This document shows, one piece after another, positions 1 through 64,000 of a stretch of DNA of 64,000 nucleotides (the stretch's first letter is position 1; each line of letters begins with the position of its first letter). The stretch is from Nocardioides panacis. Its GTDB lineage: Bacteria; Actinomycetota; Actinomycetes; Propionibacteriales; Nocardioidaceae. Under the pieces are notes generated by a model. It was not told the DNA's origin and searched no databases. It saw nothing but the letters and a program-made list of their open reading frames with translations. The stretch covers positions 310,001 to 374,000 of the forward strand of contig NZ_CP077062.1 in assembly GCF_019039255.1 (NCBI RefSeq), written 5' to 3'. The translations under genes were made by a program, and so were the position numbers.

Positions 1-165
1 GATCGTCCGCGAGCACCCCGGAGCCGGTCGCGCGGGACCCGTCGCGGCCCGCGACCGGAGCACCGGCATCGCCGTCCGGCCGTCCCGGTCCGGCACCCCG
101 CGTCCCTCCGGCCAGGACGGCACCCGACGCTCCGCATAGTTGTGGTGTGATGAGAAGGTTGCGGC
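1..165. other. Left-edge spacer, no gene supported
   Basis: No convincing coding region is visible. An ATG on the minus strand at 68-66 opens a frame that runs off the window edge; it could be the start of a leftward gene, but 22 codons are too few to identify it. The bases just before 166 (GATGAGAAGGTTGCGGC) supply the ribosome-binding region of the next gene. Confidence 0.3.
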
Positions 166-1222
166 ATGAACCGCCGCAGCCTGGCCAGCATCTCGGTGTT
201 CAGCCTGCTGGTCGCCCTGGTCGCGGTCGCTGCCTTCCTCCCGGTGCCCTACGTCACCGAGAGCCCCGGTCCGACGATCAACGTCCTCGGGAAGTCGAAG
301 GACCAGCCGATCATCTCGGTGAGCGGCCACAAGACCTTCCCGACCGAGGGTGACCTGCGGCTGACGACGGTGTCGGTGACCAACCCGACCCACCGGATCG
401 GGCTCGGCGAGGCGCTCGCCGCCTGGTTCGACGGTGCCCGGGCGGTCTACCCGCGCGACGTGATCTACCCACCGGAGCAGAGCGCCGACGAGGTCGAGAA
501 GCAGAGCGCCGGGGAGATGGTCAGCTCCCAGGACTCCGCCAAGGTCGCCGCGCTGCGCGCGCTGGGCTACCACCTGCCGACCACGGTGAAGGTCGTCTCG
601 GTGAGCAAGGGGGCGCCGGCCCGGGGCCGGCTGCGGCCCGGCGACGTCATCACCCGCGTGGACGGCACGCCCACCAGGAACGCCCAGGCGGTCACCCGTG
701 CCGTCCAGGCGGCCGGTGCGGGCACGCCCGTCACCCTCGAGGTCCGCCGGGGCGGGGCGACGAAGACCGTGACGGTGACCCCCCGCGGCATCGCCCGACG
801 ACCCGTCCAAGGCGCTGCTGGGCATCCAGATCCAGCCCTCCTACGACTTCCCGTTCGACGTCGAGGTGCGGCTCGGCGACGACATCGGCGGCCCCAGCGC
901 GGGGCTGATCTTCTCCCTCGGCGTCTACGACACCCTGACGCCCGGCTCCCTGACCGGGGGAGCCAACATCGCCGGAACGGGAACCATCAGTGCCGACGGA
1001 CGCGTTGGACCCATTGGAGGCATCCAGCAGAAGATCGTGGCCGCCGCGGACGCGGGCGCCAAGATCTTCCTCGTGCCTCCGGCCAACTGCGACTCGGCCC
1101 TCCACGCCGACGTGACGAAGGACGACATCTTGCTCGTGAAGGCTGCCACCCTGAAGAGTGCGGTCGCGTCGCTGAAGGCCTACGCCCAGGACCCGTCCGC
1201 CGACCTGCCCTCCTGCCGATGA
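166..1222 (+). CDS. PDZ and Lon-like (S16) serine protease, YlbL family; one-base frameshift
   Basis: Membrane-anchored protease of the YlbL type. A single N-terminal membrane segment (about residues 7-27) is followed by a PDZ domain (VVSVSKGAPARGRLRPGDVI, from about residue 145) and a C-terminal Lon-type domain. The catalytic serine is in GGPSAG (codon 896-898) and the lysine in GGIQQK (codon 1031-1033). The frame breaks at a run of six C at 779-784. Deleting one C joins the two halves as VTP-AASPDDPSKALLG, about 351 residues, normal for the family. The stop overlaps the start of the next gene (ATGA), as expected of an operon with the PPA1309 and UPF0182 genes. The break is probably a sequencing error, otherwise the gene is dead because the catalytic dyad lies behind it. 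Confidence 0.9.
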
Positions 1223-1780
1223 GCGAGGAGCAGACGCCGACCCCGCCGGCGGGCCCCGAGGTCGACCCGGTGCTGCGCGCCGCCGTACGCGAGATCGAGG
1301 AGCACGCCTCCGAGGCCGGCTGGGACCAGCCCGCCCGGCTCTACGCGCTCGTCCCCACCACCGACCTGCTCGCCCGCGAGCCCGCGCTGGCGGCGGCGAT
1401 GGGGCTCGAGGAGTCCACCGCCGCGGGGTCGCTGACCCCGATCGAGCAGGACGAGGTGCCGGTCGACAAGCCGCTGGAGTCGGTGCTGGAGCAGATCATG
1501 TGGCCCGCCGAGGTGTTCGGCTGCGCCGCGGTGGTCGAGCGCCTCGTGCTGCCCCCCCGAGGCCGACCAGCAGATGCCCGACGACCCGCGCAGCGCCGAG
1601 GAGTACGCCGCCGCGCACCCGGACCGCCAGGAGGTGCGGATCGTCGCGGGCGCGACCCGCGACGGGTCGACGTACTGCGCCCTGCGGATGCGGTCCCACG
1701 ACGACGCCTTCTCCGTGCTGGAGTCACCTGACCTGGTGCCGGCACTCCTAGAGTTGGTGCGCAGCACCCTCGAGAACTGA
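1219..1780 (+). CDS. PPA1309 family protein; one-base frameshift
   Basis: Small soluble actinobacterial protein of unknown biochemical role, normally found between the YlbL-type protease and UPF0182 genes, as here. Start ATG overlaps the upstream stop. The N-terminal half reads MSEEQTPTPPAGPEVDPVLR up to about residue 113, then the frame breaks at a run of seven C (1552-1558). Removing one C continues as VLPPEADQQMPDDPRSAEEY and ends at 1780, about 186 residues. The C-terminal part (EVRIVAGATRDGSTYCALRM) matches what is expected of the family. Function cannot be inferred beyond genomic association. Confidence 0.82.
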
Positions 1781-1807
1781 AACCCGGACGGGACGGAAAG
1801 AGCCAGC

Positions 1808-4800
1808 GTGAGCGGAATCTTCGACGACGGCACCCCCGAGCGGCCCCGACGCGTGCCACCACCGGGGTCCCAGCAGCGGTCCCGGGCGCTGATCGGGACG
1901 ATCATCGTGCTGGTCGTGGCGTTCTTCCTGGTGTCGGTGTTCACCGGGGTCTGGACCGACCGGCTGTGGTTCAGGAGCGTCGGCTACTCCGGGGTGTTCA
2001 CCAAGGTGCTCGGCACCAAGGTGCTGCTGTTCCTGGTCTTCGGCCTGACGATGGGCGTCGTGGTGGCGGCCAACGTCGCGGTGGCCTACCGGTTCCGGCC
2101 GCTGTTCCGCCCGGCGTCCCAGGAGCAGGTCAACCTCGACCGCTACCGCGAGGTCGTCGACCCGCTGCGCAAGTGGCTGCTGATCGCGATCGCCCTGGTC
2201 CTGGGCCTGTTCGCCGGCGGCTCCGGCGCCGGCCAGTGGCGGCAGTTCCTGCTCTGGCGGCACCGTTCGCCGTTCGGCACCACCGACCCGTACTTCCACA
2301 AGGACGTCGGCTTCTACGTCTTCGACCTGCCCTGGCTGCACTACCTGGTCGACTTCGGCCTGGCGGTCACGGTGCTCAGCCTGATCGCTGCCGCGGTCGT
2401 GCACTACCTGTTCGGCGGGATCCGGCTGCAGTCCAAGCGGGACCGGCTGTCGGGCGCCGCGCAGGTCCAGATCTCCGTGCTGGCCGGCCTGTTCGTGCTG
2501 ATCAAGGGCGCCGACTACTGGCTCGACCGCTACAACCTCACCACCGACAGCGGCGGCCTGTTCACCGGCGTGGGCTACACCGACCAGAACGCCGTGCTGC
2601 CCGCCAAGACGATCCTGACGTTCATCGCGATCATCTGCGCGATCCTGTTCTTCGCCAACGTGCTGCGCCGCACCTGGCTGCTGCCGTCGGTCGGCCTCGT
2701 GCTGCTGGTGCTCTCCTCGATCCTGCTCGGCGTCATCTGGCCCGGCATCGTGCAGCAGTTCCAGGTCAAGCCCTCCGAGCCGGACAAGGAGGCGCCGTAC
2801 ATCGCGGCGAACATCAAGGCCACCCGCGACGCCTACGACATCGCCGGCACCAAGGTCACCGAGTACGACGCCAACCAGACCCTCAGCCAGTCGCAGCTGC
2901 GCTCGGACACCGAGTCGCTGCCGGGCATCCGGCTGCTCGACCCGGCGCTCGTCTCCGAGGCGTTCGAGCAGCTCCAGCAGGTGCGCGGCTACTACAGCGT
3001 CGCCCCGGTGCTCGACGTGGACCGCTACCAGGTCGACGGCCGCACCCGCGACATGGTCGTCGCGGTCCGCGAGCTCGACCAGAACGGCCTGCCCGACGGC
3101 CAGCGCAACTGGGCCAACGAGCACACCGTGTACACCCACGGCTACGGCGTCGTCGCGGCCTACGGCAACCAGCAGGACAAGAACGACAACCCCGTCACCG
3201 GCAACGACGGCAAGCCGGTCTGGGCAGAGCGGGACCTGCCGCCCAAGGGCGACCTGACGAACATGTTCCCCAACGGCTACCAGCCGCGGATCTACTTCGG
3301 CGAGAAGAGCACGACGTACGCCATCGTCGGCAAGGCTCCCGGCGGCAAGAACGTCGAGCTCGACCTCCCCGAGGGGCAGGGCGCGAACTCGCGGACCAAC
3401 ACCTACGAGGGCCAGGCCGGCGTGCCGGTCGGCGGGCTGTTCAACAAGCTGATGTACGCCATCAAGTTCAGCGAGCCGAACATCGTGCTGTCCAGCCGGG
3501 TGAACGCGAACTCCAAGATCCTCTACGACCGGGCGCCGCGCGAGCGGGTGCAGAAGGTCGCGCCGTGGCTCACCGTCGACGGCGACTCCTACCCCGCGGT
3601 CGTCGACGGCCGGGTCAAGTGGATCCTCGACGGCTACACCACGACCGACCACTACCCGAACAGCGAGAAGGACTCGCTGCGGTCCATGACGTCGGACGCG
3701 CTGAGCCCCAACACGACGTACGCCACGCTGCCCACCGACGAGATCAACTACATGCGCAACTCGGTCAAGGCTGTCGTCGACGCGTACGACGGCAGCGTGA
3801 AGCTGTACCAGTGGGACGACAAGGACCCGATCCTCAAGGCCTGGGAGGGCGCGTTCCCCGGCATCGTGGAGCCGAAGTCCAAGATCTCCCCGGACCTGCT
3901 CGCGCACATGCGCTACCCCGAGGACATGTTCAAGGTGCAGCGCAACATGCTGGCGACGTACCACGTCACGAACCCGAAGACGTTCTACGGCGGCACGGAC
4001 CAGTGGAAGGTGCCCGAGGACCCGGAGAACAAGGCCAACAAGCAGCCTCCGTACCGCCTCTCGGTGCGCACCCCGTCGGGTGGCCCGGACCCGGTGTTCT
4101 CCCTGACGTCGGTGTTCGTGCCGCAGAAGCGGCAGAACCTCGCGTCGTTCATCTCCGTGGACGCGGACGCCGGCCAGAAGGACTACGGCACGATCCGGAT
4201 CCTGCGGCTGCCGAGCAACACGCAGATCCCCGGCCCCTCGCAGATCGCCAACCTGTTCGGCGCCGACAGCGACATCCAGGACAAGCTGCTCGCGTTCACG
4301 CGGACCAACTCGACCGCACTGTTCGGCAACCTGCTGACCCTGCCGGTCGGTGACGGCCTGCTCTACGTGCAGCCGCTCTACACCCAGCGCAAGACCGGCG
4401 AGGGCCGTTACCCGGTGCTCCGCTACGTCCTGGTGTCGTTCGGCGAGAAGGTCGGCATCGGCAACACGCTGACGGAGGCGCTCAACGACGTGCTCGGCCT
4501 CGCGCCCGACGCGCCCAGCGGTGCCGACACCGGCGGCACGACCGGGTCCGGCGGCACCACGGGCGGGGGAGCGGTCTCCAGCGACGTACGCCAGCTCCTG
4601 CAGCAGGCCGAGACCAAGTTCGCCACCGCGCAGAAGGCGTTGCAGTCCGGCGACCTCGAGGGCTACGCCAAGGCTCAGGGCGAGGCGCGCGACCTGGTGC
4701 AGCAGGCCATCGCCGCGGCGAACAAGGCCACCCCGACGCCGTCCCCGTCGGCGACGCCCTCGCCCTCCGGCTCGTCGAGCCCGTCCCCGTCCGCCTCACC

Positions 4801-4810
4801 GAGCAACTGA
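1808..4810 (+). CDS. UPF0182 family large membrane protein
   Basis: A 1,000-residue protein of the UPF0182 (COG1615) family, conserved in Actinomycetota, function unknown. The GTG start at 1808 follows the upstream stop by 27 bases. The N-terminal third contains about seven membrane segments (for example around residues 25-45, 67-90, 115-135, 165-185, 210-225, 260-280 and 290-310). A large extracytoplasmic region follows, and the tail is low-complexity (Gly/Thr-rich, then Ser/Pro/Thr-rich after about residue 965). Length and architecture are normal. A perfect 15-bp hairpin just after the stop probably ends this operon. Confidence 0.93.
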   Translation: MSGIFDDGTPERPRRVPPPGSQQRSRALIGTIIVLVVAFFLVSVFTGVWTDRLWFRSVGYSGVFTKVLGTKVLLFLVFGLTMGVVVAANVAVAYRFRPLFRPASQEQVNLDRYREVVDPLRKWLLIAIALVLGLFAGGSGAGQWRQFLLWRHRSPFGTTDPYFHKDVGFYVFDLPWLHYLVDFGLAVTVLSLIAAAVVHYLFGGIRLQSKRDRLSGAAQVQISVLAGLFVLIKGADYWLDRYNLTTDSGGLFTGVGYTDQNAVLPAKTILTFIAIICAILFFANVLRRTWLLPSVGLVLLVLSSILLGVIWPGIVQQFQVKPSEPDKEAPYIAANIKATRDAYDIAGTKVTEYDANQTLSQSQLRSDTESLPGIRLLDPALVSEAFEQLQQVRGYYSVAPVLDVDRYQVDGRTRDMVVAVRELDQNGLPDGQRNWANEHTVYTHGYGVVAAYGNQQDKNDNPVTGNDGKPVWAERDLPPKGDLTNMFPNGYQPRIYFGEKSTTYAIVGKAPGGKNVELDLPEGQGANSRTNTYEGQAGVPVGGLFNKLMYAIKFSEPNIVLSSRVNANSKILYDRAPRERVQKVAPWLTVDGDSYPAVVDGRVKWILDGYTTTDHYPNSEKDSLRSMTSDALSPNTTYATLPTDEINYMRNSVKAVVDAYDGSVKLYQWDDKDPILKAWEGAFPGIVEPKSKISPDLLAHMRYPEDMFKVQRNMLATYHVTNPKTFYGGTDQWKVPEDPENKANKQPPYRLSVRTPSGGPDPVFSLTSVFVPQKRQNLASFISVDADAGQKDYGTIRILRLPSNTQIPGPSQIANLFGADSDIQDKLLAFTRTNSTALFGNLLTLPVGDGLLYVQPLYTQRKTGEGRYPVLRYVLVSFGEKVGIGNTLTEALNDVLGLAPDAPSGADTGGTTGSGGTTGGGAVSSDVRQLLQQAETKFATAQKALQSGDLEGYAKAQGEARDLVQQAIAAANKATPTPSPSATPSPSGSSSPSPSASPSN

Positions 4811-4815
4811 CCGCT

Positions 4816-4849
4816 CCGCGGCCGGCCGAGCACCCTCGGCCGGCCGCGG
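4816..4849 (+). terminator. GC-rich hairpin after the UPF0182 gene
   Basis: Arms CCGCGGCCGGCCGAG (4816-4830) and CTCGGCCGGCCGCGG (4835-4849) pair perfectly around a 4-base loop, 5 bases after the stop codon. There is no T-run, as is common for actinobacterial hairpin terminators. Confidence 0.65.
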
Positions 4850-4894
4850 AACGGCTGGTCGAGCTTGTCAAGGCCACCCCGTCGTCGCACGATT

Positions 4895-4922
4895 TTGAGT
4901 CCGCACCGGTGTCCCGTAAGGT
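4895..4922 (+). promoter_or_regulatory. Candidate promoter of the tRNA-fMet gene
   Basis: A -35-like TTGAGT (4895-4900) and a -10-like TAAGGT (4917-4922) are 16 bases apart. The predicted transcription start falls a few bases before the tRNA 5' end at 4935. Confidence 0.5.
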
Positions 4923-4934
4923 TGGGTTCACCGA

Positions 4935-5011
4935 CGCGGGGTGGAGCAGTTCGGTAGCTCGCTGGGCTCATAACCCAGAGGTCGCAGGTTCAAATCCTGC
5001 CCCCGCTACCA
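4935..5011 (+). tRNA. Initiator tRNA-fMet (CAT anticodon), CCA encoded
   Basis: A 77-base cloverleaf with the CAT anticodon. Initiator hallmarks are present: three consecutive G-C pairs in the anticodon stem (GGG/CCC around CTCATAA), and an unpaired first acceptor position (C1 opposite U72). The 3' CCA is encoded at 5009-5011. The T-arm is GCAGGTTCAAATCCTGC. A decayed tyrosine recombinase frame on the other strand ends inside the T-loop, marking this tRNA as an integration site. Confidence 0.95.
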
Positions 5012-5256
5012 CCGCTGGCCTGGGACTTAGTCCCAGGCCAGTTTTGTTTTCCGGCTGCTTCCTCGACCTGGCGTCCAAGAATGCGTCCGTGCGATGTCGG
5101 GTCGATGTCAGTGCCGATGATCAGCGCGGCGACCGTGTCGGCCGCGGACTGGTCCATGCCCGGCAGGACGTGGGCGTAGGTCTGCAGCGTGAAGGCGACG
5201 GTGGAGTGGCCGAGCCGCTCACTGATCACCTTCGGCGATATGCCAACCCAGAGATG
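4990..5256 (-). pseudogene. C-terminal remnant of a tyrosine recombinase (phage/ICE-type integrase)
   Basis: The minus-strand frame reads GISPKVISERLGHS, then TLQTYAHVLPGMDQSAAD, which is the end of the catalytic domain of actinophage-type integrases and includes the nucleophilic Tyr. Nothing upstream of about 5256 matches an integrase; the sequence changes abruptly to an EEP-family fragment on the other strand. The frame runs through the terminator region and stops at 4990 inside the tRNA T-loop, the arrangement left by an element whose integrase gene abutted its attachment site. Only about 85 codons remain, so it cannot be active. Confidence 0.75.
5015..5050 (+). terminator. Rho-independent terminator of tRNA-fMet
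   Basis: Perfect 12-bp stem CTGGCCTGGGAC (5015-5026) / GTCCCAGGCCAG (5030-5041), TTA loop, followed by TTTTGTTTT. A textbook intrinsic terminator. Confidence 0.9.
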
Positions 5257-5920
5257 GCGTCCGGTCCGGAGCGGACCCGCGGACTGATCGAGCTGCTCGA
5301 TAGGCATGGCGTCGACATCGCAGGGCTGCAGGAGTTCCAGCGACCGCAGTACCGTACGTTCGCTCAGTTGGCCGGCAGCCGTTACGGCGTCTACAGCCCA
5401 CCCGGCGACACCGAGAACTCGGTCGTATGGCGGCGTGACCGGTGGTCGCTCGTGCGAGCAGCGACACTTACGATCCCGTACTTCGACGGGCACCCGCGCC
5501 AGATGCCCATCGTCACCCTGCGTTCGCTTGCGAGCGATACCGGCGTCACGATCCTGAACGTCCACAACCCTGCTGACAGGAGCCCGATACCCGCGCCAGG
5601 GTGGATGGCGTGCGGTGGCAGTGGACCGAGAGTTGAAGGTGGTTCGCCACCTGCATTCCATGGGCCAATCAGTGGTTGTCACCGGCGACATGAACGATCG
5701 GGAAGACGTGTTCTGCCGGTTCACCTCTGATGGCCTGACGCAAGCAAGCAGCGGTCAGGGGGATGGCGCGACCTGCGTCCCGACTGCCGAGAATGGGATC
5801 GACTGGATCTTCGGCACTGCCGGACTCACCTTCGCGGATGACGGTGCGGATCGGGATTCGCTGGTGCGTGCGACGAGCGATCATCCGTTCCGTCACGTCC
5901 GCATGCTGGTTCCGGGGTGA
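5254..5920 (+). pseudogene. Endonuclease/exonuclease/phosphatase (EEP) family gene, truncated and frameshifted
   Basis: Two adjacent frames make one EEP-fold protein: SGPERTRGLIELLDRHGVDI with the metal-binding Glu in GLQEFQ, VVWRRDRW and LNVHNPAD; then, after a shift near 5575-5585, VVVTGDMNDREDVFCRF (the GDxN motif) and GIDWIFG, ending at 5920. The N-terminal beta strand with the first Asn motif is missing where the gene abuts the integrase remnant. The family includes DNase I-like nucleases and phosphodiesterases; the original substrate is unknown. A second fragment of the same family lies at 40773-41059. Confidence 0.72.
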
Positions 5921-6105
5921 TGGGTCGAATGACTGAGCTGCTGAGTTCAAGAGCAGGTTTCGAGGGCTAGCTTAACCCTACGAACCAGCGCCCCTCACTC
6001 TGAAGCGGCCCCGGCTTAGTACCGCGTCTTGCTGGACTTCGGCGAGTAGCGCGGGCACGCTCGCGTGTTGGTCGCGGGTCTTCATACAGAGGAAAGTTGA
6101 GCCAC

Positions 6106-7050
6106 ATGGCGAAGAAGGTGCTCACGGTCGGGGAGATCCTCGTCGAGATCGTAGCCACCACCAAGGGAGACGGATTCGGCGAACCCCAGCCCCTTATCGG
6201 TCCGTTTCCTTCCGGTGCACCGGCGATCTTCATCGACCAAGTTGGCCGACTCGGCACGCCGGCGGCCATCATTTCCCGTGTTGGCAATGACGATTTCGGT
6301 CGGCTCAACCTTGATCGGCTGGCCGCAGACGGGGTCGACGTCTCGGGAGTCGAGGTGGCGAAGGGCGAGGTCACGGGCTCGGCCTTCGTCCGCTACCGAC
6401 CCGACGGCTCGCGCAAGTTCGTCTACAACATCGCGCACAGTGCGACCGGCAGGCTGGTGCTCACGCCTGCAGGTGAGGCGTTATTGGAGAGCTGTGACCA
6501 CCTGCATGTCATGGGCACCGCGCTCTCAGTGTCCGGTCTGGCGGACGTGGCGCGAGAGGCCATCGCGCGCATCAAGGCGCGGGGTGGAACACTGAGTTTC
6601 GATCCCAACTTGCGGCGCGAGATCCTCGAGACACCCGGGCTGCGTCAGGCACTCGAAGAGGTGCTCGCCCACAGCGACCTCTTCCTACCTTCGGGCGAGG
6701 AGATCTATCTCTTCACCGAAGCGGACGATGAGGCCGCCGCGGTGGCTGAGCTCCTTCGCCGCGGTGTCGGCGAGATTGTGATCAAGCGCGGAGATCGGGG
6801 AGCAAGCCACTTCGACGCGCACGGCCGCACCGACGTGGCTCCCCTCTGGGTCGACGAGGTAGACCCGACCGGGGCCGGCGACTGCTTCGGGGGTGCCTTC
6901 GTCAGCCTCTGGCTAGCAGGCGCTTCGCCCGAGACCGCACTTCGTTACGCCAATGCTGCAGGCGCCCACGCGGTCACTGAGATCGGGCCGATGGAGGGCG
7001 CCGCCACCCGAGACCAACTCGATGCCTTGCTTGGGTTGACGAAAGGATGA
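6106..7050 (+). CDS. PfkB-family sugar kinase
   Basis: ATP-dependent sugar kinase of the ribokinase/PfkB family, 314 residues. It has the N-terminal GEILVEI strand, the sugar-binding PSGAPAIFIDQVGRLG region, and the C-terminal anion-hole/catalytic motif DPTGAGDCFGGAF (catalytic Asp in GAGD). I chose the ATG at 6106 because GAGGAAA at 6089-6095 is well spaced from it; a TTG at 6097 is too close to that site. The substrate is not determinable; fructose, tagatose or a keto-deoxy sugar are all possible. It stands alone, rightward, at the left end of the sugar island and is not visibly co-transcribed with anything. Confidence 0.88.
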   Translation: MAKKVLTVGEILVEIVATTKGDGFGEPQPLIGPFPSGAPAIFIDQVGRLGTPAAIISRVGNDDFGRLNLDRLAADGVDVSGVEVAKGEVTGSAFVRYRPDGSRKFVYNIAHSATGRLVLTPAGEALLESCDHLHVMGTALSVSGLADVAREAIARIKARGGTLSFDPNLRREILETPGLRQALEEVLAHSDLFLPSGEEIYLFTEADDEAAAVAELLRRGVGEIVIKRGDRGASHFDAHGRTDVAPLWVDEVDPTGAGDCFGGAFVSLWLAGASPETALRYANAAGAHAVTEIGPMEGAATRDQLDALLGLTKG

Positions 7051-7263
7051 CTCAATGCACCTGAACCCACTCCACGACATCGGCATATGGCTCGACCGGC
7101 CGGCCCATCGGGGATCCCTCCGTCTGCTCGGCACATCCTCTGGTGCTTGAGGCATCGATGCGCGCCACTCTCGGCTGCGAAAGAACTGAGATCCCGGGGA
7201 TTTTCCCTGTGGCGCGGGCTGTGGTGGTAACTCGCCGCCAAGGGGGCGGACTCCGAGTCGCCC

Positions 7264-7280
7264 GCCCGCCCTTGGCGGGC
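7264..7280. other. GC-rich hairpin in the 407-bp convergent spacer 7051-7458
   Basis: GCCCGCC CTT GGCGGGC between the convergent kinase and MFS genes; it may terminate transcription from either side. Apart from this hairpin and a LacI-type operator at 7347-7360 I see nothing in the spacer. Confidence 0.35.
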
Positions 7281-7346
7281 GCATGCCCGAGCACTGGATC
7301 AGTCACGGGAACCTCGGGCCGGCTCCCCTTGCCAGAGGTCGGCACT

Positions 7347-7360
7347 TGCAAGCGTTTCCG
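7347..7360. promoter_or_regulatory. Orphan LacI-family operator-like site
   Basis: TGCAAGCGTTTCCG matches the LacI/GalR-family consensus TGNAANCGNTTNCA at all but the last base. No gene starts nearby and no LacI-type regulator is encoded in the window, so it may be chance or the relic of a deleted promoter. Confidence 0.3.
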
Positions 7361-7458
7361 CGCGCGGTCTCTGTCCATGCCAATCCGAGTTCAGGGGCCC
7401 CTTTGGTGCTCCTTGAGGACTCGCTTGTGTGAGCACGGACGGCCGTGGGCCAGCGCCG

Positions 7459-8661
7459 TCATGCCGTCCCTTCCGAGGGTGCAAGCCAATCGACCGCGCG
7501 TCGGGCGACCGCAGCGCCGACGAGTGCCAGCGCCGCGGCCGTCAAGAACACTGCTGTCGGCGAGTGCTGGTATGTGATGCCGCCCAGAGACGCGCCCACC
7601 ATCGGCGCGAGCCCCATGAGCGTCGTCTGCAGCAGCGCCTGACCGGTGCCCTGCTGGTGTGCGGGCAGCAGGGACCCGACGGCAGTGACGAGACTGACGT
7701 AGAATAGTGCGTAGCCAGCGCCCCGCAGGACACTCGCAGCCACGAGCAGCCACGGATCGGTCAGCACGCCGTAACAGGCGAGCGAAAGCGCGAAGACCGC
7801 GCCGCCGCCCAGGAACATGGCGCCGGGGCCAACGAGATGGTGCCACCAGCCGACCGACCGCATGAAGGGGATCTCTGTGAGTGCGCCGGCCACGGAGGCG
7901 GCCGCAACTGCGCTCACGCCACCGCCCAACGCGGTGAGACGCAGCGGCAAGACGGTCATCGAGCCGCCCATCGCCACTCCGAACAGCCACGCGCCCGCGA
8001 GCAGAAGGACAAAGCGCGCGGCCAAGACGTCCCGCCAGCCCGCCGGCGCCGCCGCCCGCGGGCGCACGGGTGCCCTCAGCCCGCGCACCGCCGCGACCTC
8101 CAGCAGCAACACTGCCGGGTAGGCGAGCAGCACGAGTGCCAAGGACGTGCGTGCCAGCAGGACGCCCCAGCCGGCGACGGCGACCGCGAAGCCCGCGCTC
8201 GACCACAGCCGGATCGACCCGTACCGCTGCCGCGCCGACCGACCGAGGAGACCCACGGCCAGGGCATCGGCCAGTGCTTCGCCAGGCGCTCGCATGGCCG
8301 CCAGCAAAGCAGCGGAGACGAGCACCGCGGGCAACCAACCACCTGCGCACAGCAGGACGACGCTCGCCAGCGCCGCCGCGAAGCACGAGAGTCGAAGTGC
8401 CTGTTGCGCACCATGTCTGCGATCGGCCCAGGCTCCCCAGACGGGGACTGCCACGACACCCACGGCAGCCATGAGACCGAGCACCAGGCCCACGCCGGAC
8501 GGCGACAAGCCCCGCCACGCCAGGTACAGCGCCAGGTACGGCATGAGGGTGCCGATGCCGCCGCCGGACGCGGCGAAGACGGCCTTCAGCCGTCGCAGCG
8601 CCTCGGGACCCCCGGCATCGGTCGGGGCGACGGTGGGAAGCCCCGTGCCGGGATCGGTCAC
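7459..8661 (-). CDS. Major facilitator superfamily transporter (MFS_1-like)
   Basis: 400-residue polytopic membrane protein with about 12 hydrophobic segments. The MFS loop 2-3 motif is GAWADRRHG, after VGVVAVPVW. The fold resembles the LacY/nucleoside-symporter-like branch, usually proton symporters for small sugars or glycosides; the substrate is unknown. The GTG start at 8661 overlaps the stop of the SIS isomerase gene by four bases (GTGA), so the two are translationally coupled. The operon reads GH4 glycosidase, KbaZ remnant, SIS isomerase, MFS, which suggests uptake of the sugar handled by the isomerase. Confidence 0.88.
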   Translation of the reverse strand: MTDPGTGLPTVAPTDAGGPEALRRLKAVFAASGGGIGTLMPYLALYLAWRGLSPSGVGLVLGLMAAVGVVAVPVWGAWADRRHGAQQALRLSCFAAALASVVLLCAGGWLPAVLVSAALLAAMRAPGEALADALAVGLLGRSARQRYGSIRLWSSAGFAVAVAGWGVLLARTSLALVLLAYPAVLLLEVAAVRGLRAPVRPRAAAPAGWRDVLAARFVLLLAGAWLFGVAMGGSMTVLPLRLTALGGGVSAVAAASVAGALTEIPFMRSVGWWHHLVGPGAMFLGGGAVFALSLACYGVLTDPWLLVAASVLRGAGYALFYVSLVTAVGSLLPAHQQGTGQALLQTTLMGLAPMVGASLGGITYQHSPTAVFLTAAALALVGAAVARRAVDWLAPSEGTA

Positions 8662-9809
8662 CGCAGGCGGTCGAAGCCGTGGATCCGGACGCCCTTGACG
8701 ACCCGATTGACCTCACCGTCGGGGAACGGGTTGTCGGCGGTCAGGCCCGAGGCCATGGAGCAGTGCAGGCCGAGGTACTGGGCGAACAGCACGGCAGGCA
8801 GGGCAAGGGCGGAGTCCGGCAGGCCAACGGCGTCCGGCACCAGCCAGGGCGTCGCTGCGCTGGCGGCGTCGCCGTGGTCTGCGGTGATGGCCAGAACGTC
8901 CTTGTCATCGCGTGTCCCGCGCAGCTCGTCCAGCAGGTCGAGATCGTAAGCGCGGGTGTACGGGTCGTTGGACAGGTACACCACCACCAGGCTGCGGTCG
9001 TCCAGGACCGACTTTGGACCGTGCCGGAAGGCGAGCGGCGAGTCGCCCACGGCTACCACCTGCCCAGCGGTTAGCTCCAGCAACTTAAGGGCGGACTCGT
9101 GCGCCAGCCCCTCGAGGGCCCCGCTGCCCAGGTACACCACTCGCTCATAGCTGCGTTCGGCGAGTTCGCGGGTGGCAGCGGCCCACCCCGGCCCGACGGC
9201 GTCGCCGATGTCGGCGAGCCGCTCCGCGAGACCGTGGTCGTTGCTCGGGTCCAGGGCCAGCAGGGCAGAGAGCGTCATGCACGTGAAGCTCGACGTCATG
9301 GCGAACCCCTGGTCGTGAGCACCCTCAGGCATGAGCACGACGCGGGCGTCGTCGCGGTCGCCGTACCGGCGGCCCAGCTCGCCCTCGGCGTTGCAGGTGA
9401 GCACGAGGTGCTGCACGTCGGTCAGCAGCTGGTCGGCGAGCTCGGCTGCGGCAACGCTCTCGGGGCTGTCGCCGGACCGGGCGAACGACACCAGCAGCGT
9501 GGGCACGTCGTCGTCGAAGCAGTCCAGCGGACCGGCCACGACGTTGGTGGTCGCGATGGCGTCGACCCGGCGACGCCCGGCCCGTCGCGCCGCCGGTGCC
9601 ACCAACTGGCCGGCGAACGCGGACGTCCCGGCACCGGTGAGGACGACCCTGGCACCTGTTTGCGCCAGCGCGTCGCCGACGAAGGCCGCCACCTCCGGCC
9701 CGACGCTGCCGGGGACCTGGCGCCAAAGGGATGGTTGCTGCGTGATCTCGCGGGTGGTGTGCTTCGCCCCGTGGACGACGTGCTCACCGACGGGGGACAC
9801 CTCAGACAT
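8658..9809 (-). CDS. AgaS-type SIS-domain sugar-phosphate isomerase/deaminase
   Basis: 383-residue double-SIS protein of the AgaS family, whose characterised members convert galactosamine-6-phosphate to tagatose-6-phosphate plus ammonia. Visible motifs: LTGAGTSAFAGQLV, SFARSGDSPESVAAAELADQ, MTSSFTCMTL, and in the second SIS domain YLGSGALEGLAHESALKLLE and DSPLAFRHGPKSVLDD. The ATG at 9809 follows GGGAG and overlaps (TGATG) the stop of a KbaZ remnant upstream, reproducing the intact KbaZ-AgaS junction at 38151. It is a paralogue of the protein at 38151-39300. The deaminase role is an inference from family and neighbours. Confidence 0.85.
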   Translation of the reverse strand: MSEVSPVGEHVVHGAKHTTREITQQPSLWRQVPGSVGPEVAAFVGDALAQTGARVVLTGAGTSAFAGQLVAPAARRAGRRRVDAIATTNVVAGPLDCFDDDVPTLLVSFARSGDSPESVAAAELADQLLTDVQHLVLTCNAEGELGRRYGDRDDARVVLMPEGAHDQGFAMTSSFTCMTLSALLALDPSNDHGLAERLADIGDAVGPGWAAATRELAERSYERVVYLGSGALEGLAHESALKLLELTAGQVVAVGDSPLAFRHGPKSVLDDRSLVVVYLSNDPYTRAYDLDLLDELRGTRDDKDVLAITADHGDAASAATPWLVPDAVGLPDSALALPAVLFAQYLGLHCSMASGLTADNPFPDGEVNRVVKGVRIHGFDRLR

Positions 9810-9938
9810 CACGCGTTCATCTCCCGGGCAGGAATGGTCGCTGAACACGCGCCGGCGTACTCGCGCAGCACGTTCCTCACGTGGTGGAGCACCAGCGTGA
9901 TGTCCTCCCGCACCTCACCCAGGATGGGTGCGCCGCCC
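9809..9938 (-). pseudogene. C-terminal remnant of a KbaZ/GatZ-like gene
   Basis: The gap between the GH4 gene and the SIS gene is open in one minus frame: VREDITLVLHHVRNVLREYA, then GACSATIPAREMNA and a stop at 9811-9809. This aligns with the C-terminus of the intact KbaZ protein at 36814-38154 (SPEVLVLDHVKDVLRTYA, then AACSTGPTSEEISR). The stop-start overlap with the following AgaS gene is conserved in both places. About 40 codons survive; the remainder was evidently replaced when the GH4 gene arrived or by a deletion. Confidence 0.7.
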
Positions 9939-11246
9939 TCACGGTCGCACCGACGTGCGCAGCGCCTCGGGCAGCAGGTCGCCGTGCGCCTCGGTCATCG
10001 CGTCACACAGGTCCCAGATGTCGTCGACGCGCAGGCTTGCCGACGCGTTGGGATCGACCATCGCAGCCTGCCGCACCAGCCGGGGGTCGCCCTCCAGGGC
10101 CGCGCGTACGGTCAGCTCACCCACCGCTAGGAAGGCCGCGTTCAGTGCGGCGCACTGGGAAGGAAGCGAGCCCATCGCCTGCGGGTGCAGACCGAGGTCG
10201 TCGACCGAGCACGGCACCTCGACCGCGGCACCACGGGGCAGGTTGTCGATCAACCCGTGGTTGATCACGTTGGCGTGGATGGTGCGGGGCGTTCCAGTCA
10301 CCATGGAGTGGATCACCTGCGGTGCGTACTCGGTCGCGCTGCTCTCGAGCGGCAGGGTCTCGCCGGCCGCCAGCGCGCGACGGGTCTCCTCGTACTCCGC
10401 CACGTTCTCCTCGCTGATGCCGAGGTAGACGTCCACCGGGATGCGCAGACGCTCCACCTCGCGCTGGTCGCGCAGGTACCACGAGACGTACTCCGAGGAG
10501 TGCTCGCTCGTCTCGGTGGGGTAGTAGCCCAGACGGCGGTACATGTCGACCCGGACGCGTCGCCGCAGCTGCTCGTCCTGGGCGATGCGCTCGTTCAACC
10601 GGGGGTACAGGTCCTCGCCGTCGTGACGCCAGTCGAGCAGCCACGCCTGGTGGTTCACCCCGGCGGCTCGGTAGCTCGTTCCCTCGAGCGGCACCCCCAC
10701 CACGTCGCAGAGGCCGGCGACGGTCCAGTAGACGCTGTGGCACAGGCCGACAGCCTTGACCGTGGGTGCCACCTGCGACAGCCACCAGATGTTCATCGCC
10801 ATCGGGTTGGTGTAGTTGAGCAACCAGGCGTCCGGGCAGACCTCCCGCATGTCCTCGGCGATGCCGGTGAGCACGGGGAAGGTCCGCAGCGCCCGGAAGA
10901 TCCCGCCGACGCCCAGGGTGTCGGCGATGGTCTGGCGGAGCCCGAACCGGGCAGGGACCGTGAAGTCCGTGCGGGTCGCCTCGATGCCGCCGACCTGCAC
11001 CATGTTGATCACGAAGTCCGCACCCTCGAGAGCAGCTCGGCGCTCCTTGGTGGCGGTGATCGTGGGACGGGCGCCGCGTTGCTCGGCCACCTGACGGGCC
11101 ATGCCCTCGGCGGTGCTGAGCCGGTCGGGGTCGATGTCGTGCAACGCGATGGTCGCGTCGGCGAGCTCGGGGAAGCCGAAGAGGTCGGAGAGCAGCTGGC
11201 GCGTGAAGACGACGCTGCCGGCGCCGACGAAGGCGATGGTGGTCAT
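9939..11246 (-). CDS. Glycoside hydrolase family 4, alpha-galactosidase-type (MelA-like)
   Basis: 435-residue NAD- and Mn-dependent glycosidase of family GH4. The N-terminal Rossmann motif is IAFVGAGSVVFTRQLL. The metal-binding Cys/His are in CHSV (C169, H170) and GVNHQAW (H199), with NYTNPMA between them. In GH4 the CHS(V) signature marks alpha-galactosidases, whereas CHE marks alpha-glucosidases and CD/CN..P the phospho-glycosidases. GH4 enzymes work by oxidation at C3 and elimination. ATG at 11246 is the first codon of the Rossmann fold; an in-frame ATG at 11255 is an alternative. It is divergent from the PLP enzyme gene across a shared operator. A second GH4 gene lies at 23243. Confidence 0.88.
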   Translation of the reverse strand: MTTIAFVGAGSVVFTRQLLSDLFGFPELADATIALHDIDPDRLSTAEGMARQVAEQRGARPTITATKERRAALEGADFVINMVQVGGIEATRTDFTVPARFGLRQTIADTLGVGGIFRALRTFPVLTGIAEDMREVCPDAWLLNYTNPMAMNIWWLSQVAPTVKAVGLCHSVYWTVAGLCDVVGVPLEGTSYRAAGVNHQAWLLDWRHDGEDLYPRLNERIAQDEQLRRRVRVDMYRRLGYYPTETSEHSSEYVSWYLRDQREVERLRIPVDVYLGISEENVAEYEETRRALAAGETLPLESSATEYAPQVIHSMVTGTPRTIHANVINHGLIDNLPRGAAVEVPCSVDDLGLHPQAMGSLPSQCAALNAAFLAVGELTVRAALEGDPRLVRQAAMVDPNASASLRVDDIWDLCDAMTEAHGDLLPEALRTSVRP

Positions 11247-11303
11247 AAGCTCCATCCGGGTCTGTCCGGCCAGGGTGGGCGCGGACGGGTACAGTCTCGG
11301 TGT

Positions 11304-11319
11304 GTTCGATATCTCGGAC
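11304..11319. promoter_or_regulatory. Palindromic operator in the GH4/PLP-enzyme divergent region
   Basis: GTTCGATATCTCGGAC, a near-palindrome of the GTTCGA-N4-TCGAAC type shared with four other promoters in the island. On the minus strand a TTGACA (11368-11363) lies 44 bases upstream of it, the same -35-to-operator distance seen at 17776 and 22097. Probably bound by the IclR-type regulator at 16820. Confidence 0.6.
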
Positions 11320-11378
11320 ACTGTTCGGAGTGCTGTCATAGCCTGCTCGGGCTGGGTCGAGGTGTCAAGGAGGCAGGA

Positions 11379-12668
11379 GTGCCGAACGGCAACCGTGCAG
11401 AGGTGGAGGCGTTGCGGCACCGGCCGATCCGCCCCGAGGAGAAAGGTTTCGGTGGCCCCCGTCATCGGACGGCGACGACAGCCGCGGAGCTCTTGCTGTC
11501 GGGCACCCGCGCCGCCGACGGCTGGTTGGGCAGTCCTCGGGCGGTCGTGCGCGTGTCGGCGCTGGAGCACAACATCGCCACGATGGCGCGGTACTGCCGG
11601 GACCACGGCGTCGACCTATACCCGCACGGCAAGACGACGATGGCACCACAGGTCGTCGCGGCCCAGCTCGACGCCGGATCGGCCGGAGTGACCGTCGCCA
11701 CCGTCGCGCAGCTGCGAGTCTTCCAGGCGCACGGGCTCGGTCCCGGCCTCGTCGCCAATCAGGTCGTCGACGAGGCCGGCGCCTCCTGGCTGGGACGCAC
11801 CCTCGCGGACCACGGGCAGGTCGCCGCCAGCTGTTACGTCGACAGCGTCGAGGGAGCGACCAGGCTGGACCGGCTGGTGGCGGCGGCTCGCGGGGCCGGC
11901 ACGACGGCGCGTCTGGGCGTCCTGGTCGAGCTCGGGCACGCCGACGGGCGCACCGGCGCCCGCACCCTGCACCAGGCCCAGCAGGTGGCCGAGGCGGTGG
12001 CGGCCTCCAAGGCGCTGGAGCTGGTCGGGGTGGCGGGCTACGAGGGCTCCCTCGTCCGAGAGACGCCTTCGGAGGCTGCGCGGGCGGCGCGCGAGTTCTG
12101 TCTGGGCCTCGGCGACCTCGCCGGCCGGCTCCTGGCCCGCGGGCTGCTGCCCGAGCGTCCGATGGTCAGCGCCGGCGGCTCGGCGTACTTCGACGCGGTG
12201 GTCGACGCGCTCGCGGGGGAGGACGCTTGGCGGCTGGTCCTGCGCAGTGGCTGCTACGTCACGCACGACCACGGTCTCTACCACGACCTCTCGCCCTTCG
12301 AACGGTCCGACGAGGGCTACACCCTGCGACCGGCGCTGCAGGTCTTCGCCCCGGTGCTGTCGAGGCCCGAGGACGGCACGGTCGTGATCGGCGCGGGCCG
12401 GCGGGACGCCTCTTCGGACGGCGCGCTGCCGGTGGTGCTCGCCGCCCGGCGCGGCGACCGTCAGCTCGACGTGCGTGGTGTCCGGACCCTGCGGCTCTTC
12501 GACCAGCACCTCGTCGCCGCGACGCCGTCCAGCGGCTGCGAGCTCGAGCCCGGCGACGAGGTCCAGCTGGGCATCTCGCACCCCTGCACCACCTTCGACA
12601 AGTGGCGCTGGATACCCGTCGTTGACGACGACGACCGGATCGTCGACGTGCTGCGCACGTTTTTCTAA
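11379..12668 (+). CDS. PLP-dependent D-amino-acid deaminase / D-threonine aldolase-like enzyme
   Basis: 429-residue fold-type III PLP enzyme of the DSD1 / D-threonine aldolase / amino acid deaminase group. The PLP lysine is in YPHGKTTMAP (K85) at the start of the alanine-racemase-like barrel. The C-terminal metal site SHPCTTFDKW (H401, C403) matches the zinc site of D-serine dehydratases. GTG at 11379 is preceded by AAGGAGG at 5 bases. Known relatives dehydrate or cleave beta-hydroxy D-amino acids. Here it shares an operator with a glycosidase operon and with a RidA-containing oxidative operon, so a hydroxylated amino-sugar acid substrate is possible. The exact reaction is not assignable. Confidence 0.83.
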   Translation: MPNGNRAEVEALRHRPIRPEEKGFGGPRHRTATTAAELLLSGTRAADGWLGSPRAVVRVSALEHNIATMARYCRDHGVDLYPHGKTTMAPQVVAAQLDAGSAGVTVATVAQLRVFQAHGLGPGLVANQVVDEAGASWLGRTLADHGQVAASCYVDSVEGATRLDRLVAAARGAGTTARLGVLVELGHADGRTGARTLHQAQQVAEAVAASKALELVGVAGYEGSLVRETPSEAARAAREFCLGLGDLAGRLLARGLLPERPMVSAGGSAYFDAVVDALAGEDAWRLVLRSGCYVTHDHGLYHDLSPFERSDEGYTLRPALQVFAPVLSRPEDGTVVIGAGRRDASSDGALPVVLAARRGDRQLDVRGVRTLRLFDQHLVAATPSSGCELEPGDEVQLGISHPCTTFDKWRWIPVVDDDDRIVDVLRTFF

Positions 12669-12679
12669 AGGACGCCCTC

Positions 12680-12723
12680 GCGCAACGTCAGCGGGTCGCC
12701 TGGCGCACCCGCTGACGTTGCGC
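12680..12723. terminator. Perfect 17-bp inverted repeat between convergent genes
   Basis: GCGCAACGTCAGCGGGT (12680-12696) and ACCCGCTGACGTTGCGC (12707-12723) pair perfectly around a 10-base loop. The repeat overlaps the last codons of the FAH gene and lies just beyond the stop of the PLP enzyme gene, so it can serve as a bidirectional terminator. No T-run. Confidence 0.6.
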
Positions 12724-13548
12724 GCCGAGTCCCTCGATGCTGAGCTCGACCACGTCGCCCTCCTGCAGGTACTGGGGCGGGTTCATGCCCATGCCCACAC
12801 CGGGCGGAGTGCCGGTGTTGATGAGGTCGCCGGGCTCAAGCACCATGAACTGGCTCAGGTAGCGCACCACCTCGAGCACGGGGAAGATCATCGACTCGGT
12901 CGAGCCTTCCTGGCGCGTCCGGCCGTTGACTGCCAGGGTCAGCCCGAGCCGCTGCGGCTCGAGCACCTCGTCAGGCGTCACCAGCCAGGGACCGAGCGGG
13001 TTGAACGTCTCGCAGGACTTGCCCTTGACCCACTGGCCGCCCCGCTCGAGCTGGAAGTGCCGCTCCGACACGTCGTGCGAGACGCAGTAGCCGGCGATGA
13101 TGTCGGCCGCGTCCTGCTCGCTTGCGAGGTACCGGCCGGTGCCGCCGATGACGACGCCCAGCTCGACCTCCCAGTCGGTCTTGGTGCCGCCGACGGGGAT
13201 CAGCACGTCGTCCTCCGGGCCGATGACGGTGCTCGGCGCCTTGAAGAAGACGACCGGCTCTGCTGGCAGCTCCATGCCGGACTCCTGGGCGTGGACCGCG
13301 TAGTTCAGGCCGATGCACACGACCTTGCCGGGCCGTGCGACGGGCGCGCCCCAGCGCGGGATCGAAGCCGCGGGATGCCTGGGTAGGTCGTCGCGATCCT
13401 CGATGTCGCGGGCCAGGGTCCGTAGACCACCGCTCGCGAGGAAGGCTGCGTCGAAGTCTCCGACCACATCGGTGACGTCGACCACGACGTCGTCGCGCAG
13501 CACGCCCGGGCGCTCGTGGCCGACGGGCCCGAACCTGACCAGCTTCAC
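12688..13548 (-). CDS. Fumarylacetoacetate hydrolase (FAH) family protein
   Basis: 286-residue FAH-fold enzyme. The metal-binding acidic residues are in DWEVELGVVIG and YCVSHDVSERH; CIGLNYAVHAQESG and INTGTPPGVG are typical of acylpyruvate hydrolases/2,4-diketo-3-deoxy-aldonate hydrolases. GTG at 13548 follows GAGAGGAAA. It is the last gene of a leftward operon (SDR, RidA, dehydrogenase, SMP-30, FAH). In non-phosphorylative L-fucose and L-rhamnose routes FAH enzymes cleave the diketo acid to pyruvate or lactate plus an acid, which fits this setting, but the substrate is inferred. Confidence 0.87.
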   Translation of the reverse strand: MKLVRFGPVGHERPGVLRDDVVVDVTDVVGDFDAAFLASGGLRTLARDIEDRDDLPRHPAASIPRWGAPVARPGKVVCIGLNYAVHAQESGMELPAEPVVFFKAPSTVIGPEDDVLIPVGGTKTDWEVELGVVIGGTGRYLASEQDAADIIAGYCVSHDVSERHFQLERGGQWVKGKSCETFNPLGPWLVTPDEVLEPQRLGLTLAVNGRTRQEGSTESMIFPVLEVVRYLSQFMVLEPGDLINTGTPPGVGMGMNPPQYLQEGDVVELSIEGLGAQRQRVRQATR

Positions 13549-13601
13549 ATCTGTTTCCTCTCCTCGTGGGTGCCGGCGTGCTTGCCGGCCGATGTGCCGG
13601 C

Positions 13602-14483
13602 TCAGCCGGCGAAGGTACTGGGCGCCAGGCCCTGAACTCCTGGCCGGCAGCGGAAGACCGAACCGGCCAGAGGCTGCTCGGTCAGCTGCGCGGGGGACAG
13701 GCCGTCCCGTGCGGTCGTGACATACAGCTCGGCCAGCCCGTCGCCGCCGAACGTGACGCTCGTGACCAGGTCGACCGGCAACCTGACCTCGCGGTCGAGC
13801 TCGCCCCGCGGCGTGTATCGGCGTACGCAGCCGCCACCCCACAGCGCCAACCACAGGTATCCCTCGGCGTCCACCGTGAGGCCGTCAGGCAGCCCGTCGC
13901 GAGGCATCAGCTCGACCAGGGTGGTGCGCCCGACGATGGAGCCGTCCGCCGGATCCAGCTCGAGCCGGTCGAGGCTGCCACGGCCGGTGTCGACGTAGTA
14001 CATCTCCGTGCCGTCCGGCGACCAGGCGATGCCGTTGGAGTTCGTCACGCCGGCCAGCACCTCGCGAACGCTGCCGTCGGCGTCGAACCGGTAGAGCGCA
14101 GCCCGTCCGGTCGTCTCGTCGTAGGACAACGTCCCCGCCCAGAAATGGCCGAAGGGGTCGCAGGCGCCGTCGTTGAAGCGCGTCCCAGGACCCTGGCCGG
14201 GCGCCGGGACCACGTCGCCCTCCGGCCGCCAGGCGCCGTCGAGCAGCAGGAACCCGCGCTCGACCGCAGCGACCCAGCCGCCGTGCGCACGAGGGGCGAC
14301 GGCCCCGACCGGAGTCCCCAGGAGGTGCCGCGCGCTGGTCCCGGACACCGGGTCGACCACGTTCACCGCTCCCGCCAGGATGTCGACCCAGACGAGGGTC
14401 TTCGTGCCGACGTCCCAGCAGGGCCCTTCGCACAGGTCTCCGGCGCCGTGGACGAGGACGTCGTCCTGGGTCAGCACGCTCAC
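13602..14483 (-). CDS. SMP-30/gluconolactonase-like sugar lactonase
   Basis: 293-residue six-bladed propeller of the SMP-30/LRE family, which hydrolyses aldonolactones with a bound divalent metal. Visible motifs: the first metal Glu in LCEGPCWD, RFNDGACDPFGHFWAGTL, GVTNSNGIAWSPDGTEMYYVDT and PDGLTVDAEGYLW. GTG at 14483 overlaps the stop of the dehydrogenase gene (GTGA), so dehydrogenase and lactonase are coupled, consistent with oxidation of a sugar to its lactone followed by ring opening. Confidence 0.88.
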   Translation of the reverse strand: MSVLTQDDVLVHGAGDLCEGPCWDVGTKTLVWVDILAGAVNVVDPVSGTSARHLLGTPVGAVAPRAHGGWVAAVERGFLLLDGAWRPEGDVVPAPGQGPGTRFNDGACDPFGHFWAGTLSYDETTGRAALYRFDADGSVREVLAGVTNSNGIAWSPDGTEMYYVDTGRGSLDRLELDPADGSIVGRTTLVELMPRDGLPDGLTVDAEGYLWLALWGGGCVRRYTPRGELDREVRLPVDLVTSVTFGGDGLAELYVTTARDGLSPAQLTEQPLAGSVFRCRPGVQGLAPSTFAG

Positions 14484-15436
14484 AAGCGGATCACGGCTTT
14501 CACCGGGTCCTGCGCGCCGCCGGCCAGCTCCATGAAGATCCTCTGGGAGTCCTCCATGTCGATCGCGGTAGCCCACCCCAGGTCGAGGGATGCCGCCAGG
14601 CGAACTGCGTCCGCGAAGTCCTCGGGGCTGTAGGCGAACGACCCCACGACGCGCTTCTCGCCGCGCACCAGGCCGTTGCCGTCGAAGCCGGCCGCAGCCT
14701 CGGCGAGACCGAGCCACACGCTGGTCCCGCCCGGGCGCACGTGCTCGACAGCGGAGGCGCGGGTCTGCGCCGACCCGACCGCGTCGACGACGACGTCGTA
14801 CTCGCCTTCCAGTTCCTCCGCGCAGACAGCGGCCCCCAGCCGGCCGGCGAGCACGAGCCGGAAGCCGGAACGGTCGACGACCGTCACCTCGCCGAGCTGC
14901 TCGTGCGCGGCGACCAGCAGGCTCACGAGGCCGATGGCACCGGCCCCGATCACGGCGACCCGCCCGATCCCGCCCTGCTCGACCTGCCGCCAGGCGTGCA
15001 CGGCGTTGGCCAAGGGCTCGATGAGGGCGGCGGTTTCCCAGGTCATCTCGTCGGGGATGACGTGCACGGCCCCCGCAGGTACGGTGACACGCTCCGCGAA
15101 GCCTCCGGCCAGGTGCACGCCCAGCAGCTCGCGACGGCGGCACAGCTCGGGCTTGCCGCGGTGGCACAGGTCGCACTCGCCGCAGCTCAGCAGCGGGTTC
15201 ACCACGACACGTCGGCCATCCGGTGTCTCGCCGGCGAACTCATGACCCATCACCAGGGGCGGCCGGCGGAAACCGACGCTGCGAAACCCGTGCAGCTCGC
15301 TGCCGCAGATGCCGCTGGCCCGGACCGTGACCGGCACCCAGCCGTCACGAGCCCCCGGGGTGGCGACGTCCCGAAGCTCCATGGCTCCTGGGCCGGTGAA
15401 GACAAGGGCCCGCATGGTCTGCTGCGCTACGGTCAC
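14480..15436 (-). CDS. Zinc-dependent alcohol/sugar dehydrogenase (MDR family)
   Basis: 318-residue medium-chain dehydrogenase. The catalytic zinc site is GICGSELHG and GHEFAGE; the structural zinc site is CGECDLCHRGKPELC. The cofactor fold is VAVIGAGAIGLV with an acidic residue after the second strand (VVDRS), suggesting NAD. At 318 residues it is slightly short for sorbitol/threonine-dehydrogenase relatives. GTG at 15436 overlaps the RidA stop. Probably oxidises a sugar or polyol at the head of the route continued by the SMP-30 lactonase. Confidence 0.87.
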   Translation of the reverse strand: MTVAQQTMRALVFTGPGAMELRDVATPGARDGWVPVTVRASGICGSELHGFRSVGFRRPPLVMGHEFAGETPDGRRVVVNPLLSCGECDLCHRGKPELCRRRELLGVHLAGGFAERVTVPAGAVHVIPDEMTWETAALIEPLANAVHAWRQVEQGGIGRVAVIGAGAIGLVSLLVAAHEQLGEVTVVDRSGFRLVLAGRLGAAVCAEELEGEYDVVVDAVGSAQTRASAVEHVRPGGTSVWLGLAEAAAGFDGNGLVRGEKRVVGSFAYSPEDFADAVRLAASLDLGWATAIDMEDSQRIFMELAGGAQDPVKAVIRL

Positions 15437-15813
15437 CGGGCACCCTCTGCCACGACGTCGATCTCGACCAGGATGCCCAGCAGCTGCGAGCCGACCGTCG
15501 TCCGCACCGGGTACGGCTGGGGCACGAGGCGCCGGTAGACGGCGTCGAACCCCGCGAAGTCGCGCTCGAGATGAGCAAGGTGGACCGTGCTCTTCAAGAT
15601 GTGCGACAGGTCCAGGCCGACCGCGCCCAGCGCGCGTTCCACGTTCGCCAGGGTCGCCTCGGTCTGGGCCTCGATGCCTTCGGGGAACGCGCCCGTCTCG
15701 GGGTCGTGCGGTCCGAAGCCTGCGGTGAACGTCAGCTGGCTGGTCTGCGTGACATGGCTGTAGGCGCCTCCCGGCGCGGGTAGCTGGTCAACCACGTGCG
15801 AGGTGTGGGTCAT
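15433..15813 (-). CDS. RidA/YjgF family enamine/imine deaminase
   Basis: 126-residue RidA-fold protein. GGAYSHVTQTSQLTFTAGFG opens the family core; the usual Arg that holds the carboxylate is represented in the C-terminal strand PYPVRTTVGSQLL. ATG at 15813 follows AGGAGG. RidA proteins hydrolyse reactive 2-enamines/imines released by PLP dehydratases, so its presence fits the PLP deaminase-like enzyme at 11379, which carries the same operator. Direct evidence for that partnership is lacking. Confidence 0.88.
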   Translation of the reverse strand: MTHTSHVVDQLPAPGGAYSHVTQTSQLTFTAGFGPHDPETGAFPEGIEAQTEATLANVERALGAVGLDLSHILKSTVHLAHLERDFAGFDAVYRRLVPQPYPVRTTVGSQLLGILVEIDVVAEGAR

Positions 15814-15878
15814 GGGTCCTCCTGGTCTGCGACGGGTGGGTGAACGGTGCGAGGGCGTGCGGGCGCTAGGGCCTGCCC

Positions 15879-16643
15879 TTACATGACGGCGGTCTGGCCC
15901 CCGTCGACGACGAGCTCGGTGCCTGTGATGAACGAGGCGTCGTCGGAGGCGAGGAAGGCGTAGGCAGCAGCGATCTCCTGCGGCATGCCTGTACGCCGCA
16001 GAGGGACGTTCTCGCGGCCGTAGGTCTCGATGAAGTCCGGGGCGATACGAGCCGCGATCGTCTCGTTCAGCGCCGTACGGACGAACCCGGGGCAGAGTGC
16101 GTTGACACGGATGCCGTGCTCCGCGAGCTCGACCGCCATGGTCTTGGTCAGCAGCAGCACACCGGCCTTGGAGGCGTTGTAGTGCGTGTAGTCCTGTTCC
16201 GCCGCGAGACCGTTGGTCGACGACATGTTGATGATCGCGCCGCCGGTGCCTTGCTCGACCAGGAGCCGCGCGACCCCTTGTCCGACGAGGAACATCCCGC
16301 GGAGGTTGACCGCGAGCATGCGGTCCCAGTGCTCGGCGGTGATCTGGAGGAACGGTTCGCGCCACGCGGTACCGGCGTTGTTCACCAGGACGTCCACGCC
16401 GCCCAGCACCCGGCTGGCCGTCTCGACCAGCGAGGTTGCGCCGTCCTCCTGGCTGACGTCGGCCGCCACACCGTGCACGTCGCCGGCATCCCTCAGGGCG
16501 TGCACCGCACGCTCGACCTCGTCCGGTTCCAGGCCACCGATGACCACGGCGCACCCTTCCTCGACGAACCGACGGGCCGCCGCCGCCCCGATGCCGCTGC
16601 TGCCACCGCTGACGAGGACTCGCTTGCCGTGCAGACCGCGCAC
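15879..16643 (-). CDS. Short-chain dehydrogenase/reductase (SDR)
   Basis: 254-residue classical SDR. Cofactor motif SGGSSGIGAAAA, NNAGT, catalytic Ser in INMSSTNG, and Tyr/Lys in YTHYNASKAG; the C-terminus is VDGGQTAVM. GTG at 16643 is chosen because AGGAGGAGG precedes it by 5 bases and the fold begins right after; an upstream ATG would place the operator inside the gene. First gene of the leftward oxidative operon, controlled by a double operator at 16660-16693. Likely a sugar or hydroxy-acid dehydrogenase. Confidence 0.87.
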   Translation of the reverse strand: MRGLHGKRVLVSGGSSGIGAAAARRFVEEGCAVVIGGLEPDEVERAVHALRDAGDVHGVAADVSQEDGATSLVETASRVLGGVDVLVNNAGTAWREPFLQITAEHWDRMLAVNLRGMFLVGQGVARLLVEQGTGGAIINMSSTNGLAAEQDYTHYNASKAGVLLLTKTMAVELAEHGIRVNALCPGFVRTALNETIAARIAPDFIETYGRENVPLRRTGMPQEIAAAYAFLASDDASFITGTELVVDGGQTAVM

Positions 16644-16659
16644 CCGAACCTCCTCCTGC

Positions 16660-16725
16660 GTTCGACATGCTGAACGCGTGTCGATATCCTGACTCACGCT
16701 ACTGACGGTGCGGGCTGGCTGTCAA
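16660..16725 (-). promoter_or_regulatory. Promoter and double operator of the SDR operon
   Basis: On the minus strand TTGACA (16725-16720) and a weak -10 TAGCGT (16701-16696) are followed by two operator-like sites: a half-conserved one at 16693-16679 (GTCAGGATATCGACA) and GTTCGACATGCTGAAC at 16660-16675. Both resemble the island-wide GTTCGA-N4-TCGAAC motif. The region separates the SDR operon from the divergent IclR gene, so it may serve autoregulation as well. Confidence 0.55.
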
Positions 16726-16819
16726 AGCTCTGGTGGTCCCTGTGCGAGGTTTGACGCGCATGGTCCGCCCTCCTACAGTCCAAGCACGATCCGCCACCAC
16801 ACAGAGAACGGGGTGCGTC

Positions 16820-17596
16820 ATGGGCCGCGCCGTCCCTGCTGCGAGCCGTGCGCTCGACATCTTGGAGCTGTTCCTGGACGACCCTGTCCTGTCGGCAGCG
16901 GAGGTCGTGAGCAAGCTGGCTCTCCCGCGCACCACCGTGCACGAGCTGCTCGGCACGTTGACCGACCGCAGCTACCTCGTGGTGGTCCCAGGTCAGCCCC
17001 TGCGCTACCAGCTCGGCGTCCGCCTCTTCCAGCTGGGCAGCGTGTTCGCGCAGCAGCTCGACCTGGCTCGCGAGGCGCAGCGTGTCGCCGCCGAAGTTGC
17101 TGCCGAGTGCGGCGAGACCGTGCACGTCGCGGTGCGTGAGGGCACGGACGTGATCTACATCGCTCGCGTGGAGAGCACGCACCCGGTCCGGATGGTCTCA
17201 GCGGTCGGCCGACGCCTTCCGGCGCACTGCACCGGTGTGGGAAAGATGCTGCTCTCGGCACTGAGCGAGCAGGCCCTGAACGCCCTGTACCCCAAGCAGA
17301 CCACCCTTCCGAAGATGACCCACGCCAGCATCTCCTCGCTGAGCAGGCTCAAGACTCAGCTGGCCGAGATCCGTGCGCGTGGGCTGTCGTACGACGAGGC
17401 GGAGTCCAGCGAGGACGTCCACTGCGTCGCCGCGGGCGTGCGCGACCACACCGGTGAGATGGTGGCCGGCCTGAGCATCTCGGTGCCGATCACCCGATGG
17501 GACGAGGACCGTCGTCGCGTGCTCGGCGAGCTGGTCACGGACGGCGCGGCGCGACTTTCGGCCAGCCTGGGGTACCGGGCCGCCGCAACGCGTTGA
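16820..17596 (+). CDS. IclR-family transcriptional regulator
   Basis: 258-residue IclR protein. A winged helix-turn-helix (residues about 8-60, recognition region LPRTTVHELLGTL) is followed by a GAF-like effector domain (GETVHVAVREGTDVIYIARV, RLPAHCTGVGKMLLS, GLSYDEAESSEDVHCVAAGV). ATG at 16820 is at the usual distance from the HTH. It lies at the centre of the operons that carry the 16-bp palindrome and is the best candidate for the protein that binds it. IclR proteins may repress or activate; the operators lie downstream of the promoters, which favours repression. Confidence 0.88.
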   Translation: MGRAVPAASRALDILELFLDDPVLSAAEVVSKLALPRTTVHELLGTLTDRSYLVVVPGQPLRYQLGVRLFQLGSVFAQQLDLAREAQRVAAEVAAECGETVHVAVREGTDVIYIARVESTHPVRMVSAVGRRLPAHCTGVGKMLLSALSEQALNALYPKQTTLPKMTHASISSLSRLKTQLAEIRARGLSYDEAESSEDVHCVAAGVRDHTGEMVAGLSISVPITRWDEDRRRVLGELVTDGAARLSASLGYRAAATR

Positions 17597-17725
17597 GCGC
17601 GGTCATCTGACGGGCGCCCACGGTGCTGCCGCGCGCGTCGCAGCGCGACGGGTGTTCGTCGCACCCGGCGCCCTCCGGCGCGACGTCGCGCGCCCGAACG
17701 CGTGCGAGCTGATGGATCCGATCCC

Positions 17726-17791
17726 TTGACAGTCACCGGCCCGGACGGCATCGTGCGTGCCACGGCCCGAACGCTGTACGAAATTTCGAAC
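17726..17791 (+). promoter_or_regulatory. Promoter and operator of the first amidohydrolase/ABC operon
   Basis: TTGACA at 17726-17731, a poor -10 (about 17749-17754), and the operator GTACGAAATTTCGAAC at 17776-17791, 14 bases before the ATG at 17806. The -35-to-operator distance (44-45 bases) equals that at 22097 and 11304. Confidence 0.55.
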
Positions 17792-17805
17792 GGACGGGGA
17801 CAGTC

Positions 17806-18876
17806 ATGACCAGCGATCTTGACCTTCACGGCCTGCCTCTGCGCGACTACGCGCCCCAGTCGTCGCTCGTCGTCCCCGAGCACCATCCGCGGCGGTCGGT
17901 CGTCCCGGCCGTCGACGTGCACAACCACCTGGGTCGCTGGCATCGCGGGGAGTGGACCGTGCCGTCGGTGCCCGAGCTCGTGCGTGTCATGGACGAGTGC
18001 AACGTCGCCACGATCGTGAACCTCGACGGATGCTGGGGCGAGGAGCTCGAGGCCAACCTCGACCGCTATGACCGCGCGTTCCCCGGTCGCTTCCTGTCCT
18101 TCTGTCGCCTCGACTGGTCGCAGTGCGCGAGCTCAGACGACTGGGGCACCTCGTTCGCCGCGTCGTTGCGCGACTCCGTGGCTCGTGGCGCGGGCGGCAT
18201 CAAGCTTTGGAAGGACGTCGGCCTGCACGTGCGGGACCGGGACGGCGACCTCGTCCTGCTCGACGACCCACGGCTCGAGCCGCTGTGGGAGGCGTTGGCC
18301 GACACCGGCACCCCGGTGCTCGTGCACACCGCAGACCCCGCCGCCTTCTTCCGCCCGGTGGATGCGCGCAACGAGCGGCTGGAACAGCTGCTCGCGAGGC
18401 CCGACTGGCAGTTCTCCGGCGACGAGTTCCCGTCGCTGGAGCGACTGCTGGGTGCGCTCGAGACGGTGGTGTCCCGGCATCGGGACGTGACCTTCATCGG
18501 TGCGCACGTCGGCTGTTTCGTCGAGGACCTGCAATGGGTCGACCGGATGCTCAGCAGCTACCCCAACTTCAACGTGGACATCGCCGCTCGCGTCGGCGAC
18601 CTGGGGCGCCAACCGCGAGCGGCCGCGCGCCTGGTGCGGCAGCACCCGGACCGGGTCCTGCTCGGCACCGATGCCTTCCCGCCCCGCAGCGAGGACTACC
18701 GGCTGTACTTCCGGTTCCTCGGCACGGACGACGAGTACTTCGCGTACTCCGACGAAGACCCCCCGGGCGACGGCCGCTGGCGCGTCTACGGGCTCGATCT
18801 GCCCGACGACGTGCTGAGTCGTGTCGTCGGTGACAACGCACGAGACCTCATCCCCAGACTCGCGACGGGAGCATGA
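17806..18876 (+). CDS. Amidohydrolase-family protein (COG2159-like), copy 1
   Basis: 356-residue metal-dependent TIM-barrel hydrolase/lyase. The N-terminal metal motif DVHNHLGRW gives the HxH pair; other expected ligands are the His in FIGAHVGC and the Asp in LLGTDAFP; GGIKLWKDVGLHV lies between them. Members of the family act as lactonases, decarboxylases or hydrolases, so the reaction is open. A close paralogue is at 22125-23246, and the two bracket the ABC transporter genes. First gene of an operon leading directly into the binding protein (stop overlaps an in-frame ATG). Confidence 0.82.
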   Translation: MTSDLDLHGLPLRDYAPQSSLVVPEHHPRRSVVPAVDVHNHLGRWHRGEWTVPSVPELVRVMDECNVATIVNLDGCWGEELEANLDRYDRAFPGRFLSFCRLDWSQCASSDDWGTSFAASLRDSVARGAGGIKLWKDVGLHVRDRDGDLVLLDDPRLEPLWEALADTGTPVLVHTADPAAFFRPVDARNERLEQLLARPDWQFSGDEFPSLERLLGALETVVSRHRDVTFIGAHVGCFVEDLQWVDRMLSSYPNFNVDIAARVGDLGRQPRAAARLVRQHPDRVLLGTDAFPPRSEDYRLYFRFLGTDDEYFAYSDEDPPGDGRWRVYGLDLPDDVLSRVVGDNARDLIPRLATGA

Positions 18877-18878
18877 TC

Positions 18879-20201
18879 ATGTCCATCACCTCACACCCCT
18901 CCGCACGTCGACGGTGGCGTAGCCGCCTGGCCGTCGTGGCAGCACTGTGCGTGGGCCTTGCCGCCGCGGGCTGCTCCGGATCCGACACCGGCTCGAACGG
19001 TGGCGCCGCGGCCAAGGCCGAGAGCGGGGCGGTGACCATCTCCTACGCCATCTGGGAGAAGCCGCAGCTCGCCACGATGCAGAAGATCGCGGCGAAGTTC
19101 CACGCGGAGAACCCCAAGATCACCGTCGACATCCAGCTGACGCCGTGGGAGCAGTACTGGACCAAGCTGCAGACGTCCCTGAAGGGAGGCAGCGGCGCCG
19201 ACGTCTTCTGGATGAACATCCCGAACCTCAAGAAGTATGCGAACGGCGGCGTGCTGATGCCGATCGATGCGTACGTGGACCGCGACAAGGTCGACCTCGG
19301 CAACTACGTGCCGGCGGTGATGGACGCGTACAAGTTCAAGGACCACGTGTACGCCCTGCCGAAGGACGTCGACGCGATTGCGCTCTGGTACAACAAGGAG
19401 CTCTTCAAGCAGGCCGGCGTCGACTACCCGACGGCCGACTGGACGTGGGACGACCTCACGGCCGCTGCCCAGAAGCTCACCGACCCGGCCAAGGGCGTCT
19501 ACGGCATCGCCGCGCCGGCCGAGGACCAGGCGAACTACGACAACACGATCCTGCAGGCGGGCGGCCAGATCCTCTCCGCCGACGGGAAGAAGTCGGGCCT
19601 CGACTCGCCGGAGGCGATCCGCGGGTTGCAGTTCTGGGTGGACCTGATCAACAAGTACCACGCCTCGCCCTCCCTGCAGCAGATGACCGACACCGACTCG
19701 GAGCAGATGTTCACCTCGGGCAAGGTGGCGATGTACTACGGCGGCTCGTGGACGGTGCTGGACATGAAAGCGATCCCGGAAGCGAAGCGGTTCGCCGACG
19801 TGGCCCCGATGCCGCACGACGCTCAGCACTACTCCGTGAGCAACGGGCTGGGCATGGTGATCAACAGCAAGACCAAGCACCCCGACGCCGCGTGGCAGTG
19901 GGTCAAGTACCTCGGTGGCAAGGCCGCCGCCCAGATGCAGGCCGAGACCGGCACCGTCATTCCCGCCTACAAGGGGATGGCCGACGCCTGGGTCAAGTCC
20001 TCACCCGAGTTCAACCTCCAGGTCTTCGTCGACCAGTTGAAGTACGCCCAGCCCCTGCCCTCCTCCATCGACACCCCGGCGTGGCGTGACCCGGCGGCGG
20101 CCGAGCTCGCCAAGGCCTGGACCGGGTCGGCCAGCGTCGAGGACGCCGCCCGCAAGGCGGCACAGATCATGAACGACGCCCTCGCCAAGGAAGGTTCCTG
20201 A
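18879..20201 (+). CDS. Sugar ABC transporter substrate-binding lipoprotein
   Basis: 440-residue extracellular solute-binding protein of the MalE/family 1 type. A basic N-terminus (SARRRWRSR) and hydrophobic stretch lead to the lipobox GLAAAGCSGSD, so it is lipid-anchored. The mature part contains the usual opening TISYAIWEKPQLATMQKIAA and GGSGADVFWMNIPNLKKYA. ATG at 18879 has GGGAG at a proper distance; the ATG at 18873 overlaps the previous stop but is too close to that site. Pairs with the two permeases downstream. Confidence 0.9.
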   Translation: MSITSHPSARRRWRSRLAVVAALCVGLAAAGCSGSDTGSNGGAAAKAESGAVTISYAIWEKPQLATMQKIAAKFHAENPKITVDIQLTPWEQYWTKLQTSLKGGSGADVFWMNIPNLKKYANGGVLMPIDAYVDRDKVDLGNYVPAVMDAYKFKDHVYALPKDVDAIALWYNKELFKQAGVDYPTADWTWDDLTAAAQKLTDPAKGVYGIAAPAEDQANYDNTILQAGGQILSADGKKSGLDSPEAIRGLQFWVDLINKYHASPSLQQMTDTDSEQMFTSGKVAMYYGGSWTVLDMKAIPEAKRFADVAPMPHDAQHYSVSNGLGMVINSKTKHPDAAWQWVKYLGGKAAAQMQAETGTVIPAYKGMADAWVKSSPEFNLQVFVDQLKYAQPLPSSIDTPAWRDPAAAELAKAWTGSASVEDAARKAAQIMNDALAKEGS

Positions 20202-20228
20202 AGCCCGCGGAAGGGAGGGGACGCAACC

Positions 20229-21188
20229 ATGACCGTCACTGAACAGCACCAGGACCATCCGGGCACCGGCTCGCGCACGTCCCTCAGGCCCGAGCCCCCG
20301 AGCCGCTCAGGTCTGCGCCGTCAGGACGCGATGTGGGCGACCGTCTTGATCGCACCGACCGCCATCGGGCTGCTGGTGTTCTCCATCTGGCCCACCTTGC
20401 TCACCTTCTACTACTCGTTCACGTCGTGGGGGGCGTTCGGCGGGCACACCTGGGCGGGCCTGGAGAACTACACCCAGCTGCTGCACGACTCCGAGCTGCT
20501 GCAGTCGCTGGTCAACACGGCCATTCTGAGCCTCATCACGCTCCTGAGCGTGCCGCTCGGCATCGTCGTCGCAGCGCTGCTGCACCGACCCGACTTCCGG
20601 CTGACGCGCTTCTACCGCACCGTGTACTTCCTGCCGGCCGTGACGCTGCCGGCGTCGATCGCCCTGATGTGGCGACTGGTCTACAACGGCGACTTCGGCC
20701 CCTTGAACTGGACATTGAGCCTGGTCGGCATTGACGGACCGTCGTGGCTCGCCGACTCCCACACGGCGATCTACGCCCTCGGCGTCGTCTCCATCTGGGG
20801 CTCGATCGGCTACAACATGGTGCTGTTCCTCGCCGGCATGCAGGCCATCCCACGTGACTACTACGAGGCGGCCGAGCTGGACGGTGCAGGGTCGATCTCG
20901 CAGTTCTTCCAGATCACCGTGCCGCTGCTGACGCCGACGACGTTCTTCGTCACGGTGATCACGGTCATCAACGCGCTGCAGGCGTTCGACCTCGTCTTCT
21001 TGATGATCGGCAAGACCAATCCGGCGCTCGAGAAGTCCCAGACGGTGGTGTACCTCTTCTACGAGAAGGGGTTCGTCGAGTCCCAAGGGGGGTACGCCGC
21101 GGCGATCGCCTTCGTGCTGCTCGCGGTGATCTTGGTCTTCACGGCCGTCCAGTTCCGTATGCAGAGGCGGTGGGTCCACTATGGCTGA
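20229..21188 (+). CDS. Sugar ABC transporter permease (MalF/UgpA type)
   Basis: 319-residue inner-membrane permease with six predicted membrane segments (first about residues 37-57). The cytoplasmic EAA loop that docks the ATPase is EAAELDGAGSISQFFQITVP. It overlaps the start of the second permease by 8 bases. No ATPase gene follows, so a shared MsiK/MsmX-type ATPase encoded elsewhere is presumably used. Confidence 0.9.
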   Translation: MTVTEQHQDHPGTGSRTSLRPEPPSRSGLRRQDAMWATVLIAPTAIGLLVFSIWPTLLTFYYSFTSWGAFGGHTWAGLENYTQLLHDSELLQSLVNTAILSLITLLSVPLGIVVAALLHRPDFRLTRFYRTVYFLPAVTLPASIALMWRLVYNGDFGPLNWTLSLVGIDGPSWLADSHTAIYALGVVSIWGSIGYNMVLFLAGMQAIPRDYYEAAELDGAGSISQFFQITVPLLTPTTFFVTVITVINALQAFDLVFLMIGKTNPALEKSQTVVYLFYEKGFVESQGGYAAAIAFVLLAVILVFTAVQFRMQRRWVHYG

Positions 21189-22039
21189 CGCCGTGGCCGC
21201 GACGGGCAGTCAGAAGCTGCCACGCTGGCGCCGGGACCTGTGGGTGCACGTGGTGCTCATGCTGGGTGCCGTCCTCATGATCTCCCCGTTCGTCCTCGAG
21301 GTCGTCACCTCGGTCAAGACCTTCGCCCAGGCGACGCACACGCCGCCTTCGCTGGTCCCGCATCCGTTCCACTGGGGCAACTACAAGGACGTGTTCGAGT
21401 CGCTGCCGTTCGGCAGGCAGCTGCTCAACACCGTCGTCATGACGCTTGCACGGACCCTGGGCCAGGTGCTGTTGTGCTCCGCTGCCGGCTTCGCCTTCGC
21501 ACGCCTGCAGTTCCGGGGTCGTGGGCTGCTGTTCGGGCTGTTCCTGTCGGTGCTGATGGTGCCGTCGCAGCTGTTCCTCCTGCCGAACTACGAGATCATG
21601 CAGCACCTCGGGCTGCTGAACAGCATCAGCGCGTTGTGGCTGCCCGGCATCTTCAGTGCGTTCGGCACCTTCCTCATGCGGCAGTTCTTCCTGCAGCTGC
21701 CTCGCGAGCTCGAAGAAGCGGCGCGGATCGACGGCGCGAACCCTTTGCAGGTGTACTGGTGGGTCATGTTGCCCCTTGCGACGCCTGCGCTGATGGCGCT
21801 GGCGATCCTCACCGCGATCTGGTCGTGGAACGACCTGCTGTGGCCGCTGATCATCAATACCGACCCCAGCAAGATGCCGGTGTCGGCGGGGCTCGCGGCC
21901 CTTCAGGGGGGAGCACCTCACCAACTATCCCGTCCTGATGGCTGGCTCGCTCCTAGCCAGCCTGCCGATGATCGCGCTGTTCGTGATCTTCCAGCGCCGT
22001 GTCCTCGAGGGCATCGCGTTCACCGGTCTCAAGGGTTAG
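21181..22039 (+). CDS. Sugar ABC transporter permease (MalG/UgpE type); one-base frameshift
   Basis: About 285-residue permease partner of the preceding gene. The EAA loop is EEAARIDGANPLQVYWWVML. The frame breaks in a run of six G (21906-21911); deleting one G gives AALQGEHLTNYPVLMAGS and the last membrane segment, ending FTGLKG at 22039, the typical end of this family. As written, the protein would run on in a wrong frame to 22059. Probably a base-calling error. Confidence 0.87.
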
Positions 22040-22047
22040 CGACGGCG

Positions 22048-22112
22048 TTGACGCCGTAGCGCCCACCCCGTAGTTTGGTACGACCCACCGATCAACGTTC
22101 GACATATCGAAC
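22048..22112 (+). promoter_or_regulatory. Promoter and operator of the second amidohydrolase/GH4 operon
   Basis: TTGACG (22048-22053) and TAGTTT (22071-22076) with a 17-base spacer form a good promoter. The best-conserved operator, GTTCGACATATCGAAC (22097-22112), lies 20 bases downstream and 12 bases before the ATG at 22125, where a bound repressor would block transcription. Confidence 0.65.
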
Positions 22113-22124
22113 AGGACTTCGCTG

Positions 22125-23246
22125 ATGACGATCCCTCTTGATGGTGACCTGCCGCTGAGCCGCTACCGGCCCAGGGCGCGTCTGTCCCTGCCCGAGCACA
22201 CGGTCACGACCGCCCGCTCCCGCGCCATCGACGCCCACAGCCACATCGGGCGGTGGCTCAGCGCCTGGGCGGACCGGGAGGGCGAGTGGCTGGTGAAGGA
22301 CGTCGAGCCCTGGCTCGAGGAGATGGCCGGCTACAACGTGCACGGGTTCGTCAACCTCGACGGACGGTGGGGGGAGGAGCTGCGCCTCAACCTCGAGCGC
22401 TTCGACGAGCGCCACCCCGACCGCATCGCGACGTTCTGCCACGTCGACTGGTCGCTTCTCGAGCAGCCCTCGAGCGATCGTGCGCTGGCCGACAACCTGG
22501 CCGACTCCGTGGCCGCGGGTGCGGCCGGGGTCAAGGTCTGGAAGGACCTCGGCCTGCACGTCCGTGACGGTGCCGGTGAGCTGGTGCTGCCGGACGACGA
22601 GCGACTTGCCGGCGTCTGGCAGACGGCCGGTGAGCTCGACATCCCTATCTGGTGGCACATCGCGGACCCGTTGGCGTTCTTCGACCCCGTCGACGAGCAC
22701 AACGAGTTCCTGGAGCTGCTCGCGGAGCGCCCGGACTGGTCGTTCGCTGGTCCGGAGTACCCCACCTTCGAGCGGCTCATGGACGCCCTGGAAGCCGTCG
22801 TAGCCGCCCATCCGCGCACGCGGTTCGTGGCCGTGCATGCGGGCTGCAATGCCGAGGACCTCGGCTGGGTCGGCCGGATGCTCGACACCTACCCCAACCT
22901 GCACATCGACATCGCCGCCCGGCTCTCGCAGCTGGGCAGGCAACCGCGCGCGACCCGCGAGCTGGTACTGCGCCACCCGGACCGCGTCCTGTTCGGCTGC
23001 GACGAGATACCGCACACCGGGTCCAGCTATCCCAGGCACTTCCGCTTCCTGGAGACCGAGGACGAGCACTTCCCGCACTCGGACGACGACCCGCCGATGA
23101 TGGGCCGCTGGGCCATCAGCGGCATCGGCCTCCCGGACGACGTCCTGCAGGCCGTGTACGCCGACAACGCCGCACGGCTGGTGCCCCGCCTGACGGCCGC
23201 CACCGAGCAAACCCACCCGACGAGCAAGCAGGACGTGACCCCGTGA
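22125..23246 (+). CDS. Amidohydrolase-family protein (COG2159-like), copy 2
   Basis: 373-residue paralogue of the protein at 17806-18876. It shares DAHSHIGRW (HxH metal pair), FVNLDGRWGEELRLNLERFD, AGVKVWKDLGLHVRD, AVHAGCNAEDLGWVGRML and LFGCDEIPHTG, where the metal Asp is expected (copy 1 has LLGTDAFP). Many spaced identities show a duplication, but they have diverged enough that different substrates are plausible. First gene of an operon with GH4, NagB-like, PfkB and aldose-epimerase genes, each overlapping or nearly overlapping the next. Confidence 0.82.
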   Translation: MTIPLDGDLPLSRYRPRARLSLPEHTVTTARSRAIDAHSHIGRWLSAWADREGEWLVKDVEPWLEEMAGYNVHGFVNLDGRWGEELRLNLERFDERHPDRIATFCHVDWSLLEQPSSDRALADNLADSVAAGAAGVKVWKDLGLHVRDGAGELVLPDDERLAGVWQTAGELDIPIWWHIADPLAFFDPVDEHNEFLELLAERPDWSFAGPEYPTFERLMDALEAVVAAHPRTRFVAVHAGCNAEDLGWVGRMLDTYPNLHIDIAARLSQLGRQPRATRELVLRHPDRVLFGCDEIPHTGSSYPRHFRFLETEDEHFPHSDDDPPMMGRWAISGIGLPDDVLQAVYADNAARLVPRLTAATEQTHPTSKQDVTP

Positions 23247-24562
23247 CCAAGATCGCCATCATCGGAGCCGGCGGGTACGAGTTCCCGCTGCAGCTGATGA
23301 ACGACTTCCTGTCCTTCGAGAGCACCCAGGACGCGCACTACGCGCTGATGGACATCGACCCGCAGTCACTGGCCCGGACGGAACGGCTGGCGCGACGTCT
23401 GGTCGATGCCCACGACCTTCCCGCGAAGATCGAACCGACCACCGATCGCGCCACCGCGCTGGCCGGCGCAGACTTCGTCGTGGTCTGCTTCCAGGTGGGG
23501 GGTCGGGACGCGTACGCCGTCGACATGGAGGTCCCACGGCGCTACGGCGTCGACCAGACCGTCGGTGACACCCTCGGCCCGGGTGGCGTCTTCCGCGGTC
23601 TGCGGTCGATGAAAGCGCTCGAGGAGATCACCCAGGACATGCTGCGGTTGTGCCCGGACGCGCTGCTGCTCAACTACGCGAACCCGATGGCGATCAACTG
23701 CTGGTTCGCATCGTCCCAGGGCATCCGCACCACGGGCCTGTGTCACTCCGTGCAGCACACGGCGGACGAGCTTGCCTCGATCATGGGACTCGAGGACGGG
23801 ACGTGGTCGTTCCGGGCGGCCGGCATCAACCACCAGGCGTGGATGCTGGACTTCCGGCACCACGGCCGCGACGTCACGGCCGAGCTCCGCACCGCGGTGA
23901 ACGAGTACCACGCGGGCAACCGTGCGCCCCTCCGTCCGCTGGACGAGTGGTACGCGGGCGGCCGGGAGAGCGTTCGGACGGCGATCATGAACCTCACCGG
24001 CTACTTCCAGACAGAGTCCAGCCACCACGCGTCCGAGTACTACCCGCACTTCCGGCGCGACCCTGCCCAGGTGCAGGCCCTGCTGCCCGAGCGCTGGGAC
24101 TACCTGGACATCACGCGCGGCAACAACGAGGCCCAGCTGGACCAGATGGCCACCGAGTTCGCCGACGGCACGCTCGCCGTCAGCGAGGAGTACGCCGCGC
24201 GCATCATCGACTCGGTGCTCACCAACACCCCTCGGGTCGTCTACGGCAACGTGCCCAACACCGGCCTGATCACCAACCTCCCGGACGGCTGCTGCGTCGA
24301 GGTGCCGTGCCTGGTCGACCAGAACGGCGTCCAACCGACGTTCGTCGGCGACCTGCCGGCCGCCGGTGCGGGGATCGACCTCGCCTCCGTGGGCTACCAG
24401 CAGTGCGTCGTGGAGGCCTACCGCCAGCGCTCCAAGGACCTCGTCTACACGGCCGTCTCGCTCGACCGGTTGACCAGCTCCCTGCTCGGCCTCGACCAGA
24501 TTCGGACCATGACCGACGAGATGATCGCCGCGCAGCAGCAGTGGCTGCCCGAGCTCGGCTGA
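23243..24562 (+). CDS. Glycoside hydrolase family 4, alpha-galactosidase-type, second copy
   Basis: 439-residue GH4 enzyme with KIAIIGAGGYEFPLQLM at the N-terminus, NYANPMA, the metal residues in LCHSV (C167, H168) and GINHQAWM (H197). The CHSV signature again points to an alpha-galactosidase, but overall it is clearly different from the GH4 at 9939-11246, so it is not a recent duplicate. GTG at 23243 overlaps the previous stop. The neighbours (NagB-like deaminase, kinase, mutarotase) suggest it releases a galactose- or galactosamine-type sugar. Confidence 0.87.
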   Translation: MTKIAIIGAGGYEFPLQLMNDFLSFESTQDAHYALMDIDPQSLARTERLARRLVDAHDLPAKIEPTTDRATALAGADFVVVCFQVGGRDAYAVDMEVPRRYGVDQTVGDTLGPGGVFRGLRSMKALEEITQDMLRLCPDALLLNYANPMAINCWFASSQGIRTTGLCHSVQHTADELASIMGLEDGTWSFRAAGINHQAWMLDFRHHGRDVTAELRTAVNEYHAGNRAPLRPLDEWYAGGRESVRTAIMNLTGYFQTESSHHASEYYPHFRRDPAQVQALLPERWDYLDITRGNNEAQLDQMATEFADGTLAVSEEYAARIIDSVLTNTPRVVYGNVPNTGLITNLPDGCCVEVPCLVDQNGVQPTFVGDLPAAGAGIDLASVGYQQCVVEAYRQRSKDLVYTAVSLDRLTSSLLGLDQIRTMTDEMIAAQQQWLPELG

Positions 24563-24594
24563 CCGGCCCGCGGGCCGCGATGAAGGAGAAGCAC

Positions 24595-25492
24595 GTGTCA
24601 GGACCGGTCAACCCCACCGATCTGGTGCGCTGGTGCGCCGTCCCGGTCGAGGGGCTCGTCGACCATCCCGAGCGCCGGGTGCCGCTGCGCCTGTGCGCCG
24701 ACCCGCTCGAGATGGGCCGACTGATGGCCCACGAGCTGGTCGACGAGATCGAGCGCGCCGGCCTGGAGGGGAGGACGTTCCGCGCGATCATCCCCTGCGG
24801 TCCCAGCGGCTGGTACGCCCCCCTTCACAGATCTCGTCAACGCCCGTCGCGTGCACCTCGGGCACGTCGAGGTGTTCCACATGGACGAGTGCCTGGACTG
24901 GGAGGGCGGCGACCTGCCGCGGTCCCACCCGTACAGCTTCCGGGGCTTCATGGAGCGGCACTTCTACGACCCCGTGGACCCCGAGCTGGCCGTGCCCGAG
25001 GGCAACCGGTACTGGCCGGACCCCACTCGGCTCGGGCAGCTCACGCAGCAGCTCCTTGCGACTCCGGCCGACCTGGCCTACGGAGGATGGGGCCAGGACG
25101 GTCACGTCGCCTACAACCAGGCCCGGCGACACCCGTTCAGCCAGCTGTCGGTCCAGCAGCTGCGGCAGTCGACCGCTCGCGTGCAGGAGAACAACGTCGA
25201 CACCGTGGTCGCGCTGGCACAGCGCACGTTCGGCGGCGCCTACCAGCTGGTTCCGCCGATGTCGGTGACCCTGGGCATGCGCGAGATCCTGTCCGCACGG
25301 CGGATCCGGCTGTTCAGCGACACCGGCGCCTGGAAGCAGACCGCCCTGCGGGTCGGGCTGTTCAGCCCGGTCACCGCTGAGTACCCGATCACCCTCCTGC
25401 AGGAGCACCCCGACGCTCTGCTCACCGCAACGGTCGAGACGGCGACGCACCCGATCAGCCTGCATCCCGAGTGGGACCTGGGCCTGTCATGA
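24595..25492 (+). CDS. NagB-like 6-phosphogluconolactonase/glucosamine-6-phosphate deaminase family protein; one-base frameshift
   Basis: About 298 residues of the NagB/6-phosphogluconolactonase fold. The diagnostic region is LAYGGWGQDGHVAYN (GGIGxDGHIAFN in classical NagB) with VFHMDECLDWEGG before it. A run of six C (24818-24823) carries one surplus base; removing it joins GPSGWYAP to FTDLVNARRVHLGH. GTG at 24595 follows AAGGAG by 6 bases. Probably deaminates or isomerises an amino-sugar phosphate made by the kinase that follows; the altered motif (Trp for Ile, no Glu-Pro after Asn) leaves room for a different substrate. Confidence 0.82.
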
Positions 25493-26517
25493 CACGGCGC
25501 TACGACGTCGTCGTCGGCACCGGGGGCATCGGGTCGGGCATCTTCCTCGCTCTCGAAGGCAACCGCACCCTCGGCCGAGAGGAGAGTCGTCCGGCCGAGC
25601 TGCTGGACCAGCGCGACTACTGCAAGCTGCACATCGTCAGTCACTACGTGCAGCGGCTGCTGGGACCCGAGGTGCCGGTCGTGCCCATCGGCAAGGTGGG
25701 TGAAGACGACGCCGGGCGGGTGGTCCTGGGGGAGATGCAGGCCGTCGGGCTCGACACCGCACTGGTGACGACCTCGCCGCGTCCGACGCTGTTCGCGGTC
25801 TGCTTCCTCTACCCGGACGGCGACGGCGGCAACCTGTCGACCAACCGCTCCGCGAGCTCGGACGTCAGCCCTTCCGACGTCCAGCGGGCGGCACGGCTGT
25901 TCACGGCTCATCCGGGACGGGGGGTGGCCGTCGCCCTGCCGGAGGTGCCGCTGCCCGCCCGCCGAGCCCTGCTCGAGCTCGCGACCGCGCATGGGTGGCT
26001 GCGCGTGGCAGGAGTCGTCCCCGACGAGCTGGAACAGGTGCGCGACAGCGGTCTGCTCGGTCTCGTCGACGTCCTGGCGCTCAACATCGAGGAGGCTGCA
26101 AGGCTCGGCGGTGTCTCCGTCGAGCAACCGGCGACGGAGGTCGTCGTGGCCGCACTGGAGGCGTTGGCGGAGCTGCGCAGCCCGGCACGGGTCGTCGTGA
26201 CCGCCGGTGCCCGGGGCAGCTGGACCTGGGACGGCCACGACCTCGTGCACGCTCCGGCGTCCGACCCCGGGGGAGAGGTCGTCAGCACGGCCGGTGCCGG
26301 GGACGCACACCTGTCCGGCGTCGTGGTCGGCCTGGTCGCGGGCCTGGAGCTGGCGCCGGCCAACGCCTTCGCCTCGATCGTGTCCGGGCTGAAGGTCCGG
26401 AGCCCGCACACCATCAACCCCGATATCGACCCTCGAGCCGTGGTCGACGCCGCGGTCCGTCGTGGCTTCGCTCTCCCGCCCGAGCTGTTTGACGTCCTCG
26501 CCGGGGCCAGCGCGTGA
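25489..26517 (+). CDS. PfkB-family sugar kinase
   Basis: 342-residue PfkB kinase. The N-terminus VVVGTGGIGSGIFLALEGN is unusual for the family. The C-terminal catalytic motif is STAGAGDAHLSGVVVG (catalytic Asp in GAGD), with VVVTAGARGSWTWDG before it. ATG at 25489 overlaps the previous stop (ATGA). In this operon it is the likely kinase for the sugar released by the GH4 enzyme, upstream of the NagB-like step. Confidence 0.85.
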   Translation: MTRRYDVVVGTGGIGSGIFLALEGNRTLGREESRPAELLDQRDYCKLHIVSHYVQRLLGPEVPVVPIGKVGEDDAGRVVLGEMQAVGLDTALVTTSPRPTLFAVCFLYPDGDGGNLSTNRSASSDVSPSDVQRAARLFTAHPGRGVAVALPEVPLPARRALLELATAHGWLRVAGVVPDELEQVRDSGLLGLVDVLALNIEEAARLGGVSVEQPATEVVVAALEALAELRSPARVVVTAGARGSWTWDGHDLVHAPASDPGGEVVSTAGAGDAHLSGVVVGLVAGLELAPANAFASIVSGLKVRSPHTINPDIDPRAVVDAAVRRGFALPPELFDVLAGASA

Positions 26518-27597
26518 CAGGGACCCCCGACTGCCGCCCCTTCGGCACGCTGCCGGACGGCCGCGCCGTGGAGGCCTGGCGGATGACGAACGACGTCGGG
26601 ATGACCGTGGACGCGCTGACCTATGGCGGGGTCCTGCTCACGGTCGAGGTGCCCGACCGCCGTGGCGATGTCCGCAACGTCGTCCTGGGGTTGCCCACGC
26701 TCGCGGACTACGTCGAGCGCAGCCCGTACTTCGGGGCGGTGGTTGGGAGGTTCGCCAATCGGATCGCCGACGGGACGTTCGCCATCGACGGGACGACCTA
26801 CCAGGTGCCGGTGAACGACCCTCCGACCAGCGTCCACGGAGGCAGGGAGGGCTTCGACAAGAAGGTGTGGCACGCAAGCCCCGTGGCGGAGGAGGCCTGG
26901 GTCGGCGTCCGGCTCGGCTACGTCAGTCCGGACGGCGAGGAGGGCTACCCCGGCGCGCTTGACACCGAGGTCACATACCGACTGGCGCGTGACCGCGCCA
27001 CGCTGCGCGTGGACTACCGTGCGACGACCGACAGGCCCACGGTCGTGAACCTCACCAACCACACCTTCTTCAACCTCGCCGGCGAGGGCAGCGGGAGTGT
27101 GCTCGACCACGTCGTGCAGATCGCGGCGAGCCGCTACCTTCCGCTCACGGACACGCTGCTCCCGACCGGCGAGCTGGCTGCGGTCGCCGGCACTCCGCTG
27201 GACTTCCGCGCCCCTCGGACGATTGGCGAGCGCATTCGGAGCGGCTTCGACCAGCTCGTGCTGGCCCGCGGCTACGACCACAACTTCGTGCTCGACCGAG
27301 AGAGCGTCGCGGACGGCGAGCTGGCGTTCGCCGTCCGGGTCACCGAGCCGCGATGCGGGCGCGTCCTGGAGGTGTGGACCACCGAACCGGGGGTCGACTT
27401 CTACACCGGCAACTTCTTGGACGGGTCACTCGTCGGACCCAGCGGGGGCACTTACCGGCAGGGGGGACGGGCTGGCGATCGAGCCGGAGCACTTCTCGAA
27501 CTCGCCCAACGAGGCGCTGTTCCCGAGCACGGTCCTGCGCCGGGGGCAGCAGTACGCCTCTGCGACGGAGTACCGCTTCTCCGACCTGATCTCCTGA
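26514..27597 (+). CDS. Aldose 1-epimerase (galactose mutarotase family); one-base frameshift
   Basis: About 360 residues. The family motifs are all visible: VGRFANRIADGTF, SVHGGREGFDKKVW, NLTNHTFFNLAGEG with the catalytic His, and YDHNFVLD. A run of six G at 27461-27466 breaks the frame; without one G it reads TYRQGDGLAIEPEHFSNSPN and ends at 27597, the normal C-terminus. GTG at 26514 overlaps the kinase stop. Interconverts anomers of the free sugar released by the glycosidase. Confidence 0.88.
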
Positions 27598-27602
27598 CGT
27601 GC

Positions 27603-28454
27603 TCAGCCCTTCACTGCCGAGGAGGTGAGTGACTGGATGAAGGTCCGCTGCGCGGCCAGGAACGCGACCAGGACGGGAAGCACGGTGATCATGTTCCCCG
27701 CCATGACTGCCGCCCACTGCGTGCGGTGCTGGCCCTGGAAGGTCGTGAGACCCAGCTGCAGCGTGTAGTTGTGGTCGTTGTTGATCGCGATCAGCGGCCA
27801 GGCCAGGTCGTTCCAGGTGGTGAGGAACGTCAGGACCGCGACCGTTCCGAGGGCGGGACGAGCCAGCGGAATGACGATGACCCACAGGGTGCGCAGCCTG
27901 GAGCAGCCGTCGATCCAGGCGGCCTCCTCGATCTCGCGTGGCAGCGACAGGAAGAACTGGCGGAGCAGGAACACCGCGAACGGCGTCACCAGCGAGGGCA
28001 CGATCAGGGCGCCCAGGGTGTCGATGATGCCGAGGTCCTTCATCAGCAGGAACGACGGGATCATCGTGATCTGGAAGGGGATGATGAGCGTGCCGAGCAT
28101 GAGCGCGAGCAGCACCTTGGACCCGCGGAACCGCATGCGCGCGAATGCGTAGCCAGCGAGCGAGCCGAAGAGCAGGTTCCCCACGACGACCACCAGCGCG
28201 ACGATCATGGAGTTCATGAACCATCGCGGGAAGAGCGCGTTCTGCAGCACGTAGCGGTACCCGTCGAGGTGTAGCGAGTCGGGGATGATGGTGGGAGGGA
28301 ACCGGTTGATCTGGGCGTTCGTCATGAACGAGCTGAGCGTGAGCCACACCAGGGGCAGGGCGAAGAACAGGCTCACCGGCAGCAGCACGAAGTGCCAGGC
28401 GCTGAAGGGCAGGAACCGGCGGGTCGGTCGTCGTCCGGGCAGCTGGGTGGTCAT
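27603..28454 (-). CDS. Sugar ABC transporter permease (MalG type), second system
   Basis: 283-residue permease with six membrane segments and the EAA loop EEAAWIDGCSRLRTLWVIVI. ATG at 28454 overlaps the stop of the upstream permease (ATGA). The gene ends 5 bases from the convergent mutarotase gene, with no hairpin between them. Confidence 0.9.
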   Translation of the reverse strand: MTTQLPGRRPTRRFLPFSAWHFVLLPVSLFFALPLVWLTLSSFMTNAQINRFPPTIIPDSLHLDGYRYVLQNALFPRWFMNSMIVALVVVVGNLLFGSLAGYAFARMRFRGSKVLLALMLGTLIIPFQITMIPSFLLMKDLGIIDTLGALIVPSLVTPFAVFLLRQFFLSLPREIEEAAWIDGCSRLRTLWVIVIPLARPALGTVAVLTFLTTWNDLAWPLIAINNDHNYTLQLGLTTFQGQHRTQWAAVMAGNMITVLPVLVAFLAAQRTFIQSLTSSAVKG

Positions 28455-29398
28455 CGCGCGTCCACCTCCTGGTGTCGACGGATCAGTCTCATGCCGATGC
28501 TCACGATGAGCAGGCTGAAGGCCAGGACGTACGCCCCCGCTGCGGCGTACCCCGCGGTGAATAACTGGAAGGCCTGGTTCCAGACAAAGAACACGATTAC
28601 GGTCGTGGACTCCAGCGGGCCGCCGCGGGTGGTGACGAAGACCAGGTCGAAGACCTGGAGGGCCTGCAGGGTCTCCCACACGGACAGGAAGATCGTGATC
28701 GGTTTGAGGGTGGGCCAGACGACGTAACGGAACGTTCCCCACGAGCGAGCCCCGTCGATCGCCGCCGCCTCGAGCAGCTCTTGCTGGATGTCCTGCAGCC
28801 CCGCGAGGTACACCACGACGCAGAATCCCAGGCCGCTCCAAAGCCCGATGACGACCAGCAGCAGCAGGGCCTGGTTGCTGTCTGCGAAGAACCCTTGGGG
28901 CGGGACGCCGAACCACCCCAGCACGGCGTTGGCGATGCCGAAATGAGCGTCGAAGATGAACGAGAACAGCACGCCCTGGGCCGCGGCGGAGATGACGAAC
29001 GGGACGAACACCAGGGTGCGGTACAGCCCGATGAACCGGATCTTCCGGTTGAGCATCACCGCCAGCCCCAGGCCGCCGCCGATGCTGAGCGGGACGAACA
29101 AACCCGCGTAGATGAGGGTGTGGATGCAGGCGGCCCGGAAGTTCGGGTCCTTCGACAGGACCCGGTAGTTCTGCAGGCCGATCCACCGAGCCGGAGTCAC
29201 AAGGTCCGCCGACTGCATGGACAGCACGAGCGACCAGATCATCGGGATGATGCTGAGACCGATGATGATCACGGCCGCCGGCAGCACGAACCCCCACGAC
29301 TCCGGGGTCTCGCCCAGCCACCGCTTCGCCAGGGACCGGCGCCGCGCACGGGTTGCGTCGTGGTGGTCGACGGCGAAGCGCCAGGACGATGTGGCCAT
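28451..29398 (-). CDS. Sugar ABC transporter permease (MalF type), second system
   Basis: 315-residue permease with six membrane segments (first about residues 37-57). The EAA loop is LEAAAIDGARSWGTFRYVVW. ATG at 29398 lies 8 bases after the binding-protein stop. No ATPase gene accompanies it. Confidence 0.9.
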   Translation of the reverse strand: MATSSWRFAVDHHDATRARRRSLAKRWLGETPESWGFVLPAAVIIIGLSIIPMIWSLVLSMQSADLVTPARWIGLQNYRVLSKDPNFRAACIHTLIYAGLFVPLSIGGGLGLAVMLNRKIRFIGLYRTLVFVPFVISAAAQGVLFSFIFDAHFGIANAVLGWFGVPPQGFFADSNQALLLLVVIGLWSGLGFCVVVYLAGLQDIQQELLEAAAIDGARSWGTFRYVVWPTLKPITIFLSVWETLQALQVFDLVFVTTRGGPLESTTVIVFFVWNQAFQLFTAGYAAAGAYVLAFSLLIVSIGMRLIRRHQEVDAR

Positions 29399-29406
29399 CC
29401 CGCTGG

Positions 29407-30740
29407 TCAGCTCGTCGCGAGGGCGGCGTTGGCCGAGCTCACGGCCGCGTCCAGCGCGTCCTGCGGGGTCGCCTTGTCCAGCAGCATCGACACGATCGCC
29501 TGGCCCAGGGGCTGTGAGATCTTCGGGTAGGTGGGGATCGTGGGGCGGGTCCGCGCGTAGGTGAGCGCGCTGGAGAAGGCGTCAAGTCCGACGGTCTTGC
29601 TCACGTGCTGCTGCCACTCCGCCGACTCCGCGGTGCTGCTGCGCAGCGGGAGGCTCCCGGCCTGGCCTGCCCACTGCACGTCCTGGGCTCCTTCGGTCAG
29701 GAACGTCAGGAACTTCACCGCGGCCTCGACTCGCGCGGAGCCATTGTCGAAGACCGTCCAGGTGTCCGGCCCGGCAATGGTGACGTTGTCGCCGTTGAAG
29801 GTGGGCAGGGGCACCACGCCGTACTCTGTCTTGTTCTCGATGAAGTTGGGCAGCTGCCACGGACCCGTCGGGATCATGCCCATCTTGTTGTTGTTGAAGA
29901 TCTGGTACATCGTCTCGCTGCCCGGCTTGGTGTCGGGGTACACGGACTTGTCCTTCGCGAGCTGGTTGATGGTCTCCAACGCCTTGAGGCCGCTGTCGCC
30001 GTCGAAGGCCACCTTCTTGCCGTCCTCGGAGACGATGTCACCGCCCAGGTCCCAGATGAGCGGGTAGATGCGCCAGACGCAGTCCTCACCGCCGTCGGCG
30101 GGCCACCCGGTGCCGAAGATGCCCTTGCCGGGGTCCGTGAGCCGCAGGGCGGTGGCCGTGAAGTCGTCCCAGGTCCATCCCGGCTCGGGTGCCGGCATCC
30201 CGGCGTCCTTGAACACCCTCTTGTTGTAGGCCACGCAGAGGTTGTCGACCAGTGCCGGGAAGCCACGCGGCTCCCCGTCGACTGTGACGGCGTCACGAGC
30301 AGCTGGGTAGAAATCGTCCCACTTGACGTTGGCCTGCTTGGTGTACTTGCCGAGGTGCGCCACCTTGGGGCTGCGCGCGACGCTCGCGATGTCCGGCCCG
30401 AAGATGTAGGCGATGTCGGGGTACTGGCCCGCGGCCAGCGCGGTGGTGATCTTCTGCAACATGCTGTCGGCGAGGACGCCGCCGCTGGTCGCGTTCACCT
30501 TGATCTTGGGGTTCTTCGCGTGGAAGGCGGCGACCAGCTTGTCGAGAGTCTCCTTGCCCTGGTCAGCCTGGCCGTGCCACATCGTGATGCTCACCGTGCC
30601 GTCGGCGGCCACGCCGTCGGAGGCGCCGTCACCGCTGCACGCCGCGAGGAGGGGGGCCAGCGCCGACGAGCCCGGCAAGGCCGACCCCCCCCGCGCAGCA
30701 GGTTGCGGCGGGACAAGAAGGGATTCTCGGGCAGGGGCAC
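29407..30740 (-). CDS. Sugar ABC transporter substrate-binding lipoprotein, second system; N-terminal frameshifts
   Basis: About 443 residues. The natural start is GTG at 30740, preceded by AGGAG (30750-30746). From there the frame gives VPLPENPFLSRRNLLRGG, and after removing one base each from the C8 run at 30685-30692 and the G6 run at 30651-30656 it continues VGLAGLVGAGPLLAACSGDG. This is an RR-containing (possibly Tat) signal peptide with a lipobox. The mature family-1 binding domain follows (VSITMWHGQADQGKETLDKL). Operators at 30803-30837 precede it. Confidence 0.85.
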
Positions 30741-30802
30741 GGTTGCTCCTATGCGTCGGTGCCGCGATGGGCACGTGTCCTAGTGCTCGATGGATGATCG
30801 GC

Positions 30803-30872
30803 GTTCGGCCTGTCGAACGCAGTCCGATATCACGACGGTGGGAACGCTAACTCGCCTGGTAGGCGGTGTCAA
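30803..30872 (-). promoter_or_regulatory. Promoter and tandem operators of the second ABC operon
   Basis: On the minus strand TTGACA (30872-30867) and a weak -10 (TTAGCG, 30850-30845) are followed by two operator-like palindromes: 30837-30822 and GTTCGGCCTGTCGAAC at 30803-30818. These are the fifth promoter region in the island with the GTTCGA-N4-TCGAAC motif. Confidence 0.55.
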
Positions 30873-31035
30873 CGAGTCCGCCGGGCGGCGTGCGCCCAAC
30901 CGGTCGTCTGCGCGCTGCCGGCGCGTGGGTCCTGTGCGACGCTGATGACCGCTGCCCACGACGACCTGCTGCCGATGGTGCGGCGCCGGCCGGTCCGGCT
31001 GTGAGCTCGACCCGATCCATCCAAAGGAGCTGATG

Positions 31036-31782
31036 ATGACCCAGGGCCCGTTTGACCTCGCCGACTACCGCGAGCGCGGCTTCGCCGTGCTGCGCGGTGT
31101 TCTTGACGAGTCGGAGTGCGAGGAGGCCCGACTCGAGTCGGACCGTCTGATGTGGTTGTGCGACGCCGACCGCGAGACGTACGGGCCTCGACTGGAGCTA
31201 GAGGTCGACCACCTCACTCCCGAGGACCGTCGACACATGGATCGGGTCATCCGCAAGATCGAGCCGATCTCCGACATCAGCGACTTCTTCCGCCAGATGG
31301 CCATACGGGAGACCATCACCCGTCCCGCTCGAGCCGTCTTCGACGACGATGTGCGGCTGTTCGAGGACAAGCTGAACCTCAAGCTGCCCGGCGGGTCGCC
31401 GTACCCGTGGCACCAGGACTGGCCGTGCTGCTGGCGTGCCCAGACCGACGAGCTGATCACCTGCTTCGTCTACCTGGACGACGCCGACCTCACGAACGGC
31501 TGCCTGCACGTGATCCCCGGCAGCCACCAGGGTCGGCCGATCCACCCGTTCAAGGGCAACGGCCACTTCGAGGTCGACCCGTCGACCGTGGACGCGTCGC
31601 TCGCCGTCCCAGTCCCGCTCGCGGCCGGCGACATGATCGTCTTCGACCCCTACCTGCTGCACTTCTCCGACCTGAACCGGGGGACCGTGCCACGGCGGGC
31701 CATCATCTACACCTACTACCCCGCCCGGCTCGGGTCGGTGAACCAGGACCGGTTCCCGAGTCTGACCGACCAAATCTCCTAG
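31036..31782 (+). CDS. Phytanoyl-CoA dioxygenase (PhyH) family protein
   Basis: 248-residue Fe(II)/2-oxoglutarate-type oxygenase. The iron ligands are seen as HxD in YPWHQDWPC and the distal His in YLLHFSDLNRG, with the 2-oxoglutarate Arg in PRRAIIYTYY. ATG at 31036 has AAAGGAG at 6 bases; an ATG at 31033 is an alternative. It heads the right-hand part of the island, 55 bases before a GntR gene. A PhyH oxygenase could hydroxylate or demethylate an aglycone or modified sugar; no substrate can be named. Confidence 0.85.
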   Translation: MTQGPFDLADYRERGFAVLRGVLDESECEEARLESDRLMWLCDADRETYGPRLELEVDHLTPEDRRHMDRVIRKIEPISDISDFFRQMAIRETITRPARAVFDDDVRLFEDKLNLKLPGGSPYPWHQDWPCCWRAQTDELITCFVYLDDADLTNGCLHVIPGSHQGRPIHPFKGNGHFEVDPSTVDASLAVPVPLAAGDMIVFDPYLLHFSDLNRGTVPRRAIIYTYYPARLGSVNQDRFPSLTDQIS

Positions 31783-31800
31783 ACAGGTATCAGACAGGTC

Positions 31801-31827
31801 TTCACAGGACGGTCATGTCTGTATACG
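31801..31827 (+). promoter_or_regulatory. Candidate promoter of the GntR gene
   Basis: TTCACA (31801-31806) and TATACG (31822-31827) with a short 15-base spacer. The predicted start is within about 5 bases of the ATG at 31838, so the GntR mRNA may be nearly leaderless. Repeated AGACAGG and GTATAC words nearby (31783-31827) could be GntR binding sites. Confidence 0.35.
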
Positions 31828-31837
31828 GTCCGTCGGT

Positions 31838-32614
31838 ATGACCGACACCACGCCCCACCGCGGGGCGGAGCGACCACTGTGGGAACGGATCAGCGATCGG
31901 CTGCACGTCGACATCGGGCAGGGAGACCCGGTGCGTGGTGCTCGGCTGCCCAGCGAGGCGGAGTTGTCCCGCCGGTACGAGGTCAGCCGGGTCACCCTTC
32001 GCATGGCGCTCGCCCACCTCGAACAGCGCGGCGTCGTGCACCCGCAGGCCGGTCGTGGCTGGTTCGTGGGCCGGGCCCAGGGCCGGGTCAACGGCCAGGA
32101 GCGCCTCTCGGAGCAGCGTCCGGTCTCCGAGGACCCCGGGGTGCTGCAGTCGTTCACCGAGATGGCCGAGAGCCGAGGGCTTACCGCGGGCGCCGTCGTG
32201 CTGCATTGCCTGCGACGCCCGGCCGAGCTGGACGAGGCGGAGGACCTCGGCATCGCACCGGGAGCTCCGGTGCTGTCGCTGCGACGGCTCCGACAGCTCG
32301 ACGGGATCGCCGTGGCCGTCGACCACAGCCTCGTGCCGGCCGCGCTCCTGCCCGACGTGGACGCCGAGGACTTCCGGGACGCCTCGCTCTACACCGCGTT
32401 GAGACGCCACGGGGTGAGTCCCCACCGCGCCGACTACGAGGTCCAAGCCATCGCGGCGGACGCCGAAGGTGCCCGTCTGCTCGGGGTGGAGCCGGGTGCT
32501 CCGTTGCTCTCCGCTCGTCAGGTGTGCCACGACGACCAGGGTCGTCGTATCGAGCGAGGCCACATCACCTACCGAGGTGATCGTTATCGGTTCCGGGCGG
32601 TGCTGCAGGTCTGA
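31838..32614 (+). CDS. GntR-family regulator, HutC/UTRA type
   Basis: 258 residues. The N-terminal winged helix-turn-helix contains LPSEAELSRRYEVSRVTLRM, and the C-terminal UTRA effector domain runs from about residue 95 (LRRPAELDEAEDLGIAPGAP through ITYRGDRYRFRAVLQV). UTRA regulators sense sugars or sugar phosphates (NagR/DasR sense amino-sugar phosphates). It sits directly upstream of an ABC importer, kinase, KbaZ and AgaS genes, and probably controls them. Confidence 0.88.
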   Translation: MTDTTPHRGAERPLWERISDRLHVDIGQGDPVRGARLPSEAELSRRYEVSRVTLRMALAHLEQRGVVHPQAGRGWFVGRAQGRVNGQERLSEQRPVSEDPGVLQSFTEMAESRGLTAGAVVLHCLRRPAELDEAEDLGIAPGAPVLSLRRLRQLDGIAVAVDHSLVPAALLPDVDAEDFRDASLYTALRRHGVSPHRADYEVQAIAADAEGARLLGVEPGAPLLSARQVCHDDQGRRIERGHITYRGDRYRFRAVLQV

Positions 32615-32665
32615 ACTACCCGCCCCGCAGCGCGACGTCTCCACTACCAGAAAGAGGTACCGCAC

Positions 32666-34019
32666 ATGTTTGGTCAGGGTTCACGCCGGACGGCCGGCAT
32701 CGCCTTTGCGGCGGCGGTCGCCGTCGCGGCTGCCGGCTGCACCGCGTCGTCGCCGAGCGGGGGGCGGCGCCTCCGGAGGGGCCGGCAACGCCGAGAAGGC
32801 CAACCTCACCTACTGGTACTGGGGAGAGAGCGACGCGCCGGGCGCCAACGACTGGATGAAAGCGCGCATAGCCGACTACCAGAAGCTGCACCCAGGCGTG
32901 AAGATCAAGCTCGTGCCGCAGTCGACCGACACCCTGATCGGCGCGTTCACGACGGCCGCGCAGACCAAGAGCGGTCCGGACATCGCCACGCAGTGGGCCA
33001 CCATCCCCGTGCTGTCACAGGCCTGGGCCGGCGCCGTCGCCCCCGTGTCTGACTACGTCTCCGCGAGCCAGCGCTCCCAGTGGATCGGCACGCAGGAGAA
33101 CACCGACCAGGGCAAGCTGTACGCGGTGCCGCTGTACGTGATCGGTGTCCCGCTGGCCTACAACAAGGCGCTGTTCGCGAAGGCGAACATCACCGACCCG
33201 CCGCGGACCTTCGATGACCTGCTCAGCGACTGCCGCAAGCTCAAGGCAGCCGGCATCACCCCGATTGGCATGGGGAACAAGGACGGCTACTTCGGCGCCT
33301 GGTTCTGGTCCAATTTCGGCAAGCAGAACCTCGACTCGACTGAGGAGCTGAAGCAGGCGGTCATCGGCAAGGCCGACATCACCGATCCGAAGTACACCGG
33401 CCTGTACGAACCCATGCACCAGCTCAAGTCGAACGGCTGCCTCAACGACGACATCGCGTCGCTCACGCTCGACCAGGGGATGGCGAAGTTCGGCGCCGGC
33501 CAGGCCGCCATGGCATGGGGCACGGACGGGATCGTGAACGGCTGGGCGCAAAAGCTGGGTGCGGACAAGGTGGCCATCACCACGACCCCGAAGTGGGGGA
33601 CCGGCAAGCTGGCCGACGTCTACAACACCACCCAGTCCTCCTCGGCATTCATCACGTCGTGGTCGAAGAACAAGAAGGCGGCCGCGCAGTTCCTGATGTT
33701 CCTCCACGAGCCCAAGAACCTGAAGAGCTGGTACGAAGCGACGGGGATCTTCCCGGCGGACAAGCAGTTCCAGCCCTCCAGCATCAAGGACGATCTCGGG
33801 AAGCAGATGTGGGACCTCGACTCCTCCGACGGCGCCGTCTGGCTGGAGAACTACCTGCCCCCGTCTGTCGACGGGGACGGCAACCTCGCGGCCGGACAGG
33901 TCATCACCAGCGGCGGGTCGGTCGCGGAGGCTGTGGACACCTTCCGCAAGGCAACGGAGAAGTGGCGGTCCCAGAACCCGGTCGAGGTGAAGAACTACAC
34001 CGCTTGGGCCGCGCAATGA
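32666..34019 (+). CDS. Sugar ABC transporter substrate-binding lipoprotein, third system; one-base frameshift
   Basis: About 450 residues. Signal peptide with lipobox VAAAGCTASS, then a Gly/Ser linker. The linker holds a run of six G (32759-32764) with one surplus base; removing it gives SPSGGGASGGAGNAEKANLT, followed by the binding domain (YWYWGESDAPGANDWMKARI). It ends at 34019, overlapping the first permease start (ATGA). ATG at 32666 follows AAAGAGG. Confidence 0.87.
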
Positions 34020-34962
34020 CGCAGACGTCCAGTGTCCCCCCCGGCTGCCGCCATGGCAGCCGGGCGGACGTCCCAGCCACGCAGCTCCCCCCCGGCGCCA
34101 GGTGTGGCCCTACCTGTTCGTCCTGCCTGCCGTCGTGGCGATGGGGTTCGGATTCGTCTTCCCGCTCGTCTCGGTCGTGCGGAACAGCTTCTACGCGGGC
34201 ACCTTCTACCAGATGCAGTACGTGGGGCTAGGGAACTTCCGCGCTCTGGCGGACGACAACGTCTTCGTCCACTCGCTGGCGAACAACCTGCGCCTGCTGC
34301 TGACGGTGCCCGTCATGACGGTGTTGGCGCTGCTCGTGGCGGTCGTCCTGCACGACGGCGTGCGTGGCTGGCGGGTGCACCGCAGTGCCGTCTTCCTGCC
34401 CTACATCCTCCCTGCGGCGGGGATCGGCCTCGCCTTCGGCGCCCTCCTCCAGTTCAACGGCGCACTCAACCAGGCACTTCGTGCGCTCCATCTGGACTTC
34501 CTGGCGCAGGACTGGCTGGGCTCGCCCCGCCTCTCGATCTGGTCCGTCGGTGGCGTCGTGGTCTGGCAGCAGCTCGGTTTCGGGGTCGTGGTGTTCCTCG
34601 CAGCCCTTCTGTCGTTGCCGAACGAGGTTGTCGAGGCCGCCCGTGTCGACGGCGCCTCCTGGTGGCAAATCCAGACGCAAGTGCAGATCCCCCAGCTGCG
34701 GAGCACCATCGAGTTCTTCGTCGTCACCGAGGCGATCACCGTGCTGTCCTGGGTGTTCACCTACGTGTACGTCGTCACCGGCGGCGGGCCCGCCAACTCC
34801 TCCTCGGTCATGGAGTTCTACATCTGGCGCAACGGTTTCGCCCAGGGTTCGGTCGGTCTGGCGAACGCGGCAGCCGTGGTCGTGCTGGTGCTGGCCGCCG
34901 TGCTGATCGGCGTGTACCTGAGGCTGCGCCGAGCACCGGAGGAGAAGGGCGGAGTCCTGTGA
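34016..34962 (+). CDS. Sugar ABC transporter permease (MalF type), third system; two N-terminal frameshifts
   Basis: About 314 residues. The start ATG overlaps the binding-protein stop. Two runs of seven C (34036-34042 and 34087-34093) each carry one surplus base; with both removed the N-terminus reads MTQTSSVPPAAAMAAGRTSQ, then PRSSPRRQVWPYLFVLPAVV, joining the first membrane segment in frame. The EAA loop is VEAARVDGASWWQIQTQVQI. Confidence 0.85.
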
Positions 34963-35774
34963 AGCTTTCCAGCGTCTCGCGCCAGCTCCTGCTGTTCGCG
35001 GTCACCATCGCGGCACTCGCGCCGCTTACCTTCATGCTGCTCACGAGTCTGAAGACACCGCAGGACTACGCCGACCACCCGTTGGGGCTGCCGAGCTCTC
35101 CGACCCTGAGCAACTACGTGAGCGCTGTGACGGACGTGCCCACGTTGCGCTGGGCGCTCAACAGCCTCGTGGTGACGGTCGTGGCGGTGCTCGTGTCGAG
35201 CACGATCGCCGCCCTCGCGGCGTACGCCGTCGCTTTCGGTCGCTTCCGCGGACGCTCGATCGTGCTCAGCAGTTCCATCGGGTTCATCATGGTGCCGCCG
35301 GTGGTGCTGCTGCTGCCGATGTTCGTGGTGATGGTGAACCTTCACCTGGTCAACCGGCTGTGGTCGGTGATGCTCTTCTACTCGTGCCTGCTGGTCCCGT
35401 TCGCGATGTTCTTCCTGGTGAACTTCTTCCAGACCGTGCCGCGAGAGCTGATCGAGGCATCCGTCATGGACGGTGCCGGCCCGTTGCGGACGTTGCGCTC
35501 GGTTGTCCTGCCGCTGTCCCGCCCCGCCTTGGTGACCATCGCCGTGGTCAACGCCGTCTGGGCCTGGAACGAGCTGCTCGTCGCGCTGGTCTTCCTGCAG
35601 GACGAGTCGCAGCGGACCCTGATGGCAGGGCTCACGCTGCTGCAGGGCCGGTACGTCAGCAACCAGCCGTTGGTCCTCGCCGTTGCGGTGCTCTCGATCG
35701 TGCCCGTGGCCGTGTTCTACCTGTTCACCCAGCGGTCCTTCGTCCGCGGTCTCACAGCAGGGATGGGTAAGTGA
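34959..35774 (+). CDS. Sugar ABC transporter permease (MalG type), third system
   Basis: 271-residue permease with six membrane segments; EAA loop LIEASVMDGAGPLRTLRSVV. GTG at 34959 overlaps the previous stop, and its own stop overlaps the next kinase start (GTGA), so transporter and catabolic genes are one operon. Confidence 0.9.
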   Translation: MKLSSVSRQLLLFAVTIAALAPLTFMLLTSLKTPQDYADHPLGLPSSPTLSNYVSAVTDVPTLRWALNSLVVTVVAVLVSSTIAALAAYAVAFGRFRGRSIVLSSSIGFIMVPPVVLLLPMFVVMVNLHLVNRLWSVMLFYSCLLVPFAMFFLVNFFQTVPRELIEASVMDGAGPLRTLRSVVLPLSRPALVTIAVVNAVWAWNELLVALVFLQDESQRTLMAGLTLLQGRYVSNQPLVLAVAVLSIVPVAVFYLFTQRSFVRGLTAGMGK

Positions 35775-36817
35775 GCGCGGACCGACCCGGGGTCGACATC
35801 CTGGTGATGGGCGAGATCAACCCCGACATCGTCGTCACCGGGGTCCCTCCTCTGTCGTTCGGCCAGCGCGAGGACGTGACAGGGCCGACCTCGATGACGA
35901 TCGGGAGCTCGGTCGCCATCAGCGCCTCGGGGTTGGCCCGTCTCGGCACGGCGACGGCTCTCGTGGGCGTGATCGGTGACGACGCCTTCGGCGACTTCAT
36001 GCTTGCCAGCCTCCAGCGGCGCGGCGTCGACGTGAGCCTCGTCCGCACCGTCCCCGGTGGCAGGACCGGCTCGTCGGTGATTCTGGTGCGACGTGACGAC
36101 GCAAACGACCGGCAGATCCTCACGGACGCCGGCGTGATGGGGGATCTGCGCGCCGCGGACCTGTCCGCGAGCGAGCTACGGCGGGCACGTCACCTGCACA
36201 TCGGCTCCTGGTTCCTGCACAGCGGTGCGGTCCAGGACCTCCCCGCGCTGCTCGCCGAGGCCAGGCGGCTTGGACTGTCCACCTCGGTCGACCCGAACGA
36301 CGACCCCGCGCAGCGGTGGGACTCGCACCTGCCTAGCGCGCTGCCTCATGTGGAGACGCTGTTCTGCAACGAGGCTGAGGCTCACGGCGTCGCCCGAGCG
36401 GCCGGTTGGGACGGGGCCGGGTCCCGCCACCGGGCGGCCCGCTACCTGCTGCGGCGGCTCGCCCCAGGCGGCTCCGTGGTGCTCAAGTGCGGCGCCGAGG
36501 GCGCGTTCGCACATACCGCGAACGAGACGCTCCACGTTGCCGCCCCGGCCGCCGAGGTCGTCGACACCGTCGGGGCAGGTGACAGCCTGGCGGCGGGGTT
36601 CCTGTCCGCCCGGCTCGAGGGCCGCGACCTGTCGGAGGCGCTGCGCGTCGGCGTCGCGAGCGGCACCCTGTCCACGCGCCGGAGCGGCGGTGTGGAGGCG
36701 CAGCCGACGGCCGACGAGGCGCACGCGCTCGCTCGTGGGCTGACCTGCCTGGCCCACCTGAACGCCGACGAGCCGCTCACCGGCTCGTCCACCAACGACC
36801 CGAGGAATGCACAGTGA
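35771..36817 (+). CDS. PfkB-family sugar kinase, probable tagatose/fructose-type
   Basis: 348-residue PfkB kinase: VMGEINPDIVVTG, GSSVAISASGLARLG, FCNEAEAHG, and DTVGAGDSLAAGFLSARLEG with the catalytic Asp in GAGD. It is followed by KbaZ and AgaS genes with overlapping stops and starts. In the galactosamine/tagatose route AgaS makes tagatose-6-phosphate, which a PfkB kinase phosphorylates to the 1,6-bisphosphate; that role fits here by context. Confidence 0.86.
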   Translation: MSADRPGVDILVMGEINPDIVVTGVPPLSFGQREDVTGPTSMTIGSSVAISASGLARLGTATALVGVIGDDAFGDFMLASLQRRGVDVSLVRTVPGGRTGSSVILVRRDDANDRQILTDAGVMGDLRAADLSASELRRARHLHIGSWFLHSGAVQDLPALLAEARRLGLSTSVDPNDDPAQRWDSHLPSALPHVETLFCNEAEAHGVARAAGWDGAGSRHRAARYLLRRLAPGGSVVLKCGAEGAFAHTANETLHVAAPAAEVVDTVGAGDSLAAGFLSARLEGRDLSEALRVGVASGTLSTRRSGGVEAQPTADEAHALARGLTCLAHLNADEPLTGSSTNDPRNAQ

Positions 36818-38154
36818 CCCACACACAGGAGACCCGCGCCGGACGGAACGCAGCGGCAGACCCGCTGCGCGACCTCGTCCGCCGACACAAGAGCGGAGCA
36901 CACATCGGCATCACCTCGGTGTGCAGCGCGCACCCGATGGTGCTCCGCGCCGCCCTGGAGCACGCGCGCGAGACCCGCGGGATCGTCCTCGTCGAAGCGA
37001 CCTCGAACCAGGTCGACCAGACCGGTGGGTACACCGGTATGCGCCCGCAGGACTTCCGCGAGCTGGTCCTCGGCCTCGCCGAGGAGGCCGGTCTTCCCCA
37101 CGACGACCTCATCCTCGGGGGCGACCACCTCGGACCCAACAGGTGGCGTGCCATGCCGGCGGACGAGGCGATGCGGCACGCCGACGAGCTGGTGGAGGCC
37201 TACGTAGCCGCCGGATTCACCAAGATCCACCTCGACTGCAGCTTCGCCTGCTCAGGGGACCCGCAGCCCCTGACCGACGAGCTCGTCGCGACCCGGAGCG
37301 CACGACTCGTCCAGGTGGCCGAGCGAAGCGCCGGGTCGCAGGCCGACCGGCTCACCTACGTGATTGGCACCGAGGTGCCGGTTCCGGGCGGCGCGCATCA
37401 CGCTCTCGAGGGCGTCCCGCCGACCTCGCCTCGCGCCGCCCGTGAGACGTTGCAAGCCCACCGGGATGCCTTCGACGCCGCCGGCGTTGCACACGTGTGG
37501 CCGCGGGTGGCCGCGCTGGTGGTGCAGCCGGGCGTGGAGTTCGACCACCAGCAGGTGTTCGCCTACCAGCCCGCGGCGGCACGGGAGCTCAGCCTGGTGC
37601 TGGGCGACGAACCGGCGATGGTCTTCGAGGCCCACTCCACCGACTACCAGACACGGGACGCCCTGCAGTCGCTCGTGACGGACCACTGGGCGATCCTCAA
37701 GGTGGGACCGCAGCTGACGTTCGCGCTGCGGGAGGCGCTGTTCGGCCTGGCGGCGATAGAGGACGAGCTGTTCGCCGAGGAACAGCGGTCCCACCTCACG
37801 GACGTGGTGGAGCAGCGCATGCTTGCCGACCCTTCGCAGTGGGAGGGCTACTACACCGGGACGGAGACCGAGAAGCGTGTGCTGCGGCGCTACAGCTACA
37901 GCGACCGGATGCGCTACTACTGGCCAGACCCGGAGATCGACGCGGCGCAGGAGCGTCTGCTGGCCAACCTCTCTGGCGTCGTCATCCCGCTGCCTTTGTT
38001 GAGTCAGCACCTGCCGGCGCAGTACGAACGCGTGCGGGACGGTCAGATCGAGGCTTCGCCCGAGGTCTTGGTGCTCGACCACGTCAAGGACGTCCTTCGG
38101 ACCTATGCCGCTGCCTGCTCGACCGGACCTACCTCTGAGGAGATATCTCGATGA
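36814..38154 (+). CDS. KbaZ/GatZ-like D-tagatose-bisphosphate aldolase non-catalytic subunit family protein
   Basis: 446-residue protein of the KbaZ/GatZ family (COG4573). Characteristic segments: GITSVCSAHPMVLRAALEHA, LVEATSNQVDQTGGYTGM, LILGGDHLGPNRW, KIHLDCSFACSGD and GTEVPVPGGAHH. In enterobacteria KbaZ/GatZ stabilises the class II aldolase KbaY/GatY. No KbaY/GatY gene is present in the window, so the partner is elsewhere or this member works alone; a C4-epimerase-type activity, reported for some family members, is possible. Overlaps kinase and AgaS genes on both sides. Confidence 0.88.
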   Translation: MTHTQETRAGRNAAADPLRDLVRRHKSGAHIGITSVCSAHPMVLRAALEHARETRGIVLVEATSNQVDQTGGYTGMRPQDFRELVLGLAEEAGLPHDDLILGGDHLGPNRWRAMPADEAMRHADELVEAYVAAGFTKIHLDCSFACSGDPQPLTDELVATRSARLVQVAERSAGSQADRLTYVIGTEVPVPGGAHHALEGVPPTSPRAARETLQAHRDAFDAAGVAHVWPRVAALVVQPGVEFDHQQVFAYQPAAARELSLVLGDEPAMVFEAHSTDYQTRDALQSLVTDHWAILKVGPQLTFALREALFGLAAIEDELFAEEQRSHLTDVVEQRMLADPSQWEGYYTGTETEKRVLRRYSYSDRMRYYWPDPEIDAAQERLLANLSGVVIPLPLLSQHLPAQYERVRDGQIEASPEVLVLDHVKDVLRTYAAACSTGPTSEEISR

Positions 38155-39300
38155 CGAACCAGTTCGACAGCGACCGTCTTCGTCGGGGTGCCGCCCACAC
38201 CACCGCCGAGATTGCCCAGCAGCCGGACGTCTGGCGTCAGGTCGGTCAGCGCACCGACGCGTCGGTGCACGATTTCACCGCTCCGCTGCTGGCGGAGCCG
38301 GGCGCCCGCGTGGTGCTGACCGGAGCGGGTACGTCGGCCTTCGCCGGTGAGGTCCTGGCCCCCGCTTTGCGAGTTGCCCTGGGCCGACGGGTCGACGCCG
38401 TGGCGACGACCGATCTGGTCGCCAGTCCCCGGGCGTACCTGGCCGAGGACGTGCCGACCCTGCTCGTGTCGTTCGCGCGGTCCGGGGACAGCCCGGAGAG
38501 CGTGGCTGCCGTCGATCTGGCCGACGAACTGCTCGGCGACGTGCGCCACCTGGTGCTCACGTGCAACGCCGACGGCCGGTTGGCGCAGCGATTCACGGGG
38601 CGCAAGGACGCACGGGTCCTGCTCATGCCTGAGCAGGCCAACGACAAGGGCTTCGCGATGACGTCGAGCTTCACGGGTATGACGCTCGCTGGCCTGCTGA
38701 CGCTCCACCCCTCGGCCCAGACGGAGCTTCCCGAGCATCTGGCCACGATCGCAGAGCAGGTGCTGTCGCGGTGGGACGAGGGCGGACGGGAATTGGCCGG
38801 CCGCGGCTATCAGCGCGTGGTCTACCTCGGTAGCGGCTCGATGAAGGGGTTGGCCCGCGAGTCGGCCCTCAAGATGCTGGAGCTCACGGCTGGACGGGTC
38901 GTGGCCATGGGGGACTCGACGTTGGCCTTCCGACACGGACCCAAGTCCGTACTTGACGACAACACGCTTGTCGTCATGTACCTGTCAAACGACCCCCACA
39001 CCCGGGCCTACGACCTCGACCTCCTGAAAGAGCTGCGTCAGTCACAGGGAGACGAGAACGTGCTGGCGGTCTCGGCCGACCGGGACGACCCGGTCGTCGG
39101 TGACTCGTTGTGGCTGCTGCCGGACGCGGCCGATCTCGGCGACGCAGCGCTGGCCATCCCGGCGGTCCTCTGCGCCCAGCTGCTCGCCCTGCACTTCTCC
39201 CTGGCGCTCGGGCTGACCGCTGACAACCCGTTCCCGTCGGGGGGAGGTGAACCGCGTTGTGCAAGGCGTGCGAATCCACCCCTCACGGGGCGGGCGGTGA
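38151..39300 (+). CDS. AgaS-type SIS-domain isomerase/deaminase, second copy; one-base frameshift near the end
   Basis: About 382 residues, paralogous to 8658-9809: VVLTGAGTSAFAGEVLAPAL, SFARSGDSPESVAAVDLADE, YLGSGSMKGLARESALKMLE, DSTLAFRHGPKSVLDD. A run of six G at 39239-39244 has one surplus base; without it the C-terminus is NPFPSGEVNRVVQGVRIHP, as in the first copy, ending at 39300. ATG overlaps the KbaZ stop. Expected to convert galactosamine-6-phosphate to tagatose-6-phosphate and ammonia. Confidence 0.87.
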
Positions 39301-39419
39301 CTGAGCTACGCACCCGCTGTGAAGACGGTCATGCGACTGGTGCGGCCTGCGCAATGTCAGATCTAGGCGATCGAAGCCGCCCACAAACGCGGCAAGGGAA
39401 CGGTTCGTAGGGTGCGGCC

Positions 39420-40352
39420 ATGCGCGTAGTAGTCATCGGTGGTACTGGTCACATCGGTACCTATCTAGTTCCGAGCCTGGTCAGGGCTGGGCATGAGGTC
39501 ATGGTGGTGAGTCGGGGATCCCGTCAGCCGTACCGGGACGACCCTGTCTGGCGTGCGATCGAGTTGGTGGTTTGTGACCGGGAGGCCGCCGAGAGAGACG
39601 GCACGTTCGGGTCGCTCGTCGCCGGATTGCGGCCCGATGCAGTGTTGGACCTGATTTGCTTCACGGCAGACCAGGCGAGGCAGCTGGTCGGTGCGTTGGA
39701 CGGTCAGCACGTGATCCACACCGGCAGTGTCTGGTCCTACGGAGTGAGCGCGTTGGTCCCGACAAGTGAAGACGCGCCGAAGAATCCCCACGGCGAATAC
39801 GGCGTCAACAAGCTCGCCATCGAGCGGTACTTGATGGGTCAGGACCGAGTTCGCGCCACGGTCGTTCACCCTGGGCACATCAGTGGTCCAGGCTGGATGC
39901 CGATCGGACCCGCCGGCAACCTTGACCCGGTCGTTCTCGATACTCTGCGAGCGGACGGCTCGTGCCTGCTGCCGGACCGCGGAGGCGAGACCATCCATCA
40001 CGTGCACGCCGACGACGTCGCGAGCCTGCACCAGGCGTGCCTCGAGCAGCCCGACGCCGCATCGGGGGAGAGCTTCAACAGCGTCTGCACGCAGGCGCTG
40101 ACCCTGCGTGGTTACGCCGAGCTCGTGGCGAGGCATTTCGGCCACGAGCCAGATCTGGAGTTCGTGCCCTGGGCGGAATTCGCCTCTCGCGTTGACCCCG
40201 AGGAGGCCGACACGACCATCGAGCACATCGGGCGGGCGCCAATGTTCTCGATGGACAAGGCTCGCTCACTGCTCGGCTTCGTCCCCAAGCACAGTGTCAC
40301 TGAAACTGTCTTGGAAGCCATCGACGCTTGGGTTACGGCGAACCGGTCATAA
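39420..40352 (+). CDS. NAD-dependent epimerase/dehydratase (extended SDR)
   Basis: 310 residues. The N-terminal dinucleotide motif is VVVIGGTGHIGTYLV; the catalytic-type Tyr/Lys pair is in GEYGVNKLAIERYL, with HTGSVWSYG before it. The C-terminus is typical of sugar-nucleotide epimerase-like proteins. It is separated from the AgaS gene by 119 bases and is probably its own unit. The substrate is unknown. The 363 bases after it (40353-40715) show no gene, RNA or repeat that I recognise. Confidence 0.82.
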   Translation: MRVVVIGGTGHIGTYLVPSLVRAGHEVMVVSRGSRQPYRDDPVWRAIELVVCDREAAERDGTFGSLVAGLRPDAVLDLICFTADQARQLVGALDGQHVIHTGSVWSYGVSALVPTSEDAPKNPHGEYGVNKLAIERYLMGQDRVRATVVHPGHISGPGWMPIGPAGNLDPVVLDTLRADGSCLLPDRGGETIHHVHADDVASLHQACLEQPDAASGESFNSVCTQALTLRGYAELVARHFGHEPDLEFVPWAEFASRVDPEEADTTIEHIGRAPMFSMDKARSLLGFVPKHSVTETVLEAIDAWVTANRS

Positions 40353-40772
40353 CAGGGCGGACGCCCCAGCGGTCGCGCTGCCGACAGGCGGCTACTAGAA
40401 GATTGCCGTCAGGATCGGTGTCTGGCCAGACTCGGTCCAGGTTTCCGGCGGAGGGATCCTCAAACGGCTGCCCACCAGGTGTCTGAGGTGTGACTCTCTT
40501 CCGGTCTGCAATACGTCTGACGTGGTGTGACCCATCGTGGCGGGTGGGTCAAGCTAGGAGGGCCTGTCCTCACATCCGTGGGCATAGTCTCCGGCAGGGA
40601 TCGGCGAGCGTCACAGTCGACGCTTGAGACGGTGATACATGGCCGTGCGTTCGTCGCCATGTTCGTAGTTCCGGCCCGCGCCCTCACACAGGAACGCTGA
40701 CAAGCCGCCAACGGCATGGATACCAATGCCGTGCCCCATCAGATCACTTCGATAACAGTTACTTATCAGCCG

Positions 40773-41059
40773 CACCACCGAGTGCGCGACCTTCACGCCA
40801 CGGGGCGACCCGTGGTCGTCACCGGTGACATGAACGATCAGGATGAGGTGTTCTGCCGGTTCACTTCGAGTGGTCTGACCCAAGCAAGCTCCGGTGAGGT
40901 CGCTGGCCCGGACTGCGTCAAGGCTCCGGAGGACGGGATCGACTGGGTCTTCGGTACTGCTGAACTCACATTCGCTGACGACGGAGTTGATCGAGATACA
41001 TTGGTGCGGGTGACGAGCGTCATCCCTTCCGGCATGTGCGCGTGTCGCAACGGAGCTGA
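40773..41059 (+). pseudogene. EEP-family gene fragment, second copy
   Basis: VVVTGDMNDQDEVFCRFTSS, GIDWVFGTAELTFADDGVDR and TLVRVTS match the C-terminal half of the EEP remnant at 5254-5920, both in protein and for long stretches of DNA. One base is missing near 41020 (AGC-GTC instead of AGC-GATC), and the N-terminal half is absent. The two remnants face the same way and bracket the sugar island. Confidence 0.7.
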
Positions 41060-41219
41060 ACAAAGGCGGCGACCGCCCGGCCGAAAACGGACCTTGAAGG
41101 CGATCACGCGGGCGCTGCCATGCCAGGAAGAAAGATCTGCTGTTCTCGCGTGAACGGGAAGGGCCGACGGGGTAGCCGCCGGGCACGCGCCACGACGTCT
41201 GCCTCGTCATAGAAGAGGG

Positions 41220-41429
41220 TCACTCGGATTCGATCCATGTCAGCGGGAAGCACATGACGGCCCCGTTTGCTGCGACTCCGCCACCGAACGGCATCACTTC
41301 CACCTTGTAGCCCAGCCCCTCGGCAAGCACCGATGCGTCGCTGCGGGCGAGACCGACCAAGCGTGCGCAGACGGCAGCGTCGTGCTCCTGATCAGCCTTG
41401 ACGCGGGCCCTGAACCGTTCTTCATTCAT
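41220..41429 (-). CDS. Small hypothetical protein
   Basis: 69 residues from the ATG at 41429: MNEERFRARVKADQEHDAAV, then a Cys-containing core ending PLTWIESE. Third codon positions are GC-rich, which supports coding, but there is no clear ribosome-binding site and no family that I recognise. It lies between the EEP fragment and an IS110 copy. Confidence 0.45.
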   Translation of the reverse strand: MNEERFRARVKADQEHDAAVCARLVGLARSDASVLAEGLGYKVEVMPFGGGVAANGAVMCFPLTWIESE

Positions 41430-41497
41430 GCGGTGTGACTCTAGATGAATGAACAACGGCCCAAAGGGATCAGACGTCCCCACGTCGATGGTCCGCA

Positions 41498-41733
41498 CGG
41501 ATCGCGGCTACTTGTTGACTTCTCTCACGGCAGCGGCCGGGCCAGGCTGTTGTCGAAGGTGCTCGGCGGGACGCTCTCATGGCAGCGGCTGCCCACCGTG
41601 TTGGTGTGGCTCACATCTGGCATGCGGTCCCGTCGGGTGCCGTGGTGAGGCGTGGCTCGAGAGGGGATTGCCCGGCTCAAAGTAGCTCTGCCCGGCCTCG
41701 CTGATAACCGGCTCGAGCGAGGAGGTAGTACGG
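41498..41733 (+). ncRNA. Candidate IS110 bridge RNA region
   Basis: Non-coding 236-base segment between the left boundary of the repeat and the recombinase ATG. In IS110 elements this region is transcribed into a structured RNA that pairs with target and donor DNA. GC-rich self-complementary words are present (for example GGCAGCGG/CCGCTGCC-type pairs around 41530-41595), but I did not fold it. Assignment rests on position and family only. Confidence 0.35.
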
Positions 41734-43060
41734 ATGAGTCGAGTGATCGTGGGTGTGGACCCGCACAAGAAGTCGGTGACGATCGAGGTGATCGACGAAC
41801 AGGGGACGGTGCTGGCCACGGGCCGGTTTGCCACCACTAGCACCGGCTACCAGCTGATGACCAAGTTCGTGCGTGGACAGTGGCGGAGCCGTCGGTGGGC
41901 GGTCGAGGGGGGCCAACGGGATGGGGCGGCCGCTGGCCGCGCGGCTGCTCGCCCAGGGCGAGACTGTTCTCGATGTGCCGGCGAAGCTGGCAGCCCGGGT
42001 GCGGGTCTTCGACACCGGCAACGCCCGCAAGACCGATGCCACCGACGCGCACGCGGTCGCGATGGTGGCACTGCGGACAGCCGGACTGAACGAGCTGTCC
42101 TCCGACGAGGAGCTGGTTGCGTTGCGGCTGCTCACCGATCGCCGTGACGAGCTCGCGCACCTGCGAGTGCAGACCGTCAACCGGTTGCAGCGGCTGCTCA
42201 CTGAGCTCATCCCCGGTGGCGCCAAGCGGGACCTTTCCGCGTTGCAGGCGAAGCGACTGCTCGCCAAGGTGAGGCCGAGATCGCTGACAGGTAAGACGAT
42301 GCGGCGGATGGCTGTCGAAGAGATCGCCGACCTGGTCGCGGTCGATGCGAAGCTCACGTCGATCACCAAGGAGCTCCGGACAGCGGTCCAAGACCGCGGA
42401 TCGCACCTGATGGACCTGTTCGGGATCGGCCCGGCCGGCGCAGCCCGGGTCCTGTCCGACGTCGGCGACGTGGCCCGGTTCCCCGACCGCAACCACTTCG
42501 CCTCCTGGACTGGCACCGCACCCCTGGACGCCTCGAGCGGTGACCAGATCCGACACCGCCTGTCCCGGGCTGGGAACCGACGGCTCAACCACGTGCTGCA
42601 CGTCGCCGCGATCGTGCAGATCCGCCACGACACCGAGGGCCGCGCCTACTACCGACGAAAGCTGGCCGAGGCCAAGACCCCGATGGAGGCCCTGCGCTGC
42701 CTCAAGCGGCGGCTCTCCGACGCCGTCTATCGACAACTCGTCGCCGACGCCGACAGCAGCCAGGTGCCGGAAGCTGAGACAGAACAGGCGGGCCCGGGAG
42801 GGCACTCGGGGGCGTCTTCACAATCCAGCGCGGCCGATCTGTCCACCCCGGTCATCGGCTCTTCGGATCAGCCACTTCCCGGACCCGCAACCCCGACGCT
42901 ACCCGTCACCAAGACCGCTGCGAAGACCCACCAGGCTCCGGCTCCGCGCTCCAGGCAACGGCGCGCAGGAGCCGTCAAGATGGAGCGCCCCACCGGACGA
43001 ACGACCTTGACGGCGACAAGCGACGTCGCAAACTCAGGAAGGCCAAAGCCGCGGCCTTGA
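41734..43060 (+). CDS. IS110-family recombinase (DEDD transposase), copy 1; one-base frameshift
   Basis: About 441 residues. The N-terminal RuvC-like domain begins VIVGVDPHKKSVTIEVID (first Asp in GVDPHK), with KTDATDAHAVAM further on. The C-terminal Tnp20 domain has LFGIGPAGAARVLSDVGD and NHFASWTGTAPLDASSGD with the catalytic-type Ser. A run of six G (41907-41912) carries one surplus base; without it the join reads RRWAVEGANGMGRPLAARLL. The identical break occurs in copy 2. A Pro/Ser/Thr-rich tail of about 100 residues beyond the Tnp20 domain is longer than usual. Confidence 0.87.
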
Positions 43061-43075
43061 CACAGAGGGGAACCA

Positions 43076-43144
43076 GATCCTGGCGTGCGTAGCCGCCCTC
43101 AACGCGGGCAGATCCGGGCGAACGTAACCGCCCTCAACGCGGCA
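43076..43144. repeat. Two tandem units of a dispersed 34-bp repeat
   Basis: Units at 43076-43110 and 43111-43144 of the form GATCCGGGCGAACGTAACCG plus CCCTCAACGCGGCA, with a further GATCCGGGCA start. Related copies occur at 45451-45484, 55521-55560 and 57644-57685. Internal complementarity (GGGCG...CGCCC) could form a small stem. The rest of 43061-43277 shows no gene. Confidence 0.7.
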
Positions 43145-43277
43145 GATCCGGGCAGTTGGATCCCGGCAGCGAACGCGTGCGTTGCACTCGCCAATTTCCG
43201 GATAGCGACACTCTACGGACGGTGGTTTGCGCGCCCGCGCAGGGTCTGGCGTCGCTCCCGGAGCGACGCCCCTTGTT

Positions 43278-44276
43278 CTACGTCCCCTCGCGCGCGAGCC
43301 GATTGCGGCGGTCCTCCTCTCGCTTGGAGTACGCGGCCGCGCGGATCGCTTCGTCCGACTCCAGGCCGCTGCCCAGCGCGCCGCCGACGGTGGCCGCCGA
43401 CGCGACGAACCAGGCCAGCACGAACAGATCTGGGTAGCGGAATGGTTGTTTGAGGTAGCCGCCCATCAGGGCGGGGTCGAGGATGAACAGCGCCCAGAGC
43501 AAGTTCAAGACGTAGAGCGCGAGGTAGCAGATGAGCACCCCGACGGTCAGCGTCACCAGCGTCGAGGTGTTGTACAGACGCGACCTCTCTCGGGCTGCAG
43601 GGGAGTCGTCGTCCGGGCGGTCCCAGAGGCCACCGTCGATGACGAGCCAGCCGACAACGAGGGCGATGGAGGCGATCGTCGCAACCGACAGGCGCCACGG
43701 CGACAACGAACCTGCCAACAGCCACACGGTGGAGTTGATGGTGGCGATGGCGCCGGTCGTGAGTGCCGCGACGAGCGCTGTCTTGAGCCCGGGCACGAGC
43801 AGCCACGGTCGGTTGGCGAGCACCATGCCCAGCAGCAGGCGCCAGCGGCCACTGGGGTGAGGCAGCGGCACGCGGCGATCGGTCTGCGTGTCGGCGTCGG
43901 ACATGCCGCCGATGAGCTCGCGCAAGGCGTGCCTGCTGCGTGCGTGGATGCGAAGCCCGCCCAGCGCGGGCAGGGACAGCACGGCAGTCCGGTGCTCCGG
44001 GTCGGTCTCGATCAGCAGGTAGCGGCCGTCACCGTCACGAAGGGGGAGCTCCGTGAGTCCGACGACCACGTCCCACCGACGCTCGTCAGCATGTTCGGTC
44101 AGTCGGGACAGCGCGGTCTGCACGTCCTCACAGGCGACCGTGAACGGCTCGCTGAGCACCTCGAGGTCCCAGTCGCGCCGACCCTCGCCGTCCGAGGGAT
44201 GGAGGTCGCCAAACCGACGGGCTATCTGAGTGGGCTTGGCCGGGTCAGCGACGAGGCCGACTTGAAGCGGCTTCAT
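43278..44276 (-). CDS. Membrane protein of unknown function
   Basis: 332 residues from the ATG at 44276 (MKPLQVGLVADPAKPTQIAR). The N-terminal 150 residues look soluble (alpha/beta, WDVVVGLTELPL). About four membrane segments follow (LLVPGLKTALVAALTTGAIA, VATIASIALVVGWLV, STLVTLTVGVLICYLALYVL, PDLFVLAWFVASAATVGGAL), and a charged tail (SKREEDRRNRLAREGT). I do not recognise a named family. It is divergent from another membrane protein gene at 44538. Confidence 0.75.
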   Translation of the reverse strand: MKPLQVGLVADPAKPTQIARRFGDLHPSDGEGRRDWDLEVLSEPFTVACEDVQTALSRLTEHADERRWDVVVGLTELPLRDGDGRYLLIETDPEHRTAVLSLPALGGLRIHARSRHALRELIGGMSDADTQTDRRVPLPHPSGRWRLLLGMVLANRPWLLVPGLKTALVAALTTGAIATINSTVWLLAGSLSPWRLSVATIASIALVVGWLVIDGGLWDRPDDDSPAARERSRLYNTSTLVTLTVGVLICYLALYVLNLLWALFILDPALMGGYLKQPFRYPDLFVLAWFVASAATVGGALGSGLESDEAIRAAAYSKREEDRRNRLAREGT

Positions 44277-44537
44277 CCCGCCGGTGTACCCATCCCGCTC
44301 GCAGACAAGCGCCTCGGCAGACAAGCGCCTCGGCAGATCCGGTTCCCACGGGGGAGTCCTACAGGGGAGACCGTCTGGGCTCGGCGCGCAAGCGCGGCTG
44401 GCCCCAGGAACACCAGCGAGAGTTCCTGTGAAACCGCGTTCTTGAACTCCCCCCTCGACGGTGACACGTCGCCGCCTGCTAATACGACGGCATGGAGGTT
44501 CCGGGGCATACGGCAACGAGCGTGGTGTGCTTGACCA

Positions 44538-45251
44538 GTGACGCCAAGTGGGGTGGAGGACGAACGGTCTCGGCGGCGGACCGCCAGGGGGGAGAACCGG
44601 CTCCCGCCGGCTCTTGCAGTGGTGGCCGCCCTGGTTGTCTACGTGCTGCTGCCGTCCTCCCTGCCGTTCCTGGGACGGTTCGTCATACCGGGCGTCGAGG
44701 CGTTGTTGCTGGTTGCTCTGATCGTCACGAATCCACGCAGAATTACCCGTCAGACTCGATGGTCGAGAACGATCTCGATTGGCCTGGCCGTCCTCGTGAT
44801 CGTCTCGAACCTGCTGTCGCTCGGACTGCTCATAGCCGAGCTCTCGAACAACGCGCCCAGCGGCGAGAACCTGCTCGTCGGGGCCATGCAGATCTGGGTC
44901 ACCAATGTCATCGGTTTCGCGCTGCTCTTCTGGGAGATGGACCGGGGCGGGCCCGTTGCGCGTCGCAACATGCCACGCCTGAACATGCCTGCCGCCGACT
45001 GGCGCTTCTCCCAAGACGAGAACCAGGACACGGTCCCGGAGGTACGTCGTTCGTCGAGTGAGCTATCCGGGTGGGTCCCGGTGTTCATCGACTTCCTCTA
45101 CCTGTCCGTGACCAACTCGAGTGCCTTCAGCCCGACCGACACGATGCCGCTCACCAGCCGCGCGAAGGTGCTCATGGCTATACAGGCCACCGCCGCGCTC
45201 CTAGTGTCCCTGCTGCTGGTCGCGCGTGCGGTCGGCTCCCTCGGCGGCTAA
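44538..45251 (+). CDS. Four-pass membrane protein with an AFSPTDTMPLT motif
   Basis: 237 residues with about five hydrophobic segments. The C-terminal part FIDFLYLSVTNSSAFSPTDT then MPLTSRAKVLMAIQA is a motif common to an uncharacterised actinobacterial membrane family, and WEMDRGGPVARRN is also typical. The exact GTG start (44538, 44548 or 44553) is uncertain. The motif between the last two membrane segments resembles a re-entrant pore loop, but no function is established. Confidence 0.75.
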   Translation: MTPSGVEDERSRRRTARGENRLPPALAVVAALVVYVLLPSSLPFLGRFVIPGVEALLLVALIVTNPRRITRQTRWSRTISIGLAVLVIVSNLLSLGLLIAELSNNAPSGENLLVGAMQIWVTNVIGFALLFWEMDRGGPVARRNMPRLNMPAADWRFSQDENQDTVPEVRRSSSELSGWVPVFIDFLYLSVTNSSAFSPTDTMPLTSRAKVLMAIQATAALLVSLLLVARAVGSLGG

Positions 45252-45450
45252 ACCGGGTCAGCCACCTCGCTGGTCGACGTGTGGTGCTGCTCCATCCCGG
45301 CCTCTAAGCGTGCGGGCACGACGGGGTCCGCTGACCTGCGGCTGTTCATTTCGCGACGATTCCACCGCGGGGGTGTTCGCACGAAAAGCGAGCACCGGTT
45401 CGCGAAAGAGTGTTCCCCGCACTCGTGGGGACACGAGCGGTGCCGTCCAC

Positions 45451-45484
45451 GACGCGGCAGATCCCCGGCGAACGTAGCGGCCCC
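45451..45484. repeat. Dispersed 34-bp repeat, diverged copy
   Basis: GACGCGGCAGATCCCCGGCG then AACGTAGCGGCCCC, matching the repeat at 43076-43144 with a few changes. The surrounding 45252-45834 is otherwise without a recognisable gene and contains an IS5-like end at 45517. Confidence 0.55.
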
Positions 45485-45516
45485 AAGGGGGGTAGGAACT
45501 GGGGTTGGAGCTAACT

Positions 45517-46957
45517 GGGTGTGTCCCTAATGATGGTCGCGCGCTGGGCGGAGGCGTCTACCGGATCTGGCTCCCTTCTGTGTCAAGGGGGGCGCGGGTT
45601 CGGTGGCTTGGTGTGTGCGCCGGCGCTTTGTCGCCGTCAAGGTCGTTCGTGTGGTGCCCGCCGAACCCCGTGCGAACCCCACGCGGGGCTCGGTTCCAGG
45701 CCGCCCGCGTCGACGCGGGTAGCGTCGACGTTGCGGGTCCGGGAAGTGGCTGGCCGAGAGCCGGCACCGGGATGTGAGCCGGTCGCGCTGGAGTCAGAGT
45801 CGTTTCCCTGTTGCCTTCCCGGACCAGCCTCGGTCTAGCCCACGCGGTGCTGCATGGCCAGTACCGTCAGCTCGACTCGGGAGTGGATGTCGAGCTTGAG
45901 ATAGATGTGCTTGAGATGGGCGTCCACGGTGTGGCGGGACAGGTGGAGCTCCTCGGCGATGCTGCGGTTGGTCATCCCCCCAGCCACACAGGAGATGACG
46001 CGGATCTCGGCGTCGGTGAGCGACGCCCACCCGCGGTCCGTTCCCTCCTCGCCGTCCGCACCTACCTTGACCATGGGATACCGGACTGCCGCGGCGACTC
46101 CGGCGGCGGGAGGGTACATGGTCGGGTCCACGTAATGGGGGTTGTCGATCACCGTGCGGTCCAGCAGAACCGTGGGGTGGGTGAAGAGCACCTCGACGAG
46201 CATCTCGGCCCCGAACTTCTGCAGGTCGTAGAGGCACATGAGGATGGCGGGCATCTGCCCGACGGCGTGGTTGACGGCCGACTCGTAGTGGAACAGGTCC
46301 GCCCAACCGGGGGGGTCCGGGCAGCACCCACGACATCTCACCGGCGGCTCGGAGCAGGTCGAAGTCGTCTTCGATCGCCGCGTCCACGCTCTCGGAGAGG
46401 AAGCTCATCATGTGCGCGACGCTGAACTCCCCCGAGCGGAGGTAGGTGTCCGAGGCGCGTTTGACGTCGAGTTGTGCCGATCGTCGGGTGTACTCCGGGT
46501 CGGGCTGTCCCTCGGCGAGATCCCGGACCTGCGCCGGCTCGACATCGTCGATCAGGCACAGGCACTTGTCGCCGTGCCGCAGCCCCTCCTCGAGGAAGAA
46601 CAACAACAGCCGGTCGCGCTCGGCCGGGCCGGAGTAGAACGCGCAGAAGTGCGTTCCTGGGCTGACAGTTCCGACCCCGGGGATCCCGAGGCTCAGACCG
46701 TTCATGGTGGTGACCGTTCACCGAATCCAAGATTTCAGATTCGATGCTACGCGCAGTCGGCACAGTTAGCCTCCATGCGCCGGTTGGCTTCCGCGAAATG
46801 GGCAGGGCTACCGGCGGGTGCTCCCCGCTTGCCCGGCGCGTTGAACACCGGTTCCAGCAGCGCCCACTGCTCGTCGTTCAGGTCCCTGGAGCACGACGTG
46901 GTCCAGACGGTGCTGTCCGGGCTGGCTGGCGCAGTCCACGCTAACTGGGACACACCC
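45517..46957. mobile_element. Possible decayed IS5-like element bracketing a LuxR-type gene
   Basis: GGGTGTGTCCC at 45517-45527 and its inverse GGGACACACCC at 46947-46957 form an inverted pair 1.4 kb apart; both are preceded on the plus strand by CTAACT. A transposase N-terminal remnant lies just inside the right end. Between them is a complete MEDS-LuxR regulator rather than a transposase body. Whether this is one element or two remnants is uncertain. Confidence 0.4.
45835..46705 (-). CDS. MEDS-domain LuxR-type transcriptional regulator; one-base frameshift
   Basis: About 289 residues. The N-terminal MEDS (DcmR-type sensory) domain has the signature GTHFCAFYSGPAERDRLLLF, with the His/Cys pair thought to sense small molecules. 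The C-terminal LuxR helix-turn-helix is SLTDAEIRVISCVAGGMTNR then SIAEELHLSRHTVDAHLKHI. A run of seven G at 46309-46315 carries one surplus base; without it GEMSWVLPGPPGWADLFHYE is continuous. A close paralogue with the same break lies at 63284-63989. Confidence 0.83.
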
Positions 46958-46962
46958 AGCAA
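46747..46962 (-). pseudogene. IS5-family transposase N-terminal remnant
   Basis: LNDEQWALLEPVFNAPGKRG is the N-terminal domain of IS5-type transposases (LTDEQWALLEPLL). The frame stops after 71 codons and no catalytic domain follows. The frame begins in the GGGTGTGTCCC end and overlaps the last codons of the neighbouring LuxR gene. Confidence 0.6.
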
Positions 46963-47978
46963 GAGTCATGGCGCATGGGCGCACCTGGTAGCGGCGGGAC
47001 GTAGCAACCCTCCCGCTCTGCCAGCACCGCGGCCAGCGTCCTTGAGGGGGCGCCCAACTTGTCGAGCAGGTGCTCTACGTGGGCGGCGACGGTCCGGGTA
47101 GCTACGGCCAGCCGCGTTGCAATTTGCTGGTTTGATCGACCGTCCACCAGCAGCCCGAGGACCTGGAGTTCGCGTGGCGTGAGGCCTCGGCAGTCGGCAT
47201 CCGGGGTGAGCAGGAGGGCGCCGAGCACGAAGTCAGGGGCCTCCGTCGCGGCCAGCACGGTGATGCGCATGTGCGTGGTGGATGCGGGAACCCGTCGCGT
47301 CGGCCACATGAACGATTGGTAGACATGACCCGCCAGGAGCGTCTTCCGGGCAATCGCGACGACTGGTGAGGCTGCGGCCAGGAGTGAGTGGTCCTGGAGC
47401 CCATCGAGTGGGTAGGTAGTCCCGTCCTCGTACAGGAGAGCACCCGCCGTCGCGCCTCGCACGAGGCGCGCGGTGGCGAGCAGCGAACGCATGGGGGACA
47501 CGCCGCGAGCGATCATCGGCGAGAGTTGCGAGAGTCGGTCGCGCATCGCGGGGGACGGAGGCTGCCGACTGAACAAGAGGGTGAGCATTCCGAGATATGG
47601 GCCCCCTGGCTCGGAAAGTGGCACACCCAAGCCCTGGTGGAAGCCGGCCGGGATAAGGCACTCCGACCATGTGGGGAGCTCGTCAGCAGGTATGGGGAGC
47701 TGTACCAAGCTGGGCGGCGGCGACGCTCGCTTGATCCCAGCCAGCTGGATCTCCCGTGCCACTGCCGGACGTTCCAGGTAGTCGAGGACGGGTCGATCCA
47801 GCCCAGTGCTCCCGACAGTCGTGTGGACGTTCGACCGCGGATTGGCGAGCGCGAGCCAGGTGGCATCGGAGGGGACGAACTCAGCCAGCTTCTCCAGGAG
47901 TCCTCGCGCTCGTTCGGTGAGCGGCGCAGAGGAGGTAGCAATCTCGATGAGCTGCACGGCGGGCAGGTCGTCCTCCAT
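46941..47978 (-). CDS. LuxR-type transcriptional regulator with GAF-like N-terminus
   Basis: 345 residues. The N-terminal 260 residues resemble a GAF-type sensor (LTERARGLLEKLAEFVPSDA, GFHQGLGVPLSEPGGPYLGM). The LuxR helix-turn-helix is LTPRELQVLGLLVDGRSNQQ then IATRLAVATRTVAAHVEHLL. The last residues (HDSCWVCPS) and the stop come from the IS5-like end, so the original C-terminus was slightly altered. A 51-bp piece of its HTH-coding DNA is repeated at 53422-53472. Confidence 0.82.
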   Translation of the reverse strand: MEDDLPAVQLIEIATSSAPLTERARGLLEKLAEFVPSDATWLALANPRSNVHTTVGSTGLDRPVLDYLERPAVAREIQLAGIKRASPPPSLVQLPIPADELPTWSECLIPAGFHQGLGVPLSEPGGPYLGMLTLLFSRQPPSPAMRDRLSQLSPMIARGVSPMRSLLATARLVRGATAGALLYEDGTTYPLDGLQDHSLLAAASPVVAIARKTLLAGHVYQSFMWPTRRVPASTTHMRITVLAATEAPDFVLGALLLTPDADCRGLTPRELQVLGLLVDGRSNQQIATRLAVATRTVAAHVEHLLDKLGAPSRTLAAVLAEREGCYVPPLPGAPMRHDSCWVCPS

Positions 47979-48293
47979 CAGGGCTCCTATACGAGCACGG
48001 CATCAGAGGCAGAGCAGTCCTGGGGCGCCGACGCCTGTGTCCGCCTTGAGGCCGGCCGACCGAGGACACGCTCTCGTACCCACCTGGTCGACCTTTAACG
48101 CGTGTCGAGTGGGCCGCACCATGCCAGCGGCCTCGCGGCTCAGAGGTCTCACGAGTCCCCCCGCGACCCGTCCCGGTCGCGTACGGAGTCGTATCGGGAT
48201 TTCTGCCAATGGCGTCCGAGGAGCCCACCTCCTCTACTGGAGAAGGCCGCGGCTCGGATCCGGGCAGCGGGACGCATTCGGTGAGGAGGCAGC
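47979..48293. other. Divergent promoter region, 315 bp
   Basis: Separates the leftward LuxR gene from the rightward dehydrogenase operon and must hold both promoters. I see GAGGAGG as the ribosome-binding site for 48294 but no clear -35/-10 pair, operator or hairpin. Confidence 0.4.
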
Positions 48294-49448
48294 ATGAAGG
48301 CTGTGGTGTACGAGGGGCCGCGGAAGGTGAGCGTCAAGGACGTGCCGGACGCCCGGATCGAGCGGCCGACCGACGTCCTGGTGCAGATCACGTCGGCGAA
48401 CATCTGCGGGTCGGACCTGCACATGTACGAGGGTCGGACCGATTTCGAGCCAGGCCGCTGGTTCGGGCACGAGAATCTGGGTCGGGTGGTCGAGGTCGGC
48501 GACGGTGTCGACAAGGTGCAGGTTGGGGACTATGTCGTCCTGCCGTTCAACATCGCTTGCGGTCATTGCAAGAACTGCGAGCGTCAGCTCACGAACTACT
48601 GCTTGACAGCTCAGCCCGAACCCAAGATGGCGGGCGCGGCGTACGGCTTCGCCGATATGGGCCCCTACGGCGGGGGTCAGGCCGACCTGCTGCGCGTGCC
48701 TTGGGGCGACTTCAACTGTCTGCGGCTGGGCGAGGACGCCGAGGAGCGCCAGGCGGACTACGTGATGCTCGCTGACATCTTCCCGACCGGCTACCACGCC
48801 ACCGAGATGGCAGGGGTGAAGCCGGGGGATCAGACGGTCATCTATGGCGCCGGTCCGGTCGGCCTGATGGCCGCCCTCTCGGCGACGATCAAGGGGGCCA
48901 GCAAGGTGATGGTCGTCGACCGGCAGTCCGACCGGTTGCGGCTGGCGGAGTCGATCGGGGCGATCGCCATTGACGACTCGAAGGTCGATCCGGTGGAGGC
49001 CGTTCTTGATGAGACGCTGGGGCTGGGTGCGGACAACGGCTGCGAGTGCGTCGGCTATCAGGCGCACGAGCCAACGGGCGAGGAGCAGGCCAACTTGACG
49101 ATGAACCGGCTGGTCGGCTCGGTTCGGTTCACCGGGAAGATCGGGTGCGTCGGGGTCTTCGTGCCCGAGGACCCCGGAGCTAGCGACGAACTGGCGAAGC
49201 AGGGCAGGCTGGCCTTCGACTACGGCATGTTCTGGTTCAAGGGTCAGCACATCGGCAGCGGTCAGGCGCCGGTGAAGAGGTACAACCGGCAGCTGCGTGA
49301 CCTCGTCGCCGCGGGCAAGGCCGAGCCGTCCTTCATCGTGAGCCACGAGCTCCCGCTGGACCAGGCGCCGGAGGCCTATGAGCACTTCGACAACCGTGAC
49401 GACGGTTGGACGAAGGTGGTCCTGCACCCGGCGATGGCAGGGGCATGA
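48294..49448 (+). CDS. Zinc-dependent dehydrogenase, glutathione-independent formaldehyde dehydrogenase-like
   Basis: 384-residue medium-chain dehydrogenase. Catalytic zinc motif ICGSDLHMYEGR and GHENLGRVVEVG; structural zinc cysteines in ACGHCKNCERQLTNYC; NAD fold VIYGAGPVGLMAALSA. The insertion around AGAAYGFADMGPYGGGQADL is typical of the FdhA/formaldehyde dismutase-like subgroup. ATG follows GAGGAGG. First of a three-gene operon with a related dehydrogenase and a hypothetical protein. Confidence 0.87.
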   Translation: MKAVVYEGPRKVSVKDVPDARIERPTDVLVQITSANICGSDLHMYEGRTDFEPGRWFGHENLGRVVEVGDGVDKVQVGDYVVLPFNIACGHCKNCERQLTNYCLTAQPEPKMAGAAYGFADMGPYGGGQADLLRVPWGDFNCLRLGEDAEERQADYVMLADIFPTGYHATEMAGVKPGDQTVIYGAGPVGLMAALSATIKGASKVMVVDRQSDRLRLAESIGAIAIDDSKVDPVEAVLDETLGLGADNGCECVGYQAHEPTGEEQANLTMNRLVGSVRFTGKIGCVGVFVPEDPGASDELAKQGRLAFDYGMFWFKGQHIGSGQAPVKRYNRQLRDLVAAGKAEPSFIVSHELPLDQAPEAYEHFDNRDDGWTKVVLHPAMAGA

Positions 49449-50599
49449 GCATGCGCGCGATGGTGTACCGCGGCCCCTACCGGGTTCGTGTGGAGGAGAA
49501 GGACACCCCCGCGATCGAGCACCCCAACGACGCGATCGTCCGGGTGACGCGTGCGGCGATCTGCGGGTCCGACCTGCACCTGTACCACGGGATGATGCCC
49601 GACACCCGGGTCGGGTTCACGTTCGGTCACGAGTTCATCGGTGAGGTGCACGAGGTAGGCCCGTCGGTGCAGAAGGTGAAGCCGGGCGACCGCGTGATGG
49701 TGCCGTTCAACGTGTTCTGCGGGACCTGCTTCTTCTGCGCCCGCGGGCTCTACTCCAACTGTCAGAACGTGAACCCGAACGCCACAGCGGTCGGCGGTAT
49801 ATATGGCTACTCGCACACCTGCGGCGGCTACGACGGGGGCCAGGCCGAGTACGTCCGGGTGCCGTTCGCCGACGTCGGACCTGGCCTGATCCCGGAGTGG
49901 CTGGACGACGACGACGCCGTCCTCCTCACCGACGCCCTTCCAACCGGGTACTTCGGTGCCCAGCTCGGAGACATCGTCGAGGGTGACGTGGTGGTGGTGT
50001 ACGGCGCCGGGCCGGTGGGCCTGTTCGCGGCCCGGTCGGCGTGGCTGATGGGCGCCGGCCGGGTGATCGTCGTTGACCACCTCGACTACAGGCTGGACAA
50101 GGCGCGCGAGTTCGCCCATGCCGAGACGGTCTGCTTCACCGAGCACGGCGACGTGGTCCTGCACCTCAAACACCTGACCGAAGGACTAGGGGCCGACGTC
50201 GTCATCGACGCCGTCGGGGCCGAGGCCGACGGGAACCTGCTGCAGCACGTGACCGCGGCGAAGCTCAAGCTGCAGGGCGGGTCGCCGGTCGCCCTCAACT
50301 GGGCCATCGACACGGTCCGCAAAGGTGGCACGGTCTCAGTGGTCGGCGCCTACGGACCGCTTTTCAGCGCCGTGAAGTTCGGCGACGCGATGAACAAGGG
50401 CCTCACCCTCCGCATGAACCAGTGCCCGGTCAAGCGACAGTGGCCGCGCCTGCTCGAGCACATTCGCAACGGCTACTTCAAGCCCAGCGACGTCGTCACC
50501 CACCACATCCCGCTCGAGCACATCCCCGAGGGCTACCACATGTTCTCGGCCAAGCTCGACAACTGCATCAAGCCCATCGTCGTCCCCAGCGCGGCGTGA
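49445..50599 (+). CDS. Zinc-dependent dehydrogenase, second FdhA-like enzyme
   Basis: 384 residues, clearly homologous to the preceding gene: AICGSDLHLYHGMMPD, GHEFIGEVHEVG, CGTCFFCARGLYSNC, VVYGAGPVGLFAARSA. ATG at 49445 overlaps the previous stop (ATGA); ATG 49451 is an alternative. The tandem suggests two steps or two substrates of an aldehyde/alcohol detoxification route, or a heteromeric enzyme; neither is shown. Confidence 0.87.
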   Translation: MSMRAMVYRGPYRVRVEEKDTPAIEHPNDAIVRVTRAAICGSDLHLYHGMMPDTRVGFTFGHEFIGEVHEVGPSVQKVKPGDRVMVPFNVFCGTCFFCARGLYSNCQNVNPNATAVGGIYGYSHTCGGYDGGQAEYVRVPFADVGPGLIPEWLDDDDAVLLTDALPTGYFGAQLGDIVEGDVVVVYGAGPVGLFAARSAWLMGAGRVIVVDHLDYRLDKAREFAHAETVCFTEHGDVVLHLKHLTEGLGADVVIDAVGAEADGNLLQHVTAAKLKLQGGSPVALNWAIDTVRKGGTVSVVGAYGPLFSAVKFGDAMNKGLTLRMNQCPVKRQWPRLLEHIRNGYFKPSDVVTHHIPLEHIPEGYHMFSAKLDNCIKPIVVPSAA

Positions 50600-50615
50600 T
50601 CTTGGGAGGACAGTT

Positions 50616-51173
50616 ATGACCTACACCCCTCAGAAACCCCGCCTCGCCGAGAGCAGCGACAAGCTGCGCGCCCGCATCCCGGGCTGGGGAGCCGACCTCG
50701 ACCCCGCCGACCGTCCGTCCGTGCCGCGTGAGCGGTTTGCCCCCGAGGAGTCAGGCGCTCATTGGGAGTACCCGGACGAGCAGCCGGAGTTGTGGCCCAG
50801 GGAACGCTCGCTCGAGCACACCCGGCTCCCGCCGGTCTTTGGCACGACCTGCCCACCCAAGGGCCTGTCCGGCGCCATCCGGAAGCTCGCCTACGCCAAG
50901 TACAGCGAGGGCCGGGCCGCGCACTGGCTGCTGCTCATGGCCGGGGATCGTGTGGACGCACTAGAGAGCGCACTTCGGTCGATGCTCACGCTGCGGCCCG
51001 ACAACCCCGTGACCCAGACGGGGGTGCTTTCCGAGGGGAAGCGCCACGGGATGAGCTCCCGCCTGGGACACAACCGCGCAGACGTCAAGCACCACTGGAT
51101 GGACCCAATCATCGTGGGCGCCCCCTGGGCTGGCGCGGCTGCTGCGACGTACCGCCTCTTCAGGCGACGGTAA
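50616..51173 (+). CDS. Hypothetical protein linked to the dehydrogenase pair
   Basis: 185 residues, no signal peptide. N-terminal half charged and Pro-rich (MTYTPQKPRLAESSDKLRAR); the middle segment PPKGLSGAIRKLAYAKYSEG then RAAHWLLLMAGDRVDALESA is helical; near the C-terminus a short hydrophobic stretch IIVGAPWAGAAAATYRLFRR. ATG follows GGGAGGAC. I do not recognise a named family. The position 16 bases after the second dehydrogenase suggests co-expression. Confidence 0.72.
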   Translation: MTYTPQKPRLAESSDKLRARIPGWGADLDPADRPSVPRERFAPEESGAHWEYPDEQPELWPRERSLEHTRLPPVFGTTCPPKGLSGAIRKLAYAKYSEGRAAHWLLLMAGDRVDALESALRSMLTLRPDNPVTQTGVLSEGKRHGMSSRLGHNRADVKHHWMDPIIVGAPWAGAAAATYRLFRRR

Positions 51174-51229
51174 GGGATGGAAGCGATTCGCGTGGGCCTC
51201 GTGGCCGACCGACCCGGGCCAAGCCGACG

Positions 51230-51596
51230 GTGATCGCGCGTCGGATCGAGAAGCATCCGCCGTCGGACAACGATGGCTGGGTCAAGATCTGCGGTGAGGT
51301 GGACCTGGTGACCCGCGAAGAACTCCGATTGAGCCTTCCCCCGGCTGCGATGCAGCGATGCGAGGCTGGTGTTTCTCGATGTGGCCGGGTTGACGTTCTG
51401 CGACGTCGAGGGCTGCCGCATGCTCGCGCAGTTCCGTACGGAGATAGCCGCGGCCGGATGCGACGTGCGGATCATCCACGCCTCCCCGATCATCCGAAAG
51501 GTGATGGACCTCATCGGCGCGGAGGTCGAACTAGCCACGTGGGCTGCGAGGGGCATTGGCGCACCCCCTCCGACGTCGGAGCAGCCCGACATCTGA
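51230..51596 (+). CDS. STAS-domain protein (anti-anti-sigma factor type); one-base frameshift
   Basis: About 121 residues. GWVKICGEVDLVTREELRLS then, after removing one C from the run at 51338-51342, LPRLRCSDARLVFLDVAGLT and FCDVEGCRMLAQF. The STAS phosphorylation-site position, usually Ser in DSxG, reads DVEG here, so the phosphoserine is absent. GTG at 51230 is the best start but lacks a clear ribosome-binding site. Resembles the intact STAS gene at 52184. Confidence 0.6.
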
Positions 51597-52183
51597 GAGG
51601 GTGCGACCAAACTTTACGACTGGATGTCGAGGTCGCCGAGACCCTCCGGACGGCGTAGGTAGCCGGTGGGGCGACCCGCACGGTGGGCTACTTCTTAACC
51701 GAAGAACCCGTGCGGGCCGACCGTCCTCGATGCTGACGAGGCGGGTCGCCGTTGCAGGGTCTGGGCAAAGCGACACTGACAGTGCACCACACGTATGGAA
51801 GTTCATCGGAGTGTTGAGGGAGTCCGAGGGAGCCGGCCCGGGTGGACGGGGCCGGCTTCGTCGGGACCGGGCGACCCCTGCACGTACGGTACCGGACACC
51901 TTCCACCCTAGGCAGAGTGGTGTCGAGAGGCGCCTACAACCACAAGGGGACCTGCCGAGGGGCCGTGTTCACGTTGAGTTCGGGCGAACGAGAGGGCTGT
52001 CCGGAAACGCCCGGCATGGGTTGTCTCCCTCATCTGCTGCCCCGGTCGAAGTGAGAGCTTCGTCTATAGCACTGATGACCTTCGTATCGGCACTGTCGGG
52101 TGCCGTTTGTGCGCCATGGGGACCCAGATGGGCCGGTTCGTCAGTACCGATTCGGGGATACCTTCACTTGCAGGAGGAAAGCA
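51597..52183. other. 587-bp spacer, no gene supported
   Basis: Frames here are short or lack coding character. A long-range inverted pair CCCGCAC (51675-51681) / GTGCGGG (51710-51716), with CTTC/GAAG inside, could form a hairpin. Nothing else recognised. Confidence 0.35.
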
Positions 52184-52510
52184 TTGAATGCGCCCCAAGC
52201 TCGCCGGGACATGGTTTCCCTCACCGTCATGGTCACGTCCGAGGACGACGTGGTGTCGATTCCTATTGGCGGGGAGGTTGACCTCGTCAACCGTGATCAG
52301 TTGCAGAGCTGCCTCGCGAAGATCGATCTCGCTGGGGTGAGGCTGGTCCATCTGGACCTGGGTCAGCTCACCTTTTGTGACAGCGCAGGCAGTGGACACC
52401 TCGTCGCCTTCGAGGGGCGAGCCCGGGCAGCCGGATGCGTCGTGCAGGCACGTGACGTGAAGCCGATCGTGCGCAAGGTGATGGACCTCGTCGGCACTGG
52501 CATCGGGTAG
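52184..52510 (+). CDS. STAS-domain anti-sigma-factor antagonist-like protein
   Basis: 108 residues from TTG at 52184, chosen because AGGAGG (52172-52177) precedes it by 6 bases. The STAS fold reads VVSIPIGGEVDLVNRDQLQS, VRLVHLDLGQLTFCDSAGSG; the Ser in DSAG is the usual phosphorylation site. Such proteins bind anti-sigma kinases and release a sigma factor. No kinase or sigma gene is adjacent. Confidence 0.78.
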   Translation: MNAPQARRDMVSLTVMVTSEDDVVSIPIGGEVDLVNRDQLQSCLAKIDLAGVRLVHLDLGQLTFCDSAGSGHLVAFEGRARAAGCVVQARDVKPIVRKVMDLVGTGIG

Positions 52511-52562
52511 TGACCTCGCATTCCACCGGACTTCCGACGGCAGTTTGGCAGGCGCGCCACAA

Positions 52563-52592
52563 GGCCCCCGCCTGCGGAAGCAGACGGGGGCC
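52563..52592. terminator. Hairpin terminator between convergent genes
   Basis: GGCCCCCG (52563-52570) pairs with CGGGGGCC (52585-52592), extended by CTGC/GCAG. It lies between the STAS gene and the leftward beta-helix gene. Confidence 0.65.
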
Positions 52593-52715
52593 ATTTACAT
52601 GGGGCTGGCCCGGACGGAAAACGGGGGATGTCCGGACCAGCGGGGTCAAGGGTAGTAAAAGCGGATGAAACCGGCGAGTCCGAATGCCCGCGGAACCTCG
52701 CTCCGGCGGTGAGGG

Positions 52716-53405
52716 TCAGCAGGTGAGGAGAGGGACGCCGTCGTCGTAGCGGTTGCTGGTGAACACCGGACCCTCTGCGCCGTTGGACTGGAGGCTGTCG
52801 GTCGACGCGCACGGCCCGAACTGCCAGGAGCCGCGGACGTAGGTGTTGTCGGTGACCCGGTAGGTCACCCCGGAGCCCTTGGTGGCGTCGTACAGGGCGG
52901 TGGCGTAGTTCCCGCCGGCCAGCCTGTTGCCGGTGATGGTGAAGGTGCCGGCGCCGGGGTTGTCGGCCAGGAAGATCGCGGCGTTGCCCTTGTCGGTGCT
53001 GTCGGTGCTGTTGGTGGCGCGGGCGTCGAGGGTGGAGTGCACGATCGAGGCGTCGAGCTTGGCGCCGGGGTCGTAGAGCTGGGCGACGTCGAGGTGGTCG
53101 CCGGGGTAGATGCAGGCGCCGTCCAGCAGGCTGTCGACGATGCGCTGCTGGCCGCCGCCGGTGAACCGGACCAGGTCGGAGCCGGAGTGCTGCAGGTGGA
53201 CCCGGGTGAGGGTGAAGTCTCCGCCGGTGACCAGCTGGTTCGCGTTCCCGGTCTTCGGGCACGCGTCGGGGCCGATGGTGGTGTCGGCCGCGGTGAGGGC
53301 GTGCCCGTTGGCGATGACGCGGCCGGCGATCCGCGACTTCGTGACCACGGTGTCGCAGGTCAGCACCAGGTCGCCGGTGACGTCCTTGGACGCGACGTTC
53401 CGCAA
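52716..53405 (-). pseudogene. Right-handed parallel beta-helix protein, N-terminally truncated
   Basis: 229 codons of repetitive beta-helix sequence: LVLTCDTVVTKSRIAGRVIA, DFTLTRVHLQHSGSDLVRFT, AAIFLADNPGAGTFTITGNR, and a C-terminal disulfide-type ending (FGPCASTDS... LLTC). Exported pectate-lyase-like or adhesin-like proteins have this form, but the signal peptide and first coils are missing. The homology ends abruptly at about 53405, where a LuxR-gene fragment begins, so a rearrangement removed the 5' part. The MRNV start has no good ribosome-binding site. Confidence 0.65.
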
Positions 53406-53421
53406 GCCGACCGGTTGCCGG

Positions 53422-53472
53422 CTCCAGGTCCTCGGGCTGCTGGTGGACGGTCGATCAAACCAGCAGATTGCA
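53422..53472 (+). repeat. 51-bp displaced fragment of a LuxR gene
   Basis: This segment equals the reverse complement of 47118-47168 at 50 of 51 positions and encodes LQVLGLLVDGRSNQQIA, part of the helix-turn-helix of the regulator at 46941-47978. Neither flank continues the match. It is a non-functional scrap at the break of the beta-helix gene. Confidence 0.85.
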
Positions 53473-53571
53473 CGCCCTTGCAGATCTGCCGAAGTGCACA
53501 GAGCGGTACGCCGTGGTGACCGACCGATTGGCGCAGGCAGGCATCTTGTGCGGTCAACCCGGTTCCGACGA

Positions 53572-54240
53572 TCAGTCCGTTACCTTTGGACCAGGTGTAC
53601 CGGCCGCCTCGCTGAGGACGGCGTGCACCCGTGCCGCGCAGGCGTCGATGCCGTCCTCGGCCTGTCGGGCGAGACCGGAGGTCAGTCGTTCGGCGAGGTC
53701 GTGCACCTTGATGTTGCTGTTCTGGGAGTGAGCGCGCAGGACGGCGAACGCGGTGTCGGGAGCCAGCCCGAACGCCAGCATCAGCATCCCCTTGGCCTGC
53801 TCGATGGTGGCGCGGTGCGCCGTGACGCCCACGATGGCAGCCTCCACCTCGACCTGGGCGTCGCAGCGGACCACTTCCGTCAGGTCGACCATGGTGCCTG
53901 CCAGCTCGACCACCTCGCCCCGGTCGTCGAGCCGCCCCCACCCGGTCACCAGGACGGTCCGCCTGCGCCGTCTCGCATCTAGCAGGTGGTGGTAAGAGGC
54001 GTACGGCGTGCCGCCGAGCAGCGCCTTCTTGAACGCCAGCCGAGCCCCCGGAACCTCATCGGGATCGACGTGGCTCAGCATCAGCTCCCCGGACGGGACG
54101 ACCTCCCCGGGTACGAACCCGTGCATCGCGAACATCTCGTCGGTCCACGTCCAGGTGGCCCCGTCGAACCGGTACCTCCCGACCGGCGGCGGGGTCCCCG
54201 AGGACAGCGCTTCGATTGCTTGGTCGAGACCCTTGGACAT
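53572..54240 (-). CDS. PAS-ANTAR domain protein (RNA-binding antiterminator type)
   Basis: 222 residues. A PAS fold (residues about 20-125: GRYRFDGATWTWTDEMFAMH, VTGWGRLDDRGEVVELAGTM) is followed by an ANTAR domain (HRATIEQAKGMLMLAFGLAP, DTAFAVLRAHSQNSNIKVHD). ANTAR domains bind paired hairpins in mRNA leaders to prevent termination. ATG follows GGGGAGGGG. This PAS_3-ANTAR architecture is frequent in Actinomycetota; the signal and RNA target are unknown. Confidence 0.86.
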   Translation of the reverse strand: MSKGLDQAIEALSSGTPPPVGRYRFDGATWTWTDEMFAMHGFVPGEVVPSGELMLSHVDPDEVPGARLAFKKALLGGTPYASYHHLLDARRRRRTVLVTGWGRLDDRGEVVELAGTMVDLTEVVRCDAQVEVEAAIVGVTAHRATIEQAKGMLMLAFGLAPDTAFAVLRAHSQNSNIKVHDLAERLTSGLARQAEDGIDACAARVHAVLSEAAGTPGPKVTD

Positions 54241-54680
54241 GGCCCCTCCCCGTTCACATCCCGTGCAGGACGGGGGCGGTACTGCTGAACCAGACTGCTC
54301 GAGTTCGATCCGCCGCCGTACATATTAGCGACACCGGAACGAGAAACGGGAGCGGGAAAGACCCGGCCTCGGACTGTCGCTGGGACTCGAAAGCCGCGTG
54401 CCGGCTATGACCGGGGACTGCCGCACATGACGGACGATGAGTCGGGTACCCACAGATCAGTTGTTTCACCCGGACCCTGTGAAACGGCCGCGGGCCTGCG
54501 CTGGGCCCAGGTCAAGAAGCGGCCGCCCGGCGCGGGTTCAGCAACTGGCTCTCGAACTCACCGTCCCTGATGCATGTCCCGCATCAAGGTGGGAGGGGTC
54601 TGCGATACCGGGCGAAGGCCCTTCCACCGCCTGTTGGCGACCGGTTCGACGGTCCGCACGGGTGGACTGCAGCGCATCAC
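54241..54680. other. 440-bp spacer, nothing recognised
   Basis: No coding frame with convincing composition, no RNA gene and no repeat seen. It holds the promoter of the leftward PAS-ANTAR gene. Confidence 0.35.
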
Positions 54681-54959
54681 TCAGCGACGCATGCTGACCG
54701 GTGAGCTCGGTGAGCTCGGTGAGCTCGGTGAGCTCGGTGAGCTCGGTGAGCTCGGTGAGCTCGGCGAGCCACCGCCACAGTCCCGGTCATGTGGGCCGAT
54801 GTGTGGGTTCCAGTCGTCTGGGACATGGGCGGCGCCACCGTTCACGCAAACGAACTGCGTCCAGACGGCAAACACCTCGCCTCGAGCGTTCCTGCCGGTG
54901 TGCACGCGCTCGATCAGTGGTCCGATGCAGGTTGGGCATGGGTCACTGATGACTGACAT
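54681..54959 (-). CDS. Small Cys-containing protein with a Ser-Pro repeat tail
   Basis: 92 residues from the ATG at 54959, preceded by GGGGAGG. MSVISDPCPTCIGPLIERVH has a CPxC pair, and further Cys follow (FVCVNGG, DRDCGGG), suggesting a small zinc-ribbon-like fold. The C-terminal quarter is a Ser-Ser-Pro repeat encoded by the 9-bp tandem repeat at 54700-54771. Function unknown. Confidence 0.6.
   Translation of the reverse strand: MSVISDPCPTCIGPLIERVHTGRNARGEVFAVWTQFVCVNGGAAHVPDDWNPHIGPHDRDCGGGSPSSPSSPSSPSSPSSPSSPSSPVSMRR
54700..54771. repeat. 9-bp tandem repeat, seven perfect units plus one variant
   Basis: GGTGAGCTC repeated seven times (54700-54762), then GGCGAGCCA. On the minus strand it encodes Ser-Ser-Pro units of the small protein at 54681-54959; nine bases keep the frame, so copy-number change would only lengthen or shorten the tail. 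Confidence 0.95.
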
Positions 54960-55012
54960 GACTCGCCTCCCCGTTTCCCTCACCCCAAGCGCTGCCAAGC
55001 GCCAGGTCGCGG

Positions 55013-55040
55013 GGCCCGGGCGGTTGATCGCGCCCGGGCC
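55013..55040. other. Perfect 10-bp stem-loop in the 54960-55298 spacer
   Basis: GGCCCGGGCG (55013-55022) and CGCCCGGGCC (55031-55040). It lies between the leftward small gene and the rightward one, upstream of both, so it is not an obvious terminator. The rest of 54960-55298 shows nothing that I recognise. Confidence 0.4.
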
Positions 55041-55298
55041 GGGCTGATCTTCGTCGGCCGCGCTTCAAGAATCCGCCGGGATGAATGCCTTGTCCAGAGC
55101 GCGATGCCCGCAGCTTCCCTATCCGGGCGGTTGACAACTGCTCACGCAGATCTTGGACGGTTCGTCCGCCGCAGATGAGGCGCCCCCGCACCGGTCGGCG
55201 GAAACTGTGCCTATCGGTCGCGCGTGGCCCTTTTGTGATCGGGCTCGCCCACGCAGCTCAGCCTGGCGGCCTAGACAAAGGAATGGGGGTGAAGGCGC

Positions 55299-55472
55299 GT
55301 GCTACTCACCATCGGTCCAACATCGGTCTACCTCATCTTGGCCGTGCTCTTCCTGGTCATCCTTGGAGGCGGCACCTACTTGGCTTACCGGATGAATCGA
55401 GGACGGGCATCCGACCGGACAAACGGCACGGGAATGGCGGGCCCCGGAGGTAGCGGTGGCGAAACGCGGTAG
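55299..55472 (+). CDS. Small single-pass membrane protein
   Basis: 57 residues from GTG at 55299: an N-terminal membrane segment (SVYLILAVLFLVILGGGTYL) followed by a basic then Gly-rich cytoplasmic-type tail (AYRMNRGRASDRTNGTGMAG). GAAGG precedes the start by 4 bases. Composition and the clean membrane segment support a real gene; no family recognised. Confidence 0.5.
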   Translation: MLLTIGPTSVYLILAVLFLVILGGGTYLAYRMNRGRASDRTNGTGMAGPGGSGGETR

Positions 55473-55520
55473 CCATTGAACGCCCGCACATCGGGCATGT
55501 CAGATCTTCACCATCAGCGG

Positions 55521-55560
55521 CAGCTCCGGGCGAGCGTAGCCGCCCTCAACGCGGCAGATG
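55521..55560. repeat. Dispersed 34-bp repeat copy
   Basis: CAGCTCCGGGCGAGCGTAGC then CGCCCTCAACGCGGCAGATG, a close match to 43111-43144 and 57644-57685. No insertion sequence is directly attached to this copy. Confidence 0.7.
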
Positions 55561-55587
55561 CGCGGACGTTGCAAGGGGCCGGTCGGA

Positions 55588-56007
55588 TCAGTCTGGAGGC
55601 GGATGTGACTCGTCCAGCACCTTCCCGGTTCGGTCCGTGACGACCCAGTGACCGAAGCCCTCGGGGTGCTGTCGTGCCAGTTCGCGCAGGCGCGCGAGTG
55701 CGGGGTCGCCGGTCAGGGTCGGGGTTGCCGAGGGGACGAGTTCGTACTGGGCGTAGACCAGAAACCGTTCGTGGTGGCTCACCCCGAGGACTGCCTTCCG
55801 AACCTCCCGGGCCGCAGAGTCGAAGTCGCCCCACGGGACCGTCACTAGCTCGTCCCACTGGCCGGGCGTCATCAAGATCTCAACGGCCTTGGCCGAACCC
55901 TCCGGGTTCGGCACTGTGACCTCGATACGGCCGGGCTCGACTTCGGCCGCCACGGCCCAGCCGTTCAGGAACTTCAAGAGCCGTTCCCAGAGACGCTCGT
56001 AGCTCAT
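55588..56007 (-). CDS. Hypothetical protein
   Basis: 139 residues from the ATG at 56007: MSYERLWERLLKFLNGWAVA, EVTVPNPEGSAKAVEILMTP, GQWDELVTVPWGDFDSAARE, with a C-terminal HPEGFGHWVVTDRTGKVLDE. A soluble alpha/beta protein; I do not recognise the family. Its upstream region is cut by IS110 copy 2 about 60 bases before the start. Confidence 0.65.
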   Translation of the reverse strand: MSYERLWERLLKFLNGWAVAAEVEPGRIEVTVPNPEGSAKAVEILMTPGQWDELVTVPWGDFDSAAREVRKAVLGVSHHERFLVYAQYELVPSATPTLTGDPALARLRELARQHPEGFGHWVVTDRTGKVLDESHPPPD

Positions 56008-56066
56008 GCGCCAAGCATGCGGCACGCGTCCGCACGCCGGCAGTTCGGCGCAAGTGAACCTCCGCG

Positions 56067-57649
56067 CGGATCGCGGCTACTTGTTGACTTCTCTCACGGC
56101 AGCGGCCGGGCCAGGCTGTTGTCGAAGGTGCTCGGCGGGACGCTCTCATGGCAGCGGCTGCCCACCGTGTTGGTGTGGCTCACATCTGGCATGCGGTCCC
56201 GTCGGGTGCCGTGGTGAGGCGTGGCTCGAGAGGGGATTGCCCGGCTCAAAGTAGCTCTGCCCGGCCTCGCTGATAACCGGCTCGAGCGAGGAGGTAGTAC
56301 GGATGAGTCGAGTGATCGTGGGTGTGGACCCGCACAAGAAGTCGGTGACGATCGAGGTGATCGACGAACAGGGGACGGTGCTGGCCACGGGCCGGTTTGC
56401 CACCACTAGCACCGGCTACCAGCTGATGACCAAGTTCGTGCGTGGACAGTGGCGGAGCCGTCGGTGGGCGGTCGAGGGGGGCCAACGGGATGGGGCGGCC
56501 GCTGGCCGCGCGGCTGCTCGCCCAGGGCGAGACTGTTCTCGATGTGCCGGCGAAGCTGGCAGCCCGGGTGCGGGTCTTCGACACCGGCAACGCCCGCAAG
56601 ACCGATGCCACCGACGCGCACGCGGTCGCGATGGTGGCACTGCGGACAGCCGGACTGAACGAGCTGTCCTCCGACGAGGAGCTGGTTGCGTTGCGGCTGC
56701 TCACCGATCGCCGTGACGAGCTCGCGCACCTGCGAGTGCAGACCGTCAACCGGTTGCAGCGGCTGCTCACTGAGCTCATCCCCGGTGGCGCCAAGCGGGA
56801 CCTTTCCGCGTTGCAGGCGAAGCGACTGCTCGCCAAGGTGAGGCCGAGATCGCTGACAGGTAAGACGATGCGGCGGATGGCTGTCGAAGAGATCGCCGAC
56901 CTGGTCGCGGTCGATGCGAAGCTCACGTCGATCACCAAGGAGCTCCGGACAGCGGTCCAAGACCGCGGATCGCACCTGATGGACCTGTTCGGGATCGGCC
57001 CGGCCGGCGCAGCCCGGGTCCTGTCCGACGTCGGCGACGTGGCCCGGTTCCCCGACCGCAACCACTTCGCCTCCTGGACTGGCACCGCACCCCTGGACGC
57101 CTCGAGCGGTGACCAGATCCGACACCGCCTGTCCCGGGCTGGGAACCGACGGCTCAACCACGTGCTGCACGTCGCCGCGATCGTGCAGATCCGCCACGAC
57201 ACCGAGGGCCGCGCCTACTACCGACGAAAGCTGGCCGAGGCCAAGACCCCGATGGAGGCCCTGCGCTGCCTCAAGCGGCGGCTCTCCGACGCCGTCTATC
57301 GACAACTCGTCGCCGACGCCGACAGCAGCCAGGTGCCGGAAGCTGAGACAGAACAGGCGGGCCCGGGAGGGCACTCGGGGGCGTCTTCACAATCCAGCGC
57401 GGCCGATCTGTCCACCCCGGTCATCGGCTCTTCGGATCAGCCACTTCCCGGACCCGCAACCCCGACGCTACCCGTCACCAAGACCGCTGCGAAGACCCAC
57501 CAGGCTCCGGCTCCGCGCTCCAGGCAACGGCGCGCAGGAGCCGTCAAGATGGAGCGCCCCACCGGACGAACGACCTTGACGGCGACAAGCGACGTCGCAA
57601 ACTCAGGAAGGCCAAAGCCGCGGCCTTGACACAGAGGGGAACCAGATCC
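56067..57649 (+). mobile_element. IS110-family insertion sequence, copy 2
   Basis: Repeats 41498-43080 at a constant offset of 14,569 bases, same orientation. The shared block begins at CGGATCGCGGCTACTTG; the preceding bases TCCGC are also shared and may belong to the target. The right end abuts a 34-bp repeat unit (57644-57685), as in copy 1. A second candidate guide-RNA segment is at 56067-56302. Direct copies in the same orientation could recombine and delete the 14.6 kb between them. Confidence 0.85.
56303..57629 (+). CDS. IS110-family recombinase, copy 2; one-base frameshift
   Basis: Identical in every reading frame to the gene at 41734-43060, including the surplus G in the run at 56476-56481. 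The restored product is about 441 residues with the DEDD RuvC-like and Tnp20 domains. If the extra G is real in both copies, the recombinase is inactive or needs ribosomal slippage; if it is a systematic base-calling error, both copies are probably active. Confidence 0.87.
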
Positions 57650-57685
57650 GGGCGAGCGTAGCCGCCCTCGACGCGGCAGATCCGG
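57644..57685. repeat. Dispersed 34-bp repeat copy at the right end of IS110 copy 2
   Basis: AGATCCGGGCGAGCGTAGCC then GCCCTCGACGCGGCAGATCC; begins within the last bases of the IS110 copy. Confidence 0.7.
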
Positions 57686-57731
57686 TTGCCGCAGCGCACG
57701 CTGTCCGCGGCGGATCGAGTTCGTTCTCGGC

Positions 57732-58673
57732 CTAGCGGAGCGTGTTCAGCTCGTCGAGGGTGCGATGGCCACGCTTGACCACCCCTGGAACGACATCGTG
57801 GCTCCCGTGGCGGATGGGGATCTCGAGCATGTGGAGGATCTGTGCTGCTGCGAGCACCGCCGTCCCCTCCCAGTCGACCAGGTCGAGGATTCTGGTCCAC
57901 AGCCTCCTTCGGACACCGTCCAGCAGCGGATCCTGGAACGTGTACCAGGCGAGGGTGGTGAGATCGATCGCTCGCGTGCCGCTGCCGGCGTTCCCGACGT
58001 CCACGACCGCCACCACCGCTCCGTCACGGACCAGGACATTGCTGGGGGTTGAGAGATCGGCATGGACCATGTCAGGTGCCCCTCGTGGTGGTGAGACGTC
58101 GGCACACACGAGCCGCAGGCGCTCGACCAAGGTCGACACGTCAGAGGAATACCCCGTGAGCCTGGCCACGGACTGGCGGAGAAGCGCCTGCTCGGGTGTC
58201 TCGTCGAAATCCGGCCCGGCGACAGCCGATTTCTGACCGGTGGCGACCCTCCAGGCGTACGACCAGTGGTCGTAGGGCTCGGAGGCTTGGCCAGCCTGGA
58301 GTTCAACGATCTCCATCAGCTGCTCAACGAGGGACGGGGTCAGCTCTGGTGCGGGAGTCGCGTCAACGAAGTCCATCAGATGCCACACATGAGTGGCTGT
58401 GGCCCCCACGCTGAGCCAGGCCGGGGTGGGATAGCCGCGCCTACGCATGTGCTCGACCACTCTCTGGGCTCGCAACGCCTCGTCCAGGTGGTTGGGGTGT
58501 GCCCGGGGCACTGCTTTGAGAACTGCATGTGCCCTTCCGGCCAACTGGACGCGCACGGCACCCCCATTGACGCCTCCGTGTAGGCGACCGAGAAGGGTGA
58601 CGCCTGCTCCGACCACGCTGGCCACGTCGTCCAGGACCTCGGCCGGCAGATCCACAAACCGAGCCTCCGTCAT
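57732..58673 (-). CDS. Aminoglycoside phosphotransferase (APH)-family protein
   Basis: 313 residues with a kinase-like fold. The catalytic loop is MVHADLSTPSNVLVRDG (HxD...N; Ala replaces the usual Gly) and the metal Asp is in VAVVDVGNAGSG. An N-terminal nucleotide-binding lobe (GGVNGGAVRVQLAGRAHAVL) has the Lys in VLKAV. APH-fold enzymes phosphorylate aminoglycosides, choline, sugars or other small molecules; nothing here indicates the substrate, and a resistance role should not be assumed. Confidence 0.8.
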   Translation of the reverse strand: MTEARFVDLPAEVLDDVASVVGAGVTLLGRLHGGVNGGAVRVQLAGRAHAVLKAVPRAHPNHLDEALRAQRVVEHMRRRGYPTPAWLSVGATATHVWHLMDFVDATPAPELTPSLVEQLMEIVELQAGQASEPYDHWSYAWRVATGQKSAVAGPDFDETPEQALLRQSVARLTGYSSDVSTLVERLRLVCADVSPPRGAPDMVHADLSTPSNVLVRDGAVVAVVDVGNAGSGTRAIDLTTLAWYTFQDPLLDGVRRRLWTRILDLVDWEGTAVLAAAQILHMLEIPIRHGSHDVVPGVVKRGHRTLDELNTLR

Positions 58674-58779
58674 GGCCGCATCGTGTCACGACCGCTCGTC
58701 GGCAGAGCCGGTGAACGGTGGGCGCCGACAGGCGGCGTAAAGCCCGAGGACAGCGGTTGTGTATCCAGACGCGACCCGG

Positions 58780-59952
58780 CTACACGTCGGTGCTCGCCGT
58801 GTCCTTGAGCTTCACCGTCTCGTAGAGCGCCACTCCAACGAGCACGATCAGCACGAGGGACCAGGCGGCCAGCGCCGTGGCAAACACTCCACTCAGGGTG
58901 ATCACGAGTATCACCACGGCGGCGACCAGGCGCTGACGCCACTGCGCGTGCAAGACGCTGGCCTTGAAGAACACGCTGCCGACCAAGAAGAGCGCGGGCC
59001 CGGCGGCCAGCGGGAGCATCTCGTCGATGTGCAGTCTCTCGCCAGGGTGGGCGATCACCAGCTCAGCGGCCACGGCGCTGACGATGATCCCGGCGACTAT
59101 GGGCACGTGCAAGTAGCTGAGCAGCTCACCGAGCCGCCCGCGTTCCGCATCGCGCGCCTGGAGCTCCCGGGCGACACCCTCCGCGTGATAGTCGAAGTAG
59201 AGCCACCAGAACGCCACGGAGACGCCGAACGACACGACGACCGCCGCAATGCGCATTGCGTCCATCTCCAGCTCGCTCGCGCTCACCCCGGCGGCGACGA
59301 TCGTCTCACCCAGCGCGAGGATCACGAACAGCTGGAGGCGCTCGGAGAAGTGGCTGGGCACCAGGTCCCAGTCGGCCGGCACCGAGCGCCCGAGGCGGGG
59401 AGCCCAGTGGCCGGCCAGCGGCCCTGCGTAGTCCAGGACCAGCGCCACGATCCAGACAGCGATGCGTGCCTCGCCCTCCACCAGTGCCCCGGCGAGCCAA
59501 ATCATGCTGACCCAGGCGCTCCACACGAAGATGCGCACCAGTGGCGCGTGAAGAGGATCGCTCCGCTGGGTGGCCAGCACCATGAACCCGTTGCGGATCA
59601 ACTGGAGGCCGACGTAGCCGGCCACGAACAGGCCGGCGCGGTCGTCGAACGCGTCGGGGATGGCGATGGCCCCGCAGAGGCTGGCGAGCATGCCAACGAG
59701 CAGGATGGCCCGGACGGCCCGCGTCTCGGGGTCGAACCAGTTGGTCATCCAGGTCGTGTAGATCCACGCCCACCAGGCTGCTAGCAGCAGGACCAGCGTC
59801 TGGGTAGCGCCTGCCACGGTCAGGTCGTCGACCAGCGCAGAGGAGAGCTGGGTGACGGCCAGGACGAAGACCAGGTCGAAGAACAGTTCTGCGTAGCTCG
59901 CGCCGACGGGCGAGTCTTCCTCGGCGGGATGTCGGCGCAGCGGTGAGGGCAT
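58780..59952 (-). CDS. Low-temperature-requirement A (LtrA) family membrane protein
   Basis: 390 residues with about 11 hydrophobic segments. The family hallmarks are YAELFFDLVFVLAVTQLS near the N-terminus, HFSERLQLFVILALGETIVA in the centre, and FWWLYFDYHAEG. ATG at 59952 places the first motif about 20 residues in, as usual. The biochemical function of LtrA proteins is not established. Confidence 0.9.
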   Translation of the reverse strand: MPSPLRRHPAEEDSPVGASYAELFFDLVFVLAVTQLSSALVDDLTVAGATQTLVLLLAAWWAWIYTTWMTNWFDPETRAVRAILLVGMLASLCGAIAIPDAFDDRAGLFVAGYVGLQLIRNGFMVLATQRSDPLHAPLVRIFVWSAWVSMIWLAGALVEGEARIAVWIVALVLDYAGPLAGHWAPRLGRSVPADWDLVPSHFSERLQLFVILALGETIVAAGVSASELEMDAMRIAAVVVSFGVSVAFWWLYFDYHAEGVARELQARDAERGRLGELLSYLHVPIVAGIIVSAVAAELVIAHPGERLHIDEMLPLAAGPALFLVGSVFFKASVLHAQWRQRLVAAVVILVITLSGVFATALAAWSLVLIVLVGVALYETVKLKDTASTDV

Positions 59953-60449
59953 CCGCCTAGCATCTCTCGTTGTTAGCGGCCAAACCACTAGCGAACATGC
60001 GCCAGCGGCGGACCGCTGTCACGCGATGAGTTCGCTCGCTCCCTCTTCAGAGACGGTTTCCCTGACGGGTCGGCTGACTAGCCGCGCTTCGAGGAGCTCG
60101 TTCCGTCTACCTGTCCGAGGTGGGTGCCGATCGCGGCCGCCTCCGGACGCACAGGGAGCACGACGGGAGGGTCGCTGCGTGCGGTGTCGTCCCTGATCGA
60201 TCGTGTCGAGGAGAGGGTCGACCTCCATGCGCCCAGGCGGCCGACGCCGTCACCGCGGTGGTGGACCCCGCGCGATCAGCGGGACGGTCCAGGAGCGTGC
60301 CATCGCAGCCGGCTTCGACGACATCCTCACGAGCGGCGGTGTGTGACGTCACCAACGTTGGAAAGCCGTCCCGCGGCCCTAGGCTTGGCACGAGGGCCTC
60401 GTCGCTTGCTGCGACGGGGCCAGTTCGTCGAGCCCGGGAGGTGGAGGCA
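59953..60449. other. 497-bp spacer, nothing recognised
   Basis: Open frames here have no recognisable domains and no ribosome-binding sites. It contains the upstream region of the leftward ltrA-like gene. Confidence 0.35.
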
Positions 60450-60608
60450 ATGACCTGCCTCGTGTGCAAGTCCGACACTGTGGAGGGCCACTGTCCCAGG
60501 ACCAGGCCGGCGTGCGACTGGTACCAATGCATCAGCTGCGCCACGGTCATCGACGTCGCCCGGCGGATCCTCTGGCTGCCGTCCCACCGGGTGGTCCCGT
60601 ACGGCTGA
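60450..60608 (+). CDS. Small zinc-ribbon-like protein
   Basis: 52 residues: MTCLVCKSDTVEGHCPRTRP then ACDWYQCISCATVIDVARRI. The CxxC pairs (CLVC, CISC) suggest a zinc ribbon. ATG at 60450 follows GGGAGGTGGAGG. Family not recognised. Confidence 0.55.
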   Translation: MTCLVCKSDTVEGHCPRTRPACDWYQCISCATVIDVARRILWLPSHRVVPYG

Positions 60609-60704
60609 GGCCGAAGGACACGACCCCCCCGGAACACGGGATGTCCCGGCGTTCCCGCCGATCTAGCGTGGTACGTCGGTGGATCTCTCGTGGGAGGAAC
60701 GATC

Positions 60705-61175
60705 ATGAGCACTTCGGGCCCGGACGCCCAGGCTTCCCGCCAGGCCGGGAGCGGCCAAGGCCCGGGCGGCGTCGATGCCCAGGTCTTGCTCCATGACCTC
60801 GCGAACAGCATGGCTCTCCTGCCGCAGGAGGCGATGCCCGAGGGTGAGGAGCCGCCCGAGGGCGCGATCGCGCTGCCGGTGATCGAGCAGGACGGCACGC
60901 AGTACGTCCCCGTGTTCACGTCTGAGGAGGCGCTTCGGGCGGCGGGGGCAGACCCCGCGACCGCCCTCCAGCTGCCCATCGCGCAGCTGGCAGCGACCTG
61001 GCCGGGCGAGAACCTGTGGCTCGCCGTCAACCCCGCTACCCCGGAGGGTCTGACCCTTCCGCCCGAGGTGGTCCGGGCACTGCCGGGCTTCGTGCACTTG
61101 CCGGGCGAGGCGGAGGCCGCGGCCGAGCAGGGCGAGGCGCGACGGGCGGGCGCGGAAGGCGCCCCGTCGGGCTAG
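60705..61175 (+). CDS. SseB N-terminal domain protein
   Basis: 156 residues. AIALPVIEQDGTQYVPVFTS and EEALRAAGADPATALQLPIA resemble the SseB N-terminal domain common in actinobacterial proteins of unknown role, and the segment to HLPGEAEAAAEQGEA completes it. ATG at 60705 follows GGGAGGAACG. Soluble; no other domain. Confidence 0.72.
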   Translation: MSTSGPDAQASRQAGSGQGPGGVDAQVLLHDLANSMALLPQEAMPEGEEPPEGAIALPVIEQDGTQYVPVFTSEEALRAAGADPATALQLPIAQLAATWPGENLWLAVNPATPEGLTLPPEVVRALPGFVHLPGEAEAAAEQGEARRAGAEGAPSG

Positions 61176-61294
61176 CCGGGCGACGGCACCCGGTCGGCGA
61201 GTCGCGAGCACGGCGACTGCCGGCGCTCGCCGCGACCCGGGTACCCGCCGGATGCGTCCGGCCCAGCCGCTGACACCAACTGGAGGGTGCTGCC

Positions 61295-62286
61295 ATGCGC
61301 GTCCCGCTGTCCGTCCTCGACCTTGCCCCTATCGCGCGCGGGGGGAACCGCCAGCAGCAGCATCGCGGCCAGCGTTGCCCTCGCCCAGCGCGCGGAGGAG
61401 CACGGCTTCCTCCGGGTCTGGTACGCCGAGCACCACAACATGCAGCACATCGCCTCGTCCGCGACCAGTGTGCTGATCGCGCACATCGGCGCGCAGACGT
61501 CGTCCATCCGGCTCGGCGCTGGAGGGGTCATGCTGCCCAACCACTCGCCGCTGGTCATCGCCGAGCAGTTCGGCACGCTCGAGGCGATGTACCCGGGCCG
61601 GATCGACCTGGGGCTGGGCCGGGCACCCGGCTCGGACCAGAACACGATGTACGCGCTGCGCCGCGAGCCCCAGTCGGCAGACACGTTTCCGCAGGACGTC
61701 CTGGAGCTGCAGGCCTACCTGGCAGGTGAGTCCCGGGTGACCGGCGTCGACGCGGTTCCCGGCAAGGGCTCGCAGGTCCCCCTCTACATCCTCGGCTCAT
61801 CTCTCTTCGGCGCTCAGCTCGCCGCGGCGCTGGGTCTGCCCTACGCCTTCGCCAGCCACTTCGCGCCGCCGGCCCTGGAGGCCGCCGTCGCCACCTACCG
61901 CGGCGAGTTCAAGCCCTCCGAGCAGCTGGGCCGCGCCGTACGTCATCGCCGGGGTCAACGTCATCGCGGCCGACACAGTGCCCCAGGCGCAGGAGCATCT
62001 GGAATCTGTGCGACGGACGATGGCCCTCGGCCTGTACGGGCGCGGCCAGAACTTCACCGACGAGGAAGCCGACCTCCTGCTGCGGCGGGGAGCCGGTCAG
62101 CACATCGACCAGATGCTCACCTATGCCGCCGTCGGAACCGCGCGCGAGGTCGCCGACTACCTCGAGGCATTCCGCATCAAGGCCGACGCAGACGAGTTGA
62201 TCACCGCCCACCAGGCGCCCACCCAGGAGGGCCGGCTGCGTTCGGTCACGTTGACCGCCGAGGCAATGGGCTCCGACAGCGTATGA
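61295..62286 (+). CDS. Luciferase-like flavin-dependent oxidoreductase (LLM family); two one-base frameshifts
   Basis: About 329 residues. [20 protein letters not shown] is restored by removing one G from 61340-61345; the body [50 protein letters not shown] is typical of the MsnO8/LuxA-like single-subunit group. A second break in the GGG at 61929-61931 must lose one G to join FKPSEQL to [16 protein letters not shown]. It ends at 62286. The family uses FMN (or F420 in related groups); substrate unknown. Confidence 0.83.
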
Positions 62287-62287
62287 C

Positions 62288-62314
62288 GCGGACGCGGACG
62301 CGGACGCGGACGTG
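62288..62314. repeat. Short GCGGAC tandem repeat
   Basis: ACGCGGACGCGGACGCGGAC with one further partial unit, directly after the LLM gene. The rest of 62287-62656 has no gene that I can support. Confidence 0.75.
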
Positions 62315-62656
62315 GTCGCTGCCGCAGGACCGCGGGACGTGAGGGCCTACAACGGCGTCGACTGGTGAAGGGGGCTGGTGGGGGGGAACCGTGCGACCGC
62401 CGAGATCCATGTTCGCTCACGCAGCGGACGGGGGATTCCTCCGGCGATCTCCGCGAGCTCGGCGACGGCCTTCGCGAAGCAGGTACTGGAGCCGGCCTGC
62501 TGATGGTCTCCTCCACGAGCGTGCCCCAAGTCGTGGGCGCCGGTACGCAGCATGGCTGGTCCACGACGCGACGACACCGACGACCGGCCGCCTCGTCACC
62601 TGCCGGCGGAATGCGGAGGGTTGCCTAGGCCGGGTGGCCGGGGTACGACAGAGAGC

Positions 62657-62851
62657 ATGACTACCGACCCGGGATTGCCAGAGGCCGACCCGGCCGACGT
62701 CGCTGAGCAGCAAGAGGACGTGGAGCCTCCCACGGACGACGAAGAGCTGGGTGTCGAGCCGGACGAGCCTCCATTGGAGGCCAACGAGGCAGACGTCGCA
62801 GAACAGCGGATGGAGGTGCCTGGCATCGAAGGTGGGACGGACGAGGACTGA
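62657..62851 (+). CDS. Small acidic protein with DVAEQ repeats
   Basis: 64 residues: MTTDPGLPEADPADVAEQQE and LEANEADVAEQRMEVPGIEG; more than a quarter Asp/Glu and no hydrophobic core, so probably disordered. DVAEQ occurs twice. The ATG has GAGAG close upstream. Small acidic proteins of this kind are frequent in Actinomycetota; role unknown. Confidence 0.6.
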   Translation: MTTDPGLPEADPADVAEQQEDVEPPTDDEELGVEPDEPPLEANEADVAEQRMEVPGIEGGTDED

Positions 62852-63094
62852 ACCTCGCCCGGCAAGGGCCCTTTTGCCCACGGCGGCCCTTGGCCGACAT
62901 CTGCCTGGGCGGCTGGTGCTGGTCGGCCCGCGCCAGCCCGCCGCGGGTGAGCGAGCCGGCAACCAATCGTGCCTTGGACCAGCAACTCTCGGACCACCTC
63001 GACGAGTTCAACCAGGCAGCGACATCGGGAGTTGCCCCAGCCCGCTAACTGACGGTGCAAGTCCGCGACAGCACGGGCGAACTCGTCGGAGGGA

Positions 63095-63116
63095 CCGCGC
63101 GGATCGTGGCTACTTG
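63095..63116. repeat. Solo copy of the IS110 left end within the 62852-63283 spacer
   Basis: CCGCGCGGATCGTGGCTACT-TG matches the left boundary of IS110 copy 2 (56062-56083) at 21 of 22 bases, but nothing of the element follows. It is either a target-site relative or the residue of a lost copy. In the same spacer a minus frame near 62950-63110 (SDEFARAVADLHRQLAGWGN) looks like a coding scrap that I cannot identify. Confidence 0.45.
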
Positions 63117-63283
63117 AGGACGTTCGACCTGCGCACTCGCATCCGCCGGTCCCCGCGCCGCCCGGCACGCCGTACCGCATTCACTTCGATGACCAGTCCT
63201 GGGTCAGCGAATTTCAGGGGTTCTCGGCTCCACGGGAACGACCATGGTGTCACTGCCTGGGGCCGCTGCATGCGCGAGATGGG

Positions 63284-63989
63284 CTAGCTCACGTGGACGC
63301 GGTGCTGCATGGCCAGCACGGTCAGCTCGACTCGCGAGTGGATGTCGAGCTTGAGGTAGACGTGCTTGAGATGGGCGTCCACGGTGTGGCGGGAGAGGTG
63401 GAGCTCCTCGGCGACACTGCGATTGGTCATCCCCTCAGCTACGCAGGAGACGACGCGCAGCTCGGCGCCGGTGAGCGACGCCCACCCCTGGTCCGTTCCG
63501 TCGTCGCCGTCCGTACCTTCCTTGACCATGGGATACCGGGCTACGGCAGTGACACTAGCGGCGGGCGGGTACGCCATCGGGTGCAGGTACAGGGGGTTGT
63601 CGATCACCGTGCGGTCCAGCAGAACCGTGGGGTGAGTGCGGAGCACCTCGACGAGCATGTCCGCCCCGAATTTCTGCAGGTCGTAGAGGCACATGAGGAT
63701 GGCGGGCATCTGCTCGACGGCGAGGTTGAGGGCCGACTCGTACAGGAACAGGGCCTCCCCGCCCGGGGGGCCCGGGCAGCACCCACGACATCTCACCGGC
63801 GGCCCGGAGAAGGTCGAAGTCGTCTCCGATCGCCGCGTCCGCGCTCTCGGAGAGGAAGCTCAACATGTCTTCGACTCTGAACACTCCTGAGCGGAGGTAG
63901 GCGTCCGATGCCCGTTCGACGTCGAGCTGTGCCGATCGTTGCGAGTACCGGCCGTCAGCACGACGCCCACGTGCACGCGTTCGAGATCA
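63284..63989 (-). pseudogene. MEDS-LuxR regulator, second copy, 5'-truncated and frameshifted
   Basis: Nearly the same protein as 45835-46705: SAQLDVERASDAYLRSGVFR, GEMSWVLPGPPGGEALFLYE after removing one G from 63765-63770, and the LuxR helix-turn-helix SVAEELHLSRHTVDAHLKHV. Upstream of about 63960 the match to the first copy ends and the frame meets a stop at about 63989, so the MEDS start with the GTHFC signature is not found before the window edge. The gene is probably a partial duplicate. Confidence 0.68.
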
Positions 63990-64000
63990 CGTTGGCGCCG

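Follow-up and report, generated by a model that had tools for sequence, protein, structure and literature searches.

A tandem palindromic operator at five promoters of a sugar island in Nocardioides panacis and its predicted IclR-family reader

Are the sugar operons clustered in one region of the Nocardioides panacis chromosome controlled together and, if so, by which protein? The region lies in the window analyzed here, a stretch of 64,000 nucleotides of contig NZ_CP077062.1 whose first base is position 1 (Table 1). A preliminary description had noted palindromes of the type GTTCGA-N4-TCGAAC in five promoter regions and proposed that the IclR-family protein encoded among them is their reader.

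Table 1. Operons, tandem operators and -35 boxes in the window
Feature	Position	Strand	Details
GH4a operon, proposed target	7459..11246	-	GH4a 9939-11246; AgaS-type SIS protein 8658-9848; MFS-like transporter 7459-8661 (scores under NCBIfam cut-offs)
GH4a tandem operator	11304..11338	-	strong palindrome 11304-11319; weak partner 11323-11338 (6 mismatches)
GH4a -35 box TTGACA	11363..11368	-	24 bp to operator
PLP enzyme (Ala_racemase_N, D-ser_dehydrat)	11382..12668	+	divergent from GH4a
SDR operon, proposed target	12688..16646	-	SDR 15879-16646; RidA 15433-15855; ADH 14480-15436; SGL lactonase 13602-14483; FAA hydrolase 12688-13854
SDR tandem operator	16660..16694	-	palindrome 16660-16675 (2 mismatches); weak partner 16679-16694 (6 mismatches)
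SDR operon -35 box TTGACA	16720..16725	-	25 bp to operator
IclR-family regulator, proposed repressor	16820..17596	+	HTH_IclR and IclR_C domains; orthologues; recognition helix PRT[TS]VHE
Amidohydrolase-1 -35 box TTGACA	17726..17731	+	25 bp to operator
Amidohydrolase-1 tandem operator	17757..17791	+	weak 17757-17772; strong 17776-17791
Amidohydrolase-1 operon, proposed target	17806..22059	+	amidohydrolase 1 17806-18876; sugar ABC transporter 18873-22059
Amidohydrolase-2 -35 box TTGACG	22048..22053	+	24 bp to operator
Amidohydrolase-2 tandem operator	22078..22112	+	weak 22078-22093; perfect palindrome 22097-22112
Amidohydrolase-2 operon, proposed target	22125..27632	+	amidohydrolase 2 22125-23246; GH4b 23243-24562; later genes: GlcN6P-deaminase-like (open frame 24725-25492), PfkB kinase, aldose 1-epimerase
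Second sugar ABC operon, proposed target	27603..30774	-	solute-binding protein; two permeases
Second ABC tandem operator	30803..30837	-	palindrome 30803-30818; partner 30822-30837
Second ABC -35 box TTGACA	30867..30872	-	29 bp to operator

Operator unit and promoter geometry

All the main palindromes are present where they were first described, and the TTGACA or TTGACG box reported upstream of them was found at five of five. The match to GTTCGA-N4-TCGAAC is exact at 22097, carries one mismatch each at 11304, 17776 and 30803, and two at 16660, the weakest operator among the five. The palindrome centre mostly reads N-A-T-N, with the central AT absent from 30803. The lone 16-bp palindrome was nevertheless rejected as the unit, because the palindromes are generally accompanied by a partner 19 bp away: each operator is a 35-bp tandem of two 16-bp palindromes, 19 bp centre to centre. 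Across 20 anchors, the mean number of mismatches at offset 19 was 4.35, against 8.28 (sd 0.58) at 79 other offsets. The partners have three mismatches at 17757 and 22078 and four in the 30803 pair, and those of 11304 and 16660 are degenerate. Two had already been recognized as weaker sites (16679 and 30822), but those at 17757, 22078 and 11323 had been missed.

In the order of Table 1, the gene-proximal palindrome lies 43, 44, 44, 43 and 48 bp from the -35 box (24, 25, 25, 24 and 29 bp, plus 19). The common distance previously ascribed to three promoters is thus real but extends to four of the five (43-44 bp). The 11304 operator, which had been placed ahead of both the GH4 operon and the PLP gene, is oriented for the minus-strand GH4a promoter; it may plausibly also act on the divergent PLP gene. 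Within the window, an operator was searched for and not found at the tagatose-kinase gene (6097), among the genes past 31 kb, or directly upstream of the iclR start; in one related locus (L076), an operator ends 29 bp ahead of the matched iclR start.

Palindromes of this kind might also arise by chance in GC-rich DNA, and matching at up to three mismatches gives that idea some room: the window holds 39 places against a shuffle mean of 28.1, with 4 of 100 shuffles reaching as many, a mild excess that is uninformative as evidence. At no more than one mismatch, by contrast, four places were observed against a mean of 0.14 and a maximum of 2 in 300 Markov simulations. Genome-wide, the same threshold returns 27 places, four of them inside the 19.5-kb span of the window operators (Poisson P ~3e-6 given the remaining 23), and the reversed-pattern control returns 5 in the whole genome. 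These counts, the spacing, the promoter geometry and the footprints in other species described below make a chance origin extremely improbable.

Operators in related genomes and across the chromosome

Of 80 loci surrounding genes for relatives of this IclR protein, 63 contain the tandem; in the other 17, it was absent from the fetched DNA, some of which ends at contig ends. Pairs in these loci number 71 at offset 19 and 0 to 23 at other offsets between 10 and 60, and controls were nearly empty (reversed pattern, 0; permuted half-sites, 0 in 29 of 30 and 3 in one). A TTGAC lies 22-30 bp upstream in 59 of the 71 relatives' operators, against 1, 2 and 0 in control intervals. Since these operators were collected with the consensus of the preliminary description, some of their resemblance to the palindrome is built in; their spacing, promoter position and adjacency to iclR are independent of it. 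In a relative with 45% identity (G151), the centres are 20 bp apart.

In three syntenic loci, operators stand ahead of the same genes as in the window. Cross-species sequence footprints were seen for 11304 (GH4a) with L076, for 22078 (amidohydrolase 2) with L064 and L077, and for 30803 (second ABC operon) with L076, where TTGACA is conserved. The 16660 operator (SDR), though weak alone, has a footprint with both L064 and L076.

A weight matrix built from 15 operators of eight relatives scored the window sites at 24.3, 22.3, 20.6 and 17.9, the 11304 operator being the top of the window (24.3), and 16660 at 10.9, against a simulated-window maximum of 10.4 (n = 8). A match at 13449 (13.6) exceeds the 16660 score; it is coding, inside the FAA-hydrolase gene, and probably due to chance. 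For the 4.9-Mb genome, the model comprised 29 of 43 non-redundant operators (14 omitted) and nine from the f4 genomes, with no window sequence, and the scan scored 150 of the 576 first-look candidates. Among these candidates, the scan gave nine rows, eight of which fall on four window sites and lie no more than 14 kb from iclR. The ninth, at 2842509 (E 2.45), is inside a called frame (L151) and is probably another chance match. The 16660 operator is absent from the list of these 150 scored candidates and reaches E 1.2 in the window scan.

Matches at E of 1 or below occurred in none of six same-genus genomes lacking a close orthologue, and weak ones (E 0.06-0.64) in three of four such genomes from the family. 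Five of the eight f4 genomes match by construction because their operators entered the scan model. Some good f4 matches lie far from iclR (for instance, G132:C1:2961290, E 6e-5), so the regulon is not necessarily local everywhere.

The IclR protein and its predicted mode of action

The protein encoded at 16820 carries an N-terminal HTH_IclR domain (40.4 bits; curated cut-off, 22) and an IclR_C effector domain (158 bits; cut-off, 24). Its two best NCBIfam matches, BhcR (NF045644, 174.7 bits) and KdgR (NF011671, 155.1 bits), fall below the curated cut-offs of 350 and 275 bits. In the nine other IclR-match regions of the genome (3 kb each), no tandem was found, and the recognition helices of the seven of these nine proteins that could be aligned at the HTH differ from that of the 16820 protein.

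The proposal that one IclR protein reads an operator common to five operons is supported by the co-occurrence with iclR orthologues and the footprints, and further by the relatives-only genome scan and the lack of a tandem near the other IclR genes. Because the tandem accompanies a neighboring iclR gene in related genomes, a single IclR protein probably controls the whole set. A different reader, for example the GntR/UTRA protein encoded at 31838 beside the fifth operator, seems quite improbable: typical GntR/HutC sites have another shape, and the tandem keeps company with iclR and fits a published IclR subgroup.

From the sequence evidence, we consider it very likely that the 16820 protein is a local repressor, two dimers of which cover the start of transcription at each of the five promoters of a galactoside island. 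We infer the binding itself, the two-dimer occupancy, the repression and the effector, with the -10 elements placed by eye. The effector-free form would bind adjacent palindromes, one dimer on the weaker by the -10 element and the other on the stronger, which lies 19 bp deeper in the transcribed region; spanning the transcription start, both would block RNA polymerase at all five promoters. The island would serve galactoside catabolism, perhaps of a galacto-configured amino sugar. A sugar acid or lactone made by the pathway would release the repressor, and two ABC importers, two GH4 glycosidases, and the phosphorylative and oxidative branches would therefore switch on jointly.

The same protein and sites could instead serve activation or dual regulation. 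Activators mostly bind upstream of the -35 box. The tandem lies downstream of it at every window promoter and in most relatives' operators, at the distances given above, making this alternative unlikely, even though the IclR family includes activators and dual regulators (PMC8222616).

Known systems and meaning

For comparison with known systems, the solved structures offer two relatives. BlcR of Agrobacterium reportedly binds two neighboring inverted repeats as a tetramer. It is the top-scoring solved relative in the IclR alignment (PDB 3mq0) and differs in its target operon, blcABC, as named in the PDB title. TtgV (PDB 2xrn, 2xro) is a weaker match (E 3.2e-23), and its operator complex is cited in PMC8222616 as a model for cooperative tetramer binding.

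Suvorova and Gelfand (2021, PMC8222616) describe IclR sites that occur in tandem, their centres separated by 18-22 nt, and a group-1 subgroup, NGT-12-ACN (NGTYCRAW4TYGRACN), in which sugar genes and COG1028 dehydrogenases are abundant. With spacing and motif subtype already published there, the window operator belongs to a known kind. Its 19-bp spacing falls in the range they give, clearly at 17757, 22078 and 30803 and in degenerate form at 11304 and 16660. GTTCGA-N4-TCGAAC fits the subgroup, sugar genes and a COG1028-type dehydrogenase are found here too, and the 22097 palindrome departs from the specified bases of the subgroup consensus only at the start of its centre, where it has C in place of W. 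Unlike that consensus, the centre here is mostly N-A-T-N and not always four A/T. The island also departs from the norm of one or two adjacent operons per local IclR regulator (PMC8222616), as five promoters here would answer to a single local regulator. The passages of PMC12772271 consulted hold nothing that connects it to this orthologue group.

We tentatively suggest, as a possibility on the doubtful side, that an IclR module and its operators joined a patchy sugar island. Its targets would have shifted from L-arabinofuranoside genes, the situation in Streptomyces-type loci, to a galactoside/galactosamine regulon with five promoters. That regulon would couple a phosphorylative and an oxidative route, the latter comprising dehydrogenase, lactonase, PLP ammonia-lyase, RidA and diketo-acid hydrolase, and the effector would still be a galacto- or arabino-configured sugar acid.

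The regulon hypothesis joins genes that look like unrelated pathways and names their regulator, and the operator model locates targets of a widespread group of actinobacterial IclR proteins. A further implication is a possible oxidative route, with SDR, lactonase, PLP lyase, RidA, ADH and FAA hydrolase as its enzymes, acting on a sugar of galacto configuration that may be an amino sugar.

Predicted tandem operators in the sugar island

Palindromes of the type GTTCGA-N4-TCGAAC, which the preliminary description placed in five promoter regions and proposed as IclR targets, are present at the positions it assigned to them, but the lone palindrome does not hold as the unit, as each has a partner with centers 19 bp apart. 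At up to one mismatch, the motif is commoner than chance: the window has four occurrences, whereas 300 simulation runs averaged 0.14 and never exceeded 2. The genome-wide count is 27, of which four lie inside the 19.5-kb span of the sites, and the exact form occurs once. When up to three mismatches are allowed, the window shows a small excess (39 observed versus 28.1 expected). For 20 anchor sites drawn from nine relatives as well as the window, an offset of 19 gave a mean of 4.35 mismatches versus 8.28 (SD, 0.58) at the other 79 offsets. A TTGAC box lies 24, 25, 25, 24, and 29 bp before the 35-bp predicted operators in the gene-ward direction, and these should therefore overlie the transcription start (-10 elements were picked by eye only), a placement that would fit repression through polymerase blocking.

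Predicted operators and other features of the window
Feature	Coordinates	Remarks
GH4a tandem	11304/11323 (palindrome starts)	degenerate partner, 6 mismatches
SDR tandem	16660/16679	degenerate partner, 6 mismatches
Amidohydrolase 1 tandem	17757/17776
Amidohydrolase 2 tandem	22078/22097
Second ABC tandem	30803/30822
iclR	16820-17596 (+)
tRNA-Met	4935-5011	sole tRNA found in window; about 1 kb upstream of sugar genes
Second GH4 gene	23243-24562	above NCBIfam alpha-galactosidase cut-off
GlcN6P-deaminase-like gene	about 24580-25492	N-terminal part likely in one frame, remainder in open frame 24725-25492
Genes past last operator	31033-39410	PhyH, GntR/UTRA, third solute-binding protein, PfkB, GatZ/KbaZ-like, SIS
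IS110-family copies	41498-43080 and 56067-57649	identical, 1,583 bp; 395-aa transposase frame (Transposase_20, DEDD_Tnp_IS110); identity includes 375 bases upstream of called frame

The regulator and its relatives

The window IclR protein (258 amino acids; domains HTH_IclR and IclR_C) scored best against BlcR (3mq0) among solved relatives, and its helix PRT[TS]VHE is conserved in all 10 aligned orthologs. The genome has ten IclR_C matches; seven of the nine other proteins were alignable at the HTH, all with different helices, and none of their nine 3-kb regions carried the tandem.

A position weight matrix built on 15 operators from eight genomes of another family of the same order scored four window tandems at 24.3, 22.3, 20.6, and 17.9, against a highest score of 10.4 across eight simulated windows; 16660 scored 10.9, ranking after a coding match at 13449 (13.6). 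A second model, of 38 relatives' operators and excluding window sequence, was scanned over the whole genome, with 150 of 576 candidates scored; four window sites account for eight of the nine resulting rows. Site 16660 was absent from these rows and was recovered only in a window-restricted scan (E, 1.2). Since the preliminary consensus served to find the relatives' operators, these resemble it partly by construction; the 19-bp spacing, the promoter geometry, and the position beside iclR lie outside that effect.

When 19 further genomes were scanned, the eight from the other family (orthologs at 54-60% identity; five had supplied model operators) gave best E values of 5.5e-4 to 2.9e-6, certain matches being distant from iclR (e.g., G132:C1:2961290; E, 6e-5). 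Genome G151 (45% identity) had a single match (E, 0.40), weak ones (E, 0.06-0.64) turned up in three of the four family genomes that lack a close ortholog, and six same-genus genomes, with IclR identities of at most 39% among the matches listed, had none at E<=1.

From a scan of named genomes, the best 80 IclR relatives were kept (61-72% identity), from Micromonospora globispora (72%), Actinomadura, Actinoallomurus, Streptosporangiaceae, and many Streptomyces. The 19-bp tandem was found in 63 of these loci, with 71 pairs at offset 19 versus 0-23 at the remaining offsets from 10 to 60. The reversed pattern gave zero pairs, and permuted half-sites gave zero for 29 of 30 permutations and three for one. 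TTGAC lay 22-30 bp upstream, counting either side, in 59 of the 71 tandems, with 42 occurrences at exactly 26 bp and 1, 2, and 0 in control intervals. The window protein groups with that of M. globispora (99/94) in a 34-row tree.

Alignments with relatives placed an operator at the corresponding position for four of the five promoters, the amidohydrolase 1 promoter being comparable with amidohydrolase 2 paralogs only. Predicted operators lie between SDR and iclR and upstream of amidohydrolase 2 in M. globispora; at SDR, in the gap separating the PLP gene from GH4a, and upstream of iclR and the second ABC operon in a MAG labeled Acidobacteria (L076); and adjoining iclR and upstream of amidohydrolase 2 (one each) in Actinomadura pelletieri (L077). 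The shared-operator proposal is sound and stands on firmer footing than was first available. Four closely related genomes (L018, L019, L021, and L022) carry, upstream of iclR, an extra palindrome with 2 mismatches; it lies on the iclR-start side of the tandem, 70 bp away from the strong site, and is possibly autoregulatory.

Island content and origin

Two GH4 proteins exceed the NCBIfam alpha-galactosidase cut-off and the tagatose kinase exceeds its own; the AgaS-type protein (469.6 against 529.2) and the GlcN6P-deaminase-like frame fall below theirs. Together with an aldose epimerase and, further along, a GatZ/KbaZ-like protein, these suggest galactosides, and perhaps galactosamine, as substrates. 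The deaminase-like gene seems split over two reading frames, which may reflect a frameshift or a sequencing error. A hypothetical oxidative route might be made up of the SDR, lactonase, PLP enzyme, RidA, ADH, and FAA hydrolase: a 2-amino sugar acid would give off ammonia and then be cleaved by a diketo-acid hydrolase. Operator scans of the window found none for the genes at 31033-39410, perhaps a separate unit.

Of 147 genomes, 6 (its own counted) have an amidohydrolase 2 match at E<=1e-40, and none of six same-genus genomes does; the island is therefore patchy in distribution and was probably acquired. The tRNA-Met may mark its entry point.

Among 60 genes called beside promoter-oriented operators in the 80 loci, 16 strongly resemble an arabinofuranosidase-type frame of locus L084 and 26, L084 among them, the solute-binding protein of L083. 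Of six such genes compared with Pfam, one had no match; two encode sugar-binding proteins, and the others an arabinofuranosidase, a GH43, and an aldose 1-epimerase. The L084 frame (15238-17382) is a single 714-aa frame, arabinofuranosidase-like in its C-terminal part and also akin to other loci's solute-binding proteins, perhaps a fusion or an assembly artifact. L-Arabinose and D-galactose have the same configuration at their common carbons. Because of this and the arabinofuranosidase-type neighbors of the orthologs, our tentative guess, itself doubtful, is an arabino/galacto-configured effector.

Comparison with described IclR regulons

The survey by Suvorova and Gelfand (PMC8222616) describes an IclR motif subgroup, NGTYCRAW4TYGRACN, and tandem sites in 94 orthologous groups with centers 18-22 nt apart, so the mechanism class of the window operators is already published. 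According to the survey, IclR proteins in general control themselves plus one or two adjacent operons, whereas the local target set predicted in the window is larger.
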